From: Flavobacteriales bacterium
Lineage (GTDB): Bacteria > Bacteroidota > Bacteroidia > JANQJC01
Assembly: GCA_028281825.1 (NCBI GenBank)
Contig: JANQJC010000100.1
Coordinates: 73,854-137,853, forward strand
Direction of reading: 5' to 3'
DNA: 64,000 nucleotides
This document shows, piece after piece, positions 1 through 64,000 of the stretch (the first letter of the stretch is position 1; every line of letters starts with the position of its first letter). Both the position numbers and the translations under genes were made by a program. Under the pieces are notes generated by a model. That model was not told the DNA's origin. It made no database searches and saw nothing but the letters and a program-made list of their open reading frames with translations.

Positions 1-1364
1 TCCTTCAACGCTGGTATGTTATTTCCAAAAACTACATAATTACCGATGATGGTATAGTATGACTCCTGTAATTGCTCAAATGCAGAACCAAATAACCTGG
101 GTAATATCTTAGGCAAGGCGATGTACTTAATACCATAATTGTTGTAAGTTTCACTTTCACCCTTAACACCAGATTTAGCCTCTAGTGATTCAACTAAGCC
201 ATCCAATGTTCTAATCGTACTCTCAATATTGGCAGCGCGTAATATGGCATATGTTTCATTAGCAAAGGTAGTCGCACTGGGCTCGACAATAGCAACCCCC
301 ATTTCATGTCCTATCCATGATAATAGGTCGAGCTCTACATCTATGCCATACTCTTTATTTATTTCGTTTATCTGTTTGCGATATTCTTCTAATCGCCCTT
401 TTCTACCTAAATCTTCCTGGTAATCGGCGTAAAAAGTGATTACATTCTCTATCCCGAAAAACAAGAAAGAAGCTGTATTGTCTGGCAATACAGCAGGAAA
501 TTCCACTGCTTGCGGTGCTTGCTTACTGAAGACATTCAGGTAATGCCCTGCCGTGTCATTTGAGAAGCTGAAACCATTGAGCATCAGCCCATCTTCTTTT
601 ATATTTATGTCAACTTCTGCCCAGGCCCCAAATTCTGATATATGACCATAGTTTTGCTTCAATTCCTCTTTGAAAAATACTCGCAAGAAATCAGGAACAG
701 TCCTAAAATTGACGAAGATGTTACCATCCACTTTGGTGCCTGCCGTTTCCAATGCTTGTTGAAAGAATTTATCGGTAGCTACTGAGTTTTCGTTACTCAA
801 TTGCTCAATAGAGCGTTTCATCAAGTCAAGTGAATGACTGTAAATAAAAACACCTTTTTGCACCGCGTAAAAAGACTCGCTATCCTTGAAGGTGAACTTC
901 TTTATTGGAACTTCTCGATGGCTAAGAGAAGCAATATTTACAGAGTCATTGAGCAAGGAGTTGATTAACTCGTCTACCCTTTTTCTCAGGTTTACTGCGG
1001 GCAATTGTGCATAAAAGCAGTAAGCCTGTTCATTGTTTACGGAGTGTATAGTAGCCCACACATCACTTTCAGAGAAAATATATGCTGCATCGCTATTGTT
1101 CTGAATCAGTGAGTCAAGAAATGCAGCATCACTAAAAATCATTTGGAGAACATCAACGCTAGATAAATCTTCTAGATATGGTGTCGCGGAAAGGGTATTC
1201 CAGGCATTACTTAAATTATTAAACCTAAAAACAACTGCAGCATCAGTTGAAATAGCCTTGGCAACAGGACTAGGCGGGGCAATTTGCTTTTGGTAAATGA
1301 TATATCCCGCTACTCCAACAGCTATCACAACAAGGGTTATAATTGCTATGATTATCTTCTTCAC
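1..1364 (-). CDS. Membrane-anchored DUF3352-like protein (3' end beyond window)
   Basis: The leftward frame is open from a GTG at 1364 to the window edge, about 454 codons, so the C-terminus is missing. The protein begins MKKIIIAIITLVVIAVGVAG, a single N-terminal membrane segment. A long extracytoplasmic part follows in which I see no catalytic motif. The short stretches WIGHEMGVAIVEP and IIGNYVVFGNNIPALK resemble DUF3352-type proteins of Bacteroidota, a family without an established function; that match is from memory, not a search. GTG is chosen because it directly precedes the basic-hydrophobic signal anchor, and the only other nearby start (TTG at 1366) runs straight into a stop. It lies 75 bp downstream of rnhB on the same strand and may be co-transcribed with kynU and rnhB. 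Confidence 0.72.
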   Translation of the reverse strand, partial: MKKIIIAIITLVVIAVGVAGYIIYQKQIAPPSPVAKAISTDAAVVFRFNNLSNAWNTLSATPYLEDLSSVDVLQMIFSDAAFLDSLIQNNSDAAYIFSESDVWATIHSVNNEQAYCFYAQLPAVNLRKRVDELINSLLNDSVNIASLSHREVPIKKFTFKDSESFYAVQKGVFIYSHSLDLMKRSIEQLSNENSVATDKFFQQALETAGTKVDGNIFVNFRTVPDFLRVFFKEELKQNYGHISEFGAWAEVDINIKEDGLMLNGFSFSNDTAGHYLNVFSKQAPQAVEFPAVLPDNTASFLFFGIENVITFYADYQEDLGRKGRLEEYRKQINEINKEYGIDVELDLLSWIGHEMGVAIVEPSATTFANETYAILRAANIESTIRTLDGLVESLEAKSGVKGESETYNNYGIKYIALPKILPRLFGSAFEQLQESYYTIIGNYVVFGNNIPALK

Positions 1365-1439
1365 AAGTAGGTCTTTACTGGTTTGATAGTGAGGTGTTTA
1401 AGGTCGATTGAGATTTCTACGTAAAAGTGTCAAATAAGT

Positions 1440-2039
1440 TTAAAATTTTAAAGGTAATTCAGGCTGAAAAATAGCATAACTTTTTCTGTGGTACTCACAA
1501 GCTCCATACTTATGAATGGCATTTCTGTGTGTCAGGGTGGCATATCCTTTGTTTTGGAGCCAACCATACTCGGGGTGTTCATCATGTATCTTTTTCATGT
1601 ATTCATCTCTATGGGTTTTTGCAAGAATGGATGCAGCAGCTATGTGTAAGTACTTACCGTCACCACCTATGATGCATTGATGCTCAACATCCTTATACTT
1701 ATTGAAACGGTTGCCGTCTATCAGTAGTATCTCAGGCTTGGTTTTTAGTTGATCAATTGCCCGATGCATGGCAAGAAACGAGGCGTTGAGTATGTTAATT
1801 TTGTCTATTTCATTATTGTCTACCACACCGACTGCCCAATCCAAAGCTGTTTCTTCAATAATTACTCTTAACTCGTTACGTAGTTTTTCGCTTATCTTTT
1901 TAGAGTCAGTCAAGCCTGGGGCTTTGAACCTTTTAGGTAGTATAACAGCTGCTGCAAATACTGGGCCTGCAAGACAGCCACGCCCTGCTTCGTCGCAGCC
2001 TGCTTCTATTTTATCTTTTGTGTAAGACTTTTTAAGCAT
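1440..2039 (-). CDS. rnhB: Ribonuclease HII
   Basis: This is the 199-residue type 2 RNase H that cuts the RNA strand of RNA-DNA hybrids and removes misincorporated ribonucleotides in the cytoplasm. The diagnostic motif AGCDEAGRGCLAGPV supplies D16 and E17. LLIDGN supplies D108, and the segment AASILAKTHRDEYM supplies D145, completing the acidic metal-binding set seen in the family. The length is normal for the enzyme. The start ATG lies inside the last codons of kynU (8-bp overlap), so the two are probably translated from one leftward message. Recognition is firm. Confidence 0.97.
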   Translation of the reverse strand: MLKKSYTKDKIEAGCDEAGRGCLAGPVFAAAVILPKRFKAPGLTDSKKISEKLRNELRVIIEETALDWAVGVVDNNEIDKINILNASFLAMHRAIDQLKTKPEILLIDGNRFNKYKDVEHQCIIGGDGKYLHIAAASILAKTHRDEYMKKIHDEHPEYGWLQNKGYATLTHRNAIHKYGACEYHRKSYAIFQPELPLKF

Positions 2040-3306
2040 GGACTTGTTTTAACAGTAAGTCACCAAAAGTCCATACGTCTGTATAGGTATTGTAAAGTGG
2101 AACTGGGGCGATACGCATTACATTGGGGTTGCGCCAATCTGAAATAACCCCTTGTTTCATCAAAGCATTATGTGTTGCCTTGCCATTCTCTTTCAAAATA
2201 AGTGAAAGCTGGCAACCGCGCTCTTCCTTGTTCCTTGGGGTAATAATGGATATTACGTTGCCTGCTTTTTGATTGATATCATCTATTATAAACTCCAAAT
2301 ATCCCGTCAGTAGTTCGCTCTTTTGGCGAAGCTGTCCAATTCCAGCTTCCTCAAAAATGTCTAATGAGGCTTTATGAACTGCCATTGAAAAAACTGGTGC
2401 GTTACTCAATTGCCATCCAGTAGCCCCTTTTGATGGAATAAATTTCTCAGGCATTTGGAAACGGGTATCAGGGTCGTTACCCCACCAGCCCGCTAACCTT
2501 ATCAATTCCGGGTTGTTACCGTGCCTTTCATTTACGTATATTCCAGATATACTGCCGGGTCCCGAATTCAGGTACTTGTAGCTACACCAGCAAGCAAAAT
2601 CTACATCCCAGTTGTGCAAATACATAGGTATATTCCCCATGGCATGTGCAAGGTCAAAACCAGCAATAGCTCCTACCTTATGAGCGGCTTCAGTAATAGT
2701 GCGAATGTCAAAAGCTTGCCCGGTGTAATAGTTCACCCCGCCAAACATTACCAAAGCCAATTCATCACCCAGTTCTTCTATTTTGGCAATAATATCTTCT
2801 GTTCTTAAGGTGGCTTCTCCCTGCCTTGGGTGCATTTCTACTAATACGTCCTCTGGGCTAAGCCCTCTTTGCTGCGCTTGTGAAGCCATTGCATACCTGT
2901 CTGACGAGAATGGCCCATCCTCAAATAATATCTTTTTACGTTTTCCACTAGGCTGGTAAAAGGAAATCATCAAAAGATGCAAATTCACTGTAAGCCCATT
3001 CATAGCAACAACTTCATCAGGTTGTGCACCTACCAATCGTGCCAGTGGTTCTGAGAACATTTCGTGATACGACCACCATGGGTTCTTAGCATGTAAATGA
3101 CCTTCCACACCTAAGGCTGCCCAGTCATTCAGTTCCTGCTCAAGTGCATTCTTAGCCGTTTTAGGCTGCAGTCCTAATGAGTTTCCGCAGAAATAGATAG
3201 TATCCTTTCCATTTACTTGTGGGATTAAAAATTGGTTTCTATATGATGCCAACGGGTCTTGTTTATCAAGGCTAGCAGCAAAATCAGGTGAGTTGACGTA
3301 TTCCAT
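2032..3306 (-). CDS. kynU: Kynureninase
   Basis: This PLP-dependent hydrolase splits L-kynurenine into anthranilate and alanine (or 3-hydroxykynurenine into 3-hydroxyanthranilate) in tryptophan degradation. At 424 residues it has the family length. Visible signatures are YFCGNSLGLQPK near residue 40, WWSYHEMFSEPLARLVGA near 80, the PLP-pyridine aspartate in GFDLAH (D218), and the cofactor lysine in SYKYLNSGPGS (K244). No other kynurenine-pathway gene is nearby, so substrate supply must come from elsewhere. It is divergent from hemL, with a 55-bp gap, and overlaps rnhB downstream. Confidence 0.96.
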   Translation of the reverse strand: MEYVNSPDFAASLDKQDPLASYRNQFLIPQVNGKDTIYFCGNSLGLQPKTAKNALEQELNDWAALGVEGHLHAKNPWWSYHEMFSEPLARLVGAQPDEVVAMNGLTVNLHLLMISFYQPSGKRKKILFEDGPFSSDRYAMASQAQQRGLSPEDVLVEMHPRQGEATLRTEDIIAKIEELGDELALVMFGGVNYYTGQAFDIRTITEAAHKVGAIAGFDLAHAMGNIPMYLHNWDVDFACWCSYKYLNSGPGSISGIYVNERHGNNPELIRLAGWWGNDPDTRFQMPEKFIPSKGATGWQLSNAPVFSMAVHKASLDIFEEAGIGQLRQKSELLTGYLEFIIDDINQKAGNVISIITPRNKEERGCQLSLILKENGKATHNALMKQGVISDWRNPNVMRIAPVPLYNTYTDVWTFGDLLLKQVHA

Positions 3307-3361
3307 ATCCTATGGGTCAAAGATAAGAATTAGCTTATATTAGCCAGCCAAATCCAAGAGC

Positions 3362-4654
3362 ATGAATCGCGATAAATCAATAGCACTTTTCGACAAGGCA
3401 AAGCAATATTTCCCAGGTGGGGTAAATTCACCGGTTAGGGCATTTAAATCAGTGGGTGGTAATCCGTTGTTTATTGAGAAGGGGGATGGTAGCCATATTT
3501 GGGATGCTGATGGTAATGAATTTATTGACTATTGCTGCTCATGGGGACCATTGATTTTAGGTCACAATAATCCTAATGTGCGCAAGGCGGTAGAGGAAGC
3601 TTTGAGTTATGGGACTTCTTTTGGAGCGCCTACTCGCAAAGAGAATGAGTTAGCAGGGCTAATCTTGAATAATCACAGGTTTATTGAAAAAATTCGTTTT
3701 GTGAGTTCAGGAACGGAGGCTGTGATGTCGGCAGTGCGTTTGGCTCGTGGATACACCAAGAAAGATAAGGTTATCAAGTTCGAGGGGTGTTATCATGGGC
3801 ATTTTGATTCGATGCTAGTGAAAGCTGGTTCTGGTCTGGCAACCTTTGGGACATCTTCGTCAGAGGGAGTACCAGCCTCACAAATAAGTGATACTATCGT
3901 TCTTCCACTAAATAATCTGGCTGCCGTGGAAGAAGCTTTCAGGCAATTCAAAGACCAAATAGCCTGTATCCTTATAGAACCTGTGCCAGCTAATAATGGA
4001 TTATTAATACAGGATAGCGAGTTCCTTTTGGGTTTAAGGGATATATGCTCCACGAATAAATCCCTTTTGATATTCGACGAAGTAATTAGCGGCTTCAGGA
4101 TAGGATTTGAAGGTGCGGCTGGTTACTATGATATCCAGCCTGATATTATGACTTATGGCAAAATCATTGGAGGCGGATTACCTGTCGGCGCTTATGCTTC
4201 AAGCAAGGAGATTATGTCTTGCATTTCACCAGAGGGTGGGGTATACCAGGCAGGCACCCTATCGGGTAACCCAATAGCCATGGCGGCCGGTAAAGCCCAA
4301 CTGGAACAATGCTTAAAGGAGGGTTTTTATCAATCATTGCAGGTCAGAACCAGGCAATTAGCGGACAATATAAACTGGCATTGCCAAGAGAAAAATTATG
4401 AAGCGAGAGTGCTAACCATTGGTTCTATTTTCTGGCTGACTTTCTCTAAAGATGGAAAAATCCAAAGTGCTGACCAAATTGACGGTGACAGTATGAGCAA
4501 GTTCACTAATTTTTACAATGGCTTGCTGGAGAACGGTGTTTATTTGGGGCCATCAGGCTATGAAGTGGGTTTTGTTTCAGAAGCCCATAGTAATGAGGAT
4601 ATAGAGAAAACGATTTCTACAATCAACACAGCTTTGGATAAGGTTTTTGCTTAA
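3362..4654 (+). CDS. hemL: Glutamate-1-semialdehyde 2,1-aminomutase
   Basis: This cytoplasmic PLP enzyme makes 5-aminolevulinate from glutamate-1-semialdehyde, the last step of the C5 route into tetrapyrroles. At 430 residues it is full length. FPGGVNSPVRAF lies at the N-terminus, SSGTEAVMSAVRLARG near 115-130, IFDEVISGFR holds D239/E240, and YGKIIGGGLPVGAYAS holds the Schiff-base lysine K267. A near-consensus -7 element, TATATTAG, lies at 3336-3343, 18 bases before the ATG. The 3' end overlaps the convergent UbiA-like gene by 4 bp. Confidence 0.97.
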   Translation: MNRDKSIALFDKAKQYFPGGVNSPVRAFKSVGGNPLFIEKGDGSHIWDADGNEFIDYCCSWGPLILGHNNPNVRKAVEEALSYGTSFGAPTRKENELAGLILNNHRFIEKIRFVSSGTEAVMSAVRLARGYTKKDKVIKFEGCYHGHFDSMLVKAGSGLATFGTSSSEGVPASQISDTIVLPLNNLAAVEEAFRQFKDQIACILIEPVPANNGLLIQDSEFLLGLRDICSTNKSLLIFDEVISGFRIGFEGAAGYYDIQPDIMTYGKIIGGGLPVGAYASSKEIMSCISPEGGVYQAGTLSGNPIAMAAGKAQLEQCLKEGFYQSLQVRTRQLADNINWHCQEKNYEARVLTIGSIFWLTFSKDGKIQSADQIDGDSMSKFTNFYNGLLENGVYLGPSGYEVGFVSEAHSNEDIEKTISTINTALDKVFA

Positions 4655-5526
4655 AACTGGAACATCAACCACACAAAAAAGAACTGCAAAAAGCTGGTGC
4701 TTTCTATTAGAAAGGAGAAATAGTATTCTGGTCTATTCTTATTACATAGGAGTAGAATAACGGTTGTTGTAAGTCCACTGATTAAAAGACCGATAAAAAC
4801 TAGTCTTTGAACTTCATACATTGAGCTATAATAGAAGCTCGAAAGAGCAATAAAAATAAACATCAGGGCAACAGACATAGCTTTTGCCTTCTTTTCGCCA
4901 ATTATCCTGGGTATTGTAGTAACCCCCGTCTCTTTATCATATCTTAAGTCTCGAATATCAAACGGGATGGTAATGGCCAGAACAAATGCCATCCTACTTA
5001 TAAACAAAACAAGGGTGTCAAGGGATAGCAATGCATTAAGCCCCAGCACTTCAGCAATGGGTAGCAAAACAGTCATTACTCCCCAAATCAAAGTGATTAA
5101 GAAGATTTTATTCAGCCCACCTTCCCTAATCACATACGTTCTCCCTGCAATTTTTATCGGAAACGAATAAGCAGCTGCCAATAGTCCAAACGGAGCAAGA
5201 AAAAGAACGGTATAAATGTCAATGCTGAATAGCAAAAAGCTAAGGGATATAACCAAGGCCACCAGGCCCATTACAGAGAGCAAAGTGTTGTGAGCCAATA
5301 ACCATTGATGCCTGCGCACAGGTGAGTTGGCTGTTTCAAGCTTTCGATTGCCAAGTACCAGACTAAGGTTATAGATAAAAAGTGTGCTGAAAAAAGTAAA
5401 AATTAATAAGTCAGGGCGGTAGGTATCAAGGGTATATAGGGTTACTCCAGTGAGGCCCGTTGTGCCTAGCGAGACTACTATGTTTCCGAAAACAAAAAAG
5501 TCAAGGGTTTTTCCGAGAACTCTCAA
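4651..5526 (-). CDS. UbiA-like prenyltransferase-family membrane protein
   Basis: This 291-residue polytopic protein has about eight or nine hydrophobic segments. The sequence IPFDIRDLRYDKETGVTTIP (residues ~188-207) matches the second Asp-rich motif of the UbiA superfamily, which transfers isoprenoid chains to aromatic or lipid acceptors. The first motif (NDxxDxxxD) that normally binds the diphosphate-Mg is not visible. The corresponding loop reads IYNLSLVLGNRKLE. So either the donor-binding site is altered or the protein does something else. The substrate cannot be named. It is convergent with hemL (4-bp overlap) and lies 9 bp downstream of the secreted protein at 5536-6369, likely in the same transcript. 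Confidence 0.7.
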   Translation of the reverse strand: MRVLGKTLDFFVFGNIVVSLGTTGLTGVTLYTLDTYRPDLLIFTFFSTLFIYNLSLVLGNRKLETANSPVRRHQWLLAHNTLLSVMGLVALVISLSFLLFSIDIYTVLFLAPFGLLAAAYSFPIKIAGRTYVIREGGLNKIFLITLIWGVMTVLLPIAEVLGLNALLSLDTLVLFISRMAFVLAITIPFDIRDLRYDKETGVTTIPRIIGEKKAKAMSVALMFIFIALSSFYYSSMYEVQRLVFIGLLISGLTTTVILLLCNKNRPEYYFSFLIESTSFLQFFFVWLMFQF

Positions 5527-5535
5527 AAGATGTCT

Positions 5536-6369
5536 TTAATTCAATACTACAGTTAATGTTGCTACTCCCGCAACCAGGGTGGTCATTGAACTGATAACGA
5601 TATTCTTAATCTTCTTGCGCCTGGCTGACTTTATATAACCATCTTCATAGGCTTCATCACCGATTAGCTTCTTGTCGTTCACTATATCTTCGTTCACCCT
5701 GGGTTGAGTCGCCGATACAATCAAAACATAAGCTGCTGGCAGCAAAGGGCCATAAAAGGCACCCAGAAAGGCTCCTACACCACCCACGGCTATGCCACCA
5801 ACGGTGGCTAACGGAGCTTTGTGATTTTTACCGTCGGTGCGGCCTTGTAAGTATCTTCTCATTTCAGATACCGAATATTCTAGGTCTGGTGAAAGGCTAT
5901 CGATTACAAAGAGCCCAAGTGTGTCCGGGCTGTAAACAATTACTTCCTCACCTGTCTCACCATAGGTAACAGAAAACACATCCTGCACATACTTTTTCTT
6001 ACTGTATTTTGAAGTGAGGTCATCCAATTTTTCCGCCTTTTCATACCTCAGGTTTTCCACTCTTTTCCTGTCATCAAGAAACATATCTGGGTTCAGGCCT
6101 TTAGTGGCTGCCTCAAATTCAGTTTCCAACTCATTGGTTTTTTCTTCAATGTGCTTATCCCAACCTTCTTTGTCGGCTTTTTTCTGCAACCTTTCATTAC
6201 GGTATTTTACCTCGTATGGTCCTACTTCTACCACATAGCCCTCAATCACCTTAGCGTTATTCATCAATATTTTGTCTTTTTTTCTATCCTGGGCAACAAC
6301 TGGCAGACAAAAAAGAGCAATAAGAATTAATGCTAAAGTGTGGCGTATGTATATAGGGTAAGACTCCAA
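5536..6369 (-). CDS. Secreted/periplasmic hypothetical protein
   Basis: I do not recognise this 277-residue protein. It starts with a signal peptide, whose hydrophobic core LALILIALFCLPVVAQ ends at about residue 27. Next comes a short beta-like stretch (VIEGYVVEVGPYEVKYRN) and a highly charged, probably coiled-coil segment at about residues 60-125. The C-terminal part has two hydrophobic stretches, one Gly/Ala-rich (VGGIAVGGVGAFLGAFYG) and one at the extreme end, so it may be membrane-associated. It heads a leftward pair with the UbiA-like gene. Its upstream region is shared with the divergent gcvP promoter. Confidence 0.75.
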   Translation of the reverse strand: MESYPIYIRHTLALILIALFCLPVVAQDRKKDKILMNNAKVIEGYVVEVGPYEVKYRNERLQKKADKEGWDKHIEEKTNELETEFEAATKGLNPDMFLDDRKRVENLRYEKAEKLDDLTSKYSKKKYVQDVFSVTYGETGEEVIVYSPDTLGLFVIDSLSPDLEYSVSEMRRYLQGRTDGKNHKAPLATVGGIAVGGVGAFLGAFYGPLLPAAYVLIVSATQPRVNEDIVNDKKLIGDEAYEDGYIKSARRKKIKNIVISSMTTLVAGVATLTVVLN

Positions 6370-6486
6370 TACAAGAAGTGTTGAATGATGCTGTCAAAGA
6401 TATTGAAAGAAATGGGTTTTGGATTGGGTAGTTGAGAACTTGTGAAATCTTCATTGCAAAATTTACTATCTACCATTAAGAAGTAA

Positions 6487-6494
6487 TATCTTTG
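6487..6494 (+). promoter_or_regulatory. Candidate promoter -7 element for gcvP
   Basis: TATCTTTG is an exact match to the Bacteroidota -7 consensus TAnnTTTG and lies 16 bases before the gcvP ATG. No clear TTTG -33 element is seen at the usual distance. I found no glycine-riboswitch-like double aptamer in the 117 bases between 6370 and this site, so simple promoter control is the best reading. Confidence 0.55.
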
Positions 6495-6510
6495 CAGTCA
6501 TTTTTATAAA

Positions 6511-9414
6511 ATGCCCCAAATGAACAAAGAACAGTTTTCTTCAAGGCACATTGGCCCAAGGGAAAAAGAAATAGCTGAGATGGTAAAAGCCATTGGTGTG
6601 GCTGATATTGATACGTTGATTAATGAAACCGTTCCAGCATCAATAAGGCTTGAAAAGCCATTGAATATTGCAGCTGCAATGAGTGAGTATGAATACCTGA
6701 GCCATATCAGGGAAATTGCAGCTAAGAACAAAGTTTTTAAATCGTACATCGGTATGGGGTATTACAACTGTATCATTCCTTCGGTTGTAAAGAGAAACGT
6801 ATTGGAAAATCCAGGTTGGTATACCGCTTATACTCCTTATCAGGCAGAAATTGCTCAAGGTAGGTTAGAAGCATTACTTAACTTCCAAACTTTGGTATGT
6901 GACCTAACTGGAATGCAGTTAGCTAATGCTTCATTATTAGATGAAGCAACGGCAGCAGCTGAAGCCATGACCATGATTCATTCATTAAGAAGCAGGGATT
7001 CTAAAGCGCGCAATGCCAATGTGTTCTTCGTTTCCCGTAAATGCTACCCACAAACAATCGATCTATTAAAAACTCGCTCAAAGCCATTGGGCATTGAGTT
7101 GATTATAGGTGACTATAATGAATTCCACTTTAATGATAAGGTGTTTGGTGCTATGCTTCAATATCCTGATTCAGATGGTAATGTAATAGATTACAAGGCG
7201 TTTGTGGATAAAGCTCATGAAAATGACGTATTGGTAGCTGTGGCTACTGATTTGCTTAGCTTGGTAAAACTAACCCCTCCTGGTGAGTGGGGTGCTGATG
7301 TTGTAGTTGGTTCAACTCAACGCTTTGGTGTGCCACTGGGTTATGGGGGACCACATGCTGCATTTTTTGCTACTCGAGAAGATTTCAAAAGAAATGTTCC
7401 TGGAAGGATAATAGGTGTATCCATTGACTCCAATGGAGACCGTGCCCTAAGGATGGCTTTACAAACCCGTGAACAGCATATCAAGAGGGATAGAGCTACT
7501 TCTAATATCTGTACCGCACAGGCATTATTGGCTACCATGGCTAGTATGTATGCTGTATACCACGGCCCTGTTGGTTTAAAAAGAATTGCTGATAAGGTAC
7601 ATCATACCTCAGTATTGCTGGCTGAAGAGCTACAAAAGTTGGGTTGTCAAAATCAAAATGGTGTTTATTTTGATACCCTTAAAATACAAGTACCTGCTGA
7701 AGTTACTGTTACTGAAATACGCGAATTGGCAGAGAAATCTCATGTTAACTTCCGTTATTTTGAGGATGGCGATGTAGGGGTGAGTGTTGACGAGACAACT
7801 TCATTGGAAGATGTTCTCCACATCCTATCTATTTTTAGTACTGCATTGAAAGGCCCTGAGGTGGCTATTAATACTACCAATTTGGATAATATCACTTCTC
7901 CTATTAAAGCGGGTTTTTTGAGAACCAGTGCCTTTATGGAAGAGGAAGTATTTAATTCCTATCACTCTGAAACAGAGATGATGCGTTACATAAAAAGGTT
8001 AGAGAATAAAGACCTTTCACTCACGCACTCAATGATTTCATTGGGCTCATGCACCATGAAGTTGAATGCAGCTACAGAGCTGTATCCTATTACTATGGCT
8101 GAGTTTGCAGAGATGCATCCATTTGCTCCATTATATCAGGCCAAAGGCTATTCAATGGTAATTGACGAATTGGAGCAATCTCTATGCGAAATAACCGGAT
8201 TTGCTGCTGTTTCATTTCAACCCAATTCTGGTGCACAAGGAGAGTATGCTGGGTTGATGGTAATTGATAAGTACCACCAAAGCAGGGGTGAGGGACATAG
8301 AAATGTATCGTTAATACCTTCTTCAGCTCATGGCACTAATCCTGCAAGTGCTGTAATGGCTGGTATGCAGGTAGTAGTTGTCAAGTGCGATAAAAATGGA
8401 AACATTGACATTGATGACCTTAGGGCGAAAGCAGAACAACATAAGGACAACCTCTCATGCCTGATGGTTACTTACCCTTCTACACACGGTGTATTTGAGG
8501 AAGGTATAAAAGAGGTAACCAAGATTATCCATGAGAACGGTGGTCAGGTATACATGGATGGGGCTAATATGAATGCTCAGGTTGGTTTAACCAATCCTGC
8601 TGCTATTGGCGCTGATGTATGTCACCTGAATTTACATAAAACATTTGCTATCCCTCATGGTGGTGGTGGTCCGGGTGTTGGTCCAATTGGTGTGGCTGCA
8701 CACTTAGAGCCATTTCTTCCTTCACATGCCGTTGTAAAAACGGGCGGTAGCCAAGGGATATCTGCTATTTCAGCAGCCCCTTGGGGTAGTGCATTAATAT
8801 TGCTTATCTCTTATGCATATGTAAAAATGCTGGGAGCTAAGGGTTGTACCGACTCTACTAAAATAGCAATGCTCAATGCTAACTATATGAAGAGCAGGCT
8901 TGAAGGTGCATATCCGGTCTTATATAAAGGAGCAATGGGTCACGTCGCGCATGAGATGATATTGGACTGCAGAGAGTTCAAAAAAGTGGGTGTTGAAGTG
9001 GAAGATATAGCCAAAAGGTTAATAGACTATGGATTTCATGCCCCAACAGTATCATTCCCGGTGCCCGGAACCATTATGGTGGAGCCAACTGAAAGCGAAT
9101 CAAAAGCTGAGTTAGATAAATTTTGTGATGCTTTATTGGCTATAAGAAATGAAATTGATGAAATTGCTAACGAAACAGCTGATAAAGCCAATAATGTTTT
9201 GAAAAATGCTCCACACACGGCTAAAACAGTTATAAGTGGTGAATGGGATAAACCTTACAGTCGCGGAAAAGCTGTATACGCCTTACCATATTTATATGAA
9301 GCTAAGTTCTGGCCTCCAGTAGGCAGGGTCGACAATGCGTATGGCGATAGGAACCTCATATGTACTTGTGCTCCAATTGAGGAGTATATTGAGAATGAAG
9401 TTGCTGCCGGGTAA
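6511..9414 (+). CDS. gcvP: Glycine dehydrogenase (decarboxylating), P-protein
   Basis: This is the P-protein of the glycine cleavage system. It decarboxylates glycine with PLP and passes the aminomethyl group to the lipoyl H-protein. At 967 residues it is the fused, full-length alpha-beta form. [16 protein letters not shown] is at the N-terminus, and the cofactor lysine lies in [19 protein letters not shown] (K710), followed by the glycine-rich loop. It ends with the usual [16 protein letters not shown] tail. gcvT and gcvH are not next to it, so the system is dispersed here. An in-frame ATG at 6520 is an alternative start. The gene stands alone. Confidence 0.97.
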
Positions 9415-9587
9415 TTTATAAACTAGACCCTATATAATATATCTGTTGTAGGGTGTGTTGTGTTAAAAAAATGGAGGTTTAACCCTGAAGAGTTTCAATT
9501 GGACTAAAGTATCGAAAAACACTAAAAAGCTTGGCTTTGGATAAAGATTTAACATTAGAAAGCTCGTAATATTTGTTAAAAAATCTT

Positions 9588-9595
9588 TAAATTTG
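9588..9595 (+). promoter_or_regulatory. Candidate promoter -7 element for the first T9SS cargo gene
   Basis: TAAATTTG is an exact TAnnTTTG match, followed by a 50-base leader before the ATG at 9646. A TTTG lies only 12 bases upstream (9572-9575), too close for a standard -33 box, so only the -7 element is supported. Confidence 0.5.
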
Positions 9596-9645
9596 CATTT
9601 ACCGTAACTAGATTATTAACTCTAATTAACTAAAATCTCGACAAA

Positions 9646-10656
9646 ATGAAAAAAATCTACTTATCAATTTTAGGGGTTTGTTTGAGCGTAGCAGTATTTG
9701 CTCAAGCTAAATCTTATAACATGGGTGGAAAGCAATTTTATCATCACACACCAAAAGTATCGGCTGCAGCCCCTGGTGACACGCTGTTCTTATTTGATGG
9801 TAATGGTTTCTTCATTACCAATCCAGATGACCAAAACGACTTTGCGTATGCAAACACAGATGTTGATGGCCTAACGCCATACAATGCTCAAAGTGGTTGG
9901 GAGTCTGATTTCAACTTCTTTTATTCGTTAGACCCTAATGATTTCACGCCAGGATGGGATGTGGATTCAGCATTCTTCTTTGGTGCAACTTCATGGTTTG
10001 ATCCTCCAGGGCAAGCCGATAACTGGTTCTCTTTTGGACCAATTACTATTCCTACGGGTGGGGCTAAAATCACATTCCTGAATAAGTCAAACCCAGCTTA
10101 TACTGATGGCTTTAAGGTGCTTGTTTCCACTACAGGTTTGGATGCATATACTGACCTAGACCCACAAACATCTCCACAGATATTTAGTAAAGCTGATTGC
10201 CTTCCTCCAGGATGTACTCAACCAGCTTCTGATACTGTTTGGACAGAGCACGAAGCCAGCTTGAGCAATTGGGCAACTGAAAGAGTTTATATTGGTTTCT
10301 GGCATAACACAAACGATGGTGATGTTTTTTGGTTAGACCATATCGTTATTACTGAAACTGATGATGTTGGCTTGAACGAGGCTAATGAGTTTGGTAACAA
10401 ATTGTATCAAAACCAGCCAAACCCAACTGACAGAATGACTACTATCAAATACCAACTTGGTCAGTATACTGAAAAAGTTGAGATTGAAGTGTTTGACGTA
10501 ACTGGAAGAAAAGTACATGAAGTGAACGTTGGTGAGCAAGGTGCAGGTAAGCACTCTTTAACCCTTGATGCTTCTGTACTTTCAAGTGGTACTTACTACT
10601 ACACCCTAAAAACTGGTGATAATCGTTTGACTAAGAAAATGATTGTTACTAAGTAA
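9646..10656 (+). CDS. T9SS-sorted secreted protein, MAM/choice-of-anchor-J-like
   Basis: This 336-residue secreted protein starts with the signal peptide MKKIYLSILGVCLSVAVFAQ. The body has a jelly-roll-like pattern: 'GWESDFNFFYSLDPNDF', then 'DNWFSFGPITIPTGGAKITF', 'GFKVLVSTTG', and 'VYIGFWHNTNDGDVFWLDHI'. This is the order of strands in choice-of-anchor-J/cleaved-adhesin domains. The last ~80 residues (from LYQNQPNPTDRMTTIKYQL to LTKKMIVTK) form a typical T9SS type A sorting domain, which directs export through the outer membrane and attachment or release at the surface. The ligand is unknown. A clear terminator follows. Confidence 0.88.
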   Translation: MKKIYLSILGVCLSVAVFAQAKSYNMGGKQFYHHTPKVSAAAPGDTLFLFDGNGFFITNPDDQNDFAYANTDVDGLTPYNAQSGWESDFNFFYSLDPNDFTPGWDVDSAFFFGATSWFDPPGQADNWFSFGPITIPTGGAKITFLNKSNPAYTDGFKVLVSTTGLDAYTDLDPQTSPQIFSKADCLPPGCTQPASDTVWTEHEASLSNWATERVYIGFWHNTNDGDVFWLDHIVITETDDVGLNEANEFGNKLYQNQPNPTDRMTTIKYQLGQYTEKVEIEVFDVTGRKVHEVNVGEQGAGKHSLTLDASVLSSGTYYYTLKTGDNRLTKKMIVTK

Positions 10657-10674
10657 TAAATACACAAGTTTTAT

Positions 10675-10705
10675 AAAAAAGTCCCGTTCTTTACGGGACT
10701 TTTTT
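10675..10705 (+). terminator. Rho-independent terminator
   Basis: The arms AAAAAAGTCCCGT and ACGGGACTTTTTT pair perfectly around a 5-base loop, and the 3' arm ends in a T-run. The hairpin ends only 20 bases before the next gene's ATG (10726). That leaves no room for a separate promoter I could see, so partial read-through may feed that gene. Confidence 0.9.
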
Positions 10706-10725
10706 ATTTATACAAATTAGTGAGA

Positions 10726-11712
10726 ATGAAGTTGTCTATATACTTGAGTGCCCTTGTGTGTTTATTTTCCATTCAAGCCTTTGCTCAAAAGAATTACACC
10801 AAAGGCAAGCAGCGAAACGATAGACCCATTTCGCTGGGTCAACCTAAAGCTCTTGCTACTGATACATTAGGTTTTGATGATTTTTTTGAGAGTGTAGCTA
10901 CCGTTTATGAATCACCTGGCAGCGGGTATTCCAGTGGTAATAACCAATACGGGGATAAGGTTAAGGCACAGGTTTTTGTTATAGATTCTTCATTTGTACT
11001 TAAGGAAGTCCTGCTATGGTTTGGTGCTAAAGATGCGAATTCGGGGGATAGTAATTCCAAGCTAAAGGTTAAACTACATAATAGAGATGGTATTGGTACT
11101 GCTTCTGGAGGTGATGTAGATAATGCACCGGGTAGTAGAATAGATTCTGCGGAAGTGTTAGTTTCTGATATTGATATAGCTGAATTTACGACTGTTCTTT
11201 TCAACGACCTTATTTTGTATGGTGATTTTGCAGTTAGTGTCGACTTCAGCCAACTTTCCTCAGGAGATACTTTAGGCCTATACACTACTGCTGATGGAGA
11301 TGCAAGTGTTTCAGAAAGGTCTTGGGAGAAGTGGATGGATGATACATGGCATACTATGTATGTTGCCTGGGACTTGAATGTGGACTTTGCTATTTGGCCC
11401 GTGATTGATGCCAGCACTTCAGGTATTGAAGAAGAAGCATTTTTTGAAGGTATTAGGATGTATCAGAGTACGCCTAATCCAGCGAGTAGTGAGGTAGTAA
11501 TCCAATTTGAGTTGCAAGAATACACAGAAAAACTCTCACTTGAAATTTATGATGTGGGTGGTAGGAGGATTAAAGAAGTGCGCCAGAATGATATTAATGC
11601 AGGTCAGCATAAAATGACGGTTGATGTAATGGAGTTATCATCTGGTAGCTACTACTATTCTATCAAAACTGCTACAGGAAGGATTACTAAAAAAATGTTG
11701 GTTGTCAAATAG
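10726..11712 (+). CDS. T9SS-sorted secreted hypothetical protein
   Basis: The signal peptide is MKLSIYLSALVCLFSIQAFA, which decides the ATG at 10726; a GTG two codons upstream (10720) is possible. The central ~190 residues are an uncharacterised beta-rich domain rich in Asp and Ser, with 'FVIDSSFVLKEVLLWFGAKD' and 'DLNVDFAIWPVID'. The C-terminal ~80 residues, from MYQSTPNPASSEVVIQFELQ to ITKKMLVVK, are a type A sorting domain. That domain closely resembles the one in the preceding gene (shared EKxxxEIxDVxGRxxxEV and SGxYYYxxKT patterns). The N-terminal domains of the two proteins are unrelated, so the sorting tail has been reused on different cargo. Confidence 0.85.
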   Translation: MKLSIYLSALVCLFSIQAFAQKNYTKGKQRNDRPISLGQPKALATDTLGFDDFFESVATVYESPGSGYSSGNNQYGDKVKAQVFVIDSSFVLKEVLLWFGAKDANSGDSNSKLKVKLHNRDGIGTASGGDVDNAPGSRIDSAEVLVSDIDIAEFTTVLFNDLILYGDFAVSVDFSQLSSGDTLGLYTTADGDASVSERSWEKWMDDTWHTMYVAWDLNVDFAIWPVIDASTSGIEEEAFFEGIRMYQSTPNPASSEVVIQFELQEYTEKLSLEIYDVGGRRIKEVRQNDINAGQHKMTVDVMELSSGSYYYSIKTATGRITKKMLVVK

Positions 11713-11773
11713 TTTTTAACAAAGAATTCCCTTTCTGATTGGCTTCCTTTTTTAGCTATTTAAGGCTGGAAAC

Positions 11774-11804
11774 TTTCGTTTTACTGCTTATAGTCTTAAA
11801 TTTG
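11774..11804 (+). promoter_or_regulatory. Promoter for the third T9SS cargo gene
   Basis: TTTC at 11774-11777 is followed, after 19 bases, by TAAATTTG at 11797-11804. This is a near-perfect Bacteroidota promoter (TTTG, ~19, TAnnTTTG). The start codon follows about 21 bases later. Confidence 0.65.
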
Positions 11805-11825
11805 CAATACTGCTAACGACAAACA

Positions 11826-12833
11826 ATGGTTATGAGAAAAATTTACGCACTACTTTTTATTTCTTTTATGGCGCTTGGGGCAAAAGCGCAAAATGATACT
11901 TTGCTTTGGGAGAATTTTGAGGATACTTTAGCTGGATTTGACCATATAGTGGTAGGTATTTTCGGTGACCAAATTGACAATCAAACTCAATGGCTTAATG
12001 TGGATTGGGATGGCATAAACGATGCCAACGATAGACCTAATGAGTGGTTTATATCGTTGGGATATGCAGATGTAGATTCAAATAACGTGGTAATGGGAAG
12101 TTCTTCATGGTTAGCGGGTGAAGTGGATGGTTCTGATAATTGGCTGGTTACCCCACGTATTTGGATAGCTGATAATCAAGCTACTTTACACTGGAAATCA
12201 GCTCCGTTTCAATTACCCAGATATATGGATGGTTATCAGGTATTGGTATCTACAGGAGGTTTGGAAGATTTTGAATTCACGGATACTTTAGCTGTTTTTG
12301 CCGAATTTGACGGTAACAACACCATAGATATAGAAGACACTACTACCTATGTATTTACAGATGGTATCATGCATACTTCTATCGAGCCTGATACCGCTGA
12401 TCCAACTCGTAATGCTGGTATATTGCAACAATGGACCAGGAGCTTAGCTGCTTATGAAGGACAGAGCATTTATATCGCTTTCAGGCATAGGTCTGATGAT
12501 GATAACTTAATTTCAGTGGATGATATTCTCGTGTTAGGCACTGGTTCAGTTGGCACTGAAGAAATTGATGGAGGAACGGCAGGTGTTACTGTCTTCCCAA
12601 ACCCTGCTACTGATAAAATTCAACTTGGCTATACTTTAAATAATACCTCTATTGTTGAGATAGAGATACACAATCAAGAAGGTAAATTAGTTGAGAGAGT
12701 ATATAAGGGAGCTAGCATAAAAGGCGCTTATCAGATTAATCATAACGTAGGCAACTACGCTGCTGGTAACTATTTCATTACCGTAAGGGCAGGAGAAAAA
12801 ATAGCAACCCAAAAGTTTGTAATAGTTAAATAA
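11826..12833 (+). CDS. T9SS-sorted secreted protein with choice-of-anchor-J-like domain
   Basis: The signal peptide MRKIYALLFISFMALGAKAQ begins at the second ATG (11832); the first is at 11826. The mature part starts LLWENFEDTLAGFDHI and continues with NWLVTPRIWIADNQATLHWK, GYQVLVSTGG and IYIAFRHRSDDDNLISVDDI. These are the hallmarks of a cleaved-adhesin/choice-of-anchor-J jelly roll, like that of the 9646 protein. The C-terminus (VTVFPNPATDKIQLGY to ATQKFVIVK) is a type A sorting domain of a different subtype from the two preceding genes. The gene has its own promoter and terminator, so it is monocistronic. Confidence 0.87.
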   Translation: MVMRKIYALLFISFMALGAKAQNDTLLWENFEDTLAGFDHIVVGIFGDQIDNQTQWLNVDWDGINDANDRPNEWFISLGYADVDSNNVVMGSSSWLAGEVDGSDNWLVTPRIWIADNQATLHWKSAPFQLPRYMDGYQVLVSTGGLEDFEFTDTLAVFAEFDGNNTIDIEDTTTYVFTDGIMHTSIEPDTADPTRNAGILQQWTRSLAAYEGQSIYIAFRHRSDDDNLISVDDILVLGTGSVGTEEIDGGTAGVTVFPNPATDKIQLGYTLNNTSIVEIEIHNQEGKLVERVYKGASIKGAYQINHNVGNYAAGNYFITVRAGEKIATQKFVIVK

Positions 12834-12872
12834 ACATAAACCTGTTTACAAATCAATAAGTATATAGTGTAA

Positions 12873-12902
12873 GCGCCATCCAGCAAAGGATGGCGTTTTT
12901 TT
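12873..12902 (+). terminator. Rho-independent terminator
   Basis: CGCCATCC and GGATGGCG form an 8-bp perfect stem around a 6-base loop, followed by seven T. The T-run overlaps the most upstream possible start (TTG, 12901) of the PAP2 gene, which argues for a later start there. Confidence 0.9.
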
Positions 12903-12912
12903 GTTTATTATT

Positions 12913-13485
12913 ATGCTGTTTATGCTAACATTGGATAAAGAATTATTTCTACTTATTAATGGTCTTAATGCAGAGTGGGCAGATACTATCATGTCCCATG
13001 TGAGCTATAAGCTCACATGGGTTCCATTATATGTAATACTTCTGGTGCCTTTGTATAAGCAGATGGGCATGAAGCTATTTGGGGCGTTGCTTGCAGTAGG
13101 TTTCTTGATTGTAGTAGCTGACCAAACATCGGTTCATCTGTTTAAAGATGTTTTTAAGCGCCTTAGGCCATGCCATGAGCCAGAGTTACAGGGATTGGTT
13201 CATTTGGTAAACAATAAGTGTGGCGGGCAGTTTGGTTTTCTATCATCGCATGCCACAAATACATTCGCTTTGGCTACTTTCCTATCATTACTCATGAGGG
13301 GAAGTTATAGATGGCTGCCTGTGATATTATTCGTGTGGGCTTTGCTTAATATGTATAGTAGGGTATATCTTGGTGTGCATTACCCAGGAGATGTTTTAGC
13401 TGGGGCAATATATGGTTCAGGTCTCGGTTTTCTTGTCTTTAGGGGATACGTGTACTTTCAACAAAAACTTGGGAGCTCGGGATGA
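12913..13485 (+). CDS. PAP2-family phosphatase (membrane)
   Basis: This polytopic membrane phosphatase of the PAP2 superfamily acts in other bacteria on lipid phosphates such as undecaprenyl diphosphate or phosphatidylglycerol phosphate. The three catalytic signatures are present: KDVFKRLRPCHEP (KxxxxxxRP), FLSSHATN (SSHA in place of PSGH, with the catalytic His), and SRVYLGVHYPGDVLAG (SRxxxxxHxxxD). The length of ~190 residues is normal. I start at ATG 12913; ATG 12922 is equally possible, and TTG 12901 lies in the preceding terminator. The stop overlaps crcB by ATGA, so the two are translationally coupled. Confidence 0.88.
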   Translation: MLFMLTLDKELFLLINGLNAEWADTIMSHVSYKLTWVPLYVILLVPLYKQMGMKLFGALLAVGFLIVVADQTSVHLFKDVFKRLRPCHEPELQGLVHLVNNKCGGQFGFLSSHATNTFALATFLSLLMRGSYRWLPVILFVWALLNMYSRVYLGVHYPGDVLAGAIYGSGLGFLVFRGYVYFQQKLGSSG

Positions 13486-13841
13486 ATTTTATTGCTGTAT
13501 TCATAGGGGGTGGACTGGGCAGTATAACCAGATACGGGGTTTCCAGGCTGTTAAGCCACTACCACTCAGCATTTCCGCTGGCTACCCTAATATCTAATGT
13601 TTTAAGTTCTATTATATTAGCTTGTCTGGTGTTCTTTTTTCTTAAGAAAATGCCCGACAATAAGGCTTTTATACTTTTCGCAATGACAGGATTTTGTGGT
13701 GGCTTTAGTACTTTTTCTACCTTCAGCCTTGAGACTTTTGAATTGATTAAGTCTGGTAATTTGGGGCTTGCAGTTATTAACGTTTTGATTAGTGTAGGTA
13801 TCTGTGTGCTGTTGATATATGCAGTATACAAGATGAGTTAA
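13482..13841 (+). CDS. crcB: Fluoride exporter CrcB/Fluc
   Basis: This small dual-topology fluoride channel has 119 residues and four hydrophobic helices. Visible motifs are GGGLGSITRYGVSRL at the N-terminus, FPLATLISNVLSSIIL (the pore Asn helix), and FCGGFSTFSTFSLETFELI (the Phe-box and central Na+ site region). It is coupled to the PAP2 gene by a 4-bp ATGA overlap. I looked for a fluoride riboswitch upstream of the pair and saw none, although I cannot exclude a divergent one. It overlaps the convergent reductase gene by 4 bp. Confidence 0.92.
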   Translation: MNFIAVFIGGGLGSITRYGVSRLLSHYHSAFPLATLISNVLSSIILACLVFFFLKKMPDNKAFILFAMTGFCGGFSTFSTFSLETFELIKSGNLGLAVINVLISVGICVLLIYAVYKMS

Positions 13842-14557
13842 TCATATAACTCAAATTTAATTTGGGATTTGTCATAACCCATATCCAGTAGTTTGCCTCT
13901 GGCCTGCATTATCATTTCCTTCCATCCGCATATATAAAATAGGGCAGGCCTGCCATCACTATATAGCTTTTCATAAACGCCGTGTACATAGCCTTTTTCA
14001 CCAGGCCAATCGCTATCCCGTGATAGAACCGGGTAATAGTTAAAGTGAGGCATTTGGCTTTTTAGGCTTTCAAACTCTTCTCGATACAGAATGTCCCCAG
14101 CATAGCGGCAACCAAAAATTAAGTTAATATGATGGTTGGTTTGTCCTTCGTGAATCATATCCAAAATCATTGAACGAAATGGAGCAATACCAGTACCAGT
14201 GCAGATAAAACAGATTTCGTTTTCGATATGCCCAGGTAGGGTAAACTTACCAATGGCCTTTGAAATCTTTAAGGGAGTTCCAGGTTTAACCTGGTCGTAA
14301 TCAAATAAATAAGGGGTTCCTGCACCGTCAGTTTTAAGCACTATAACCAATTCGAAAATATTGGTTCCGTTAGGGTTTGATGCTATCGAATAGCTACGGG
14401 TGGTGCGTTTGGACTCAATAGGTAAATCAAGCATTACAAATTGACCAGGTGCAAAGTCAAAAGTGTCAAAATCATTGACTTTAATAAAGAAACGTTTGAT
14501 TACTGGTGTTATGTCTCGAATTTCGACTACTTCACCGTCGTAGAACTCGTAAGCCAT
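13838..14557 (-). CDS. FAD/NAD(P)-binding oxidoreductase (ferredoxin-NADP reductase type)
   Basis: This 239-residue cytoplasmic flavoprotein of the FNR superfamily passes electrons between NAD(P)H and a small redox partner. FAPGQFVMLDLP and RSYSIAS (54-60) form the FAD-binding barrel, GTGIAPFRSM (121-130) binds the NAD(P) diphosphate, and IFGCRYAGDILYREEFESL continues the nucleotide-binding domain. There is no 2Fe-2S Cys motif, so it is the short two-domain form. The partner cannot be told from context. The gene is transcribed alone and converges on crcB. Confidence 0.9.
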   Translation of the reverse strand: MAYEFYDGEVVEIRDITPVIKRFFIKVNDFDTFDFAPGQFVMLDLPIESKRTTRSYSIASNPNGTNIFELVIVLKTDGAGTPYLFDYDQVKPGTPLKISKAIGKFTLPGHIENEICFICTGTGIAPFRSMILDMIHEGQTNHHINLIFGCRYAGDILYREEFESLKSQMPHFNYYPVLSRDSDWPGEKGYVHGVYEKLYSDGRPALFYICGWKEMIMQARGKLLDMGYDKSQIKFELYD

Positions 14558-14675
14558 TTATCCAATGCTTTAATGAGCATTGAATCTAAAAAAATAATTG
14601 GGGTTTAGGTATAGGTTGGGTAATAAAAGTAGGTCGCGACTTTAAAAACAGGTAAACCAAAATTGAGAGAAAGGG

Positions 14676-14990
14676 TCAATTATGGAGTATTTTGATGCTT
14701 ACCTGTGAGCCTTTTCCATGGCTTGCAATGCGACAAACTACTTTTTTTGAGAGGATCATTTGGCCTTCTTCGTAATTATACCACCTGCCTGTTTCGTCCT
14801 TTTTTATTTGTAGTGATATCTGGCGGCTTTCTTTAGTGCCATTTTCAAGGATAATACTGCATGGGCTAATTTCCTCTGAAGTAAAAACTTCTTTAGCAGG
14901 ACCGAAGCGCTTGTATGAACCACTCTTCAGTATGTGTACATTCGAATATGTTTCTGCGAAACTCATATTATTTACGTGTGGCGCTAACAT
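14676..14990 (-). CDS. Small hypothetical protein
   Basis: I do not recognise this protein of 104 residues (96 if it starts at the internal Met at 14966). It has no signal peptide or membrane segment. The composition is soluble and mixed, with Cys near the middle and in the C-terminal third (SEEISPCSIIL, KKVVCRIASHGKG). The stop of the preceding gene lies 29 bp upstream, so it is probably the second gene of a leftward pair with 15020-15394. Coding status is supported by the clean frame and spacing only. Confidence 0.55.
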   Translation of the reverse strand: MLAPHVNNMSFAETYSNVHILKSGSYKRFGPAKEVFTSEEISPCSIILENGTKESRQISLQIKKDETGRWYNYEEGQMILSKKVVCRIASHGKGSQVSIKILHN

Positions 14991-15019
14991 TTTGTATTCT
15001 TTGTTTTCTTAACTGAGGA

Positions 15020-15394
15020 TTAGCAAGCTACTTTTTCAGCATAGTCATAGCCAAAGTCATGAGAGTTGATTACACCATACTCCATCAACTTTTCCATTCT
15101 GTAGCCATACTCAAGAGAGCTGTAAGTAATTTCTACTTCTTCCCAAATATCCTTCAATAACTCATCAATAACTTGACGAAGCATCATTGAGCTAGCTTGG
15201 TTTTGGCCCTTCTCGCTTAATCCTGACATTTCGCTGTATAGCTTAGTCATGAACGGTTTAAGGTATTTCAGCATTTCTGCAGAAAAAGCCAAATCGCTTT
15301 TTGGGGTAGTGATAGCTTTTTGGTATGCAATCCTCAAAGCTTGAATTCTCTCAGCGTCAGTGTTTGGTAATTTTTTCAGTTCCATAATTGACAT
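15020..15394 (-). CDS. Small helical hypothetical protein
   Basis: This is a 124-residue soluble protein with predominantly helical sequence (KKLPNTDAERIQALRIAYQK, QVIDELLKDIWEEVEITYSS) and a Cys as last residue. I do not recognise the family. The frame remains open to 15571, but the upstream part contains the promoter at 15446-15477 and translates to implausible sequence. I therefore start at ATG 15394 (MSIMELKK); ATG 15385 is another option. The promoter gives a leader of about 45 bases. The gene at 14676-14990 follows after 29 bp. Confidence 0.72.
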   Translation of the reverse strand: MSIMELKKLPNTDAERIQALRIAYQKAITTPKSDLAFSAEMLKYLKPFMTKLYSEMSGLSEKGQNQASSMMLRQVIDELLKDIWEEVEITYSSLEYGYRMEKLMEYGVINSHDFGYDYAEKVAC

Positions 15395-15445
15395 TTTTTG
15401 GTTTTTAAATCCTGTGAACTTCAATCTTGCAATCGAAACACAGTC

Positions 15446-15477
15446 CAAAAGTATCATGCATATTATGGTGCCACAAG
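15446..15477 (-). promoter_or_regulatory. Leftward promoter of the 15020-15394 gene
   Basis: Read leftward, CTTG (15477-15474), 20 bases, then TACTTTTG (15453-15446), an exact TAnnTTTG. The same CTTG-N20-TAnnTTTG layout occurs twice more in the next 750 bases on this strand. Confidence 0.65.
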
Positions 15478-15682
15478 GAAAGTATAGGGTATATATTGAC
15501 AGGAAAAGTGCGTACAATGACATATATAACCCTCTGATATACAGAAGATTATAACAATCCCGTACACACAAATATTGACACGCTTTTAAGGTATAGCGTG
15601 CCCTTATTTTAGTCTGACTCTCTTGAAAAGAGCCTTATTTTTTAGTTAAACCTATCTATATCAATGCTTTAAGTTTAACTTC

Positions 15683-15708
15683 GGGTAGCAGTTTTAAGGC
15701 TACTACCC
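15683..15708. terminator. Stem-loop downstream of the 50-residue ORF
   Basis: GGGTAGCAG and CTACTACCC form a 9-bp stem with one wobble pair and an 8-base loop. It lies 24 bases beyond the stop of the ORF at 15733-15885. No T-run follows on the minus strand, so a terminator or RNA-stabilising role is only possible. Confidence 0.4.
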
Positions 15709-15732
15709 TTATATTTTCAAAGCCTAGAAGGA

Positions 15733-15885
15733 CTATCTTCCTTCTTCAATCTCCCAAATCCAGTATTGCTTATCAATACCATTATCTTGTGCTACTTGAA
15801 CAGCTTCGTCTTTTGTAAGAGTTTGAGCTTCTTTTGGTGTTACTGAACCTGTAGAGATAAGAACTGAGATTAATACTTCCAACAT
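15733..15885 (-). CDS. Small protein, 50 residues, unknown
   Basis: The ATG at 15885 opens a 50-codon frame ending in TAG. The product begins MLEVLISVLISTGSVTPKEA, then has an acidic helical stretch (LTKDEAVQVAQDNGIDKQYW) and the end IWEIEEGR. It has a short hydrophobic N-terminus but no positive residues before it, so it is not a clear signal peptide. Support for coding comes from sensible composition, a matching promoter (15996-16027) and a second one further up (16165-16196), both pointing at it. The leader from the nearer promoter is roughly 100 bases, unusually long for so short a gene. I recognise no family. A stem-loop follows. Confidence 0.55.
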   Translation of the reverse strand: MLEVLISVLISTGSVTPKEAQTLTKDEAVQVAQDNGIDKQYWIWEIEEGR

Positions 15886-15910
15886 GGCTTTATAATTTTA
15901 GTTTTTTAAA

Positions 15911-15943
15911 TTTTTAGTTTCGACCAATCTTTATTTTTAATCG
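15911..15943. repeat. 33-bp leader repeat, copy A
   Basis: This copy matches 16123-16155 at 25 of 33 positions, with identical ends (TTTTTA... and ...ATTTTTAATCG) and an identical TTCGAC block. It lies in the presumed leader of the 50-residue ORF, about 50-85 bases after the -7 box at 15996-16003. Confidence 0.6.
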
Positions 15944-15995
15944 ACTAAGTTATTTGTTTATTTGATAACTCAGTGCTTTTTGTAGATTGATGGGT

Positions 15996-16027
15996 CAAAG
16001 ATATAATAGATTTTTATTCGTGTCAAG
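15996..16027 (-). promoter_or_regulatory. Leftward promoter P2 of the 50-residue ORF
   Basis: Read leftward, CTTG (16027-16024), 20 bases, TATCTTTG (16003-15996), an exact -7 match. A start site near 15990 would give a leader of about 105 bases containing repeat copy A. Confidence 0.65.
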
Positions 16028-16122
16028 TTTTTTGTGAAAAACTTTTTGAAATTTTTCGTAACTAATTGATAATCAGGGAGAAAAAATTTCAACTCTTTAG
16101 AGATAGTTGACTGATTAAACAG

Positions 16123-16155
16123 TTTTTAACTTCGACAAAGAACAATTTTTAATCG
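16123..16155. repeat. 33-bp leader repeat, copy B
   Basis: This is the second copy of the element at 15911-15943, offset by exactly 212 bp. It begins 10 bases downstream of the -7 box of promoter P1, so it would sit at the very 5' end of that transcript. Confidence 0.6.
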
Positions 16156-16164
16156 ATGAATGCG

Positions 16165-16196
16165 CAAATTTAACGATAAACGACGTATCTCACAAG
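16165..16196 (-). promoter_or_regulatory. Leftward promoter P1, distal
   Basis: Read leftward, CTTG (16196-16193), 20 bases, TAAATTTG (16172-16165), an exact -7 match. No ORF starts between here and P2, so the RNA is either a ~275-base leader of the 50-residue ORF or a separate short RNA. The remainder of 15886-16280 is AT-rich and holds only P1, P2, the two repeats and TTCGA-containing motifs near 16211-16242. Confidence 0.6.
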
Positions 16197-16280
16197 TTTT
16201 TATAAGCCTTTTCTTCGATTAATTAGCCTTTTTCTTCGACGAAACTATTCACTATCTGTTGTGTATAACCTGTAAGAGGG

Positions 16281-17789
16281 ATGTGTGGAGCTAAAGAAGT
16301 ATCTTTAGATATTAGCTTCGATATGAAAAATCTAGCTGCTCTTATAAAAATATTGATGCCTGGTGAAATACGCTTGGTGCGTCATTTTTATAAAATGAAC
16401 AGCAACGCAGAAGAGAGAAAACGTGCCACACTCTTTGAATTAGTCATTAACAATCCAGATATCACAGATGCCAAAGCAGCAAAGAAACTCTATGATAGTA
16501 AGCCTAATTCGGCTTTTTCTCATTTAAAGGCCAGACTGAAAAAAGATATCTTAAATGTGTTGTTTCTGCACGATGCTAGCAAAAAGTTCGATTCTCCATA
16601 CTATAAAGCAATGTTTGAAGTAAATAAGATACTCAACCAGGCATTTATATTGCGGGTACGGGGAGCCTTTGATGAAGCAGTCAATCTTTTGAATTCAGCG
16701 GCAACCATGGCAGAGAAATATGAATTGCCTGCCGAACAGGTTTTGGTACAACAAGCATTAAGGCGTATGATTCATAGGATAAAAGATGAGAAGGTTTTGG
16801 CTGAGTACAATGAGTCAATCAGCAAGAATGTTGAGATGTTGGAGGATTTAATGAAAGTAGAAGAATTCTCCTATGTGTTATCAGTTCCGTCATTATTCAG
16901 TACCAATAAAAAAGTATCTAATCCCGCTTATAGGGAAGAGATGATGGACTACCTGAAGGAGACCTATGAGAAAACACTTTCTCCTAAGGTAGGTTTTTGG
17001 TATTATATGACTGTTGTAGAGAGAGAGACTAAACTTCGGAATAATGAGAAGGCACTTAGCCTTGGTCTCAAGTTTCTTAAGTTAGTAAAAGAGAGTCCTT
17101 CAATATACTCTGATAGTAACTGGGCGGGTGTGAATATGACAGTGGCTGGTATATTAATACATTGTAGTGAGTACAGGCGTGCAATAGGATATGCTAGAAC
17201 CGCTGTTAAGTACTTTGCCACGGGTTTGATGAACGAATTAATGGCCACGGAAACGCTATTCTTCGGTCAGTTTAGAAACAAGGACTATGAAGATGCTCAT
17301 GAAACTGTGGAGAAAATTTTCCATCATCCTAGGCTTAAGACCAATAAATTCTACCATGCCAAATGGCTGTATCTAAGAGCCAATCTTGAGTTTATGGAAG
17401 AAAGGTATGACGATGCGATGAAAACCTTGAACATGAATACTGAATTGACCAAAGATAAATCAGGTTGGTTGTTGGGCTATCGCCTGTTGGAGATGATGAT
17501 TATGATAGAGAATGAGGATTATGAATGGGTGGACTTTAAGATTGATAGTTTCCGTAAGCTATTGGAAAGGCAAAAAGAGCAAAACATACAAAGAGCAAAA
17601 CTGATTCACACCATTTTGAATGGTTTGGTGAAAAACCATTTCGACTTTGAGGAAACATCTATTGACGAGTCGCGCAATTATAAAGCCCTGATAAAAGCTC
17701 AAGACGAGCTTTACTGGGACCCTATGGGCTTTGAAGTAATCCGTTTTGATGAGTGGTTTGGCAATAAGGTGAAGGAGATGGTTTCTTAG
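16281..17789 (+). CDS. Helical-repeat (TPR-like) hypothetical protein
   Basis: This is a 502-residue cytoplasmic protein without signal peptide or membrane segment. From about residue 100 on, it consists of paired amphipathic helices with TPR-like spacing, such as 'KFYHAKWLYLRANLEFMEER' followed by 'YDDAMKTLN', which suggests a scaffold. The first ~90 residues (PGEIRLVRHFYKMNSNAEER, NSAFSHLKARLKKDILNVLF) form a different helical domain. A start at ATG 16323 (MKNLAALIKIL) is as plausible as 16281. I do not recognise a named family. It is monocistronic, and its end overlaps the convergent threonine aldolase gene by 4 bp. Confidence 0.78.
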   Translation: MCGAKEVSLDISFDMKNLAALIKILMPGEIRLVRHFYKMNSNAEERKRATLFELVINNPDITDAKAAKKLYDSKPNSAFSHLKARLKKDILNVLFLHDASKKFDSPYYKAMFEVNKILNQAFILRVRGAFDEAVNLLNSAATMAEKYELPAEQVLVQQALRRMIHRIKDEKVLAEYNESISKNVEMLEDLMKVEEFSYVLSVPSLFSTNKKVSNPAYREEMMDYLKETYEKTLSPKVGFWYYMTVVERETKLRNNEKALSLGLKFLKLVKESPSIYSDSNWAGVNMTVAGILIHCSEYRRAIGYARTAVKYFATGLMNELMATETLFFGQFRNKDYEDAHETVEKIFHHPRLKTNKFYHAKWLYLRANLEFMEERYDDAMKTLNMNTELTKDKSGWLLGYRLLEMMIMIENEDYEWVDFKIDSFRKLLERQKEQNIQRAKLIHTILNGLVKNHFDFEETSIDESRNYKALIKAQDELYWDPMGFEVIRFDEWFGNKVKEMVS

Positions 17790-18808
17790 CCTTGAAAAGT
17801 CTTTAATATTTCCATCGTTTTCCCCAACATATCATCATCAAAGTCAAGATGGGTTACTAACCTTACGGTTTCCCTATCTAGCGAAAGTGCTAAAATCTCA
17901 TTTTTAGCAAGATAATCTACTAACTCACTTCCTGTCAGCCCATCACGCATTTTAAAAAAGATAATATTGGTTTCTACCGGTAATACTTCTTTCACATAAC
18001 TTAATCCTGATAATGTTTCAGACAACACTTGCGCTTTTTGGTGGTCTTCTTCAAGCCTGTTGATATGATTATCCAAAGCATAAATTCCTGCTGCTGCCAT
18101 ATAACCACCTTGCCTCATGCCACCACCAAATACCTTTCTTACCCTTCTGCCGCGCCTAATCATTTCATTTGTTCCCAGTAACACGGAACCAACAGGTGCC
18201 CCGAGTCCTTTTGATAGGCAAACAGATATGCTATCGAAAAGTCCGCCCATTTCACCCGGTGTATGACCTTTTTTGACTAAGGCATTAAAAATACGGGCAC
18301 CATCCAAATGTAGGGTGAGTTTATTCTCTTTACATATTTGGCTTATCCTTTTCAATTCCTCTACATCATAACAGCATCCGCCGCCTCTGTTGCTGGTGTT
18401 TTCTACTGACACTACTTTACTGACAGGAAAATGAACGTCATCAGGATTGATTCGGGCTAAGACATCTTCAGCAGTAATGCGACCTCTGTCTCCATCAACC
18501 AACTTTACCGATGCACCAGAGTTAAATGCTATCCCGCCGCCTTCATAGTAGTATATATGCGAATTTTTCTCAATGATGACTTCATCGCCTGGCTGGGTAT
18601 GCACTTTAATAGCCACTTGATTGGTCATAGTGCCAGAAGGACAAAACAATCCCGCTTCTTTCCCAAACATCTGTGCTACCTTGTTCTCCAAAGCTATGAT
18701 AGTTGGGTCTTCTTCAAATACGTCATCACCTACTTTGGCATTCATCATTGTTTCCAACATTTCCTTGGTAGGTTTAGTAACTGTATCGCTGCGTAAGTCT
18801 ATCTTCAT
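17786..18808 (-). CDS. ltaE: Low-specificity L-threonine aldolase
   Basis: This PLP enzyme splits L-threonine or allo-threonine into glycine and acetaldehyde. It has 340 residues, a normal length. DLRSDTVTKPTKEML is at the N-terminus, GDDVFEEDPT follows, FCPSGTMTNQVAIK contacts the cofactor, LHLDGARIFNA holds D169, and CLSKGLGAPVGS holds the Schiff-base lysine K200. With gcvP at 6.5-9.4 kb the organism has both production and cleavage of glycine, although the genes are not linked. It is divergent from the subtilase gene. Confidence 0.95.
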   Translation of the reverse strand: MKIDLRSDTVTKPTKEMLETMMNAKVGDDVFEEDPTIIALENKVAQMFGKEAGLFCPSGTMTNQVAIKVHTQPGDEVIIEKNSHIYYYEGGGIAFNSGASVKLVDGDRGRITAEDVLARINPDDVHFPVSKVVSVENTSNRGGGCCYDVEELKRISQICKENKLTLHLDGARIFNALVKKGHTPGEMGGLFDSISVCLSKGLGAPVGSVLLGTNEMIRRGRRVRKVFGGGMRQGGYMAAAGIYALDNHINRLEEDHQKAQVLSETLSGLSYVKEVLPVETNIIFFKMRDGLTGSELVDYLAKNEILALSLDRETVRLVTHLDFDDDMLGKTMEILKTFQG

Positions 18809-18859
18809 TTTATTCCTAATTTAGCCAGCTGCAATCAAAAGTTGTATGTGGACGAAGAT

Positions 18860-20518
18860 ATGAAGATTAAGAAAACGTTATGTACGGTTTTATTAGTGTC
18901 GATAGCCTGTGGTTATCACATAACTTATGCTCAGCAAACAGACTATATTGCCTCCAAGTATTTGGTCATGTTCACAGATAAGGATGGAGTTGAGTTTGAC
19001 CCATTCACTTACTTTGATGTGAAAACCATCGAGAGGCGAATAAAATTTGGAATTCCCCTGGATGATATTACTGATTACCCGGTAAAGCAAAATTATGTGG
19101 ATGCTGTGAGCAAAATGGTTGACAGTACTACACAAACTTTGCGCTGGTTTAATGCCCTTGCTGTGATTGCCACTACAGAACAGTTAGCTAGTATAGAGCA
19201 GCTACCATTTGTAAAAGAGGTAAATGAGCTAAATTCCAAGGCTGTTTTGGCGGGAGTTCCAACTGATGAGTTCAATAGAAACCTAACTCCTTACAATAAG
19301 GAAATGCTTGAAGGGCAGACAAATGCGTTGGGCCTGAAAGAGTTTCACGAAGCTGGTTTTGATGGAAAGGGAGTGAGGGTAGCCATTTTTGATGCAGGTT
19401 TCCCCACGGTAGATATTAACCCGGCATTTGAACACATTCGTAAAGACAACAGAATATTAAAGACCCATGATTTCGTAAGGAATAAAGAAGATGTATACAG
19501 GGCCAGCGGACATGGTACTATGGTGATGTCTTGTATTGGTGGGAAGTTTGGAGATACCCTTATTGGTTTGGCGACGGGAGCAGAATTTATGCTCGCACGT
19601 ACTGAGCGTGCTAGCATTGAACCTTTTTCTGAGGAAGAAAATTGGTTAGCTGCGGTAGAGTGGGCGGATAAAAATGGTGCTGATATTATTAATAGTTCAT
19701 TGGGTTATACCAAGCATAGGTATTTTCCAGAGCAAATGGATGGTAAAACAAGTTTCGTATCAAGGGCAGCTAACCTCGCTGCAAGTAAAGGATTATTGGT
19801 AGTGAATGCCGCTGGTAATGAAGGCAGTGGCTCATGGAAATATGTGGGCACACCTGCTGATGCTGATAGCGTTTTATCTGTTGGTGGGGTTGACCATCAA
19901 ACACATTACCATACCAGTTTTAGCTCTTATGGTCCTACGGCGGATGGTAGGATGAAACCAAACGTTTGTGCTTACGGGCATGTGATAGCTTCAGGTAAAT
20001 CAGGGTTAGAGAAAACACAAGGTACTTCGTTTGCTTCCCCTTTGATTGCTGGTTTTGCCGCCTGTGCGTGGCAGAGCAATGGGAACCTATCTAATATGGA
20101 ATTATTTAAGGAAATAGAAAAGTCAGGCACACTTTACCCTTACTTTGATTATGCCCACGGTTTTGGTATTCCTCAGGCCTCCTACTTTATTGATAACATG
20201 AAAGAGGTGGATGCTACATTCATTATTGATGAATATGGTGATTACATTAAGATATTGATAAACGATGAGTATGTACCTGCTGATTTTGATATGCTCAATT
20301 TTGAGGATACAGAGCTTGGCGAACTTAAGAAAGTACCATACAAGGAACCAAAGCCGAAGCTCTTTTATAGTATAGAGTTAGAAGATGGCTCTTTGGAGAC
20401 ATACTATGTGGTAAGTGTTGACCAGAAAGAAGTGTTAGAGTTCAAGAAATACGATTTCAGACCGGGCAAAAAAATAAATGTGTCATTTAAAGGATATTCA
20501 ACATCATATGAATTTTAG
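18860..20518 (+). CDS. Secreted S8 (subtilisin-like) serine protease
   Basis: This exported subtilase starts with a signal peptide (MKIKKTLCTVLLVSIACGYH, cleaved after about residue 24), which supports the ATG at 18860 rather than the upstream TTG at 18842. The catalytic triad is D178 in VAIFDAGFP, H218 in SGHGTMV and S390 in GTSFASPLIAG; the oxyanion Asn lies in NAAGNEG. Residues 25-130 look like an inhibitor-type propeptide. About 100 residues follow the protease core and do not resemble a T9SS sorting domain, so the final location is unclear. A TAATTTAG near-consensus -7 box lies at 18817-18824. It is the first gene of a rightward run. Confidence 0.93.
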   Translation: MKIKKTLCTVLLVSIACGYHITYAQQTDYIASKYLVMFTDKDGVEFDPFTYFDVKTIERRIKFGIPLDDITDYPVKQNYVDAVSKMVDSTTQTLRWFNALAVIATTEQLASIEQLPFVKEVNELNSKAVLAGVPTDEFNRNLTPYNKEMLEGQTNALGLKEFHEAGFDGKGVRVAIFDAGFPTVDINPAFEHIRKDNRILKTHDFVRNKEDVYRASGHGTMVMSCIGGKFGDTLIGLATGAEFMLARTERASIEPFSEEENWLAAVEWADKNGADIINSSLGYTKHRYFPEQMDGKTSFVSRAANLAASKGLLVVNAAGNEGSGSWKYVGTPADADSVLSVGGVDHQTHYHTSFSSYGPTADGRMKPNVCAYGHVIASGKSGLEKTQGTSFASPLIAGFAACAWQSNGNLSNMELFKEIEKSGTLYPYFDYAHGFGIPQASYFIDNMKEVDATFIIDEYGDYIKILINDEYVPADFDMLNFEDTELGELKKVPYKEPKPKLFYSIELEDGSLETYYVVSVDQKEVLEFKKYDFRPGKKINVSFKGYSTSYEF

Positions 20519-21209
20519 ATTTTTCACCTTGTTGATTGGGTTGATGCTATGCGGTATTTTTGGGTTTGCCCAGCAAGTTTTGTTGGAACAAGATGCAACA
20601 TTTGATACCATTGCACCAACCAGAGGCCCTAACAGGGCTAACTTTTCTCATTTCTATATTAGCTACGGAGTACCCATTTCGGATGTGCATACAGGTGCGG
20701 AGATATTAACCGGTAAGTCATTTGACTTTGATTTTGGTTACAGGTATAAGCGAAAAATCAGCAATTTTTATGCATTGGGATTTGAGATATACTACAAGGT
20801 GCAGGATTTCAATATGAAGCAGGATAGCGGCAAGATTGTACCTGATACCATTCTGCATGATAAAGAACGATTGCGTTTCAATAATTTGGGGGTTGGATTG
20901 TATAATCGTTTCAACTTTGGTAAGCGTGGTGACTTGGTGGGCAACTTTCTTGATATTGGGGTTTATGGCAGCTGGACGTATCGCTTGGCGCATATAACTA
21001 AGGACGAGCTACCTAACGGCAATAAAGTGAGGACTCACACCAGAGGATTGAACTATTATGAGCCAATTAATTATGGAGTAATTGTGAGGCTAGGCTTTAA
21101 TAGATACGTTTTTTATGGTGCTTACCGTTTGTCTGACCTTTTTGAGCAAAGCTATAACTATCCTGAACTACCTTTTATTTCTGCGGGAATACAAATAGGG
21201 ATGCATTAA
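20508..21209 (+). CDS. Outer-membrane beta-barrel protein
   Basis: This is a 233-residue protein with signal peptide MNFRFFTLLIGLMLCGIFGF (ending ...FAQ). It then has alternating, aromatic-flanked strands (HFYISYGVPISDVHTG, FDFDFGYRYKRKISNFYALG, YGVIVRLGFNRYVFYGAYRL) and ends in a barrel-like strand. This is typical of small PorT/OmpW-like barrels of Bacteroidota, but I cannot assign the family. The ATG at 20508 lies inside the last codons of the subtilase gene (11-bp overlap), so the two are coupled and may function together. Confidence 0.8.
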   Translation: MNFRFFTLLIGLMLCGIFGFAQQVLLEQDATFDTIAPTRGPNRANFSHFYISYGVPISDVHTGAEILTGKSFDFDFGYRYKRKISNFYALGFEIYYKVQDFNMKQDSGKIVPDTILHDKERLRFNNLGVGLYNRFNFGKRGDLVGNFLDIGVYGSWTYRLAHITKDELPNGNKVRTHTRGLNYYEPINYGVIVRLGFNRYVFYGAYRLSDLFEQSYNYPELPFISAGIQIGMH

Positions 21210-21219
21210 TACAGTCTTA

Positions 21220-21819
21220 GTGAAATCTACTGATATTGTTCTTAAGGCGAAGGAGTATGTTGAGAAGTTGTATGCAGAAAGTGTGCCCGAATATTATTGC
21301 TACCATTCAATTGAACACACTAGAAGAGTAGTTCGTATTGCTGAAGAAATTGGTACCGCTTGTGAATTGAACGATTCAGAATTGGAGGCACTTTTATTAG
21401 CAGCCTGGTTTCACGATGCGGGTTTTTCAATAAGGTATTTGGCTAATGAACCTGAAGGCGCCAAACTTGCTGAAAGTTGTTTAGCAGAGTGGGGTTATCC
21501 TACTGATAAGATAGCTCTGATTAAACGGTTAATTCTAGCAACTGAACTAACCTATAAGCCTAAAACTTTACTAGAGAAAATAATCAGGGATGCTGATCTT
21601 ATACATTTAGGGCAGACAGATTTTAATGAAATCAACAACCAATTGAGAAGAGAGTGGAAACTGGTTATTGATAAAGAGATGAGCGAGGAAGCATGGCAAA
21701 AACTAAGTCTCGACTTCCAAAATCTGCACACTTTCAACACAAAGTATGCTCGCAAAAAGTATGGGCCAACCAAGCGAGAAAACATAGAAAAACTCAAGGC
21801 GTTAGCCGAAAAAGTTTAA
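21220..21819 (+). CDS. HD-domain phosphohydrolase
   Basis: This 199-residue cytoplasmic HD-superfamily metal-dependent phosphohydrolase has YHSIEHTRRVVRIA (first His, H33), AAWFHDAGF (H65-D66 doublet) and IIRDADLIHLG (distal Asp). This is the H...HD...D set that binds one or two metal ions. The substrate is unknown; family members hydrolyse nucleotides or cyclic dinucleotides. The start is a GTG ten bases after the barrel gene's stop, so it belongs to the same run. Confidence 0.85.
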   Translation: MKSTDIVLKAKEYVEKLYAESVPEYYCYHSIEHTRRVVRIAEEIGTACELNDSELEALLLAAWFHDAGFSIRYLANEPEGAKLAESCLAEWGYPTDKIALIKRLILATELTYKPKTLLEKIIRDADLIHLGQTDFNEINNQLRREWKLVIDKEMSEEAWQKLSLDFQNLHTFNTKYARKKYGPTKRENIEKLKALAEKV

Positions 21820-21865
21820 GCGTCTTTTTTTAGTTGCATTGGTTTAATTATTTTAAATGGTAATT

Positions 21866-22360
21866 ATGAAAACGCTCATCATCATAAGGCATGCGAAGTC
21901 AAGCTGGGAGGATATGACTCTTAGTGATTTTGATCGTCCTCTTAACAATAGAGGAAAAAGAGATGCCCCTGCCATGGGAGAGCTGATGAAAAAGTTGAAG
22001 GTTATTCCCCAACTAATGATATCAAGCCCTGCTAAAAGGGCGAAAGCAACCGCCTTTGAGATAGCAGAAAAACTTGGTATAAATGAAAAAGATATCGTGC
22101 TGAATGAGAATCTTTATCACGCTGCAACTAGCGAAATACTCAGGATAGCCAGCATGGTAGACGATAATATCGAAAAAATTGTTATTGTCGGCCACAACCC
22201 TGGCTTGACCTATTTAGCAAATACTAAAACTGGTGCTTATATTGACAACATTCCAACAAGTGGAATAGTGGGTATCAAGTTTGATATTGATAGTTGGAAG
22301 GAAGTGGAAGATGCACAGGGAGTGCTGGCCTTTTTTGAATATCCCAAAAAGAGTTTATGA
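21866..22360 (+). CDS. sixA: Phosphohistidine phosphatase SixA-like
   Basis: This is a small histidine-phosphatase-superfamily enzyme of 164 residues that in other bacteria dephosphorylates phospho-His of phosphotransfer proteins. LIIIRHAKSSWEDMTLSDFD carries the catalytic RHA, RPLNNRGKRDAPAMG is typical of SixA, and IVGHNPGLTYLA has the second His. ATG 21866 starts the core strand directly; ATG 21857 would add MVI. It lies 46 bases after the HD gene and ends one base before the convergent metallophosphoesterase. Confidence 0.88.
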   Translation: MKTLIIIRHAKSSWEDMTLSDFDRPLNNRGKRDAPAMGELMKKLKVIPQLMISSPAKRAKATAFEIAEKLGINEKDIVLNENLYHAATSEILRIASMVDDNIEKIVIVGHNPGLTYLANTKTGAYIDNIPTSGIVGIKFDIDSWKEVEDAQGVLAFFEYPKKSL

Positions 22361-23524
22361 TTATTTCAGCTTTTTTCTGAAAACAATTTTCTTTTCATTA
22401 CTGACTTCATCGGGACTGATAAACTCCATCCAAACTTCCCCATTTTGAAGGTAGTTAAGAACAGAAAAACCTTTTTTAGCATAGGTAAACTCCGCACCAT
22501 GCCCTTTCACGGTATAGTTTGCCTTGGTTCCAGAACCACTTACTATATAGTGTTGGTCTCCCTTTGGGAAATATTGTAATGAATGTTCATGCCCTGTAGC
22601 ATGAATAAGGCCTTTGTGCTCAGAAAATACGGGTATTAGAGAGCGTCTTAAAGATTTATACAACTTGTTTCCTACATCTTGGTTACTTACTCCAAGCTGT
22701 CTTGAGAAGACATACACGCTGCCAAAAACAGGTAATGGAATATATAAATACTTCTTAATGAATGTAAGAGGAAATAAATGCTCATACCAGGGGAAGTGTC
22801 CACCATGCGTTCCGTTAGTATACATGGGGTGATGTGAAGCTAAGATAATATTCTTGTCTTTATTCTCTTGCAAGGTTTTTTCCATTTCTTTTACAAACTC
22901 TTCATGGTTGTCAGCCAGGCAACCTTCTTTTTTGCCGGGTTTGTCATGCTCATGTAACCACCATTGTGAGTCGTAGGCTATAAGAATGGTATTATCAGTT
23001 AAGTCAATTACACTCGGTCCAGAGCAGCCATCGTCTGGCCTAAAGGTATTACCTTGGTCAAGCTCTTTTTCAATATAATTTTCCTCCCTTTTAATAGCTT
23101 CCCAGCCACCTTCTTTATTGTTGTTCCAATCATGGTTACCGGGCACATATACCACTTTGCCTTGGTAGTCTTTTAAGATGTCCAATTGGGTGTCAATTCG
23201 CCTGAGCGACTCTTTCCTATCTGGGTGGTCCACTGGCAACAAGCCTGCGTTGTATATGTTATCCCCTAGAAATACAACAGCACTTTTATTGCCCGCTTTA
23301 ATTAATTCTTCACGAAGTAGTACAAAACTAGGCTCCAATGGGTCAGAACTTGGTTTGCCGCAGTCGCCAATAAGAAAAACTTTGTAGTTAACCTTTTCTT
23401 CTGCGTAAGTATATAATTGCCAATCAACTACCTTTTTGTGATACCAGGGTTTGCTGCTATTACAGGCAGATAATACCAAAAAAGTGGTGCAAACAATTAA
23501 CCCTGTATAAAGATGTTTCTTCAT
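22361..23524 (-). CDS. Lipoprotein metallophosphoesterase (calcineurin-like)
   Basis: The N-terminus MKKHLYTGLIVCTTFLVLSA is followed by Cys, a lipobox (LSAC), so the enzyme is membrane-anchored outside the cytoplasm. All blocks of the calcineurin-like fold are present: IGDCGKP (D-x-x), VVFLGDNIYNAG (GDN), VPGNHDWN (GNHD), ILASHHPMY and ATGHEHSLQYF (GHxH). The substrate is unknown. The gene is divergent from the BamA-like barrel at 23578-24669, a pairing that in other Bacteroidota occurs as a single fused protein to my recollection. An ATG three codons upstream (23533) is also possible. Confidence 0.88.
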   Translation of the reverse strand: MKKHLYTGLIVCTTFLVLSACNSSKPWYHKKVVDWQLYTYAEEKVNYKVFLIGDCGKPSSDPLEPSFVLLREELIKAGNKSAVVFLGDNIYNAGLLPVDHPDRKESLRRIDTQLDILKDYQGKVVYVPGNHDWNNNKEGGWEAIKREENYIEKELDQGNTFRPDDGCSGPSVIDLTDNTILIAYDSQWWLHEHDKPGKKEGCLADNHEEFVKEMEKTLQENKDKNIILASHHPMYTNGTHGGHFPWYEHLFPLTFIKKYLYIPLPVFGSVYVFSRQLGVSNQDVGNKLYKSLRRSLIPVFSEHKGLIHATGHEHSLQYFPKGDQHYIVSGSGTKANYTVKGHGAEFTYAKKGFSVLNYLQNGEVWMEFISPDEVSNEKKIVFRKKLK

Positions 23525-23577
23525 CAACAGCAAGTATAATAGATTAATTCGTGATATTAGCGGGCTTCGAGGGAAAA

Positions 23578-24669
23578 TTGAATTTAGGTAAAGTCATATT
23601 AACTTTTTTTGTGTTGCTACTGGTTATTGAGTGCTTTTCTCAAGACACGCTGCTAGTGAAGCCTGAACCGGAAAGTAGAAACTGGCAAATATTTCCGATT
23701 ATAGCTGCAAACCCGGAGACCAGCTGGATTTTTGGGGTCGGAGCTATTTTTACCTTTAGGAATGATGATATTATAGAGACCGATTTTAGAAGGGTTTCTA
23801 CCTATACCCCGCTCCTTATCTACACTCTTCGAAATCAATTTTTAATCGAGAACCTCTTTGATTATTACAATAAAGGTTGGAACATCAATGCAGAATTGAG
23901 GTTTGCTTCCTTTCCTGATAGGTTTTTTGGAATAGGTAGTTATACTGACGCTGCCTATGAGAAATATGATAATAAGCAATTTAGATTTAAAACATCAGCT
24001 AGAAAAAAGGTGGGTAAGAAATGGTTTATTGGGGCACATGTAGATGCCAACTATGATGTGCCAAACAACTTTGAGGAAGGTTATGTATTGGATACTTCCA
24101 ATGTTGAAGGTGAAGAAGGAGGGCTGTTTTGGGGCATGGGGCCATCTATGATATTTGATAGCAGGAATAACACGATTTTTCCAACCAAAGGTGTTTGGAT
24201 AAAATGTGAATCAGCCTACTACCCAGACGGTTTAGGTAATGATTTCCAAACAAACAGGTATAGCTTGGATGTGAGAAAGTATCTGCCTATCGGAAAAAGG
24301 GATGTGGTAGCCTTAAGAGCTTTTTTTGCCCATAATTCTGGTAATGATATTCCATATACAAAAATGGAAGAATTGGGGGGAGATGAGAAGATAAGAGGTT
24401 TTCATTCGCAACGATATATAGATAAGGCAGTGATATATGCCCAAGCTGAGTATAGGTTTACTATATGGCGCTTTATTGGCATGGCTGCTTTTGCTGGTGC
24501 AGGTGACGTATATAACGACAAGTGGGATTTTACCAATCCAAAGTTTGGTGGTGGCTTGGGCCTAAGAGTACAGGTTTTGCCTAAGGAAAGACTCAATCTA
24601 AGAATTGACTATGCCATTGGAACAGATTGGCAAAATGGCTTTTATTTAGGCTTTCAGGAAGCTTTTTAA
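23578..24669 (+). CDS. BamA/Omp85-like surface antigen barrel
   Basis: This outer-membrane barrel of about 363 residues resembles the C-terminal barrel of Omp85/D15 proteins. It has WIFGVGAIFTFR early strands, SMIFDSRNNTIFPTKGVWIK (typical of the family: D-x-R-x-N-x-x-x-P-x-x-G), EELGGDEKIRGF (the RGF motif of the lid loop L6), and a final strand ending in F (GFYLGFQEAF). No POTRA repeats precede it. I start at TTG 23578 because it gives the signal peptide MNLGKVILTFFVLLLVIECF and lies 17 bases after a -7-like GATATTAG; GTG 23551 is the alternative. The gene is divergent from the metallophosphoesterase and is followed by a long palindrome. Confidence 0.83.
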   Translation: MNLGKVILTFFVLLLVIECFSQDTLLVKPEPESRNWQIFPIIAANPETSWIFGVGAIFTFRNDDIIETDFRRVSTYTPLLIYTLRNQFLIENLFDYYNKGWNINAELRFASFPDRFFGIGSYTDAAYEKYDNKQFRFKTSARKKVGKKWFIGAHVDANYDVPNNFEEGYVLDTSNVEGEEGGLFWGMGPSMIFDSRNNTIFPTKGVWIKCESAYYPDGLGNDFQTNRYSLDVRKYLPIGKRDVVALRAFFAHNSGNDIPYTKMEELGGDEKIRGFHSQRYIDKAVIYAQAEYRFTIWRFIGMAAFAGAGDVYNDKWDFTNPKFGGGLGLRVQVLPKERLNLRIDYAIGTDWQNGFYLGFQEAF

Positions 24670-24673
24670 TCTA

Positions 24674-24707
24674 AAGGGCTGGGCAGGTTATAACCTGCCC
24701 AGCCCTT
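24674..24707. terminator. 17-bp perfect palindrome between convergent genes
   Basis: AAGGGCTGGGCAGGTTA is followed at once by its exact reverse complement, 34 bases in all with no spacer. It lies between the convergent barrel gene and the T9SS cargo gene, so it may stop transcription from both sides. There is no T-run on either side, so a protein-binding or structural role is not excluded. Confidence 0.6.
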
Positions 24708-24720
24708 CGCGGGTTAAGGG

Positions 24721-26925
24721 TTACTCAAGTTTGACTAGCCTTTTTGAAATTATATTATCACCTGCCGTAAGCCTGCAATAGTATATACCCTTACTAAGCT
24801 GACTCCCATTAAAGGCGATTGTATGTTTACCTTTGGCTTTACTGCCACTTTCCAGTGTTTGCAATTTTCTTCCAAGGGCATCATACAGTTCCAGGCTTAC
24901 CCATTCGTTAGATGCCAGTGTGTATGAAATGTTGGTTTCATAAATCAGAGGATTGGGCTGGATGAATAAACTGGCAAACTGTGGTTCATTATGTATCATA
25001 CCAGTGGTGGTGCCACCCCCTGGGGTTCCATTTAATGAATTGATATAGGTTGATATGGCATCTATATCATCATACAGCGGATTGGGGTAGAAGGCAAAAT
25101 GAGTGCCATTTAAGAAAGAGACATAAAGTATCCTGGGATCCAGCCCGCCTGATTCATCATAGCTGGTTATGGGGTCGTCATCATCTACGCTAAAAAGCAT
25201 CCCCAAACCCAGGCGCGCTGCAAGAGTGTCCCAAACCCAGGCAAACTCAAACGCATCAACATCAGTACTATCAGGCAATCCCAAATGTAGAACCGGGTTT
25301 ACTACTTCGACAGCTCCACTTGGAGATTGTACTTCATATACGGAACCCCAGTTAAGGATGCCGCCAGTGTTATCGCGGCCAGGAGCTTCATGGTCAGGAC
25401 TAAAATACCAATATGGACACTGTGAAGAACCAGAAATCATATCAAGGGCATCTACATCATCATCCAATGGGTTACCCGGGTCAGGGTTTGGAGGCATATT
25501 AACATGAATGGTAAGCTCATCATAAATATCAAAATCACCCAACCAGGTTGTGGGGTAAATAGGAACAAAATCATATTCCCTGATTTCATCTTGCCTTGCA
25601 GTTAATCCAAAGGTGTCTAATGCAAAAGGTGAGTAACTATTAACTGCCACAGCACCCATTGGTTCTGTATAATGGGCAGCTGAATCATCGTCAAACGAAA
25701 TGAAAAGAAACTGTGCTTCATGAATGCATGGGTCGCTCATAAACTGGATAGATGGAATGCCAGGCCCATATTGCATCTGCGTTAGCTGAATACCAAGGTT
25801 GTCATCGCCATCTAGGTCAAAGTAATCCCCATATAAGTTTTGATAAGCAGTTGCACTTCCTACGGGAGCTGCTGTTGCTTGAGTGGCATCAGGTGGAGTG
25901 GGCCAAATGTCAGTTCCAAAAATTGTCATGTCATCTTTGATGCCATCGGCTCCACCAGCTGGTAGCAGAGCAGCTCCAAAGGGGTAGCAGTCACCGGGGT
26001 CAAATACTTCGTCGCCGTCACCTTGAGGGTCACTCAATTCACTATCAGAGCCTATATCAACAGAAAATTCAATTGCTCCACCGCCTAAAACGTTTCCAGT
26101 ACCCGAAGGGTTTATAGGAAGCAGGCTTAATGTAACGGTACCAACAAAATTAGCAACACATTGATCAACGAAAGAGCCAAAGCCATAAGGTTTGCCATCT
26201 AACTGTATTTCTGAAAATAAGTCAGCTGTTACATCAATTGAAACATTGGTGCCTGCAGTTGTGTTGATTACTCCCGTTTGGTCTTTTAATTCATTCCATC
26301 CACTGATGCCTGGAGGGTTTTGAAAGTTGTGGCTTCCACTTAAGACATCTGTTCCGTCAATCAATAAGGTGTTAGCGGCACTTACTGAATCTTCATTGAC
26401 AGATTCGTGCTCAGTTAAGCCAGCCGCAAAGGTGCTATAACTGTAATAAACAGTGACTGGTGTGCCTGTTGATAGCCCTCCAACATTAAAAGTGACATTA
26501 AGGTTTTCATTGTTCTCAGAGAATGCAGCATATCCATCTAAAGAGTTGGTGAATGTACGTGCTTCGAAAAACCATTTAATGGTGAGTGTTTGGGTATTGT
26601 CTCCATCCACCTTAGCCATTGTAAAAGCTTGGGCTGACGCAACTGACTGAGGTGGTGTGGTTCTCTTTTCACGAGCACGTGCATCACACAAAAAACCGTA
26701 ATCACTACCCAGCCAACTAGGTATAAGTGCCTGTGCAGGTATTACACATGAGTCTTCATCAAAAATCGGAATGCCGCTCACCAGTGGTACAATGAAGTCG
26801 TTGGCATTGGCATATCCCCTTCCTGAAATAGAAGTTGTTGCAACATCAAGTGTTTGTGCTTGCATATCAAAGTGAAACAAAATTGCAACAATAAATGTGG
26901 AAAATAGTAAAGCAATTGTTTTCAT
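24721..26925 (-). CDS. Large T9SS-sorted secreted protein
   Basis: This is a 734-residue exported protein with the signal sequence MKTIALLFSTFIVAILFHF (ending ...DMQAQ). The body is acidic, rich in Asp, Gly, Pro and aromatic residues (DDDPITSYDESGGLDPRILY, GDGDEVFDPGDCYPFG, YFDLDGDDNLGIQL), with no enzyme motif that I recognise; the Asp clusters suggest calcium binding. It contains few Cys. The last ~75 residues, FIQPNPLIYETNISYTL to IISKRLVKLE, form a T9SS type A sorting domain. The gene is monocistronic, convergent with the BamA-like gene. Confidence 0.87.
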   Translation of the reverse strand: MKTIALLFSTFIVAILFHFDMQAQTLDVATTSISGRGYANANDFIVPLVSGIPIFDEDSCVIPAQALIPSWLGSDYGFLCDARAREKRTTPPQSVASAQAFTMAKVDGDNTQTLTIKWFFEARTFTNSLDGYAAFSENNENLNVTFNVGGLSTGTPVTVYYSYSTFAAGLTEHESVNEDSVSAANTLLIDGTDVLSGSHNFQNPPGISGWNELKDQTGVINTTAGTNVSIDVTADLFSEIQLDGKPYGFGSFVDQCVANFVGTVTLSLLPINPSGTGNVLGGGAIEFSVDIGSDSELSDPQGDGDEVFDPGDCYPFGAALLPAGGADGIKDDMTIFGTDIWPTPPDATQATAAPVGSATAYQNLYGDYFDLDGDDNLGIQLTQMQYGPGIPSIQFMSDPCIHEAQFLFISFDDDSAAHYTEPMGAVAVNSYSPFALDTFGLTARQDEIREYDFVPIYPTTWLGDFDIYDELTIHVNMPPNPDPGNPLDDDVDALDMISGSSQCPYWYFSPDHEAPGRDNTGGILNWGSVYEVQSPSGAVEVVNPVLHLGLPDSTDVDAFEFAWVWDTLAARLGLGMLFSVDDDDPITSYDESGGLDPRILYVSFLNGTHFAFYPNPLYDDIDAISTYINSLNGTPGGGTTTGMIHNEPQFASLFIQPNPLIYETNISYTLASNEWVSLELYDALGRKLQTLESGSKAKGKHTIAFNGSQLSKGIYYCRLTAGDNIISKRLVKLE

Positions 26926-27124
26926 AACAAATGGGTTTTATGGTAGGTTATTAAGTAAAACTATGAATAACTAAATGAAAAATCAAGAAAAGCACTGATT
27001 TTCAAGAGGTTTTGTGGTAAAGTAAGTTTTCAAGCACAAAGGTTATATTACAGCTAAAGAGTTTAGAGTAGTTATGTTCTAAAAAATGAATGATTAGTTT
27101 TAGGGTGAAAATTTATTCCCACCA

Positions 27125-27934
27125 ATGATTGACAGGAGAAAGTGGTTTGTAATAGTATTTGGAACTGATACCAAAGAGGGTAAGCGTTTTGATATTATCC
27201 TGCTTTGGATGATTTTGTTTAGCGCCCTGGCTGTAATTCTTGAGAGTGTGCCCGAAATTGGAGGGGGCTATCATACCTTTTTTGTAGTATTGGAATGGGT
27301 TTTTACTGTATTTTTCTCATTTGAATATATTTTGAGAATATATATAAGCCCAAGGCCCCGCAGGTATATTTTCAGCATTTGGGGGCTTATAGACTTACTA
27401 TCCATTCTGCCAACATATCTTAGTTTAATATTTGCAGGGTATCATTATTTATTGATTGTCAGAGTATTCAGGCTTTTAAGGGTTTTCCGTGTACTGAAAT
27501 TGGTGCGGTTTAACAGGGAGGCACAAGGCCTTATACAAGCACTGAGGGCTAGTTCGTATAAAATTGGACTTTTTTTACTCACTATGTTAGCTATAGTGAC
27601 ACTAATGGGAACCGTAATGTATGTTGTTGAAGGAGAAGAAGAAGGTTTTAATAGTATCCCCCAGAGTATCTATTGGTCAATAGTAACAGTAACTACTGTT
27701 GGTTATGGAGATATGGTACCCCATACTGTTTTAGGTAAGTTTTTATCATCATTAGCAATGATTATTGGTTATGCTATTATAGCCGTACCTACAGGTATAG
27801 TTACAGTAGAAATGTCCAAATCGAGTAACAACACAAAAGAGTGCCCCCATTGCCAATATAGAAATTCGGTCAATGCGAAATATTGTAGTCATTGCGGCCA
27901 ATCATTAAATGAGAAAGAAGAATCAGTTGAGTGA
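27125..27934 (+). CDS. Voltage-gated-type K+ channel with C-terminal zinc ribbon
   Basis: This is a 269-residue ion channel with six membrane segments. The S4 voltage sensor has basic residues at every third position (R113, R116, R119, R122, K125, R128). The pore filter TVGYGD (191-196) is the K+ signature. After S6 (ending near 228) comes a short cytoplasmic tail with C240-x2-C243...C254-x2-C257 (CPHC and CSHC), a treble-clef/zinc-ribbon pattern unusual for bacterial Kv channels. The ATG at 27125 starts right before S1. The gene is monocistronic, and its end overlaps the convergent SGNH gene by 12 bp. Confidence 0.9.
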   Translation: MIDRRKWFVIVFGTDTKEGKRFDIILLWMILFSALAVILESVPEIGGGYHTFFVVLEWVFTVFFSFEYILRIYISPRPRRYIFSIWGLIDLLSILPTYLSLIFAGYHYLLIVRVFRLLRVFRVLKLVRFNREAQGLIQALRASSYKIGLFLLTMLAIVTLMGTVMYVVEGEEEGFNSIPQSIYWSIVTVTTVGYGDMVPHTVLGKFLSSLAMIIGYAIIAVPTGIVTVEMSKSSNNTKECPHCQYRNSVNAKYCSHCGQSLNEKEESVE

Positions 27935-29134
27935 GTGAGGGTTATAAACATCTTGCCATTTCTGGTAAATAGTGGCACCAATATGTTCATAGCCTTTTGC
28001 ACGCATGTGTTCATCATAATTCCAATAAAGATGGTCATTAACGGACTCTCTGAGTCTCACATTATCTGTTAAATCAAAAAATGTCATATTGTATTTGGCA
28101 CATTCTTCACCAAGGGCTTTTTGATGCTTTAGGTAATTGTTTGTGGTTAGGTCTATGCTATCATTACATAATTGAAGACACATTTGTTTGTCAAACTGAT
28201 AGTAATATCTTGTGACGACATTTCTGCTGGGCACATAAGCTATAATAGGTTCAACTCCATATCTTTTAGAGAAGTGGTTAAAAAATGGTATTATATCACC
28301 CAAAAGAGGTTCTTGCCCAAGTCTTGTTTTTTCTGTGTAAAGGTTGTTTATTCTAAATGGCGCGAGAGTGGAATTCAACATATGTTTCAATATATCTGCT
28401 CTTACCTGGTTGGCTACTTTACTGCTATCTATCTTCCATGCACCAAAGGCATTATTCTGATTAGGGATATATGAAACTGTGTTTGTATTCCATCTAAACT
28501 TGATAGGGCTGTTGAGTTTTATTTGTTCAATAAGTTCTAATAAACGCGGTCTCAACAGATTGAAGTATTGTGGGGTTAAAGTTCTCCCTGGCATTGTAGG
28601 AGGGCTTTGGGCGATGTCATTCGCATATATGCAAATGATTACATAGTCAGGCCTAAAGATTGGTATAAATTCAACCATTAGCCTCATATATGAAGTAGGT
28701 CCAGAACCTACCATCCCCCCATTCCATACTTCATAGTTTTTATCATTCAAAGCCCGTTCAAACGCTTTTGGAATTGTTTCATCTTGCCCAGCCATAATCC
28801 CTTCCACAAAGCTGTCGCCAATAAAGAGTATTCTTTTTTTTCCAACCTTTCTTTTTACTTTCCATTCCTTATCACGAAACCCATACATGTTCATTTTATG
28901 AATAAAGCGATGGTTGGTGTCTAATAGGCTTTCCCAATACCAAGTTTGGTTGCGCAGGTATTTGTATTGATGTGGATATTTTGAAAGCATCATATAATTG
29001 ACGCGATCAAAATTGCTCAATTCTGGAATAGGGAAACAAAAGCGAAGAGCGATTTCCTGAAAGGCCAAAACAGCAATGATGTATAGTACAGTTTTGGCAA
29101 GAATCTTTGATTTTCTGAGAGAAACGAACCCCAT
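27923..29134 (-). CDS. Membrane-anchored SGNH hydrolase (second of a tandem pair)
   Basis: This paralogue of the gene at 29170-30354 has one N-terminal membrane anchor (ILAKTVLYIIAVLAFQEIAL), then a shared segment CFPIPELSNFDRVNYM, then an SGNH/GDSL-type hydrolase. Block I is LFIGDSFVEGIM with the catalytic Ser, the GGMVGSG loop is block II, YANDIAQ is block III, and NYDEHMRAKGYEHIG is the Asp-His block V. The likely activity is removal or transfer of acyl (for example O-acetyl) groups on extracytoplasmic glycan, by family analogy. The frame is open to 29200, but ATG 29134 aligns with its paralogue and avoids overlap. It is the last gene of the leftward 35.9-27.9 kb operon. Confidence 0.82.
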   Translation of the reverse strand: MGFVSLRKSKILAKTVLYIIAVLAFQEIALRFCFPIPELSNFDRVNYMMLSKYPHQYKYLRNQTWYWESLLDTNHRFIHKMNMYGFRDKEWKVKRKVGKKRILFIGDSFVEGIMAGQDETIPKAFERALNDKNYEVWNGGMVGSGPTSYMRLMVEFIPIFRPDYVIICIYANDIAQSPPTMPGRTLTPQYFNLLRPRLLELIEQIKLNSPIKFRWNTNTVSYIPNQNNAFGAWKIDSSKVANQVRADILKHMLNSTLAPFRINNLYTEKTRLGQEPLLGDIIPFFNHFSKRYGVEPIIAYVPSRNVVTRYYYQFDKQMCLQLCNDSIDLTTNNYLKHQKALGEECAKYNMTFFDLTDNVRLRESVNDHLYWNYDEHMRAKGYEHIGATIYQKWQDVYNPHSLN

Positions 29135-29169
29135 GAAGGTTTCAAAGGTATCAAAATCTAATGCTTCGC

Positions 29170-30354
29170 TTAATCTGAAAGGACTTGAGTAGCCCGCCAT
29201 CTCTGATAAATGGCTTTGCCAAGGTACTCATACCCTTTAGCTCTCATGTGTTCGTCATAATTCCAGTACAAGTGGTCATTAATATCCTCTCTTAGTTTAA
29301 CGTCTTCTGTGAGGTCTATTAATGGTACATTATACTTAGCACATTCGAGCGCTAAGTCTTTTCTATGAAGTTGGTACTTTTCCTGGGTTAAATCTAAGGT
29401 GTCATTGCAATAAACCAGACACATGTCCTTGTCGTATTGATAGTAGTGTTTTGTGACAATACTCCTGCTCGGTATGTAAACAACATAGGGTTGTACATTG
29501 AATTTTTTGCAGAAATACTCGAAGAAAGGGAGTATTTCTCCAAGGTTAGGAGACTGGCCAAGTACTATACTCTCATAGTGAAGGTTGTTAACCCTAAATG
29601 GAGATATTTTTCCTTGTTTCATCTGCTCGGCTAACCTCGGCTTCACATGTTGACGTAAAAAGGCCTCTTTAGAATACCAGGGACTGGCTTCATGTTCATT
29701 AGAAGGTATGTAGGTTTTGCTTCCTAAACTCCACCTAAACTTAACAGGGCTGCCAAGCCTTATCTGATTTATTAGTTCCAGTAGTCGTGGCCTTTTTTTA
29801 TTGTAGTATTCAGGTGTGATATATGTTTCAGGTATTATGGGGTCGCGTTGAGATAGGTCGTTACCACTGATACATAGGAACAGGTAATCTGGTTTGAAAA
29901 TGGCGGTAGCGTCAGTTGATAACATGAGGTATGAGTCAATGCCAACACCCATCATTCCGCCATTCCAAACTTCATAGCTATCATCATTAAGTTCATTTTC
30001 AAATACTTTGGGAATTGATGACCCTTGTTCTGCCATTATGCCTTCAATAAAGCTATCCCCAACAAATAGTATTCTTTTCTTTCCGGGCTTTTTCTCAATC
30101 ATCCATTCTTTGTCGCGAAATCCATATCGATTCATTTTGTGAATGAATTGATGATTGGTATCAGGCTGACTTTCCCATGTCCAGGTTTGGTTTCTGAGGT
30201 AAACGTATTGATTCTTAAGTTTAGCCAATTTCATATAGTTCACCCGGTCAAAATTGCTCAACTCAGGAAGCGGAAAACAAAATCGTAGCATCAATTCCTG
30301 GAAAACAAGAATCGCAATAAGGTATAGCAGTATTTTAAAGATGGTCTTAAACAT
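29170..30354 (-). CDS. Membrane-anchored SGNH hydrolase (first of a tandem pair)
   Basis: This 394-residue protein begins MFKTIFKILLYLIAILVFQE, a signal anchor, so the catalytic domain faces the periplasm. The motifs are LFVGDSFIEGIM (Ser), NGGMMGVG, ISGNDLSQ (GxND) and NYDEHMRAKGYEYLG (D-x-H). The two tandem paralogues share many segments across their whole length, including CF-PELSNFDRVNYM and DHLYWNYDEHMRAKGYE, a clear local duplication with divergence in the middle. It lies 47 bases downstream of the membrane-TPR gene at 30402. Confidence 0.85.
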   Translation of the reverse strand: MFKTIFKILLYLIAILVFQELMLRFCFPLPELSNFDRVNYMKLAKLKNQYVYLRNQTWTWESQPDTNHQFIHKMNRYGFRDKEWMIEKKPGKKRILFVGDSFIEGIMAEQGSSIPKVFENELNDDSYEVWNGGMMGVGIDSYLMLSTDATAIFKPDYLFLCISGNDLSQRDPIIPETYITPEYYNKKRPRLLELINQIRLGSPVKFRWSLGSKTYIPSNEHEASPWYSKEAFLRQHVKPRLAEQMKQGKISPFRVNNLHYESIVLGQSPNLGEILPFFEYFCKKFNVQPYVVYIPSRSIVTKHYYQYDKDMCLVYCNDTLDLTQEKYQLHRKDLALECAKYNVPLIDLTEDVKLREDINDHLYWNYDEHMRAKGYEYLGKAIYQRWRATQVLSD

Positions 30355-30401
30355 CGAAGCCAGTGAGTTTCAGACCCGCAAAGGTATCAATTGTGTACTT
30401 A

Positions 30402-32357
30402 CTAAGGCAGTAATTGAACTTTGAGTTCTTCAACATTTTCATTGGCTTGTAAACGTTCCAATATTTTTTTCACCAAATTGATGTCACTTGAATTGGATAT
30501 CAACAGGTAGTTTTCACAATATTTTTCAGCTTCGATAAAACTGTCGTTTTCAAGTGCGCATTTAATCAACAAGCGTAGTACGTCTGGGTTTTCCTTCAGG
30601 CCAAATGTATTGAGGAGTTGAAGCGCATTTTGGTGAGCTGTTTTTGAATTACCCATTTCTAAATTAAGCTGTGCCAAATAATACCAGTTGTCATAGTAAT
30701 CTGGAGAATAGTATAACGCTTTTTGAAAGTCAGTTTTAGCTTCGTCTAGTTGGTTTAGGACTTTCCATTTTACAATTGCATCATCGGTAAGTAATTCGGC
30801 ATACTTTCTATCAACTCCCACTTGTGCCATTGGTTTCAACTTTTGTAAAAGTTTCTCTTTTCTCTTGAGATACAAATCCACGTCAGCAGGTATCATGTTT
30901 AACGCATTAAGCATAAGCGAGGCTGAGTGTGCGTAATAGGTTTTATAAACATGGACTCCAACACTTTCTTGTCGATAGGATAATGAAAGGGTTTTGGCAT
31001 TTACTGCAAAAAGTGGAATTGCTAATATCCCTAATGAGCTAATACTAGTTAGTAAAGACGTTGGTAGCGTTTCATGTTGAATTTGCTTTACAATCACTAA
31101 CGTAAGAACCATGAATAGAGGAGTAGGAAATACAAACAAGTCCCAATCCATTGGCATTGACATAAGCGGATTGAACATGAAAAGAAAGGAGATAAGCAAT
31201 ATTAGCGTAACTAAGAGAATACTTAGAGTTGGAGACATGGATAGCTTTTTTCTATATAGTGTCAACGCAGACACAAAGATGAATAACAGACCTGGGGACC
31301 AATGAAGAATGGCATTAAGGAAATCAAAAATGTGATTCCAACTTTGTAAGTTGTAATTATCCAGGGGTGCCTCAGGTGCGATGATGGGTAGAAAGAGCCT
31401 CTCAATATCTGGAACGTCTCCATCTAAGAATCTCGGGTCGTTATAGTCTTTCAATATAAAGAAATACAAAACGAGTCCTACCAAGCAGGCTGGTATATAT
31501 AGCCATAGAACCAAACCTTTAAAGGTCAGGAGCTTTTTTATGGTTTTATTGTGTTGCCATCCCAAGGTTAAAAGTGTCAAAAAGAAAGAGGGAGCAATTA
31601 AATAAGATAAGGCATGAAACCGCATACCCAATAGTAAGAGAATAGCCATAGGGAGCATAAAAATTTGTTTTTTGGTCTCAATGGCTCTCACCAAAAAAAC
31701 AAAGTATCCCAGCAGAATAAGGTAAAGTGGGGCATACGTCTCTATATGCCCGAAAAAGATGAGGAAAAAGGGAGATGCAATTCCTGCCAGAGATAAAGCC
31801 AATTGCCATATTGGAATGGAAATATGGGCAACTACCAACCTTAACCATACCAAAACAAAAAGGCTTCCGCAGATAGCGTCAACCCATAAAAAGACTTTCT
31901 CATAGCTGCAATTGAAAGCATAAGCTGCAAGCGTGAAAAGATGAAATACGCCCCATCTGCCATTACCAGGCTCAACTTTAAAGTTCAACAAATCACCCCA
32001 AAACCCCTCAGGCAGGCTTTCTACCATTTGATTCAAGTAAGGTGTAAATGTTCTCGCATTACCATAGCTATCGCTAGCTATAGGAAAAGAATAACAAAAT
32101 AAACAGAATAGGGCACTTATTGCTAAGCTAACGACCCAATGGTTTAATGAAAACCGGCTTGGGTAATTGAGCTTTGGTTTTATGATAAAGCCCAGAAGAA
32201 TTAAGCCAAGTGCAATACCGAATAATAGAAAGTTATGTGGTGATGGTAAAAATGCGAGATGATGGGTTGCCCACCAATCATTGGGTGCAATCCATCCTAA
32301 AACAAAAGGAAGCACGAAGGCTAAGGCCAGCATCGATATTTTGTAGTGGGCTTTCAA
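30402..32357 (-). CDS. GT-C-like polytopic membrane protein with C-terminal helical repeats (family X, copy 2)
   Basis: This 651-residue protein has about 12 membrane segments followed by ~180 soluble residues with TPR-like helices. It shares a set of motifs with 32354-34336 and 56604-58580: NDWWATHHLAFLPSP at the N-terminus, SDSYGN (D96) in the first large loop, FFGHIETYAP (203-210), ILKDYNDPRFLDGDV, then NHIFDFLNAILHWSP, and NPLMSMPMDWDLF. The overall layout (polytopic, acidic residues in outer loops, TPR tail) is like GT-C glycosyltransferases, but I cannot match it to a named family. It starts at TTG 32357, giving a TTGA overlap with the upstream gene; ATG 32333 is an alternative. Confidence 0.8.
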   Translation of the reverse strand: MKAHYKISMLALAFVLPFVLGWIAPNDWWATHHLAFLPSPHNFLLFGIALGLILLGFIIKPKLNYPSRFSLNHWVVSLAISALFCLFCYSFPIASDSYGNARTFTPYLNQMVESLPEGFWGDLLNFKVEPGNGRWGVFHLFTLAAYAFNCSYEKVFLWVDAICGSLFVLVWLRLVVAHISIPIWQLALSLAGIASPFFLIFFGHIETYAPLYLILLGYFVFLVRAIETKKQIFMLPMAILLLLGMRFHALSYLIAPSFFLTLLTLGWQHNKTIKKLLTFKGLVLWLYIPACLVGLVLYFFILKDYNDPRFLDGDVPDIERLFLPIIAPEAPLDNYNLQSWNHIFDFLNAILHWSPGLLFIFVSALTLYRKKLSMSPTLSILLVTLILLISFLFMFNPLMSMPMDWDLFVFPTPLFMVLTLVIVKQIQHETLPTSLLTSISSLGILAIPLFAVNAKTLSLSYRQESVGVHVYKTYYAHSASLMLNALNMIPADVDLYLKRKEKLLQKLKPMAQVGVDRKYAELLTDDAIVKWKVLNQLDEAKTDFQKALYYSPDYYDNWYYLAQLNLEMGNSKTAHQNALQLLNTFGLKENPDVLRLLIKCALENDSFIEAEKYCENYLLISNSSDINLVKKILERLQANENVEELKVQLLP

Positions 32358-34336
32358 TTTTGAGCATTATTTGGGTTAGAAAACAGGTTAACCAATTGCT
32401 CCACGTTATCTTTATTGACCAACCTTTGGTGAACTTCTACTATCGTGCTGTCATCGGCTGCTAACTCGAGGTAACTGCTTGAGTGAGCTTCGGCTTGGTC
32501 ATAAAGTTCTGCGGCTAAAGCACAATGTATTAGCATTTCTAAAGATTTTTCTTCGCTAAGGTGTTTAAGTTCTGAAAGTTGTAGAGCGTTTTCATATGCA
32601 TTTTTGAATTTACCCAACTGAAAGTTGGTTTGCATTAAGTATAGCGTGATGGATTTATGTCCTGGAAAATATTGAGAGGCTTCAAGAAGGTAATTGTTGG
32701 CAGTTCTTATATCCTTATTAATGTTTATATGCCTCAGGGCATTATCATAAAGCATTTGTGCATAATGCAAATCTTTACCAACTAAGGCATAAGGCCTTAG
32801 TTGTGCGATAACAGCTTCATTTCTTTTAATAGAATTAAGAGGCGAACTATCCAGGTTGACTGCATGCCTTAAATACCTGTCTGCCCATATATGATAGGTT
32901 TTGAATATTCTAATTGAAAGACTTTCAAGGCGTTGGGAATAGGGATAACGAAACGCGTTAGTAATAAAGAATGAGGAGCTTAAAAGAGCCATTGCAATGG
33001 CTATTGGAAATAGTCTAAACGCAGGCACCTTTTTGTCTTCAACTTCCCTAACTACCAATGCCGCGAGTATGAGCAATAGTGGGGTTGGTATCACAAATAA
33101 ATCCCAGTCAATTGGCATGGACAGTAAAGGGTTAACGGCAAAAAAGAAGCCAGTATAAAGTACTAATGCAAGAATAACCATCAATATGGAAGGCTTCTCC
33201 CAATTGACTTTATTTTTGTGCCCTATCACTATTCCTATAATGACGATAAGAGCTACTGGCGACCATAAAAGAATGGCATTAAAAAAGTCAAAAATGTGAT
33301 TAAAGCTTTGAAGGTTGTATCTATCTAGAGGTGGGGCAGGAGATACAATGGGCAAGAATATTCGTTCAAAATCATGAGCGCCTTCAAGGGTTCTGGGGTC
33401 ATTATATTCACCAAGAATAAAGAAGTATAGAATCAGTCCTAACGCAAATATGGGAGCTAGGATGTAAACTGTAATTCCTTTAAGGCTAAATATCTTTTCG
33501 GTAAATTTTGAAGTAGCTTTAGTTTGAGCCAAAAAGACAATCAACCAGATAGGTATTAGTAATAATACAGTTTGGTGTATTTTCAACCCTATGAAGGTAA
33601 GTGGGATTAATAAGTATAGTATCCACTTTCTTCTTGTTTCTATTGCAGTAATCAGTAGTATCATCCAAGCCTCAAGTATCAAGAAAGTAGGTGCATACAT
33701 CTCAACATGACCAAAGAAAATCTGTAGGGCGGGGGCAGTGAGTCCAGCAATGGCCAGTATGGTTTTCCATAAAGTGTTTTGAATATTTCGGTGCACAAAA
33801 AGCAACCAGAAGAAAGCAAATAGGGAGCCGCAGAGAATGCCAATGGCAACAAATACCTGGTAATAGTTTATTTGAAAGGTGTAAGAAATCAGGTTTACCA
33901 AGGCTGACATGTTTAATCGTCCTGCGCTTGGGTTTATGTCAAAAGAAAAGAGGGGATTCAGGGAAACATCGCTTATTGATGATATGACCACACCAAGCAT
34001 CCCATCATACTCAAACGAATCTCCGTAATGATCTTCAAAAATCGGAAAGAGGTAAAAGGCAAATCCCATTAATATGGTGATTAATGGGATTATTATAAAG
34101 GCGGATAGCTTTTTTGTACCAACAATTTTTTTTAAGTATTTCTCCCATACATTGGAAAAGGAAGATAGAACAAGAAATGCACCAAATGTTAATAAACTAT
34201 ATTTGAATGGAGTTGGAAAGAAAGCCAAAAAGTGAGTTCCCCACCAATTGTCAGGATTAAATGTACCTATTAAATAAAAACTGAAGAATATCAATCCAAC
34301 AATTGAAAACAGGTATTTTGACTGTAATAACTTCAT
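32354..34336 (-). CDS. GT-C-like polytopic membrane protein with C-terminal helical repeats (family X, copy 1)
   Basis: This is a family X protein of 660 residues from ATG 34336; the start is set by alignment of MKLLQSKYLF with the paralogues' MKAHYKISML and MKVLRNTSLL, and it clears the 3' end of the GT39 gene. The frame is open to 34366. The motifs are NPDNWWGTHFLAFFPTP, EDHYGDSFEY, FFGHVEMYAPTF, ILGEYNDPRTLEG, then NHIFDFFNAILLWSP, and NPLLSMPIDWDLF. The soluble tail carries helical repeats (DYLLEASQYFPGHKSITLYL-like spacing). Position between a GT39 enzyme and a second family X copy in one operon supports a role in glycan transfer, which is inference. Confidence 0.8.
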   Translation of the reverse strand: MKLLQSKYLFSIVGLIFFSFYLIGTFNPDNWWGTHFLAFFPTPFKYSLLTFGAFLVLSSFSNVWEKYLKKIVGTKKLSAFIIIPLITILMGFAFYLFPIFEDHYGDSFEYDGMLGVVISSISDVSLNPLFSFDINPSAGRLNMSALVNLISYTFQINYYQVFVAIGILCGSLFAFFWLLFVHRNIQNTLWKTILAIAGLTAPALQIFFGHVEMYAPTFLILEAWMILLITAIETRRKWILYLLIPLTFIGLKIHQTVLLLIPIWLIVFLAQTKATSKFTEKIFSLKGITVYILAPIFALGLILYFFILGEYNDPRTLEGAHDFERIFLPIVSPAPPLDRYNLQSFNHIFDFFNAILLWSPVALIVIIGIVIGHKNKVNWEKPSILMVILALVLYTGFFFAVNPLLSMPIDWDLFVIPTPLLLILAALVVREVEDKKVPAFRLFPIAIAMALLSSSFFITNAFRYPYSQRLESLSIRIFKTYHIWADRYLRHAVNLDSSPLNSIKRNEAVIAQLRPYALVGKDLHYAQMLYDNALRHININKDIRTANNYLLEASQYFPGHKSITLYLMQTNFQLGKFKNAYENALQLSELKHLSEEKSLEMLIHCALAAELYDQAEAHSSSYLELAADDSTIVEVHQRLVNKDNVEQLVNLFSNPNNAQN

Positions 34337-34343
34337 TTTTTGC

Positions 34344-35948
34344 TTAATCCAGGCGTTGCCATACAAAGATGTTAAAATCGCCTTGAAGTTCTTTATTTCC
34401 TAGGTCAGCTCCCCATGTATACTCAGTTGGTCGGTTTAAATAAATATCAGCGGTACCTATTAGTTTATATTTCTGCGTTATATCATCATACCACCTAAAC
34501 AACTCTTGTTCAGCTGGATCTACTTTACTAACCCATGTTAGTGGGTGGTTGACTGCTACAAAAAACCTGGGCATTGAAGCTTCAACATCTCGTATAAAAG
34601 CCTGTTGCCTCTGATTTTGCTCAGGTGTCCCGTCAACAAGGTAAGGGCCAAAAAGGTGTGTGGTTGGCGCATGCAACCCAGAGTAAAAGTAGAGTTGCAT
34701 TTCGCCTCCATAAACTATCATTTGGTCACCTTCGTTGGCTAGTTCTTTTATTTGTGCCGCAATTAGTTTTGACTCTATAAAAGGATTGGAACCATAAACT
34801 TCTTTCATTATATTCTTATAGTCTGGATGAAAGTAGATGGAACGTTCGTTAGCTAGATGAAGTCCCATTAGCAGCACTAACACAATAGTGATTATAGAAG
34901 AGCTGGTGGATGAGTTAAATTTTCGGTTGGCGAGAACTAAAATCTCATTAAAGAAGAAGCCTATTAAAAGCGAGAAAGCAGGAAATAGGAACAAGAAATA
35001 GTGGCCATGAAAAGTAAGGCGGGGCAATATTGACAGGAACGAGAAAAAAGTAAAAATTCCAATTAAAACCTTGGTAACCTTATTTTTAGAGGGCATAAAA
35101 GAGAATACGCCAAGGATAGCAAGTATCCACCATATCCAATAACCCTGTAATATGTTGGGCATACTGGCTTTAAGTAGAATCCATCCTTGAGAAAGTGGAA
35201 CATCTTGTAAGTGGGCTGGGTATTGGAATACCCAGTAGAAGAATTCTTTACCAAGGCCATTTGCTGTTAAATATGTTACTAAAAGTAGTGTAGGAAAAAG
35301 GGTCAGGATGCCAAAAACAAAAGCCTGCTTGATAGTAAAAGCCCAAGATTTTTTGTCCACCCACTTGAGGTAGTAAATAAGGTATAAGCCGGCCGCCACA
35401 ATAAAGAAAGCACCATTTTGCTTTACAAAGAACGATAAGCCGAATGCTATAGCACTCAAGTAAACCAGCTTGGGCAACTTATCTTGAGTTGCTTTAATGA
35501 GCAGGTAAAGCGCCAAACATAGCCAGAATACTACCAAATGTTCAGATAGTACACTTAATCCACCTACGTGTGGGCCTAATGATAGTATAGCAAAACTGGC
35601 AGATGAGAATAGAGCAGCTATACTATTCCAAAGCTTTTTAGAAGCTAGAAACAGAAACACGATAGTAACCGTATTAATTAGTAAAAACCCAGTATGCAGG
35701 CCTATGTCAGTTTTGCCAAAAATGGCCATGATAAAGGCGTAAGTATAGAAAAGACCTGGGGGCTTAGGGTCGTAAAATGCTTCATATGGAAGTTGGCCTT
35801 CCAAAAGAAGGGAAGCAAAATAGGCGTATAACCCTTCATCGCGCTCAAAGGGAAAATCTAGAAAATTGAGGCGAATGATTACGACAATTATTAATAGCAC
35901 AGCCAAACCTGTGTATAATACTACCTTCTCGATGTTGGCCTTTTGCAT
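34344..35948 (-). CDS. GT39-like (PMT_2) membrane glycosyltransferase
   Basis: This GT-C glycosyltransferase has about 11 membrane segments. The first outer loop reads FPFERDEGLYAYFASLLLEG and continues PYEAFYDPKPPGLFYTY, the D-E motif and KPP signature of the ArnT/PMT_2 group that uses polyprenyl-phosphate sugar donors. A soluble C-terminal domain of ~150 residues follows. I start at ATG 35948 (MQKANIEKVVLY). The frame is open to 36026, which would overlap the divergent TMTC-like gene. It heads the five-gene leftward operon ending at 27923. Confidence 0.85.
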   Translation of the reverse strand: MQKANIEKVVLYTGLAVLLIIVVIIRLNFLDFPFERDEGLYAYFASLLLEGQLPYEAFYDPKPPGLFYTYAFIMAIFGKTDIGLHTGFLLINTVTIVFLFLASKKLWNSIAALFSSASFAILSLGPHVGGLSVLSEHLVVFWLCLALYLLIKATQDKLPKLVYLSAIAFGLSFFVKQNGAFFIVAAGLYLIYYLKWVDKKSWAFTIKQAFVFGILTLFPTLLLVTYLTANGLGKEFFYWVFQYPAHLQDVPLSQGWILLKASMPNILQGYWIWWILAILGVFSFMPSKNKVTKVLIGIFTFFSFLSILPRLTFHGHYFLFLFPAFSLLIGFFFNEILVLANRKFNSSTSSSIITIVLVLLMGLHLANERSIYFHPDYKNIMKEVYGSNPFIESKLIAAQIKELANEGDQMIVYGGEMQLYFYSGLHAPTTHLFGPYLVDGTPEQNQRQQAFIRDVEASMPRFFVAVNHPLTWVSKVDPAEQELFRWYDDITQKYKLIGTADIYLNRPTEYTWGADLGNKELQGDFNIFVWQRLD

Positions 35949-36019
35949 GGCTAAAAATAGCGGATTTAGAGTGATAGGAAAAATATTCAATAGTTTTACG
36001 AACCAGTCTCCTATTATCC

Positions 36020-37903
36020 ATGTCAAAAGAAAAGTTAGGTATTAAATCCCTTTTGATAGCACTCTTGGCAACTTTTGTGTGCTTCATACCTGTTTTGGAT
36101 AATGATTTTGTGAATTGGGACGACCACCTTTACGTGTTGCGAAATTGGATGGTGAAAGATATTTCTATCTCTCAATGCATCGAAGTATTTAAGACACCAC
36201 AGGTGGTTGGGGCCTACTATCCCCTGACCATTATTTCTCTTGGAATTGATTATGCATTAGGTAATGGTAGCCCTTTGCCGTTTCACATAACCAATTTGAC
36301 TTTGCACCTGTTATCTGTTATGCTGGTTTTTTGGCTTATCAAACTATTGACCAAAAGGGTAGAAGCAGCTTTTATTTGTGCATTATTATTTGGTATACAT
36401 CCAATGCACGTGGAACCAGTGGCCTGGATATCATCCAGGAAGGATGTGTTATATGGTTTCTTTTTTCTCTTGGCTTTGGTTACTCACGTTTATTATATCA
36501 CCAAAGGGAAAAAGTTGTTTTTTTATGTTCTAACTTTTATATGCTTCTTATTGTCCTTGCTTTCAAAAGGTGTGGCAGTGGTGTTACCCATTGTATTGCT
36601 GTTGATGGATTATCTGTGCCATAGGAATGATTATTGGAAAATAGTATTGGAGAAGGTCCCTTTATTTATTTTGAGCGTTGGTGTAGGCTTATTTGCAGTT
36701 CAAAGCCAACAGCAAGGAGACGCTATGCTGGATTTGAGTCAGTACCCCATTTACCACACCTTTTTTATTGCTAATTACAACTTTTTATGGTATTTGGTTA
36801 CCTTCTTTTTTCCATATAAACTGGCGGCTTTTCATCCCTATCCTTTTCTTAATGTTTCAGATATCCAATGGTATTTTTACGCTTCTATAATTCCAGTTAT
36901 CATTTTGCTGGTTTTGTTTTATAAGTACGGACGGAAAAGTAGACCATTTGTTTTTGGAATAGGTTTTTTCCTAGTCAGTATAGCTCCTGTGTTAAAAATA
37001 TTACCCTTTGGTGTAGGGATAGTCTCAGAGCGGTATACCTATATCTCATACCTTGGATTATTCTACCTTTTGGTAATTGCTTTTTTAAAGATAAGGGATG
37101 GAGAATGGAAAGTGCCGCATTGGGTGAGGTCGATAACATTCATGAGCGGTATTTTGTGGCTGGCAATTTTCGGAGTGATGAGTTACGTAAGGGCTGATGT
37201 ATGGCAAAATGGTGAAACGCTATGGACTGACGTAACTAAGAAGTACCCAAATAATTACTTTGCCTATAACAGTCTCGGTGACTATTGGCAATTGCAGGGG
37301 GAATATGAGAAGTCGCTAGAACCACTAAATCGGAGTATAGCGTTGAACCCAAATTACTCAGTAAGTTATAATCACAGGGGTAAGGCCTATCAAAACCTTG
37401 GGGAGTTTCAACTGGCTTTTTACGACTTTAATAAGGCGATTGAACTGGATAATACTTATCACAAGGCTTATTTGGGGAGAGCTATCATGTATGTGAATTT
37501 GGATAATGATACGCTTAATGCATGGAAAGACATCAATAGGGCATTGACTTTGGAGCCCAATTATTCTCTAGGCTATCTCAACAGGGCGGTGATATATGAA
37601 ATGAAGGGGATGTATGATAAAGCAGAAGAAGATTACACTATGGCTATTAACCTTGAACCCGATAATGCCAGAAATTACAGGTATAGGGGCTTGCTATACT
37701 ACAATCAAGGGCACCTTCAAGAGGCAATGAAGGATTACAACAGGGCTTTGTATTACAATCCTGAATATGGGAATGTTTATTTCCTTCGCTCATGGATATA
37801 TAGAGACAGGAACAAAGACGATTTGGCAAAGCAAGATGCTCTTAAAGCAAGGGAATTGGGCTTCCCGGTAGATGATGAGTATATAGAAAACCTCAATGAC
37901 TAA
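36020..37903 (+). CDS. TMTC-like O-mannosyltransferase-family protein (copy 1)
   Basis: This 627-residue protein has about 11 membrane segments (to ~415) and then about six TPR units (420-620). It matches the architecture and signatures of TMTC proteins, which O-mannosylate cadherins in animals. DNDFVNWDDHLYVLRN carries the DD catalytic motif (D34-D35) after the first helix, HPMHVEPVAWISSRKDVLYG is the long conserved loop, and SERYTYISYLGLFYLL is a later helix. Donor and acceptor are unknown here. It overlaps the next TMTC-like gene by 8 bp and starts the rightward four-gene operon. A weak -7 element, TAGTTTTA, lies at 35991-35998. Confidence 0.85.
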   Translation: MSKEKLGIKSLLIALLATFVCFIPVLDNDFVNWDDHLYVLRNWMVKDISISQCIEVFKTPQVVGAYYPLTIISLGIDYALGNGSPLPFHITNLTLHLLSVMLVFWLIKLLTKRVEAAFICALLFGIHPMHVEPVAWISSRKDVLYGFFFLLALVTHVYYITKGKKLFFYVLTFICFLLSLLSKGVAVVLPIVLLLMDYLCHRNDYWKIVLEKVPLFILSVGVGLFAVQSQQQGDAMLDLSQYPIYHTFFIANYNFLWYLVTFFFPYKLAAFHPYPFLNVSDIQWYFYASIIPVIILLVLFYKYGRKSRPFVFGIGFFLVSIAPVLKILPFGVGIVSERYTYISYLGLFYLLVIAFLKIRDGEWKVPHWVRSITFMSGILWLAIFGVMSYVRADVWQNGETLWTDVTKKYPNNYFAYNSLGDYWQLQGEYEKSLEPLNRSIALNPNYSVSYNHRGKAYQNLGEFQLAFYDFNKAIELDNTYHKAYLGRAIMYVNLDNDTLNAWKDINRALTLEPNYSLGYLNRAVIYEMKGMYDKAEEDYTMAINLEPDNARNYRYRGLLYYNQGHLQEAMKDYNRALYYNPEYGNVYFLRSWIYRDRNKDDLAKQDALKARELGFPVDDEYIENLND

Positions 37904-39779
37904 AAGTAGATTAAACATGGTGTTACTCTTGGTTGCTGTAGCAGCAACTTTTACCTGTTTTTATCCGACACTGGACAATGATTTTGTGAATTGGGATGAC
38001 CAAACATATGTTGTAAGGAATTGGTTGGTGAAGGATGTGAATTTGGAGTACATCAAGGAGATTATCAAAACTCCCCAAATAGTGGGCACTTATCAACCTG
38101 TAACCATCATTTCACTGGCTATTGATTACAAAATCGGAAATGGGAACCCTTTTCCTTTTCATGTTACCAACCTGGTGTTGCATCTTTTGTGTATGGCGAT
38201 ACTTTTTTGGTGGATGAAACTCCTTACCAAAAGAGTTGAAATTGCTTTTATCTGTGCTTTGCTATTTGGTATACACCCTATGCATGTGGAGCCTGTGGCG
38301 TGGGTTTCCTCACGTAAAGATGTGCTTTATGCATTTTTCTTTTTTGCGGCACTGGTGAGTTATATGTTTTACCTGACTAAGAAATGGAAGGGGGTAACTT
38401 ATAGTCTCACACTGCTTTTGTTTTTCCTATCCCTTATGTCCAAGAGTGTGGCTGTTGTTTTACCAATTGTGTTATTGTTAACAGATTACTTCCTTGAGAG
38501 AAAAGACTATAGGAGAATGTTGCTGGAGAAAGTGCCTTTCTTTCTATTGAGTTTGGGTGTTGGGCTAATTGCTATCCGAGGCCAGCAAGAAGGTTCCGCA
38601 ATGATGGATTTTGAAGTGTATCCATTTTCCAAGACCATTTTCGTTGGTTTTTACGGATTGGTCTGGTATCTGGTCTCCTTCTTGGTCCCTTATAAGTTAG
38701 CAGCGCTCCATCCTTATCCGTTTGACCATATTACCAATATCCAATGGTACTTCTATGCTTCGTCAGTACCTGTTCTTATCTTAATTATTCTATCTGTAAT
38801 TTATGGAAGAAAGAACAAACACTACATTTTCGGGATGGGATTCTTTTTATTGAGCATTGCTTCTCTATTGAAGATATTACCCTATGGCAGGGGAGTAGTG
38901 GCTGAGCGATACACCTATATTCCTTATATAGGGTTGTTTTACTTATTGGCTTGGATATTTATCAAATTTAAAGATGGAGATTGGAAGGTGCCCAAGTGGG
39001 CTAAAAAAATCTTGCTTGTTGTCAGTATTGTATGGGTTGGAACTTTAGGTATTATAACCTTCGTCCGCGCAGACGTGTGGCAGAATGGTGGAACTATGTG
39101 GCTGGATGTTACCGAAAAACACCCCGATCATTACTATGCCTATTCATGCGCGGGGGATTATTTCTTTCTGCAAGGGGAATACGAAAGAGCCTTTGAACTG
39201 ATGAACAAAAGCATCCAATTGTATGATAGTTTCTCAGATGTATACAACAATAGGGGAAAGGTATATGAGAAGTTGGGTTGGCCTGATTTGGCATTTGCTG
39301 ACTATAATAGAGCAGTAGACCTGGATAAGGCCAATTTTGGGGCTTATTTAAACCGTGCCATTCTTAAGGTCAACTTGTATAAGGACACAGAAGGAGCATG
39401 GCAAGATATTAACCAGGCTATAACTTTGAAACCCGATTACTGCATTGCTTATGTAAACAGGGGGGTGTTTTATGAGCAGAAAGGAGAGTTTGATAAAGCG
39501 GAAGAAGATTACACTATGGCAATTAAACTAGAACCCAATAATGCTAAGCACTACAGGTATAGAGGCCTTTTGAAGTATTATACCGACAGAAAGGAGGAAG
39601 CCTTAAAAGACTATAACGAGGCTTTGCGCTATGACCCCAATTATGGAAACGTATACTATTTACGTTCGAGAATATATAAAGACCAAGGCAATATAGAGCA
39701 AGCCCGATTGGATGCGAGAAAGGCACTTGAGCTAGGTTTCAAGGTAAAGCAGGAATACTTGGAAAGCCTTGGACTTTAA
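37896..39779 (+). CDS. TMTC-like O-mannosyltransferase-family protein (copy 2)
   Basis: This is a tandem paralogue of the preceding gene and of the same length (627 residues). The motifs are DNDFVNWDDQTYVVRN (DD), HPMHVEPVAWVSSRKDVLYA, LLKILPYGRGVVAERYTYIP, and a C-terminal TPR array ending in ARKALELGFKVKQEYL. The TPR array is closely similar to that of copy 1, for example FDKAEEDYTMAIKLEPNNAK against YDKAEEDYTMAINLEPDNAR, so the duplication is comparatively recent. The ATG sits inside copy 1's last codons, so the two are translationally coupled. Confidence 0.86.
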   Translation: MTKSRLNMVLLLVAVAATFTCFYPTLDNDFVNWDDQTYVVRNWLVKDVNLEYIKEIIKTPQIVGTYQPVTIISLAIDYKIGNGNPFPFHVTNLVLHLLCMAILFWWMKLLTKRVEIAFICALLFGIHPMHVEPVAWVSSRKDVLYAFFFFAALVSYMFYLTKKWKGVTYSLTLLLFFLSLMSKSVAVVLPIVLLLTDYFLERKDYRRMLLEKVPFFLLSLGVGLIAIRGQQEGSAMMDFEVYPFSKTIFVGFYGLVWYLVSFLVPYKLAALHPYPFDHITNIQWYFYASSVPVLILIILSVIYGRKNKHYIFGMGFFLLSIASLLKILPYGRGVVAERYTYIPYIGLFYLLAWIFIKFKDGDWKVPKWAKKILLVVSIVWVGTLGIITFVRADVWQNGGTMWLDVTEKHPDHYYAYSCAGDYFFLQGEYERAFELMNKSIQLYDSFSDVYNNRGKVYEKLGWPDLAFADYNRAVDLDKANFGAYLNRAILKVNLYKDTEGAWQDINQAITLKPDYCIAYVNRGVFYEQKGEFDKAEEDYTMAIKLEPNNAKHYRYRGLLKYYTDRKEEALKDYNEALRYDPNYGNVYYLRSRIYKDQGNIEQARLDARKALELGFKVKQEYLESLGL

Positions 39780-39827
39780 GGCTCCATGGATTAGGCTATT
39801 TAAGCCCGTCACAGTATATTTACCGAC

Positions 39828-40718
39828 ATGAAAATTTTGGTAATAGGAGCATCTGGCTTAGTTGGTGGTAATTGTATGAATTACTTCAATAAAAAAGGCT
39901 GGGATGTACTCGGAACCCATTTTGGCTATGCTAATGATAACACCACCTATTTTAATACACTTGATTTAAACGACCCACAAAACGGAGATGTAAAGAGCTT
40001 TCAACCAGATGTAGTAGTGCACTGTGGCGCCTTAACCCATGTGGATTACTGTGAAGACCATGTTGATGAAAGTTTTCAAAAAACAGTGGTTTCTACTCAA
40101 AATGCAGTGAAGCTAGCGCAAGAGAGTGGTGCAAAGTTTGTCTTTTTTTCGACGGATTATGTGTTTGATGGCAAAAAAGGGTTTTATAGTGAAGAAGATG
40201 AAGTGAACCCTTTAAGTGTATATGGACAGCATAAACTAGACGCAGAAAAGGTGGTCCAAAATTCGGGTTTAAAACATGTAATCATTCGTATCACCAATGT
40301 TTATGGAGATGAAATACGTGGCAAGAATTTCATTGCCAGACTGATTGAAGTATCACTTAGTGGGGAACAGGCGGAGTGGAAAGTGCCCATCGACCAATAT
40401 GCCACACCAGTTAATGCTGCTGTTTTAGCTCAGGCACTTTACCTTATACTTAAAGATGATAAAACTGGGGTATACCATATTGGAAGTACAGATTATCTCA
40501 ATAGGTATCAATTGGCTATGCGGGTGAAGCAATACTTTCCATCAGAGAGTTTTGTGATAAAAGGGTTAACTACGGAGGAGCTTAATCAGAAGGCTGATAG
40601 GCCTTTGCTGGGAGGCTTTAATAATAATAAGTTTATTTCTGAGTATCCTGAGTTCATATTCTCTAATGTGGACGATTATCTAAGCGCTAAACTCGAGGAA
40701 GCAAAAAGCAATTCATAA
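39828..40718 (+). CDS. RmlD-like NAD(P)-dependent sugar-nucleotide reductase
   Basis: This 296-residue extended short-chain dehydrogenase has ILVIGASGLVGGNCMNYF (GxxGxxG nucleotide motif), the FFSTDYVFDGKKGFYSE stretch and YGQHKLDAEKVV (catalytic Tyr-x3-Lys), as in dTDP-4-dehydrorhamnose reductases. It is a generic member, so the exact sugar is uncertain; no rmlA, rmlB or rmlC is adjacent. It lies 48 bases after TMTC-like copy 2 and 2 bases before the DUF2723 gene, so it is a member of the same operon and likely provides or modifies the sugar used there. Confidence 0.85.
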   Translation: MKILVIGASGLVGGNCMNYFNKKGWDVLGTHFGYANDNTTYFNTLDLNDPQNGDVKSFQPDVVVHCGALTHVDYCEDHVDESFQKTVVSTQNAVKLAQESGAKFVFFSTDYVFDGKKGFYSEEDEVNPLSVYGQHKLDAEKVVQNSGLKHVIIRITNVYGDEIRGKNFIARLIEVSLSGEQAEWKVPIDQYATPVNAAVLAQALYLILKDDKTGVYHIGSTDYLNRYQLAMRVKQYFPSESFVIKGLTTEELNQKADRPLLGGFNNNKFISEYPEFIFSNVDDYLSAKLEEAKSNS

Positions 40719-40720
40719 AG

Positions 40721-43700
40721 ATGGATTTTAAGCGCTGGAATAGGATAACGGGGTGGGTGGTGTTTGCCATTACTTTTACTGTCTATCTTCTCACTGCGCA
40801 GAGAACTATCAGTTTTTGGGATAGCCCAGAGTTTATTTCGGCAGCATATAAGCTGCAAGTTTCTCACCCGCCTGGTGCGCCATTATATGCCATGCTTGCC
40901 AGAATATTTATGATGGTATTTCCAAAATCGATGGTGGCTTTTGCGGGGAGCTTGTTCTCGGTGGTATGCGCTGCATTTACTACCTTATTACTACATTTTA
41001 GCATTACGTGTATTGGACAGAGATTATTGGGAAAAAAGGAATTGACTACCAGTGAGAGTATTGCAATTTTAGCTAGTGGTCTTGTCGGCGGGTTATCTTT
41101 GGTATTTGCGCATAGCTATTGGGCGGCAGCTACTGAAGCTGAAGTATATACACTTTCATCAGTGCTCATGGCTGCGGCTTTTTGGTTGGCTTTGAAATGG
41201 GAAGTGGAAAGTGACTATGTAAATGCAGTAAGATGGTTGTTCTTGATAGCATTTATTCTTGGTTTGTCTGTGGGTGTACATATCATGAATTTTGCGGTTG
41301 TATTTCCAATAGCGATGATATTAGGCCTCAAGAAATACGGCTTTAACTGGAAAGGGGTATCTATTGCTTTTTTGTCAGGTTTGGCACTTTTCTTCTTGCT
41401 GAAAAGCATATTAGTAAATGGCTTTCTGGCGTTGGCTTCAAAACTTGAGTTAATGATGGTGAACAGTTTTGGGTTGCCATTCAATAGTGGCTTAATAGCA
41501 TCTATTCTAATTCTGGTTGGGCTTTTAGCGTTTGGGCTTTACTACACCAGGCAAAGAAGAAAGATAATGGCACACCACATTATATTGGCTATTGCCTTAT
41601 TTATGGTAGGGTGGTCATCATACGGTATGGCTTTGGTACGTTCCAAGCCCGACTTGGCTATTTCATCAGCGGCTGGTGACCCATTTAGGTTGAATGGCTA
41701 TTTGCAGGCCGACCAGTTTGATTTTAGCAATCGTGAGTTACTAAAAGGCCAGGTATACAATTCACCATTAGACCCTAAGAAACCCTTTTTGGATGGGGAT
41801 GAAGTATATGCCGCAAGCTATGAGCAAGGCAAGTACATAAGGACAAATGATGGAAAATATATGGTGGCTAATCGTGATAGCCGCTTTGATATGTTTTTTC
41901 CACGGGTATACAATGCAAGACCTATTAATGCGGATGGTTACAAACTTTGGGGACAGATAGAGGGCAGACCCCTGAGACATACTTTGAATGGTAACACTCA
42001 AACTATCCATAAGCCTACATTTGGAGAGAACCTGTATTATTTTTTCAAGTTTCAACTAGTGCACCTGAATTACAGATACCTGATGTGGAATTTTGCAGGC
42101 TCTCAAAACAGGGATTTTGATAGTGGAAATCCAATCAATGGCAATTGGATGAGTGGAATAGGGTTTGTTGATTTTCCAAGGGTGGGGAATACTGACATGA
42201 TTTCACCCAGAAATATGAATGTTAAGGATAAGAATAATTTTTACTTATTGCCCTTCTTGCTTGGTCTATTTGGGTTAGTGTTTCTTTATATAAAAGACAG
42301 AAAACTTGGAACTGTTACGCTGACTTTCTTTCTGGCTTTTGGTGTGGCCATTACCATTTTTATCAACCAGATGCCCATTCACTTGGCCATCAGAGATAGA
42401 GACTATATTTTCTTAGCGGCCTACTTTATGTTTTGCTTGTGGATAGGCTTAGGTGTATTGGGCTTGTTTAAATTGATACCTAAAATACAAGAGAATAACA
42501 TGAAGGCTATTCTGGTAGCTAGCCTGGCTCTCTTGGCTGTGCCAGTACAAATGGGTGCTAAAGGATGGGATGACCATGATAGGTCTGATGATGACTTTAT
42601 TTACAAATTGGGCAAAGCCTATTTAGATGGTTGCCCTGAAAATGCACTACTAATAACAGAAGGTGATAACGCTACTTTTCCATTATGGTATTTGCAAGAA
42701 GTAGAAGGTTATCGAACTGATGTGCGTGTGATTAATTATGAGTTGCTGAACTTGGACTCATATATTGAGAAACTAAAGAGGCAAATCAACGCTTCATTAC
42801 CTGTGAAGATGAGTTTGCCTGAAATCAGTTATGCAAAAGGGGTGGATAAGCTCTTACCACTGATAGATAAGGTAGAAGAAGGGGTTCATGCAGATATTGG
42901 GCAAATAGTAGAATACGCATCTTCTGATAAGAAGACTTTATGGAATGGTAGAAATATCAACTTTATTCCCACCACTCGGTTCAGCATGAGGGCCGATACC
43001 AACCTGTTGAGAGCAAGAGGCGTAGCACCGGAAAAGTACGGTTGTAAATTTGTGCCTGAGATACAGTGGGAATACGCTAAGGATTTCTATTCCATTGGAG
43101 ATTTGGTACTATTAGATATTCTTAATTCTAACCAATGGGAGCGACCAGTTTGCTTTGCCAATATTGATAATAATATACACCAAATGGGGTTAAGATGGTA
43201 TTTTTTGAAACGAGGAATGGTGAATGAATTGTTGCCTATGGCTCCAGGGGATGACAAAACAAGAGACCTTATGTTTGATATTGAAAACATGGCCAATGAG
43301 GTGATGAGCGACACTACTTTTGCTAATTTCAGTGATGTATCAAAGTATTACCCCATTGAAAGCAGGAGTATTGCCCGAAATATACTTAGGCATAACTATT
43401 TCTTCTTGGCGGATGCCTATCTGGAAGTGAGAGACTCTGCAGCTGTGGGGCAAGTACTCGACCAATGTCTGAAAATGATGCCAGATACAACTGTGGAGTT
43501 CAGAAAATATATGTTTGACATTGGGAAAACCTACTATAAAATCAATGAGCGGGAAAAGGCCAGAACGGTAATCAATAAATTGGTGGATAACCTGTTTATT
43601 GAAACGCATCATTTTTTATCATTTACACCTGCTAACGTATGGATAACAAGAAAGCATATAGAGGGTAATATGTCTATTCTTGAAGTGTTAGTGAGAGAAT

Positions 43701-43795
43701 TGGAAACTCGCGACAAAGAGTTGTCTGTTCCTGTAAAATCAAAGTATGAAATGCTTGAACGGGAAAAGCAGGCATGGATAAGCCAGCACTTTTAG
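40721..43795 (+). CDS. DUF2723 / GT117 family protein (TMEM260-like O-glycosyltransferase)
   Basis: This 1024-residue protein has about 12 membrane segments (to ~600) and then a ~400-residue extracytoplasmic or cytosol-facing domain with helical repeats at the end. The N-terminal RTISFWDSPEFISAAYKLQV (D34, E37) and HPPGAPLYAMLARIFMMVFP are the defining motifs of DUF2723, the bacterial relatives of animal TMEM260, an O-mannosyltransferase. The second half contains NALLITEGDNATFPLWYLQE and RGVAPEKYGCKF, also conserved in the family. It is the last gene of the 36.0-43.8 kb operon and ends 4 bp inside the convergent GT2 gene. Confidence 0.92.
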   Translation: MDFKRWNRITGWVVFAITFTVYLLTAQRTISFWDSPEFISAAYKLQVSHPPGAPLYAMLARIFMMVFPKSMVAFAGSLFSVVCAAFTTLLLHFSITCIGQRLLGKKELTTSESIAILASGLVGGLSLVFAHSYWAAATEAEVYTLSSVLMAAAFWLALKWEVESDYVNAVRWLFLIAFILGLSVGVHIMNFAVVFPIAMILGLKKYGFNWKGVSIAFLSGLALFFLLKSILVNGFLALASKLELMMVNSFGLPFNSGLIASILILVGLLAFGLYYTRQRRKIMAHHIILAIALFMVGWSSYGMALVRSKPDLAISSAAGDPFRLNGYLQADQFDFSNRELLKGQVYNSPLDPKKPFLDGDEVYAASYEQGKYIRTNDGKYMVANRDSRFDMFFPRVYNARPINADGYKLWGQIEGRPLRHTLNGNTQTIHKPTFGENLYYFFKFQLVHLNYRYLMWNFAGSQNRDFDSGNPINGNWMSGIGFVDFPRVGNTDMISPRNMNVKDKNNFYLLPFLLGLFGLVFLYIKDRKLGTVTLTFFLAFGVAITIFINQMPIHLAIRDRDYIFLAAYFMFCLWIGLGVLGLFKLIPKIQENNMKAILVASLALLAVPVQMGAKGWDDHDRSDDDFIYKLGKAYLDGCPENALLITEGDNATFPLWYLQEVEGYRTDVRVINYELLNLDSYIEKLKRQINASLPVKMSLPEISYAKGVDKLLPLIDKVEEGVHADIGQIVEYASSDKKTLWNGRNINFIPTTRFSMRADTNLLRARGVAPEKYGCKFVPEIQWEYAKDFYSIGDLVLLDILNSNQWERPVCFANIDNNIHQMGLRWYFLKRGMVNELLPMAPGDDKTRDLMFDIENMANEVMSDTTFANFSDVSKYYPIESRSIARNILRHNYFFLADAYLEVRDSAAVGQVLDQCLKMMPDTTVEFRKYMFDIGKTYYKINEREKARTVINKLVDNLFIETHHFLSFTPANVWITRKHIEGNMSILEVLVRELETRDKELSVPVKSKYEMLEREKQAWISQHF

Positions 43796-44856
43796 TTAGG
43801 CTTCCCTTTCAGTTTATCAAAGTTTTTATTCCCCAACATAAAGTAGTTGACGATGAGACTTGTTTGGTAAACTCCTTTCAAGTCTTTCCAACTTTTCTTA
43901 TTAGGAATGTTCTTTCTTTTTTTCATCCACTTTCCTATTCGAAACCAGAACGAAAGATGCCCCCTGATGATGGCCAGTGAATGCCCTGGGCCTTCCATAT
44001 ATAATATATGAACGACAGCCAATGCATCCAGAATGGAGCGAATAAACAGCGTTGGTATAAGTGAGCCTATTGGTAGGTTCTTAGCCATCATGGAAATGTT
44101 ATTCCTGCTATTGAGGTATAGTTTGAAAGGGTTGTTGTAACTCAATACCCCACCACCCATATGGTATATGTGAGATTTAGGGCATGCCATTATTTTGTAT
44201 CCGTGTAATTGCATTCTCCAGGCAAGGTCTATCTCTTCCTGATGGGCAAAGAAGTCTAAGTCCAGTCCACCAGATTTGATATATGCTTCTCTTTTGACTG
44301 CTAAGCAACATCCTCCCGCCCAAAAGACTTCAATGGTATCATTGTATTGCCCTTTGTCCTCTTCCAATTGGTCAAACACCCTGCCACGGCAAAATGGAAA
44401 GCCCAAATGGTCTATAAACCCTCCTGATGCCCCGGCGTACTCAAAGTGCCCTCTTTTGTCATAAGAGAGTACTTTTGGCTGAACAGCAGCTATACTGTTA
44501 TCTGATTCAAAAAGGTCTATAATTGGTTGTAACCAGTTTTCGGTAACTTCAACATCACAACTTAAAAGGATAGAATATTTTGTCTCAATGAGTTTGGTGG
44601 CTTTGTCCATTCCACCAGCAAAACCGTAGTTCTCTTCAAACTGAATTAACTCCAGTTGTGGATAGTTTTCTTTGATAAATTGAATGGTATCATCAGAAGA
44701 ATCGTTATCCACAATAAAGAGTTGAGTTTTACTATCCAACTGAGTGAGCTCCAGTACTTTTGGCAGAAGCTTTTCGGTAAGTTTTTTGCAGTTGTAGGTC
44801 AGTAGTATTATAGCTACTTGCAATTCCTCAGAGCCGTATTTTTTGTTGTTTTCCAA
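43792..44856 (-). CDS. Glycosyltransferase family 2 protein
   Basis: This 354-residue GT-A enzyme has VAIILLTYNCKKLTEKLLPK at the N-terminus, VDNDSSDDT, SCDVEVTENWLQP (the metal/UDP-binding D-x-D-like site) and FAHQEEIDLAWRMQLHGYKI (the ED acceptor-activating motif). It resembles the rhamnosyltransferase-like GT2s found in polysaccharide clusters. The C-terminal ~90 residues are partly hydrophobic and may associate with the membrane. Its ATG directly abuts the stop of the upstream TMTC-like gene (no gap), so it is translated from the same leftward message. Confidence 0.92.
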   Translation of the reverse strand: MENNKKYGSEELQVAIILLTYNCKKLTEKLLPKVLELTQLDSKTQLFIVDNDSSDDTIQFIKENYPQLELIQFEENYGFAGGMDKATKLIETKYSILLSCDVEVTENWLQPIIDLFESDNSIAAVQPKVLSYDKRGHFEYAGASGGFIDHLGFPFCRGRVFDQLEEDKGQYNDTIEVFWAGGCCLAVKREAYIKSGGLDLDFFAHQEEIDLAWRMQLHGYKIMACPKSHIYHMGGGVLSYNNPFKLYLNSRNNISMMAKNLPIGSLIPTLFIRSILDALAVVHILYMEGPGHSLAIIRGHLSFWFRIGKWMKKRKNIPNKKSWKDLKGVYQTSLIVNYFMLGNKNFDKLKGKPN

Positions 44857-46725
44857 CTAGTTCAACTGTAGCTGTTGTAAGTATTGTATTGGAACATTGA
44901 AACCAAGTTGTTGAGCTTTCTGAGCATCAATTTTAGCCTCATTGGTCAACTGTAGGTAAAAGTACACTTTTGAGCGTCGATAATACACTTCACCGTAATT
45001 TGGATTTAAGGCTAAAGCCCTGTTATAATCATCTAAGGCTTCTTTAACTTTTCCACTTTTGAAAAAGACAAGTCCCCGACTATTAAAAAGGCCTGCATTA
45101 TTTGGTTCTTTGCTCATCAACAAGTTATAATCTTGCAGCGCATCATCCAATCTGCCCAATTTCTCTGATAGTACTGCATGAAATATGCGTGGCATGGGGT
45201 TGTCAGGCTGTTTATCAAGTACAATGTTGATATCAGCAAATGCTTTATCATAGTTGCCCAAAGCATCATTAGCTATTGCTCGATTAAGTAAAGCCTGCCA
45301 TTGCGTAACTGGATCGTTTTTGTGGGCCCTGTCAAAATAAGGAATTGATTCTTCAAATTGTTGGTTTTGAAGTAGTATTAAACCAGCATTGTTTTGGCAA
45401 CTGGCAAACTTTGGGTTTTTCTCTGTACAGGTAATGTAATCTCTCAGCGCTTTTTTCTTATCACCTTTTTCAGACCAATAGTTGGCACGCATCCCGTAAG
45501 CCATATAGCTTTCAGGAACATCTTCTACTGTGGCGTTCCAGAGTGTGAGACTATCTTTCCAATCATAACATCGGTCAAAGGAAATAAGAACACAACTACC
45601 GATAATGCATAGCGTGAGGATGCCCATCACTACCTTACTTGCTTTAAACCATTTGTCTAGGGCTATTCCAAGAGGGAAAAGTAATCCAATGTAGGGGATG
45701 TAGGTAAACCGGTCGTAAATAATACCAGAATTGACCTTAATGAAATGTAATGTGAGCCCTAGCGTAATGAGGAAGAAAAAGTACCCGAAAAAGAGGCTTT
45801 TATTCTTTTTAGCCCGGAACAATATAACCAGTGAAAGAACCAGAACTGCAAAGAAGGACAGGTAAACCATTAAGGGGTATCCTTCATCACCTTGCCTTGG
45901 AAAGGGATAATGGGCAGAAACAGGGATGGGATAAAAGAACTTTTGGAGATAAAGCCAAGTGGCATAAGAAGATAGAACAGTTTTGTCCCATAAACTGTGA
46001 TTGCCAGCAGAAGGTATCATTTGGTCGAGTGCGAGGATACCAAAAAAGAAAGCTATGACTAGAAAGGGAATTTTATTGATGAAAGCATGGTTGCTAAGCT
46101 TTTCTTTTTGATGCCAATCAAACAAAAGTAGTGCAACGGGTAAGCAAGCTGCCTGTGGTTTAGAAAGCATAGACAGTATGAAGAGTAGTACAGATATCCA
46201 ATAGACGGGAGTTTTATACCAGTGGTTATCTTCATTTTTGCCAATATATGATTGGTAGCTTAGGATTGATGAAAGGAAGAAAAATGCAAAGAGGGTGTCC
46301 TTTCTTTCTGTTATCCAGGCGACAGACTCCACATGCATAGGGTGGATGCCAAATAGCAATGCAACGAAAAAAGCAATACGAATATTGACTCCCAACTTCT
46401 TAGTAATGAAGAATACTAGTAAGATATTCAGTAGGTGTAGAATGAGATTATCAAGGTGGTAGAGAAAAGGCTGGTATTGAACGAGTGAATATTCCAAAGC
46501 AAAAGACACCAGCGTGAGCGGGGTGTAGGTATCCATGGTTTTATTTTCAGGCTTTAAGAGCTGTAGTAAATTGTCAAGTGAAGCATCACGAATGTGCTCA
46601 TTTTCAAGTACGTAAGCCTTATCATCCCAATTGGTCCAACCGTTTTGCAATACAGGGGACAGCGTTAAAAAGCTTATCAACAGCAAAATGACTATTGCCA
46701 AGAGGGCCTGTGTTATCTTATTCAT
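44857..46725 (-). CDS. TMTC-like O-mannosyltransferase-family protein (copy 3)
   Basis: From ATG 46725 this is 622 residues (the frame is open to 46746); the start removes a Lys-rich extension and gives an 8-bp overlap with the upstream gene. NGWTNWDDKAYVLENEHIRD carries the DD motif, HPMHVESVAWITERKDTLFA the conserved loop, and GIIYDRFTYIPYIGLLFPLG a later helix. The C-terminal TPRs follow (YDKAFADINIVLDKQPDN). It is more diverged from copies 1-2 than those are from each other, with ITERKD in place of SSRKD, so it belongs to a second subgroup with copy 4. Confidence 0.86.
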   Translation of the reverse strand: MNKITQALLAIVILLLISFLTLSPVLQNGWTNWDDKAYVLENEHIRDASLDNLLQLLKPENKTMDTYTPLTLVSFALEYSLVQYQPFLYHLDNLILHLLNILLVFFITKKLGVNIRIAFFVALLFGIHPMHVESVAWITERKDTLFAFFFLSSILSYQSYIGKNEDNHWYKTPVYWISVLLFILSMLSKPQAACLPVALLLFDWHQKEKLSNHAFINKIPFLVIAFFFGILALDQMIPSAGNHSLWDKTVLSSYATWLYLQKFFYPIPVSAHYPFPRQGDEGYPLMVYLSFFAVLVLSLVILFRAKKNKSLFFGYFFFLITLGLTLHFIKVNSGIIYDRFTYIPYIGLLFPLGIALDKWFKASKVVMGILTLCIIGSCVLISFDRCYDWKDSLTLWNATVEDVPESYMAYGMRANYWSEKGDKKKALRDYITCTEKNPKFASCQNNAGLILLQNQQFEESIPYFDRAHKNDPVTQWQALLNRAIANDALGNYDKAFADINIVLDKQPDNPMPRIFHAVLSEKLGRLDDALQDYNLLMSKEPNNAGLFNSRGLVFFKSGKVKEALDDYNRALALNPNYGEVYYRRSKVYFYLQLTNEAKIDAQKAQQLGFNVPIQYLQQLQLN

Positions 46726-48589
46726 CTTGGCTTTGGTTGATTTCATTCAAGTAACTCTGAGGCACTTTAAAGCCCAGTTCAATGGCTTTTTTCACATCTT
46801 CAATGGCTTTTTCTTTCTCTTCAAGGAACCAGTAGAGTCTTGACCTACGATAATAAGGTTCTGGGTAATCGGGATTAAAGTTGATAGCCGTAGTGTAATC
46901 GTTCTCAGCTGCTTCTATATCGCCTTTTTTAAATAACACTAAACCCCTGTTTGAATATAACCCTGCATTATAAGGCTGGCGGATGATTAGGATGCTATAA
47001 TCCTTAATAGCGTCATCAAGTAGGTTTAGTTTTTCAAATACAACTGCTCTAAACAGAAAGCTAATGGCGGTATCCGGATCAAGTTCTACCAGCCTGTTCA
47101 TGTCACGCAAAGCAGCAGAGTCGTTACCAAGAAATGAGAGCAACATGCCCCTGTTCATTAGTGCCGGATAGTAATTGCTATCAATTTCCAATGAGCGGTT
47201 AAAGGCCTCCATCGCTTCTGGGAATTTATTCAAGGTGCGTAACATCAGCCCTTCGCTATTGGGGCAGGCAGGGTTATCTAAAGAGCGCTCAGAGCATAAC
47301 TTGTAATCTCTTACGGATGCTTTTAGTTGACCTATTTTATTATAGAAAGAAGCTCGGTTGGCGTAGGCTACATGGTGGTCGGGATACTTTTCTGTAACAT
47401 CTGTCCAGAGACTTACGCTGGATTGCCAAACAGTACTTCTTGAATAGGCATATACAGAGAGAAAAACCAGATAAGAACAGAAGACGAGAATGGGTATCTT
47501 TTTTCCTTCTTCAAAGAGTTTTGTTTTTTCTACCAGGAAGTAGGCCAAAGCGAAAAATAATCCTAGATAGGCAAGGTAGGTGTATCGTTCGGCAATGATT
47601 GTCCTGCCGACAGGAATTATTTGAGAAACGGGGATAATGCAGACCAAGAATACACCCAAGCCAAACATCAACCACTTTTGCTTGTGATACCTGATGGTGG
47701 TGAAAACTAATAAGGATATTAGGACAAACGCTGAAGCATAGATATACCAGGGCCACCATCCATTGTTGATATCGGGAAAGGGATGAAAGGCTGAGAGTTT
47801 AAATGGAATCAGGGATTTAATAGTATAGGTGAGTATCCCGTAGCCCGCGATGAAAAATTTGTGCCTGCCACCTATTTGCTCAAAAGTGTTTGAGGCACCA
47901 CCTTCACTTTGTACGGTAATAGCCAGCAGTCCAAATATTAGGCTAATGAGAAAGAAAGGAGCCTTAGTAAATAGGCTTCTCCATGATAGCTCATTCCTGA
48001 AATAGTCTATAAGCACCAGAATAATGGGAAAAACAACAGACTGACCTTTAGATAGACCTGATAACACCAGAAACACCATAGCAAGGATGTAATATACCAG
48101 TTTAGTCTTGGTTGTGTAATACATATAGGAAACAAGCCCCAGCATCAGGTAGAAGACATAAAGAACGTCTTTACGCTCTGTAGCCCAGGCAACAGATTCA
48201 ACGTGCATTGGGTGGATACCAAAGAGTAGGGCTGTTATAAAAGCAATCTCCCAACGATGGGTGAGCAACTTCACAAACCAAAAAACCAATGCCACATTTA
48301 ATAAATGCAGAAGCAAGCTATGTAGGTGGTAGTATAAAGGGTTGAGTCCACCAATAGCGTCATCTATGGCGTGAGAGATAAGGCTGAGTGGGTGATAGTT
48401 TCCCTCAAATTCTCTTACTTTGAATATCTGAACAAAACTGTCCCATGATAGGTCTTTGATGTATGGGTTATTAATGATATAGGCTGGGTCGTCCCATTCA
48501 ACAAAATCAGCACTCAACACTGGGATAAAAACCACAAAGGTGATGGCCAGTGCTATCCATAAAGCAAGAGGTTTGAGTAGCTTAATCAA
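46718..48589 (-). CDS. TMTC-like O-mannosyltransferase-family protein (copy 4)
   Basis: This 623-residue protein starts at a TTG; no ATG fits before the first helix, and the -7 box at 48621-48628 leaves a leader of about 25 bases. ADFVEWDDPAYIINNPYIKD has the DD motif, HPMHVESVAWATERKDVLYV the conserved loop, and TIIAERYTYLAYLGLFFALA the later helix. Six TPR units run to the C-terminus (EAAENDYTTAINFNPDYPEP). It heads the leftward TMTC-TMTC-GT2 operon. Confidence 0.86.
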   Translation of the reverse strand: MIKLLKPLALWIALAITFVVFIPVLSADFVEWDDPAYIINNPYIKDLSWDSFVQIFKVREFEGNYHPLSLISHAIDDAIGGLNPLYYHLHSLLLHLLNVALVFWFVKLLTHRWEIAFITALLFGIHPMHVESVAWATERKDVLYVFYLMLGLVSYMYYTTKTKLVYYILAMVFLVLSGLSKGQSVVFPIILVLIDYFRNELSWRSLFTKAPFFLISLIFGLLAITVQSEGGASNTFEQIGGRHKFFIAGYGILTYTIKSLIPFKLSAFHPFPDINNGWWPWYIYASAFVLISLLVFTTIRYHKQKWLMFGLGVFLVCIIPVSQIIPVGRTIIAERYTYLAYLGLFFALAYFLVEKTKLFEEGKKIPILVFCSYLVFLSVYAYSRSTVWQSSVSLWTDVTEKYPDHHVAYANRASFYNKIGQLKASVRDYKLCSERSLDNPACPNSEGLMLRTLNKFPEAMEAFNRSLEIDSNYYPALMNRGMLLSFLGNDSAALRDMNRLVELDPDTAISFLFRAVVFEKLNLLDDAIKDYSILIIRQPYNAGLYSNRGLVLFKKGDIEAAENDYTTAINFNPDYPEPYYRRSRLYWFLEEKEKAIEDVKKAIELGFKVPQSYLNEINQSQDE

Positions 48590-48620
48590 TGGTCGAGTTG
48601 AAATTACCTGTCAAAGTACT

Positions 48621-48628
48621 CAAATTTA
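48621..48628 (-). promoter_or_regulatory. Promoter -7 element of the leftward TMTC-TMTC-GT2 operon
   Basis: Read leftward, TAAATTTG is an exact TAnnTTTG match, with TTTC 17 bases upstream (48649-48646). It lies in the short divergent region facing the SGNH gene at 48695. Confidence 0.6.
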
Positions 48629-48694
48629 GCTCAAACAAGAAAACTGAAAATGGGTTATAATCTATCCCAGTAAAATTGCGTAGTATTGAGAGCA

Positions 48695-49744
48695 ATGGAA
48701 GATTTGGACGGTTTTTATATAGGATTGCTCCTAATTACACTTTTGAGTATTGGATTGCTTTTTTTAGTGTATAGAAAAGGTAAGAGTATTCAGCCGATGA
48801 AAACCTTGCATATAATAGGATGGAATACCTTGCTACTTGGTGTCAGCATAATAGTGCTTTTTTGGGGTGTGGAGAGCTACTACCGCTTTTATGTTGATAC
48901 TACAGATTCATTTGCCATATCAAAAATTACGCAAAGGTGGGGTAAAAGGTATTACAAGAATAACAATATTAAGAGCAGGGATAATGTAGATTATATTTTA
49001 AAAAAACAGCCGGGGCTGAGAAGAATAACTTTTATAGGTGACTCATTTACAATTGGATATGGTATTGAGGATGTAGATGACAGGTTTGTCAACATTATCA
49101 GAAAGTCGCTGTATGATAAGGAAATACATGTGATTGCAGGTAATGGTTTTGATACAGACAGGCAGTTTCTATACCTGAAACAGTTTCATGATGATTTGGG
49201 GTATGATATGGATGTTGTGATACTGGTATATAACCTGAACGACATTGCCTTTTTAATACCCGAGAATAAGGCAATTGTGGAGAGAATATATGGTTACGAA
49301 GATGAACTGGGTTATATAGGTCAAAATAGTTATTTTGTGAATGAAGCCTTTTTTAAATGGAAGGCCATGACCGACCCTGATATGGGTAGCTACTTCGGCT
49401 ATTTAAAAGATAGTTATAAAAAAAACACTAACTGGACTAATATGCAGAATTATCTGGGTGATGTGATAAACTACTGCAACGACAACGAGATTAAACTAAT
49501 GGTGATTACTTTTCCGTTCTTACATGATTTTGAAAGGGAATATCAGTTTGTAGAAGCGCATCAGGCACTTGCAGCTTTTTGGGCTGAGAAAGGTATTCCG
49601 CACATGGATTTATTACCTGCCTTTTTGCCGCACAAAGACGAGTATTTGATAGTGAATGACTTTGATGCGCACCCCAATGAAAAAGCACATCAGATAGCCG
49701 CAAAAGCTATTGAAAAGTTTATACTACAAAATGTGAAAGATTGA
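48695..49744 (+). CDS. Membrane-anchored SGNH hydrolase
   Basis: This ~349-residue protein has two N-terminal membrane segments (FYIGLLLITLLSIGLLFLVY and TLLLGVSIIVLFWGVESYY), then an SGNH domain. ITFIGDSFTIGYGI is block I, AGNGFDTDR is block II, VYNLNDIAF is block III (N-D) and VNDFDAHPNEKAHQIAAKAI is block V (D-x-H). It is not a close paralogue of the pair at 28-30 kb. ATG 48695 is preferred over the in-frame TTG 48686 because it follows a TAAAATTG -7-like element at 48671-48678. It is divergent from TMTC-like copy 4 and convergent with the fibre genes. Confidence 0.82.
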   Translation: MEDLDGFYIGLLLITLLSIGLLFLVYRKGKSIQPMKTLHIIGWNTLLLGVSIIVLFWGVESYYRFYVDTTDSFAISKITQRWGKRYYKNNNIKSRDNVDYILKKQPGLRRITFIGDSFTIGYGIEDVDDRFVNIIRKSLYDKEIHVIAGNGFDTDRQFLYLKQFHDDLGYDMDVVILVYNLNDIAFLIPENKAIVERIYGYEDELGYIGQNSYFVNEAFFKWKAMTDPDMGSYFGYLKDSYKKNTNWTNMQNYLGDVINYCNDNEIKLMVITFPFLHDFEREYQFVEAHQALAAFWAEKGIPHMDLLPAFLPHKDEYLIVNDFDAHPNEKAHQIAAKAIEKFILQNVKD

Positions 49745-49768
49745 GAAAGGAAGTTTTTGAAACTTACT

Positions 49769-51745
49769 TTACTTTCTTGCCACTTGAGCAGCTTGTTTAT
49801 CCAGTTGGCTCATCTTGTGATTAAGTTCAGCCAGACGAGCTTGGTAGTTTCTCAATCTTGCTTCCTGGTCTTGGATAGTAATATCTTGTTGTTTTAGTGT
49901 AGCTTGTTGCTCTTGCACGGTTTTTACAAGAGGCACAACAAATTCTGCATAGCGCAAGCCATAAGCTTCTTTCTCATTGCTGGGAACATCCACACCGCTG
50001 AAGTTGTAACCAGTGGCTTGGGCAGCGCTTTCAACTTCTTGGGCTAAGAAGCCTGTAAAGCGGGTTTGGCTTTTCTTTTGTGCCAATTGCTTCATGTCAT
50101 CATTAAGCTCTGTACCATAAAGTTGAGCAATACCTTCGGCATTGTAGTTATAGGTAACAGGACGCAAGAGTTTAATGAAATCAACACCTACTACATCTTC
50201 CTTCACGTTTTTCTTGAACCTCTGGTCAGAAACAGCGGTCCAATTTACATAACCACCTATCGATTCAGTAGAGCTGTTACCGATAAGTACGGTGTTGTCA
50301 GTAGATACTGTAGATTGATAGCCTATAGCGATTGAGTTAGCGCCGCTAACAGTTGCTTGGTAACCAATAGCAACAGATTTAGCACCAGATGAGGTAGCCT
50401 GATATCCGAGTGCCACGGAACTATCAGCAGTAACACTATTGCCATAACCCACACCTATACTATAATTGCCTCTTCCAACTGCGTATGGGCCAATGGCAAT
50501 TAAGTCAGTTGAATCAGCATCTACCTGATAACCTATAGCAACTGTATTTGCTCCATCAACATTAGTTTGGTAGCCTATACCTATGGAATTGTCGCCAATC
50601 ATTGAATTTTCATAGCCTATATTAATAGCACTATCCACAGTAGTACTGCATGCACGGCCAATAGTTATTGAATTTCTTCCTGTAGTGTAAGCCATGTAGC
50701 CGATGGCCATTGCATAGTCACCATTGTCAACTTCGGCATCAGAACCAATCGCGATACAAAAATCGTCTAAAGATTCTGCGCTATAACCAAGTGCAATGCT
50801 TCCCGTACCATCTACCATTGTCTTAGTATCATTGTAAGTAGATCCATCACCATTCACCGATACTCCACCAGCACCTACCACAGTTACATACTCCTCTAAT
50901 GTAGTACCAAAATCAGCTTGCGCACCTATGATAACATTGTATTCTCCTTCTCTATTCTTAGCACCGGCAGCAAAACCCAGGTAAGTGTTATAATTACCAT
51001 CATTAGTATTGTTGGTTCGGTTATTGTCCCAACCTGCGTAGGAACCAACAAAAGTATTGTAGTCTGCATGTTCGGTATTAGCCCCAGCAGCAGCACCAAT
51101 CATGGTATTGTGGTGTCCAAGGCCAATATCCACTCCCGCTGAATCTCCTAAAGCGGAGTTTTTGTAGCTGGTGCTAACATCATCTAAAGCTTCATTACCT
51201 ACGGCGGTGTTTCTATAACCAGTGGTGCAATCGTGCAATGCCCTGGAACCAACTGCAGTATTGTCGCTTGCAGTTGTGTTGTTGTAACCAGAGTCTTCAC
51301 CTATAAATGTACAGTCGCTGCCAGAAGTGTGGTTTTTGCCAGCTTCATCACCAATAAAGATCAAATCAATACCTCCAAGAGCATTAGACCCGCAATCGGC
51401 GCCAATCATGATATTGTCGGTAGAACCACCATTAGAGTAGCCAGCCCTTTGACCAATAAAAACGCAATCAGCACCTGTACTGTTTGACCAACCCGCCTTT
51501 TGGCCTATAAATACATTATTGCTGGATGTGGTTGTTGTCCAACCTGCATCTTCACCTATAAATACATTATTACTTCCAGTAGAATTGTTAGTACCAGCAG
51601 AGTCACCGAGATAAACGTTATAATCACCCGTAGTAATACTTACACCAGCACCTGTTCCGTATGTAGTGTTGTCTGTTTGTGCAATTGCAAGTGTTGAAGC
51701 AAACACAAACGCCAACATAAGGCTTAAGCCCAGGCCCTTCCTCAT
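49769..51745 (-). CDS. Exported beta-roll fibre with C-terminal intramolecular chaperone (copy 1)
   Basis: This exported fibre of ~658 residues has signal peptide MRKGLGLSLMLAFVFASTLA (ATG 51745; a TTG at 51778 is possible). The mature protein begins QTDNTTYGTGAGVSITTGDY, a run of ~20-residue repeats (NNVFIGEDAG, NTAVGSRAL). From ~320 to 500 come shorter YadA-head-like repeats (SIAIGYQ, TVAIGYQ). The intramolecular chaperone (Peptidase_S74 type) follows, with SDQRFKKNV carrying the Ser-Lys dyad spaced as in endosialidases, LRPVTYNY and FTGFLAQEVESAA, then a coiled coil to the end. This predicts a homotrimer whose chaperone self-cleaves after folding. No T9SS sorting domain is present, so its route outward is unknown. 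Third gene of a tandem leftward set. Confidence 0.86.
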   Translation of the reverse strand: MRKGLGLSLMLAFVFASTLAIAQTDNTTYGTGAGVSITTGDYNVYLGDSAGTNNSTGSNNVFIGEDAGWTTTTSSNNVFIGQKAGWSNSTGADCVFIGQRAGYSNGGSTDNIMIGADCGSNALGGIDLIFIGDEAGKNHTSGSDCTFIGEDSGYNNTTASDNTAVGSRALHDCTTGYRNTAVGNEALDDVSTSYKNSALGDSAGVDIGLGHHNTMIGAAAGANTEHADYNTFVGSYAGWDNNRTNNTNDGNYNTYLGFAAGAKNREGEYNVIIGAQADFGTTLEEYVTVVGAGGVSVNGDGSTYNDTKTMVDGTGSIALGYSAESLDDFCIAIGSDAEVDNGDYAMAIGYMAYTTGRNSITIGRACSTTVDSAINIGYENSMIGDNSIGIGYQTNVDGANTVAIGYQVDADSTDLIAIGPYAVGRGNYSIGVGYGNSVTADSSVALGYQATSSGAKSVAIGYQATVSGANSIAIGYQSTVSTDNTVLIGNSSTESIGGYVNWTAVSDQRFKKNVKEDVVGVDFIKLLRPVTYNYNAEGIAQLYGTELNDDMKQLAQKKSQTRFTGFLAQEVESAAQATGYNFSGVDVPSNEKEAYGLRYAEFVVPLVKTVQEQQATLKQQDITIQDQEARLRNYQARLAELNHKMSQLDKQAAQVARK

Positions 51746-51781
51746 TATTGCTTTAATATGTGTATATATTTGTTCCAAAAC

Positions 51782-53749
51782 TTACCTCTTAGCTACTTTA
51801 TTTTCCAGTCTATCGAGTTTACTCTCAGTATTTTCAAGTGCTGTTCTAAAATCCTCTATGTTTTTATGGGTTGCATTACTCAAGGTTTGCAATCCTTCAA
51901 TTTGTTCATCTTGTTCTTGAACTGCTTTAACCAATGGCACAGTAAATTCGGAATACCTCAATCCATAGATGCTTGAATTGCTTCTTGGGGCATCCACCCC
52001 GCTAAAGTCGAAATTGGCATCTTGTGTAGCACTTTCCACTTCTTGCGCCAGGAAACCCGAGTATCTCATATTACTTTTCGAGTTTACCAACGGCTGCATT
52101 GAAGTGGAAACTTCTCTGCCGTGGAACTCTTCAACTAGATAGACATCATAGTTATAGGTTACCGGCCTAAGCTTAGTAATAAACTCTAAGCCAGGTACAT
52201 CACTTGCAACGTTTCTCTTAAAGCGTTGGTCTGAAGTCGCAGTCCAGTTAACATGGCCACCAATAGACTCGGTGGTACTGTTACCTATTAATACGGTGTT
52301 ATCTGTTGATACTGAAGCCTGATAACCAATTGCAGTAGAATTGGTTACATCATCAATTTCAGCATCATACCCGATTGCAATGGATGAGCTTCCTATAGCA
52401 CTGGCACTATGGCCAATGGCCATCAAGTTGGCACCGTCAACAGATGCTCCATTACCTATAGCTACCGCGTAATCTCCGTTGGTCACTGATATATTGCCCC
52501 CTATAGCAACGGCATAGGCTGTATCAATATCAGTTTGGTAACCAATAGCAACACAATATTCTGCCACAGAGTTAAGATTATACCCGTCACCAATCGCTAC
52601 AGAATACCTACCATCCATTGTACCTTCACCACCGATACCTACTGTATTGGCAACACTGGTTGAACATGACCTTCCAATTGCAATGGTATTATTACCGTTA
52701 GTATAGGCTAAATATCCTATTCCAATTGAGCCAGTACCTGTAACTCTTGCCACATAGCTACCAATTGCAATACCGTAGTCATCATAAGTGCGAGAGGAAT
52801 AGCCTATAGAAACAGCATCATCATTTCTGTCGGCTTCTGCATAAGAACCTATTACGGTGTTTCTATCCCCTATAGTAGTCCCAAAGTCTGACTTAAAGCC
52901 AATCATAACATTATCCTCACCTTGCCTGTTAGTATATCCTGCATAGCAACCCAGGTAGGTATTACCATTAGCGTGATTGGTAGTATTAGTTCGGTTGTTG
53001 TCCCACCCAGAAAATACACCAACAAAAGTATTCCAATCCGCATGTTCGGTATTTGCTCCAGCAGCCTGCCCAATCATGGTATTGTGGTGCCCCAGGCCAA
53101 TATCTACACCAGCTGAGTCACCAAATGCTGTATTTCTCACGCTGGTTGAAACATCATCCAGTGCTTCATTACCAACAGCGGTATTTCTGTATCCAGTAGT
53201 GCAGTCATGCAAAGCACGTGAACCAACGGCAGTATTATCACTTGCAGTAGTGTTATTGTATCCTGAATCTTCACCAATAAAGGTGCAGTCACTGCCTGAA
53301 GTATGGTTTTTACCAGCTTCATCACCAACAAAAGTTAAGTCAACCCCTCCAAGGGCATTAGAGCCACAGTCGGCACCAATCATAATGTTGTCTGTTGAGC
53401 CTCCGTTTGAATAACCAGCACGCTGTCCAATGAAAATACAATCGGCACCCGTAGAATTTGACCATCCTGCACTTTCACCTATGAACACATTGTAGCTAGA
53501 AGTAGTAGTACTCCACCCGGCATCTTCACCAATAAACACATTGTAATGCCCACTAGAATTGTTAGTTCCGGCAGAGTCACCTAAATAAACATTGTAATCA
53601 CCAGTGGTGATACTTGCACCTGCACCAGTACCATAAGTGGTATTGTCGGTTTGGGCAAGGCCATTTGTGCTGAACACCAATACAGCCATCAATGCCATAA
53701 CCACTGTTATGCATTTTTTAATCAAGCTGATATGTTTGTGTCCTTTCAT
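51782..53749 (-). CDS. Exported beta-roll fibre with C-terminal intramolecular chaperone (copy 2)
   Basis: This 655-residue paralogue has a signal peptide in VVMALMAVLVFSTNGLAQ. The first ~230 mature residues are nearly the same as in copies 1 and 3, while the YadA-like repeat part (~315-500) differs in sequence and repeat number. TSDQRFKRNVASDVPG carries the chaperone Ser-Lys dyad, followed by YSGFLAQEVESATQDANFDF and a coiled-coil tail (LQTLSNATHKNIEDFRTALE). It is separated by 3 bp from copy 3 upstream and by 36 bp from copy 1's ATG, so the three are one transcription unit. Confidence 0.88.
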   Translation of the reverse strand: MKGHKHISLIKKCITVVMALMAVLVFSTNGLAQTDNTTYGTGAGASITTGDYNVYLGDSAGTNNSSGHYNVFIGEDAGWSTTTSSYNVFIGESAGWSNSTGADCIFIGQRAGYSNGGSTDNIMIGADCGSNALGGVDLTFVGDEAGKNHTSGSDCTFIGEDSGYNNTTASDNTAVGSRALHDCTTGYRNTAVGNEALDDVSTSVRNTAFGDSAGVDIGLGHHNTMIGQAAGANTEHADWNTFVGVFSGWDNNRTNTTNHANGNTYLGCYAGYTNRQGEDNVMIGFKSDFGTTIGDRNTVIGSYAEADRNDDAVSIGYSSRTYDDYGIAIGSYVARVTGTGSIGIGYLAYTNGNNTIAIGRSCSTSVANTVGIGGEGTMDGRYSVAIGDGYNLNSVAEYCVAIGYQTDIDTAYAVAIGGNISVTNGDYAVAIGNGASVDGANLMAIGHSASAIGSSSIAIGYDAEIDDVTNSTAIGYQASVSTDNTVLIGNSTTESIGGHVNWTATSDQRFKRNVASDVPGLEFITKLRPVTYNYDVYLVEEFHGREVSTSMQPLVNSKSNMRYSGFLAQEVESATQDANFDFSGVDAPRSNSSIYGLRYSEFTVPLVKAVQEQDEQIEGLQTLSNATHKNIEDFRTALENTESKLDRLENKVAKR

Positions 53750-53752
53750 ATT

Positions 53753-55765
53753 CTATTTTCCAGCATCATATCCTAATGACTGGATGTTTTTGTTCTTCAA
53801 TTTCATCTCCAAATCAGTCACCCTGTTCTCCATTTTTTGGATAAGCACTTCATACTCATCCAATAGCTGCTCATTAGTATTGATAACTAATTGATTATCC
53901 TCAATTTTTTGCTGTTGCTCTTGTGCTGCCTTGGTTAATGGAACCACAAATTCAGCATAGCGCAAGCCATAAATATCTTGCTTATTGGCTGGCGCATCTA
54001 TACCACTAAAGTTAAAGTGAGCACTTTTAGCTGCCTTTTCAACTTCTTGAGCCAAAAAGCCTGTAAAACGCTTGCTCGACTTTTGCTCAGTGAGTGGTTT
54101 TAAGTATTCAGGAACATTATTGCCATAATGCTCTTCAATGGCAAAAGCATCGTAATTGTAAGTCACTGGATTTAGCTTATCAATAAATTGCATGCCCGGA
54201 ACATCAGCTTTTACATTTTGCTTATATCTTTCATCTGAGGTAGCTGTCCAGTTAACATAGCCGGTAATGCTCTCAGTACTACTATTACCTATTAATACCT
54301 CATTGTCCTCTGTTAGGGTCATGTTTTGACCTATTAAAACAGAGTTTGCGCCAGAAACGCTATCGCTGGTGCCAAGAGAAACAGAGTAAGCAGTTGATAT
54401 ACTTGCAAGAGCGCCAATAGTAACAGAGCCTGAGTCTTGAGTAATAGATGACTGGTATCCGATAGTTACGCCATACTTACCCGCACCTAACGAGCTAGCA
54501 CCTATCGCAACAGAATAAACTGAATCTACATCTACCACATACCCAATGCCAATAGATTCTTCATCCTCAATGTCAGCCGATTCTCCGATGGCTATGCTAT
54601 ATCTACTTGTACTTGCTATGTTGGCTAATCTACCAATAGCCACGGTTCTTTGTACACTGGTTGAGCACTCCCTGCCAATTACAATTGAGTGATTTCCGTC
54701 AACATCACTTAAGTAACCTATGGCTATACTATTTGTTCCGTTAGCCCTTGCTTGTGAACCAATAGCAATTGTATTATCTTCCAAACTTCTTGCCCTGTAG
54801 CCTATAGCAACACCATCATCAGCATCCGCCATAGTGTAGCCATCGCCCCACACATCGCCAACGCTGGCACTAGTGACACCACCAGAACCTACAACGGTAT
54901 TGCGCTCGTGAACAGTAGAGCCAAAATCAGCAAAGGCACCAACAATTACATTCCATTCGCCCTCCCTATTGCTGAAGCCCGTATTGAACCCCATATAGGT
55001 GTTGTAATTGCCATCGTTGGTGTTATTAGTCCGGTTGTTGTCCCAACCTGCATAAGAACCAACAAATGTGTTGAAATCGGCATGTTCTGTGTTGGGTCCC
55101 GCTGCCTGGCCTATCATGGTATTATGGTGCCCAAGGCCTATATCCACACCAGCTGAATCACCAATGGCAGTATTATGGCTGCTTGTACTCACATCATCCA
55201 AGGCTTCATTACCTATGGCGGTGTTTCTAAAGCCCGTTGTGCAATCATGCAAAGCACGTGAGCCAACTGCTGTATTATCGCTAGCGGTAGTATTATTATA
55301 ACCTGAGTCTTCGCCTATAAAGGTACAATCACTTCCTGAAGTGTGATTTTTACCAGCTTCATCACCAACAAAAACTAAGTCAATCGCACCAAGTGCGTTA
55401 GAGCCAGCATCAGCACCAATTATAATATTATCGGTAGAGCCGCCATTAGAATAGCCAGCAAAGGCACCTATAAAAACACAATCGGCGCCTGTGGTGTTTG
55501 ACCACCCTGCTTTAGGGCCTATAAACACGTTATTGCTTGAAGTAGTAGTTGTCCAACCTGCATCTTCACCAATAAATACATTATTACTGCCAGTAGAGAG
55601 GTTTGTTCCCGCTGAGTCGCCTATAAATACGTTGTAGTCACCAGTGGTGATGCTAACACCTGCACCAGTTCCGAACGTAGTATTATCAGTTTGAGCCAAA
55701 GCCTGTGGTGCTATTGCTGCGAATAGCACTGCTAAAAAGAATACCATTTTAAGGCTTTTACTCAT
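53753..55765 (-). CDS. Exported beta-roll fibre with C-terminal intramolecular chaperone (copy 3, first in operon)
   Basis: This 670-residue first gene of the fibre operon has signal peptide MVFFLAVLFAAIAPQALA with mature start QTDNTTFGTGAG. The same repeat shaft follows (NVFIGEDAGWTTTTSSNNVF), then YadA-head-like repeats (SIAIGYLSDVDGNHSIVIGR), the chaperone core (SDERYKQNV with Ser and Lys at +5; FTGFLAQEVEKAAKSAHFNF) and a C-terminal coiled coil with Lys/Glu heptads. The 70 bases before the next rightward frame show no exact TAnnTTTG box. Copies of this fold are known from phage tail fibres and some bacterial surface proteins; here the signal peptide argues for a cellular surface protein. 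Confidence 0.88.
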   Translation of the reverse strand: MSKSLKMVFFLAVLFAAIAPQALAQTDNTTFGTGAGVSITTGDYNVFIGDSAGTNLSTGSNNVFIGEDAGWTTTTSSNNVFIGPKAGWSNTTGADCVFIGAFAGYSNGGSTDNIIIGADAGSNALGAIDLVFVGDEAGKNHTSGSDCTFIGEDSGYNNTTASDNTAVGSRALHDCTTGFRNTAIGNEALDDVSTSSHNTAIGDSAGVDIGLGHHNTMIGQAAGPNTEHADFNTFVGSYAGWDNNRTNNTNDGNYNTYMGFNTGFSNREGEWNVIVGAFADFGSTVHERNTVVGSGGVTSASVGDVWGDGYTMADADDGVAIGYRARSLEDNTIAIGSQARANGTNSIAIGYLSDVDGNHSIVIGRECSTSVQRTVAIGRLANIASTSRYSIAIGESADIEDEESIGIGYVVDVDSVYSVAIGASSLGAGKYGVTIGYQSSITQDSGSVTIGALASISTAYSVSLGTSDSVSGANSVLIGQNMTLTEDNEVLIGNSSTESITGYVNWTATSDERYKQNVKADVPGMQFIDKLNPVTYNYDAFAIEEHYGNNVPEYLKPLTEQKSSKRFTGFLAQEVEKAAKSAHFNFSGIDAPANKQDIYGLRYAEFVVPLTKAAQEQQQKIEDNQLVINTNEQLLDEYEVLIQKMENRVTDLEMKLKNKNIQSLGYDAGK

Positions 55766-56006
55766 CGGCTCTGGTTGACTTACAGCAATACTTGCTCAAG
55801 TTGATTTTGGTTGCTCGGGGGATAAAAATAGTATATTGATTTGGAAAAACGGGTACCCAATCAATATTTTTTTGAAGAAATTCTCAAAAGTTAATTTCGG
55901 TGATTTGTGCGGTGTACAATGTTTTGCGATGATATGTAAAAAAGGGCATGTGTTTTTTCTGACTGTTTTATTGTTTAATTTTACGCCCACACAAAATGTA
56001 GGTACT

Positions 56007-56600
56007 ATGAGCGTAAGTAAGTTCTTATTTTTTCTTGTTGCAATATTGATCTCAACAAATGTAATTGCACAGGAAGGCAAGGAAAAAGGTGAAAGCAAAG
56101 CGAAGGCCAAGAAGGAAGAAGTGAAAAAAGAAGAGGGGGAAGAAGAAGTGCCACCGCATTGGCATCTGGCGGAGAAGGGGTTGAAATCGTTTGATGATAA
56201 GAAGTTTGAGCAAGCCTTGGTTGAGCTTGAAGAGGCACTAAAGTATGTTGATGAGTTTGAGGATGAAGATAAAGCAAAAGTTCATTTTCATTATGCCAAG
56301 TGTATCCAAAGAACTGCTAAAGGAGATGACTTGTTTGTAATGGCTAAGTTGCACCGCTCTTATTCAGAAGCTGCAAAGCATGGTTCAGGTATGTATCGCC
56401 GCGAAAGTGAAATACATATTGATGACTATATAGGTGGTATGGACAGGCGATATCCTGACGCAATAGACTTGATGGATACGGGTGAACTGACACTTGAAGA
56501 GGCAAAAATTGTACTGTACGCTGCTGAGACCCTGGGGCTAAATGACGAAGTGCCAAAGATAAAGTCTTACATTTTGTTCATGGAGAAGAAGAACAAGTAG
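56007..56600 (+). CDS. Small exported TPR-like protein
   Basis: This 197-residue protein starts MSVSKFLFFLVAILISTNVI (signal peptide ending in AQ), which sets the ATG at 56007; the frame is open from 55836 but translates to implausible sequence. A Lys/Glu-rich linker (~22-45) precedes two or three TPR-like helical pairs (LAEKGLKSFDDKKFEQALVE, HYAKCIQRTAKGDDLFVMAK). The function is unknown; in this setting a periplasmic scaffold or chaperone for the fibres is one guess. It is divergent from the fibre operon and ends three bases before the convergent family X gene. Confidence 0.78.
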   Translation: MSVSKFLFFLVAILISTNVIAQEGKEKGESKAKAKKEEVKKEEGEEEVPPHWHLAEKGLKSFDDKKFEQALVELEEALKYVDEFEDEDKAKVHFHYAKCIQRTAKGDDLFVMAKLHRSYSEAAKHGSGMYRRESEIHIDDYIGGMDRRYPDAIDLMDTGELTLEEAKIVLYAAETLGLNDEVPKIKSYILFMEKKNK

Positions 56601-56603
56601 GAA

Positions 56604-58580
56604 CTATCTGCTATTTCTGGAAGTAAGTTCTGCTTTAATTTCTTCCAGGCTCTCACCATTGATTAATAATTCCCTGATACTAGCTATGTGCTCATTGGCT
56701 GAATAGCTTAGGTATGCATTGCAATATACCAGGGCAACTTTGTTTTGGTCAGCCATGATGGCGCAACTGATAGCTGAAGACAAGGCCGATTGTGGTGAAG
56801 GGTAATTGTACTCCAATAACTTTTGGGCATGCTTTAATGCCATAGTGTAATTGCCAAGATGAAAGTTTGATTCCATCAAGCCAACATACATTGCCCCAGT
56901 GGTTTGGTCATATCTAAGTGCTTGCCTGTGATGATACAGGGCAGTTTTATAATCCTTTAGCTGGTTTCGATATGTTTTTGCTAATTCAAGTAGCAGGTTG
57001 GCATATTCAACGTCCTTGTTTTCGATAGCATATGGTTTGAGTTCATCAGTAATTTTGTGAAGGTGAAGGGCTTTTTCCTGAGAAGTATAATTAGAAAGAT
57101 TTATGCCTTTGATGATATAGTCAGAGCTTTTTATCCAATAGGTTTTGAAAACATATCTTCCAACACTTTCAATTCTTCGACCAAGCATATTGCCACTAGC
57201 ATTCACGATAAATAGTGGAAGGCTCATAAAGCAGAGAGCTAGAACAGTGCCCGAGATGTGTTTTTCAATGGAAACTTCTTTGAGTTGCGTGATTAATACA
57301 GTAGATAATACCAAGAGTGTAGTGGCTGGCAGTGAGAATAAATCAAAGTCCACTGGCATGCTCATCAAAGGGTTGTAGGCGAAGTATATCATAAGAAATA
57401 GAACCATCGTAAACCCTGTAACAATAATCTCTGGTGTATTCCAATTGATTCTTTTTCGAAAGAACAGAACAATAATCAAAAGAATGAATACGGCACTTGA
57501 TGACCAGAGAAAAACCATGTTGAAGCAATCAAAAAAGTGATTGAAGTGCAAGAGGGTATACCTGTCATACGGAGGTGCGGGCGGGATTAATGGTAAGAAA
57601 AGCCGCTCGTATATGTTTACATCATCTCCAACAAATCGCGGGTCATTATAATCTTTCAAAATGAAGAAATATGCAATTGCCCCAAAGGCAAAGAATGGCA
57701 GCATTAGGCCGAGTGAAATGGTTTTCCAGTTGAAGTAGCTGAGTAGTTTGGGGTTGTTTCTGACGAAATGATATGCCAATGTGAGTCCCAGGGAAGGGGT
57801 TAATAAAATAAATACTGCATGTATTTTAAGGCATAAAAACAGAAATATTGGTAATAAAGCCAATAGCCAGGTATTCTTTGATTTGAAGTAGGCAACTATA
57901 GTTATTAAGTATAGTGCTGAAATAGGAAATGCTGGAGCGTATATTTCCTCATAACCAAAGAAGAATTGCGTGAAAGGGGCTGTTAATCCTATTAAATAGA
58001 GTAGGAGCTTGAGTAGCTTATTTTCAACATACCAATTGATAAACAACAACCAAATCAAAACGAACACGATGCCTGATACTGCTCCAATTAATTTGAAAGC
58101 TTGCTGATGGGTTATATCAAGATTGTAGGAGAGAAGCCGCACTGCACTCAAAACGGTCAGGTTTCCAATTTTTGGGTGAAGCACATTCGGGCTGAGTAAT
58201 GAATTAGTAAATAACTCGTAGTACTCCGTAGTGCGAACACCCATTTTCTCCCTGAAGACTTCTGAGTCGCCATACAGGCTTTTGTAAAACGGAAAGTTGT
58301 AATAGCCCAAGCCACTAAGGCTAGATAGGATTAAAAATAAGCCAATCTTTAAATACTTGTTATCCAAGTTTGGAAGGCTTATTCTATCGGCAAGAAAATA
58401 AAGGGCGACAATTGAGGCAAGTGCCAAACTAAAGAAGAGTACTTGTATTGGAGTTGTAAGAAAGCTGATAAAATGCAATCCCCAAAACGGTTGTGGAAAT
58501 ATGGCAGCAATTAAATATAACACAGCTATGGCAAGGCCAACAAACGAGATAAGTAATGAAGTATTTCTTAAAACTTTCAT
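56604..58580 (-). CDS. GT-C-like polytopic membrane protein with C-terminal helical repeats (family X, copy 3)
   Basis: This is the third member of the family seen at 30402 and 32354, 658 residues. It keeps the layout and most motifs with changes: SLYGDSEVFREK in the first loop, FFGYEEIYAPAFP (H replaced by Y), ILKDYNDPRFVGDDV, then NHFFDCFNMVFLWSS, and NPLMSMPVDFDLF (W to F). These changes at otherwise fixed positions suggest different substrate use. The tail has helical repeats (YRNQLKDYKTALYHHRQALR). It overlaps the FAD-oxidoreductase gene by 4 bp and belongs to the 61.0-56.6 kb operon. Confidence 0.8.
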   Translation of the reverse strand: MKVLRNTSLLISFVGLAIAVLYLIAAIFPQPFWGLHFISFLTTPIQVLFFSLALASIVALYFLADRISLPNLDNKYLKIGLFLILSSLSGLGYYNFPFYKSLYGDSEVFREKMGVRTTEYYELFTNSLLSPNVLHPKIGNLTVLSAVRLLSYNLDITHQQAFKLIGAVSGIVFVLIWLLFINWYVENKLLKLLLYLIGLTAPFTQFFFGYEEIYAPAFPISALYLITIVAYFKSKNTWLLALLPIFLFLCLKIHAVFILLTPSLGLTLAYHFVRNNPKLLSYFNWKTISLGLMLPFFAFGAIAYFFILKDYNDPRFVGDDVNIYERLFLPLIPPAPPYDRYTLLHFNHFFDCFNMVFLWSSSAVFILLIIVLFFRKRINWNTPEIIVTGFTMVLFLMIYFAYNPLMSMPVDFDLFSLPATTLLVLSTVLITQLKEVSIEKHISGTVLALCFMSLPLFIVNASGNMLGRRIESVGRYVFKTYWIKSSDYIIKGINLSNYTSQEKALHLHKITDELKPYAIENKDVEYANLLLELAKTYRNQLKDYKTALYHHRQALRYDQTTGAMYVGLMESNFHLGNYTMALKHAQKLLEYNYPSPQSALSSAISCAIMADQNKVALVYCNAYLSYSANEHIASIRELLINGESLEEIKAELTSRNSR

Positions 58581-59941
58581 TTGCTGAAACCTATTTGACC
58601 AGATAGTGAGGCGCCCTTCGGTACAAAGGTTGAATCTATTCCCATTGCCTGACAGGCTTCAGCAGCAACCCTTATAGAGTTGTTTACGCTTCTCTCATCT
58701 GGATATATATGCATCATATTGGCAATGTACAGTCCTTTCACAGGGGTTTTAGCATTTACTACTTTTCTTGAAAACTCAAGGCTGCAAACAGTGGCTGCAG
58801 TTTTTGTCTTAAAAACATGAACCTTATTAATCCAATCTGGCTTAAAGTTTGGATTGATGTTCGGCAGCCAGGCAGTCATCTTGGCTTCGATTTCTTCATC
58901 ACTCATTTTAGCAATGGGTTCATCTTCATCAAAATATTTAGAGAGATAGGCAAGGTGATTGCCATTGTAATGCTCGGGGCCAATCAGGTTAGTGTGCTCT
59001 ATGATGCCACCGAAAGGAGCATTTTTATCAGCCACATTTAGCCAGTATGTATCGGTGATAGATTGCTTGAGTTCTAAAACAGTGCATACTGCACCAAAGT
59101 ATTTTATTCGAGATACTTCTTTTGCAAGCTGTTGATGATGAGGTTCAATTAGAAGCTTCATGTAAGTAGACGGAAAAGTGAAAACTACTTGTTCAGTATG
59201 CAATTCATTGGAAGCTGCTTTAATGCCTTTTACCTCACTATCTTCTATCATTAATTCGTTTATTGGAGCATTATTTATAAGCTCGCATCCAGCCTTTGTC
59301 AATTCTGATAATAGCGCATCAAGCAATACTTTCAAACTGCCATTGAGATAACCCAGTCTTTCATCGCCATTTTTTCTTGAGCCCATTCTTTGCTTCATCC
59401 GGCCAATCATCCATGATAAGGGAACTTCATGGGCATGCTTCCCGAACTTCATATTAAGTAGTGGTTCCCAAATCACTTCAGTAACCCTATTGCCAGCATA
59501 TTTCTTAAACCAACTAAGGGCAGGAATACTTTCATTTTTTCTCCAATCCGCTTTTTTTCCTAAGTATAACCCAGATAGTCCAAAGCGTAGTTTGTCCATC
59601 CAGCCAAATGGAGTGAAACTCATCAGGTCTTTTGAGGTGGTGAAGCCATATACCTTGCCTTGGTAATAAACTCCCATCTTGGTTTTGCGGTAGGTGAGCT
59701 TGTCTTCTATCCCCAAATCCCTTATCATCCAATTGATTTCAGCGTCGTGAGTAAAAAAGTGGTGATAGTATCTCTCGAGTTGAGTGCCGCCAACTTCAAA
59801 TGTGTTAAGCAAACCGCCAAAGCTATTGGAAGCTTCTATCACGGTTACCTTTTTGCCTTTTTTGGCAGCAATATAAGCAATGGCAAGGCCGGTGATACCA
59901 CCGCCTATAACTATTAAATCGCTCTTTTGGCTCCTGCTCAT
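58577..59941 (-). CDS. FAD-dependent oxidoreductase, amine-oxidase-like
   Basis: This 454-residue flavoprotein has the N-terminal FAD/NAD-binding motif SDLIVIGGGITGLAIAYIAA with the following VIEASNSFGGLLNTFEVGG. These are features shared by protoporphyrinogen-oxidase-like enzymes and UDP-galactopyranose mutases. The C-terminal NMMHIYPDERSVNNSIRVAA closes the FAD site. Such enzymes are frequent in Bacteroidota polysaccharide loci, where their substrate is generally undefined. The gene lies 6 bp downstream of an unknown membrane protein gene and overlaps the family X gene by 4 bp, so the three are likely one unit. The substrate is not predictable. Confidence 0.85.
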   Translation of the reverse strand: MSRSQKSDLIVIGGGITGLAIAYIAAKKGKKVTVIEASNSFGGLLNTFEVGGTQLERYYHHFFTHDAEINWMIRDLGIEDKLTYRKTKMGVYYQGKVYGFTTSKDLMSFTPFGWMDKLRFGLSGLYLGKKADWRKNESIPALSWFKKYAGNRVTEVIWEPLLNMKFGKHAHEVPLSWMIGRMKQRMGSRKNGDERLGYLNGSLKVLLDALLSELTKAGCELINNAPINELMIEDSEVKGIKAASNELHTEQVVFTFPSTYMKLLIEPHHQQLAKEVSRIKYFGAVCTVLELKQSITDTYWLNVADKNAPFGGIIEHTNLIGPEHYNGNHLAYLSKYFDEDEPIAKMSDEEIEAKMTAWLPNINPNFKPDWINKVHVFKTKTAATVCSLEFSRKVVNAKTPVKGLYIANMMHIYPDERSVNNSIRVAAEACQAMGIDSTFVPKGASLSGQIGFSK

Positions 59942-59947
59942 CTTTTG

Positions 59948-60961
59948 TTAATTACCCATTGCTTTGTAAAAAGCCCTGCCAACGGACTTGATAGAAATAA
60001 TATTCAGCGGAAACTCCAACAAAACGTGAAGAAAGCTGAGTGTTAAGGCAACAATAAGACCTAGTTTGTAATCAAACGCAAAGAGGCCAACTAGTGTAAT
60101 CCATATAGTTGCAATAGCAATTGTGCGCCCTACAGAAAGGCTTTTGTGCCACTTGATAACAGTGGTTTTCGAAAACCAGTTCAAGTAATGATACAAGTAG
60201 GCGAATGCGATAAACGTCTGAAGTTTCAATTCCATTTTCTCGTAGAAGAAGAAAGAGGTGCCATCCCCAATGCCCAAAGCTTTGGCTAGCTTGGCATTAG
60301 TCACATGAAATTGATTGTCTGTAAAAACTGATTTCATGCTTTCTGAAAGGGTGTACCAACTTCGGTCAACATCTACAAATGCAATGAAAAAGGGAACTAC
60401 TATCATTAGTCCAATAGCAACAAAGCCAACAGTGCTTCTGGAATCAAGGCTGCCCTTGGTCATAAAAAGCAAGGTAAAAAGATATACATGGATAAGGGTT
60501 GGTATCAATAGGCCAATTATAGTAATGTAGAGTGGGATATCCTTTAGTATAAATGCCAAAAAACTACCAAGTTGAAAAAATATAAACCAGACTAGTTTGT
60601 TTTTAGAAATTACCAGGCCTATGGAAAATACCAACCATAGAAAAATAAACCCATTGGAGTATTCAATGAGCCATTGATTGACGGGTTCGAAAAAACTACC
60701 AGATATAGTTTCTTGCAGAGAGGGTAAGCTAAAGAACTTAGGGAGCACTATCAGTAAAGCAAAAAGCGCCGCAATCCATGCCCAGCGAGGTTCATTAGTA
60801 AAGAATTTTTTTTCTCTCAGCCAGTTAATCTCAGTAAGGTAATGCAAAGGCCCAAGAACGGCGTAAGAAACCAGAAACAATTGAAAGGGAAGAAGGTAAG
60901 CTAGAGCCAGTGAAATGATGATAAGGCCAATGTTCAACAGGTCAACTCGGTTCGATTTCAA
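59948..60961 (-). CDS. Polytopic membrane protein of unknown function
   Basis: This 337-residue protein has about eight membrane segments. There is no named family that I recognise. Conserved-looking polar residues lie at the ends of helices: GPLHYLTEINWL near residue 40, YLYHYLNWFSKTTVIKWH near 260, and SFLHVLLEFPLNIISI near 310. The repeated His residues inside or next to helices recall membrane di-metal or haem proteins, and the pattern is also somewhat like Brp/Blh-type proteins, but this is weak. It is the first gene of the leftward operon with the FAD enzyme and family X copy 3. Confidence 0.72.
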   Translation of the reverse strand: MKSNRVDLLNIGLIIISLALAYLLPFQLFLVSYAVLGPLHYLTEINWLREKKFFTNEPRWAWIAALFALLIVLPKFFSLPSLQETISGSFFEPVNQWLIEYSNGFIFLWLVFSIGLVISKNKLVWFIFFQLGSFLAFILKDIPLYITIIGLLIPTLIHVYLFTLLFMTKGSLDSRSTVGFVAIGLMIVVPFFIAFVDVDRSWYTLSESMKSVFTDNQFHVTNAKLAKALGIGDGTSFFFYEKMELKLQTFIAFAYLYHYLNWFSKTTVIKWHKSLSVGRTIAIATIWITLVGLFAFDYKLGLIVALTLSFLHVLLEFPLNIISIKSVGRAFYKAMGN

Positions 60962-61018
60962 GGCAAATGATTTACATGATGGATTATGGACTCCACCATT
61001 AATAGCAGTAAACTTACA

Positions 61019-61447
61019 TTATTTCAGGTAAACCCTGCCTCTTGACTCCATCAGGATAACCTTGTTTGTAGTAGAGTTAAGGACGAAATCATAGTAGCCA
61101 AAAGTGGTCAGGTTCTCTACCTTTAGCATTATCAAATTAGCAGGTAAGCCGTCATAGGTAATTGGTTCAGCAGAAACCACTTCCATTTGAGGGATGCCCT
61201 CACCAAAGCGATTAACTATCACCTGCCTTGAGTCCATTATGCCTCCTTTCAATTGGTTGATGTCGGCACTACCCAATACAACATCATCCATCATTTGCAC
61301 AACAGCGTCTGCTTGTCCTAAAACAAGATTCGACATGAACTTTTCTGCTACTTTGGTTTGTTCACTCCAGTCTTTGTCATTTTTTGACTGTCCACATGAA
61401 ACAAGGCCGGCGGTCGATATCATTAAGACGAATAGGAAATATCTCAT
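61019..61447 (-). CDS. Lipoprotein, hypothetical
   Basis: This small 142-residue lipoprotein begins MRYFLFVLMISTAGLVSCGQ, where LVSC is the lipobox. The mature part (~123 residues) looks like an alpha/beta fold with VSAEPITYDGLPANLIMLKV and ends in RGRVYLK. I recognise no family. It has its own promoter (61490-61519) with a leader of about 36 bases, and the following gene at 59948-60961 begins 57 bases beyond its stop, so read-through is possible. Confidence 0.78.
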   Translation of the reverse strand: MRYFLFVLMISTAGLVSCGQSKNDKDWSEQTKVAEKFMSNLVLGQADAVVQMMDDVVLGSADINQLKGGIMDSRQVIVNRFGEGIPQMEVVSAEPITYDGLPANLIMLKVENLTTFGYYDFVLNSTTNKVILMESRGRVYLK

Positions 61448-61489
61448 TGTACAGGGTTCTTGTATGTTTAGTTTACGTGTAGGCGTGCA

Positions 61490-61519
61490 AATTTAGTTTT
61501 ATTTGTACCTAATATGAAA
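61490..61519 (-). promoter_or_regulatory. Leftward promoter of the lipoprotein gene
   Basis: Read leftward, TTTC (61519-61516), 18 bases, TAAATTTG (61497-61490), an exact -7 match. The start codon is about 43 bases beyond the box. Confidence 0.62.
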
Positions 61520-61555
61520 TGCATAACTGTTTTTGATGTATTTATATAAGGCTGG

Positions 61556-62929
61556 ATGATAAAAAAGGCTCTCATAATAATTATTAATACCCTTGCACTT
61601 CTTACGCTTGTTGAGTTGGGGTTTTATCTATCAATTGGTGAAGAGGAGTATCCTACTAAACTTGAGGGGCTACTGACTTACACAGATAAAATCGGTCAGC
61701 CTAAACCCGCACAGACTAATCTTGATTGGCCAGAAGAGAAAATTTTTATCAGGGCTGAGGATGATAAAGATGAGCCCGAGGTACTCCTACTTGGAGGCGA
61801 GTCAATTCCTGGTACTTACATGTCACCGGCTACAATTCCAGTTAGCCCCGAAGAAATTCCCTCTGGTAGTAAGAATATATTCGTGATTGGAGGTTCCGCA
61901 GCTTTTGGCTACACCTGTAGTTATAATCAATCTTTTGCTACAATCTTAAATCAAAGGCTAGGTTCGGAATATAATGCAATCAATGCTGCTCAGGCTGGCT
62001 GGTCTTCTTCGCAATTGGTGCCAGTAGTCAAGAGAATTAGTGATTACTACAACCCGTCACTACTGATAATTATGTGCGGCAATAATGAATTCATTGGTTG
62101 GTCTATGAAAGAAGAAATAACTGATATGGGCATTAGCCGGGGGGTGCTTCAGTTAAGTACGAACAGTCATGCGCTTTCTTACCTGCTATATCAAAGGCTA
62201 ATGGCAAGGGGTAATTCAAGGCAATACTCGCATCAGGAAGAGTTTATTTTTCATAAGGAACTCAGAGGCTATAAATATGCCTTACAAAATCCGGCTCATA
62301 GGTATTTGGATTACGACTTCAACAGATGGAAAGAGCTTAAAGGCCGCTTTTTGAAAAATTTTGAAAATAACCTCATAACCATGATATACTATGCCAAGCA
62401 GAATGGTGCGGAAGTACTATTAATGACGGTGCCTTTCAACTATAGATTATCCCCCGTTTGGAAACACCCACAGCCGTGGTTTTACAATAGAGACAATAAA
62501 GCAACAATTGAAAGTGCTGTGAATAAAGCTGTTGCTGCAATTGAGAGCCGGCAATACCAGCAAGCGCTAAAAATACTTGATAATACAATAGCATTAGAAC
62601 CCGAACTCAGTTTGCTACATTACTTGAGAGCACACAGCTTGGAGCAAATAAGAGAGTTTCAAGAAGCTGAATTGGCCTACGAAAAATCGCGTGAGTATAT
62701 GGTTGGTAACTTGGGCAGTATTCCCAGCTTAAATAGGGTGACGCTGAAAGCCGCCGCTAGCAATGGAGTTGGGGTGATAGACCTCAAAAAAGCTTTTGAT
62801 GAAGCCGAACACAGCAAAGGGCACTATTTTAACGAAACGCTGGTTAGAGACGATTGCCATCCAAGTGATGCCGGGCAAGCCTTGATAGCAAAGGAAATCC
62901 TGAGGTGGCTCGGTAAGTCAGGCCAGTAA
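61556..62929 (+). CDS. Membrane-anchored SGNH-like protein with internal TPR pair
   Basis: This 457-residue protein starts MIKKALIIIINTLALLTLVE, a signal anchor. The SGNH-type fold is divergent: block I is IFVIGGSAAFGYT (GGS in place of GDS), block II is AAQAGWSSS, block III is MCGNNEFIG and block V is RDDCHPSDAGQALIAKEI (D-x-x-H). Between blocks III and V it carries an inserted helical pair (AIESRQYQQALKILDNTIAL and FQEAELAYEKSREYMV), a TPR-like element that is unusual inside an SGNH hydrolase. A rightward start at 61556 follows the lipoprotein's divergent promoter. Substrate unknown; the insertion may bind a protein partner. Confidence 0.82.
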   Translation: MIKKALIIIINTLALLTLVELGFYLSIGEEEYPTKLEGLLTYTDKIGQPKPAQTNLDWPEEKIFIRAEDDKDEPEVLLLGGESIPGTYMSPATIPVSPEEIPSGSKNIFVIGGSAAFGYTCSYNQSFATILNQRLGSEYNAINAAQAGWSSSQLVPVVKRISDYYNPSLLIIMCGNNEFIGWSMKEEITDMGISRGVLQLSTNSHALSYLLYQRLMARGNSRQYSHQEEFIFHKELRGYKYALQNPAHRYLDYDFNRWKELKGRFLKNFENNLITMIYYAKQNGAEVLLMTVPFNYRLSPVWKHPQPWFYNRDNKATIESAVNKAVAAIESRQYQQALKILDNTIALEPELSLLHYLRAHSLEQIREFQEAELAYEKSREYMVGNLGSIPSLNRVTLKAAASNGVGVIDLKKAFDEAEHSKGHYFNETLVRDDCHPSDAGQALIAKEILRWLGKSGQ

Positions 62930-63028
62930 AGGAAAAGTTAAAACAGACTATGTTATTCGCAACCTAAGATTTTCCGTGAGTCCCTCGAGGGTCTCGATAA
63001 AACTTTGTTTACTTTGTAAATAAATAAT

Positions 63029-63059
63029 AATGTACACACTTTTTATGGTAATGTACACA
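63029..63059. promoter_or_regulatory. Paired TGTACA-containing direct repeat, candidate operator
   Basis: AATGTACACA occurs at 63029-63038 and again at 63050-63059, exactly 21 bases apart (two helical turns). A further TGTACA lies at 63107-63112. All lie in the 201-base gap before the gene at 63131, as expected for a regulator-binding site. The rest of the gap holds a short palindrome at 62982-62991 (CCCTCGAGGG) and no obvious TAnnTTTG box. Confidence 0.45.
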
Positions 63060-63130
63060 TTCAGTTTTGTGTCATGATTTCAATGATAAAAAATCTTTAC
63101 GATTATTGTACATTAGCAGTTAATACACAG

Positions 63131-64000
63131 ATGCCACCAGAATATATAAGTAAGTCCATCCCACTTTTTATGTTGCTATTTTTGGCAACAATAGAAGCAT
63201 TGGGTGGCTTGTATTTTGAAAGCAAGCGAAGCAAAAATGATATCACCCTTGAATTAGTAAGTACTGCGGTTTTACCTACATTAGTTCAACCCCTCATATT
63301 CTTGCTCACTTTTTGGTTCATGAGTCAATTCCTGCCCAATCTGGAGGACTACTTTATCGGCACGGCCATCTGGTGGCACTTTGCAGCTTTTTTGATATTC
63401 GATGACATGACACAGTATTGGTGGCATCGTTTATCACACGTTAGCCCTTTCATGTGGAAACTCCATCGGCCGCACCATGTTATTGAAGAAATGGGTGTGC
63501 TGGTCACCTATCGTAATGCTGTACTGTATTATGCATTCATGCCCGGTATATGGTTCTCTGCGGCTTTAATATACCTGGGTATGGGTTATGCCTATCTTTT
63601 CTATTTACCCGTGAAGCTCACAATAATATTACTGGCGCACAGTGAAACTCGCTGGGATAGGCTTCTATACAAATACCCAATACTAAATCCACTAGCTTGG
63701 CTGATTGAGCGTACTATTTCAACACCCAGTACTCATTTTGCCCATCATGGCCTCACGGTTGAAGATGGGGTATCAAACCCCAATGGAAATTTTGGCAACC
63801 TCTTGTTTTTTTGGGACGTTTTGTTTGGCACCGCGAAAATTACCCGCAAATACCCTAAGCGCTTTGGTGCATGGAACCAAATGAAAGAGCCTTGGTATGT
63901 ACAACTGTTTTTTCCCATTATTCGCTCCAAGAATACCCAAAGTGAACTGCATTCAATACAATCTAAGTCAGATTACGACCCTTCCAAAGACTATAAAGAG
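63131..64000 (+). CDS. Sterol-desaturase/fatty-acid-hydroxylase family protein (3' end beyond window)
   Basis: The frame from ATG 63131 runs open for all 290 codons to the window edge. It encodes a polytopic membrane di-iron enzyme with the three His clusters of the family: WWHRLSH (HxxxH), KLHRPHH (HxxHH) and STHFAHHG (HxxHH). Bacterial members hydroxylate or desaturate lipids such as fatty acids, carotenoids or ornithine lipids; the substrate cannot be told. Membrane segments lie at about residues 15-30, 45-75 and 135-180. The upstream AATGTACACA repeats suggest specific regulation. Confidence 0.88.
   Translation, partial: MPPEYISKSIPLFMLLFLATIEALGGLYFESKRSKNDITLELVSTAVLPTLVQPLIFLLTFWFMSQFLPNLEDYFIGTAIWWHFAAFLIFDDMTQYWWHRLSHVSPFMWKLHRPHHVIEEMGVLVTYRNAVLYYAFMPGIWFSAALIYLGMGYAYLFYLPVKLTIILLAHSETRWDRLLYKYPILNPLAWLIERTISTPSTHFAHHGLTVEDGVSNPNGNFGNLLFFWDVLFGTAKITRKYPKRFGAWNQMKEPWYVQLFFPIIRSKNTQSELHSIQSKSDYDPSKDYKE

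Follow-up and report, generated by a model that had tools for sequence, protein, structure and literature searches.

The window analysed here, a stretch of 64,000 nucleotides from a Bacteroidota bacterium of the order Flavobacteriales (contig JANQJC010000100.1), holds an island in which eight or nine membrane-bound sugar-transferring enzymes, some of them relatives of animal enzymes that mannosylate proteins, are encoded together (Table 1). All genes claimed in an earlier note on this DNA were located between positions 27923 and 48589. Three adjoining operons fill this region: operon 1 (minus strand, 36026 to 27923) encodes a PMT_2 protein, two proteins of a family termed UNK and two SGNH hydrolases; operon 2 (plus strand, 36020 to 43795) encodes two TMTC-like proteins, an RmlD-like reductase and a TMEM260-like protein; and operon 3 (minus strand, 48589 to 43792) encodes two TMTC-like proteins and a GT2 glycosyltransferase. 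Within each operon, neighbouring genes overlap or lie 0–48 bases apart. The operon layout with a reductase and a GT2, as first described, is confirmed by the coordinates and by the Pfam matches for RmlD and GT2. The list of open reading frames was made mechanically and several of its starts are TTG; the real starts may be further downstream. The island extends beyond the region first reported and covers about 27.9–61 kb. Overlooked at first were two UNK proteins and three SGNH hydrolases and, outside the coordinates first given, three Peptidase_S74 (S74) fibres directly downstream and a third UNK gene at 56604. This last gene overlaps one for a FAD amine-oxidase-like protein, a gene pair that recurs in locus L202. 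The membrane protein MEM337, which has no family match in Pfam or NCBIfam, also adjoins UNK islands in L080, L170/L202 and L171.

Table 1. Genes of the island, with positions in the window and the evidence for each assignment.
Feature	Position	Strand	Evidence
SGNH/GDSL hydrolase (SGNHa), possible glycan O-acyl esterase/transferase	27923..29200	-	PF13472 36 bits
SGNH/GDSL hydrolase (SGNHa)	29170..30354	-	PF00657 24 bits (above cut-off); PF13472 32.6 bits (just below cut-off)
UNK family, multi-TM, GT-C-like, C-terminal TPR	30402..32357	-	AF2 model, hhalign
UNK family, second copy, 35% identical	32354..34366	-	
PMT_2 (ArnT/PMT-type GT-C) glycosyltransferase	34344..36026	-	PF13231 57 bits (cut-off 26); RDEGLY, KPP
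TMTC-like GT-C, C-terminal TPRs	36020..37903	+	Motifs, Pfam TPR, AF2; no PF08409 match
TMTC-like GT-C, tandem duplicate, 59% identical	37896..39779	+	Motifs, Pfam
RmlD-like sugar-nucleotide reductase	39828..40718	+	PF04321 190 bits; NCBIfam rmlD 183 bits (below cut-off of 224)
TMEM260-like (DUF2723) GT-C, fibre-linked paralog	40721..43795	+	PF11028 162 bits; 9rql E=2.7e-13
GT2 glycosyltransferase	43792..44856	-	PF00535 63 bits; several GT2 models matched weakly
TMTC-like GT-C with TPRs, variant YDRFTY	44857..46746	-	Motifs, Pfam
TMTC-like GT-C with TPRs	46718..48589	-	Motifs, Pfam
SGNH/GDSL hydrolase (SGNHb)	48686..49744	+	PF13472 47 bits
YadA-head beta-roll + Peptidase_S74 surface fibre, proposed acceptor	49769..51778	-	PF05658, PF13884; island-type subfamily
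YadA-head + S74 fibre, island-type	51782..53749	-	Pfam
YadA-head + S74 fibre, island-type	53753..55765	-	Pfam
UNK family, third copy	56604..58580	-	UNK HMM 630 bits; A4 636 bits
FAD amine-oxidase-like protein, overlaps UNK	58577..59941	-	NF005560 473 bits
MEM337 membrane protein	59948..60961	-	Neighbour of UNK islands in other loci

Four proteins had been said to carry the TMTC hallmarks, a label that they deserve only in part: the catalytic DD is kept, as are further residues, but the TMTC-defining DUF1736 loop is missing. All four have (F/W)(V/T)-x-WDD, HPMHVE-x-VAW and C-terminal TPRs; the ERYTY helix is found in three, whereas the fourth (44857–46746) has YDRFTY. In an alignment of 39 TMTC-like proteins, D34, D35 and K183 never vary; at least 90% conservation is seen at D142 and at R338, the Arg that precedes a late TM helix (AERV). 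In TMTCs, a catalytic or ligand-binding role has been assigned to the corresponding positions (PMC7801869). The DUF1736 loop (PF08409) gave no match in any of the four window proteins; matches above cut-off occur in 19 of 60 relatives of the class, in a different TMTC-like subfamily. Of the KE in KET(Q)xxT, K183 is retained and the following residue is G, S or P in the island-type proteins, whereas bacterial DUF1736-positive homologues mostly have KE. Conservation in the region of the SHKSYRP motif is limited to Y-x-P. By Pfam and by the helix order in a confident AF2 model (36020–37903; pLDDT 92.7, pTM 0.90), the TPRs follow a GT-C core with several TM helices. Foldseek matches of this model in the PDB were dominated by TPR proteins, and a PDB sequence search with the TM part found nothing.

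The DUF2723 motif FWDSPEFIS was confirmed in one protein (PF11028 161.7 bits against a cut-off of 24.2), and this protein matches the solved TMEM260 9rql, in alignment with which it retains the acidic DSxE motif and HPPG. The island copy clusters with two other S74-linked copies (93/91; 100/98 in a smaller set), and these, with the C80 copy of the window's own genome, are separate from the canonical family (100/100). Of 396 Bacteroidota genomes, all but two (394) carry a canonical TMEM260-like copy, and the genome of the window has two canonical copies outside the island.

The UNK proteins probably represent a rare, previously undescribed family of TPR-bearing, GT-C-like proteins. They belong to no Pfam or NCBIfam family apart from a weak TPR match. 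An AF2 model was obtained for the copy at 30402–32357 (pLDDT 88, pTM 0.87). In hhalign, the UNK TM part gave E=2.6e-5 against TMEM260 and 1.5e-4 against TMTC, over alignments that cover part of the TM region. Unrelated multi-TM families gave 0.011 or above, and reversed-profile controls at least 0.059 for other families and 0.0023 for UNK's own reversal, so that the profile similarity of UNK to known GT-C families exceeds the controls. Foldseek with the AF2 model placed PglB (6gxc) at rank 16 in the PDB (E=5.9e-3, TMq 0.27) in a list swamped by TPR helices, and a PDB sequence search with the TM part returned one meaningless match alone.

The enzymes may sugar-coat a fibre, since their relatives in other genomes recur beside genes for one cell-surface fibre type. 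UNK, TMTC and S74 genes occur together in the window, in G053:C61 (L170/L202), G012:C11 (L171), L070 and L080; several comparison loci are MAG contigs, and the 'Pseudomonadales' label of L080 may therefore be a binning error. At L054, TMEM260, TMTC, a DPM-like GT2 and two S74 genes lie together. Among 60 genomes of the class, island-type S74 proteins above 300 bits occur in G000, G053 and G012 only (the next best scores 163), UNK proteins of at least 350 bits occur in the same three, and in each an island-type fibre lies within 10 kb of a strong UNK gene. Coincidence in the same three of 60 genomes would arise by chance at about 1/C(60,3)=3e-5, with physical linkage not yet counted. A search from the fibre side across 396 genomes of the phylum found G141 as the sole other carrier above 300 bits besides the genome of the window; its fibre gene (G141:C15) has as neighbours a TMEM260 paralog and a methyltransferase that shares 55% identity with its counterpart next to the L054 TMEM260. 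Strong or fairly strong S74 genes in G141:C8 and G118:C33 have no GT-C neighbour, and L059 and L083 carry UNK, TMTC and SGNH genes with no S74 within the 12–15 kb examined. A general linkage between TMTC and S74 was rejected (three strong cases and one weak in 80 loci); the linkage is confined to the subset carrying UNK or TMEM260. The pairing of TMTC with TMEM260 was also rejected as a conserved unit: outside the window it occurs at a single locus, L054, and the matches listed for the 60 class relatives include no case of it. A literature search found no paper connecting S74 fibres with these enzymes and no prior description. That the island is a loose set of membrane-gene duplicates within a variable region, co-located without shared function, would suit the varying gene content among loci and the abundance of TMTC-like genes (up to 19 copies per genome) and S74 genes (39 of the 60 class genomes). 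This reading is disfavoured and very unlikely, given that rare families co-occur exactly and are physically linked across families of the class, with independent confirmation in G141 and tight operons.

We infer, with slightly better than even confidence, a modular glycosylation island dedicated to the adjacent family of secreted YadA-head/Peptidase_S74 fibres. A DPM1-like synthase, encoded elsewhere in the genome and beside GT-C genes in related islands, would charge polyprenyl phosphate with the presumed sugar, and the island GT2 could possibly also load this carrier. The periplasmic GT-Cs (TMTC-like, TMEM260-like, UNK and PMT_2), among which the labour may be divided, would transfer sugars to Ser/Thr of the repetitive beta-roll, with their C-terminal TPR domains docking the fibre, and the SGNH enzymes would add or trim acyl groups. 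DPM-like GT2 genes adjoin TMTC in L054, L059, L080 and L083; the closest solved structure for that of L059 is Dol-P-Man synthase 5mlz, and a 68%-identical copy is encoded outside the island in the genome of the window. SGNHa homologues lie next to TMTC/UNK in L059 and L083, SGNHb homologues lie between two TMTC-like genes in L052, and both are found with S74 in L222 (in the order SGNHb, SGNHa, PAP2-like gene, S74). A close homologue of the PMT_2 protein adjoins a TMTC-like gene in L095.

The GT-Cs might instead act on a polysaccharide, either lipid-linked or at the surface (LPS, capsule or exopolysaccharide), in the manner of ArnT or of GtrS enzymes that modify O-antigen, with the fibres binding or anchoring the glycan. 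The PMT_2 family includes ArnT-type enzymes, RmlD, GT2 and SGNH genes are what a polysaccharide locus typically contains, and ArnC is among the nearest solved structures of the DPM-like GT2 of L059. However, this is unlikely, as the annotated island genes include no Wzx/Wzy, ligase or initiating phosphoglycosyl transferase, the TPR tails of the GT-Cs point to protein partners, and the known relative TMEM260 is a protein O-mannosyltransferase. The earlier note had proposed a protein-glycosylation locus, perhaps with several enzymes for different acceptors. The proteins are GT-C-type, and the first part is plausible and strengthened by the recurrent fibre linkage; neither the plain TMTC label nor a recurrent co-location of TMTC with TMEM260 was supported. 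As for the second, linkage points to a single fibre family as the acceptor, not to several acceptor classes. A general O-glycosylation locus, with GT-Cs serving several unrelated acceptor classes and the fibres one substrate or a chance neighbour, would fit the several GT-C families in one island and the common, multi-copy TMTC-like genes without S74, and has a precedent in the animal division among TMTC, TMEM260 and POMT (PMC11292533). Yet the recurring partner is one specific S74 subfamily, the genome already has its canonical TMEM260 copies elsewhere, and the window TMTC-like proteins lack DUF1736, which makes such a locus rather improbable.

The known LFG-type system of general O-glycosylation in Bacteroidota is periplasmic, with a Man-Rha core and the motif D[ST][AILVMT]; a 2025 review describes the transferase for core O-glycan attachment as undiscovered and suggests searching O-mannosylation homologues (PMC12871550). 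The motif occurs 4, 3 and 4 times in the three fibres against 3.3, 3.5 and 3.3 expected, and the fibre as a substrate of this system was rejected for lack of enrichment. Motif enrichment in host proteins was 1.57 for exported-like and 1.39 for cytosolic-like proteins, in a small sample. The near-universal canonical TMEM260 is a candidate for the undiscovered initiating transferase; the papers searched contain no mention of DUF2723. In 20 TMEM260 neighbourhoods (own paralogs and relatives), with neighbour identities read from the sequences, a polysaccharide-deacetylase-like gene is adjacent in 10 and a kinase-like gene in 6, and none contains a glycosylation operon. It is conceivable, though doubtful, that canonical TMEM260 starts the O-mannose glycans of Bacteroidota and that the duplicated paralog, with TMTC-like and UNK proteins, builds a separate S74-fibre glycan. 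If true, bacteria would have O-glycosylation with an enzyme per substrate fold, comparable to the animal TMTC/TMEM260/POMT division. The present findings provide a short gene list, a proposed acceptor and bacterial relatives in which to study substrate choice by TPR-bearing O-mannosyltransferases, a topic that has come up in work on the animal enzymes (PMC11292533).

With animal TMTC1-4 (CAZy GT105), the island TMTC-like proteins share a GT-C core of several TM helices in which DD follows TM1, first-loop Y-x-P, HP-x-H-x-E, the D and K ligand residues, the Arg before a late helix and C-terminal TPRs; they differ in EL4, which is HPYPF-like in place of the DUF1736 loop, and in the replaced KE glutamate. 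The TMEM260-like protein resembles TMEM260 (GT117) in its family match and catalytic motifs, but is a divergent bacterial paralog of the fibre-linked clade with no C-terminal TPR by Pfam; acceptors with the IPT domain, as for TMEM260, are not known for it. The PMT_2 protein was confirmed to carry RDEGLY and KPP, and shares PF13231, this DE motif and KPP with PMT_2/ArnT-type enzymes; 'GT39-like' was not upheld, as PF13231 is its sole PMT match and the PF02366 core and MIR domain of GT39 PMTs gave no match. Compared with the general system of Bacteroidota, the annotated island genes lack the metG-wzx layout; on the side of likeness, the known system has a Man-Rha core and the island an RmlD-like reductase next to the TMEM260-like gene.

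The genes that the earlier note had listed in the window were all recovered in place, and its TMEM260-like, PMT_2, RmlD and GT2 assignments and its TPRs are backed by Pfam. The island consists of three abutting operons (see table). Absent from that list were a pair of multi-TM proteins of the unnamed family UNK, with C-terminal TPRs and no Pfam/NCBIfam family beyond TPR; three SGNH hydrolases; three YadA-head/Peptidase_S74 surface proteins (S74 fibres); and a third UNK gene with an FAD oxidoreductase and the membrane protein MEM337. The full gene set of the window was found in no other genome among the relatives searched, which included none of the same family.

Genes of the window and gene orders at comparison loci
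Place	Positions	Strand	Genes
Window	24721-26925		Secreted protein with Por_Secre_tail (type IX secretion) signal
Window, operon 1	36026 down to 27923	(-)	PMT_2, UNK, UNK, SGNH, SGNH
Window, UNK pair	30402-32357, 32354-34366	(-)	UNK, UNK
Window, operon 2	36020-43795	(+)	TMTC-like, TMTC-like, RmlD-like, TMEM260-like
Window, operon 3	48589 down to 43792	(-)	TMTC-like, TMTC-like, GT2
Window	49769-55765		Three S74 fibres
Window	56604-60961		Third UNK, FAD oxidoreductase, MEM337 (59948-60961)
Window	61556-62929		Fourth SGNH hydrolase, fused with TPR-like repeats
G053:C61 (L170, L202)			S74, S74, TMTC, UNK, TMTC; then MEM337, FAD oxidase, UNK
G012:C11			MEM337, UNK, TMTC, S74, S74
L070			S74, UNK, TMTC
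L080			S74, UNK, TMTC; DPM-like GT2; MEM337
L054	12085-14001 (PAP2-like)		S74, methyltransferase, TMEM260, DPM-like GT2, TMTC, PAP2-like, S74
L059, L083	7227-9158, 7282-9195 (PAP2-like)		DPM-like GT2, TMTC, SGNH, PAP2-like, UNK
L222	3395-5401 (PAP2-like)		SGNHb, SGNHa, PAP2-like, S74

Profile comparison indicates that UNK is GT-C-like. In hhalign, its TM part matched TMEM260 (E=2.6e-5) and TMTC (1.5e-4), whereas unrelated multi-TM families reached 0.011 or worse; against reversed profiles, other families gave 0.059 or worse and UNK's own reversal 0.0023. AF2 models of one UNK and one TMTC-like protein were both confident, and TPR matches dominated their Foldseek results. The TMEM260-like protein aligned to the 9rql structure of TMEM260 (E=2.7e-13), pairing WDSPEF with GDSGEL and HPPGAPL with HPPGYPL.

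UNK is rare (9/396 phylum genomes at E<=1e-3), and beyond the window's own genome only G225 has a strong match (219 bits). S74 domains are common (39/60 class genomes), the island-type subfamily uncommon: among these 60 genomes, only G000, G053 and G012 exceed 300 bits (next best 163), and the same three carry UNK at 350 bits or more, with the two genes at most 10 kb apart. The chance of three genomes in 60 coinciding exactly is ~3e-5 before physical proximity is counted; G053 is not fully independent, because the search profile contained its S74 copies, and G012 is fully independent. A fourth genome with a weaker UNK match (G034, 169 bits) has no island-type S74. Searching from the fibre side across 396 phylum genomes added one genome above 300 bits, G141, in which one of two fibre genes is followed by a TMEM260 paralog and then by a methyltransferase sharing 55% identity with its counterpart in L054; the other has no GT-C neighbour. 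TMTC-like genes overall show no S74 linkage, and some S74 genes of similar type have no GT-C gene beside them.

In comparison loci picked solely by TMTC similarity, UNK, SGNH, S74, MEM337 and a DPM1-like GT2 recur jointly; the island is modular, with no fixed operon. In three other genomes too, MEM337, which has no Pfam/NCBIfam match, lies next to UNK islands. Several related islands share a protein of 640 residues that weakly resembles PAP2/vanadium haloperoxidases and was not seen in the window. A similar island lies on JANQLY010000003.1 (L080), a MAG contig labelled Pseudomonadales, which suggests horizontal transfer or a binning error.

Alongside the observed gene linkage and residues, we infer the acceptor, the sugar and the enzyme activity. 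The DPM1-like synthase, whose closest solved structure is Dol-P-Man synthase 5mlz and of which the own genome has a 68%-identical copy (C118), would produce a polyprenyl-phosphate sugar that periplasmic GT-C enzymes would pass to the fibre's repetitive beta-roll. The TPR tails would hold the acceptor, a role also suggested for those of animal TMTCs (PMC11292533), RmlD-like and GT2 proteins would supply an additional sugar, and SGNH enzymes would make acyl changes. The Bacteroidota O-glycosylation motif is not enriched in the three window fibres, so these, if glycosylated, use other sites. Alternatively, the island enzymes may modify a polysaccharide.

The Bacteroidota O-glycan begins with mannose, followed by rhamnose and glucuronic acid; its core-attaching transferase is undiscovered, and a review proposes looking among O-mannosylation homologues (PMC12871550). 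PF11028 occurs in 394/396 phylum genomes (371/372 near-complete ones), mostly once or twice per genome; four copies are present in the own genome (the others on C133, C29 and C80). The near-universal canonical TMEM260 homologue is an obvious candidate, although universality alone is no proof. Its neighbours, mostly a polysaccharide-deacetylase-like gene (10/20 neighbourhoods, mostly adjoining), do not point to glycan assembly. In trees, fibre-linked copies (window, L054, G141) cluster at 93/91 and, with the C80 copy, separate from every canonical copy at 100/100.

TMTC-like proteins occur in 38/60 class relatives, in up to 19 copies. An alignment of 39 has D34, D35, P68, H127, P128, E132 and K183 invariant and R140, D142 and R338 at least 90% conserved. 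Read from alignments of the TMTC-like proteins alone, the DD pair and the single D, K and R residues appear to correspond to residues of human TMTCs to which Eisenhaber et al. (PMC7801869) assigned catalytic or ligand-binding roles. All human TMTCs contain PF08409 (DUF1736) (PMC7801869), whereas the four window proteins do not match it even at E<=1. PF08409 exceeds the cut-off in 19/60 class relatives, in a second TMTC-like subfamily with a true DUF1736 loop (G029:C25, G006:C98, G005:C66 and others, L195-L200); its loop is of the SDYSFNQIP type and most of its members have a KE pair, and at these places the window type reads HPYPF and K-G/S/P. The four window proteins qualify as TMTCs in part, and the most fitting name for them is a sister subfamily of TMTC-like GT-C/TPR proteins. 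By the DUF1736 test, the second Bacteroidota subfamily is nearer to the animal TMTCs.

Follow-up and report, generated by a model that had tools for sequence, protein, structure and literature searches.

A TPR-tailed membrane protein family with a predicted GT-C fold, unnamed in Pfam and NCBIfam, in the genome of a Flavobacteriales bacterium

The analysed window, a stretch of 64,000 nucleotides from a Flavobacteriales genome, contains two tandem genes (copies A and B) and a third one at 56.6 kb (copy C), encoding related membrane proteins; all three open reading frames were found as the sequence-only reading had described them. These genes and their neighbours are as follows.

27923-29200, minus strand: second SGNH/GDSL hydrolase, overlapping the hydrolase gene at 29170-30354
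29170-30354, minus strand: SGNH/GDSL hydrolase, hydrophobic segment at the N-terminus; gene 47 bp after B
30402-32333, minus strand: copy B, paralogue in tandem with A; motif YGNA, Asn at the position of the putative catalytic Asp
32354-34336, minus strand: copy A, predicted GT-C membrane domain (residues 1-482) and predicted periplasmic TPR tail; Asp106 present
34344-36026, minus strand: PMT_2-type GT-C protein, gene immediately upstream of A with 7 bp between them
49769-51745, 51782-53749 and 53753-55765, minus strand: three YadA-head-repeat secreted proteins with Peptidase_S74
56604-58580, minus strand: copy C, paralogue from another subclade; Asp present
58577-59941, minus strand: FAD amine-oxidase-like protein, gene overlapping C by 4 bp
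59948-60961, minus strand: 337-aa membrane protein without a Pfam match

Copy A encodes 660 aa from ATG or 670 aa from an upstream TTG, copy B 643 aa from ATG or 651 aa from TTG, and copy C 658 aa. Identity among the paralogues is about 31-35% overall (B versus A 35%, B versus C 31%). A search of the 4.02 Mb genome with A as the query detected B (E = 2.7e-121) and C (E = 7.0e-110) and no further copy of this type. Each protein had been described as having about 12 membrane segments and a TPR-like tail. The tail was confirmed, although weakly, since TPR_19 scores above the cut-off in B (4.1e-6) and below it in A and C; the membrane helices number 13, not 12, in the model of A, as counted from the model's helix list and the loop charges. 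Copy C is the last gene in a three-gene run with the genes of the FAD amine-oxidase-like protein and the 337-aa membrane protein. The pair of an FAD amine-oxidase-like gene and a copy-C-type gene recurs in loci L053 and L056, and the 337-aa protein is encoded next to family members in 6/28 loci; in locus L057 its gene is part of a UbiA-DprE1/E2 gene run.

Five motifs reported earlier are indeed present in all three proteins, namely, YGDS (A and C) or YGNA (B), FFG-x-x-E-x-YAP, YNDPR, NH-x-FD-x-x-N and NPL-x-SMP-x-D-x-DLF. Conservation was followed over 37 family ORFs, 28 closer and 9 distant (residue numbers are those of A). The NDPR loop did not hold as a fixed motif of the family: of the 28 closer members, 24 retain the Asp, 11 the Asn and 15 the Pro, and the Asp is found in none of the nine distant members. 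The Asp of the YGD motif is present in 22 closer members, replaced by Asn in five and by Glu in one, and is present in 9/9 distant members. Residues G105, H347 and D410 are invariant over the 37 members, and W32, G209, E212, Y214, F327, L328, Y340, D350, D412 and R469 are kept in at least 90% of them.

Matches to Pfam and NCBIfam in the 26 members searched were confined to the TPR tails. The membrane part yielded no family match in either collection, only scattered sub-threshold matches in single members; in particular, neither the PMT nor the PMT_2 profile matched the family above its curated cut-off, and the TMTC domain of Pfam was not detected at E up to 0.1. A profile of the membrane part gave no match among PDB sequences at E up to 10 and none among plasmids, and no mention of the family was found in the open-licence literature of PubMed Central. 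The earlier remark that the motifs could be matched to no familiar Pfam family thus stands for the membrane part, and the profile search proposed as its check returned no clear match to a non-transferase family. The A/B/C family is an uncommon bacterial family, unnamed in Pfam and NCBIfam.

The fold was predicted with AlphaFold both for full-length A (pLDDT 91.1, pTM 0.90) and for its membrane part alone (pLDDT 92.9, pTM 0.94). With the full model, TPR chains dominated the Foldseek results, the first GT-C protein being at rank 17, so the membrane part was folded and searched alone; its eight best matches were then all GT-C proteins, with PglB at the top and weak E-values (best 3.5e-3). In VIA-align, which covers the fold families listed by VIA, rows 1-45 are all GT-C enzymes or PIG-U (Z 17.1 to 7.1), including STT3, Pmt1/2, AftB, ALG12, ArnT, EmbA/B, PglB and DPY19, and the following row has Z 6.0 over 51 residues. 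The alignments extend over 322 residues at 5.2 A for STT3 8agc_A (Z 17.1), 317 at 4.4 A for Pmt 6p25_B (Z 15.9), 298 at 4.7 A for AftB 9dlh (Z 15.6) and 309 at 4.5 A for ArnT 5f15 (Z 14.8); among other arabinosyltransferases, EmbA/B reach Z 14.1, AftA 9.8 and AftD 9.6. The GT-C-like fold suggested from sequence is thus supported by both programs in the model comparison that had been proposed as its check, and the GT-C assignment is well supported at the level of predicted structure. The predicted core comprises approximately residues 70-470 of A and is preceded by an extra N-terminal helix pair.

The three best VIA-align rows are STT3 chains and the best Foldseek match is PglB, as would be expected if a whole lipid-diphosphate-linked glycan were moved in the manner of these oligosaccharyltransferases. 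Such an activity appears very unlikely, since Pmt, AftB, ALG12 and ArnT, all enzymes with monophosphate donors, follow within Z 1 to 2.5 of the top, and the C-terminal part consists of TPR and not of the soluble domain of STT3.

Loop charges predict that the catalytic loops, the acidic motifs and the TPR tail face the periplasm. Over 26 members, Lys and Arg make up 14-26% of 6/7 segments called inner and 0-9% of six outer loops, all but the last; in segment 377-383, called inner, acidic residues outnumber basic ones, and stretch 462-482, called outer, has 15% Lys and Arg. In the model of A, transmembrane helix 79-96 is followed by juxtamembrane helices 105-110 and 123-130, and D106 is placed at the start of the first of these, directly after the transmembrane helix. 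According to PMC12041299, the first juxtamembrane helix (JM1) of every GT-CA enzyme carries an essential Asp at its tip. This residue is present as D106 in A and C and absent from B (YGNA). Catalysis by the conserved acidic residues of the outer loops, as earlier suggested, is therefore favoured by the modelled position of Asp106, but copy B lacks that Asp.

Overall, A and C are very probably inner-membrane GT-CA transferases with a periplasmic site, passing a sugar from a polyprenyl monophosphate to an acceptor outside; transferase activity and the polyprenyl-phosphate donor are both inferred from the modelled fold. In the proposed mechanism, A and C would lie in the inner membrane with the active site toward the periplasm and move one sugar from the carrier to the acceptor outside the membrane. 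Asp106 at the JM1 tip would serve as catalytic base or nucleophile, and Glu212, His347, Asp350, Asp410, Asp412 and Arg469 may line the donor and phosphate site. The TPR tail, predicted to be periplasmic, is probably where the acceptor or a partner is held, and copy B, with Asn106, probably accompanies A as a partner that is altered or inactive. Against transferase activity stand the lack of a sequence match to any glycosyltransferase that is solved or modelled in Pfam or NCBIfam, the presence of PIG-U, with the same fold, among the VIA-align rows, the fold alone being no proof of activity, and the replacement of Asp by Asn in B and in 4/27 other closer members and by Glu in one. A non-catalytic scaffold of GT-C shape, comparable to PIG-U, would be most plausible for copy B: Asn replaces the putative catalytic Asp in B and four others, and all six genomes with an Asn copy (G000, G053, G199, G305, G306 and G730) also have an Asp copy. 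It is nevertheless judged improbable, since the Asn copies keep H347, D410, D350 and E/D212, which a dead scaffold would not need.

Among known proteins, TMTC1-4 are GT-C O-mannosyltransferases with a TPR tail, whose motifs are DD in EL1, RxD in EL2 and ERxxY in EL5, according to PMC7801869. TMTC1-4 and the TMTC-like proteins of the window resemble the family in the GT-C membrane domain, the cytoplasmic N-terminus, the luminal or periplasmic TPR tail and the acidic motif of outer loop 1. The TMTC Pfam domain was matched in neither group, so the neighbours are called TMTC-like because of their architecture and motifs. Profile-profile comparison of the membrane part with the TMTC-like group of the window gave a probability of 93.4 (P 2.5e-7, 322 columns). 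The highest value among 20 block-shuffled controls was 22.5, and the reversed control gave 0.7; the membrane-protein control, two UbiA proteins, is weak. The family differs in its two extra N-terminal helices and its own motif set, and the WDD, HPMHVE, RKD and ERxxY-like patterns, shaped on the TMTC-like proteins of the window, occur in 0/37 family ORFs. ArnT (GT83) and PMT (GT39) have the GT-CA fold in common with the family, which differs in having no Pfam PMT or PMT_2 match. The mycobacterial arabinosyltransferases AftB, EmbA/B, AftA and AftD share the fold, the JM1-tip Asp and, in some loci, linkage to arabinose-donor genes; they show no detectable sequence similarity and carry a carbohydrate-binding domain where TPR is found here. 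GT136, compared by description only, is represented by ORF12 in the pentofuranose three-component system of Citrobacter (PMC11127046). It is alike in its GT-C fold, modelled with 11 membrane helices, and in a C-terminal periplasmic domain, and the same kind of donor genes lies near family members in four loci; it differs in having a CBM instead of TPR.

For the donor, arabinofuranose or another pentofuranose may be considered, at least in part of the family. Genes of a UbiA-type phosphoribosyltransferase, DprE1-like and DprE2-like proteins and a HAD phosphatase are located between or beside family members in loci L035, L039 (an Aquimarina record with two family copies) and L040, and L057 holds a DprE1-DprE2 fusion with UbiA; the window genome carries the full set on contig C12, unlinked to A, B and C. 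This set equals the pathway outlined in PMC11127046, and AftB ranks among the top matches in fold. All DprE1 and DprE2 profile scores lie below the NCBI cut-offs, so "DprE1-like" denotes similarity and not an equivalog call. In the class sample, a DprE1-like gene was found in 8/11 family-positive genomes versus 51/384 others (Fisher p 1.8e-5, uncorrected for kinship), the 11 being 13 positives minus G026 and G254, with their only match in TPR positions 527-626; 5/6 further genomes also contain it. Adjacency was observed in 2/11 lineages versus 0.10 expected, with three syntenic flavobacterial genomes taken as one lineage and near-base figures estimated from contig coordinates.

Other observations speak against this link. 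G053, G199 and G306, three of the 11 positive genomes of the class sample, have no DprE1 or UbiA matches, and genomes with distant members are not enriched in the phylum sample (DprE1-like gene in 2/7 versus 80/388, the seven being eight positives minus the window genome); UbiA-type genes are present in 7/7 of them, a count without a background rate. Several families containing positive genomes have DprE1 without the A/B/C family. In the window genome and in G012 the gene after the arabinose operon encodes a PMT_2 protein outside the A/B/C family, and in L040 the arabinose genes are co-linear with a TMTC-like gene, so the PMT_2 and TMTC-like proteins may be the users. No flippase was identified for the pentofuranose three-component set. 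Overall, it remains a tentative and somewhat doubtful proposal that the family is the GT-C part of an arabinofuranose "three-component" system, transferring arabinofuranose or another pentofuranose from polyprenyl-phospho-arabinose to YadA-head-type surface proteins. A polyprenyl-phospho-hexose from a GT2 synthase of the DPM/GtrB type, remodelled by the FAD oxidase encoded beside C, seems rather unlikely as the donor. The 4 bp overlap of the oxidase gene with C, the order in L056, where GT2 and FAD oxidase genes precede a copy-C-type gene, the same three gene types in L053, and the absence of arabinose genes from the genomes of these two loci (G053 and G199) argue for it; GT2 enzymes are common, however, the trio occurs in two loci only, and the role of the FAD oxidase in donor formation is putative.

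The acceptor, a weaker inference like the pentofuranose donor, would be either a glycan at the surface or a surface protein with a YadA head. YadA-head proteins, frequent neighbours and possible acceptors, are encoded in 9/28 examined loci. Since Peptidase_S74 proteins abound in these genomes, with 17 matches in that of the window, their adjacency was tested: eight matches lie near a family gene versus 0.65 expected, with at least one in 5/10 genomes (p 2.6e-5; 12 genomes searched, two without an S74 match left out, near-base figures estimated from contig coordinates). YadA-head proteins were rejected as substrates of general O-glycosylation, for which a Bacteroidota motif D-[ST]-[AILVMT] is given in PMC12871550: it was enriched in 0/12 proteins relative to shuffles, the observed count in the best case being reached in 96/500 shuffles.

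The GT-C superfamily gains a family that has no named model in Pfam or NCBIfam and offers precise residues to test, and the recurring Asp-to-Asn copy beside Asp copies is a natural test of the role of this residue. TPR-tailed putative GT-C enzymes are linked in four loci to polyprenyl-arabinose genes, a chemistry best known from mycobacteria, where DprE1 is a known drug target; should the link to arabinose prove correct, DprE1 would serve the making of protein or surface glycans in Bacteroidota. It is an unlikely, speculative idea that YadA-head surface fibres receive arabinofuranose, or a related pentofuranose, from an as yet unnamed Bacteroidota system in which an active and an Asn-bearing GT-C paralogue act as a pair and their TPR tails present the acceptor. 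If true, this would be a second bacterial route of protein arabinosylation, besides that of the arabinosylated Pseudomonas pilin (TfpW).

Genes A, B and C, encoding paralogous membrane proteins with a GT-C-like membrane part and a TPR tail, are all intact:

32354-34336, minus strand, A
30402-32333, minus strand, B
56604-58580, minus strand, C

A and B are arranged in tandem with 20 bp between them (counted from ATG starts), within a same-strand run of genes for PMT_2 protein, A, B, SGNH and SGNH (gaps of 7, 20, 47 and -31 bp). The run ending in C contains genes for a 337-aa membrane protein, FAD oxidase and C (gaps of 6 and -4 bp). A fourth copy was not found by search of the window genome. 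The three-copy family recognized in the sequence-only reading was confirmed, and each motif named there was found in A, B and C. The gene at 27125-27934, adjoining the SGNH genes, encodes an ion-channel protein (PF00520) with a zinc-ribbon at the C-terminus.

The full-length model of A (pLDDT 91.1) showed STT3, ArnT, ALG9, Pmt4, PglB and DPY19 among the top rows of the VIA-align comparison. For the model of the membrane part alone (37 sequences; pLDDT 92.9, pTM 0.94), the best 45 rows are all GT-C proteins, among them PIG-U from GPI transamidase (Z 17.1 to 7.1, 208-351 aligned residues), and row 46 is an unrelated protein (Z 6.0, 51 residues). It is this drop, and no single Z, that indicates the GT-C fold, as had been proposed from the sequence. 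Alignment to GT-C structures begins near residue 70 of A; therefore, the first two helices (9-26 and 42-58), joined by the loop with conserved W32, are additions to the GT-C core. Pfam analysis of 26 members revealed TPR families and scattered sub-threshold matches, each in single members, with similar results for NCBIfam; neither names the membrane part, in agreement with the earlier failure to match a known Pfam family. This is a new family inside the well-known GT-C superfamily.

Helix list and loop charge predict the N-terminus inside, and the loops of W32, YGD, FFGxxE, 308-344 and NPLLSMPxDWD, as well as the TPR tail, outside. GT-C enzymes act on the outer side of the membrane, the same as predicted for these motif loops. 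Residues W32, G105, Y304, F327, Y340, H347, D350, W358, F399, N402, P403, D410 and D412 (numbered from the ATG of A) are invariant in the 26-member alignment. R469, retained in 26/28 closer and 8/9 distant members, may be a phosphate-binding Arg like that of other GT-C enzymes. In the model, the helix at 105-110, which follows TM 79-96, has D106 in its first turn; an essential Asp occupies the matching position in GT-CA enzymes, according to PMC12041299. Asn replaces D106 in B, in members from loci L023, L028, L034 and L055, and in L125, a fragment at a contig end. All six genomes with an Asn copy, namely G000 (the window genome), G053, G199, G305, G306 and G730, contain at least one Asp copy, G730 having four Asp copies and one Asn copy. 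In the tree, Asn rows require two changes and fall in a 10-row group also containing A (support 96/90). B would be either an inactive partner or a user of another residue in place of D106.

The family is uncommon. It was found in 3/40 relatives, including the window genome itself, and in 11/395 genomes of the class sample, counting matches reaching beyond the TPR part (two hits confined to TPR were left out). Eleven further loci in named genomes belong mainly to uncultured Bacteroidota, plus one Aquimarina, and the phylum-wide sample has distant members (identity of about 18-25%) in 7/395 genomes. The tree places a complete member from a contig labelled Acidobacteria (L036) within Bacteroidota sequences, which would reflect either transfer or mis-binning. 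A family match at G053:C61:9266-10990 (L021) contains two in-frame stops according to the search; its open frame is 568 aa, with most of the TPR tail missing.

The window also contains the following genes:

36020-39779 and 44857-48589, TMTC-like GT-C/TPR proteins, four in all as two pairs arranged head-to-tail
39828-40718, RmlD-type reductase
40721-43795, TMEM260-like protein
43792-44856, GT2

This stretch is a glycosylation region of unusual density. The label TMTC-like is based on architecture and motifs (WDD in 6/13 and ERxxY in 5/13 neighbours); in Pfam the window's four proteins gave nothing but TPR and sub-threshold families. Profile-profile comparison of the family membrane part with these neighbours gave a probability of 93.4 (P 2.5e-7), versus 0.7 for the reversed and <=22.5 for block-shuffled (n=20) controls. 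The match to the PMT_2 profile, built from three sequences only, is collinear over 320 columns with a probability of just 15.8.

At the 28 family loci examined, several of which are pieces of one region and seven of which contain distant members, the neighbours include YadA-head proteins (9), TMTC-like proteins (8), the 337-aa membrane protein (6) and SGNH hydrolases (4). Three tandem secreted proteins at 49769-55765 combine YadA-head repeats with a Peptidase_S74 domain at the C-terminus; this domain family has 17 matches in the window genome, and its proteins occur near the GT-C family in 5/10 genomes. ORFs of ~660 aa in L053, L038, L057 and L062 are a conserved neighbour of the family genes, with PAP2/vanadium-haloperoxidase-like matches (PF22778, DUF6851, PAP2 in L057). 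The polytopic 337-aa membrane protein (59948-60961), which has no Pfam match, is co-linear with UbiA-DprE1/E2 genes in L057 and could be the missing flippase or else an enzyme that modifies the donor.

Genes of UbiA-type phosphoribosyltransferase, DprE1-like and DprE2-like proteins and HAD phosphatase were found between or beside family members in L035, L039 and L040, and UbiA with a DprE1-DprE2 fusion near a member in L057; profile searches covered L039 and L057, while L035 and L040 were assigned through clustering. According to PMC11127046, this gene set provides periplasmic GT-C enzymes with polyprenyl-linked Ribf, and also with polyprenyl-linked Araf when DprE1/E2 are present. The L057 fusion (12626-14647, 673 aa, DprE1-like cluster) is a fusion per NCBIfam; the protein of the same cluster at L118:9070-11157 (695 aa), being similar in length, looks like a DprE1-DprE2 fusion too. 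Contig C12 of the window genome (L117:10113-15226) contains UbiA, DprE1-like, DprE2-like, HAD phosphatase and PMT_2 GT-C genes in one run, a putative polyprenyl-arabinose operon in a Bacteroidota genome.

Arabinose as the donor for the family of A, B and C is suggested by the presence of a DprE1-like gene in 8/11 family-positive versus 51/384 other genomes of the class sample (p 1.8e-5, uncorrected for kinship), in 7/9 versus 24/188 when counted by genus, and in 5/6 further family-positive genomes, as well as by adjacency of arabinose genes in 2/11 lineages versus 0.10 expected (p 0.004, near-base figures being estimated by hand). However, three near-complete family-positive genomes lack arabinose genes, two of them having GT2 and FAD oxidase with the family gene at the locus instead; these genes are not enriched among genomes with distant members; arabinose operons also hold other GT-C candidates as users; and the arabinose set of the window genome, which is on another contig than A, B and C, is followed by its own PMT_2 protein. 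Given the exceptions, the distant members, kinship and the other GT-C users, an arabinose donor appears rather doubtful, while the family probably functions more generally in the transfer of a polyprenyl-phosphate sugar.
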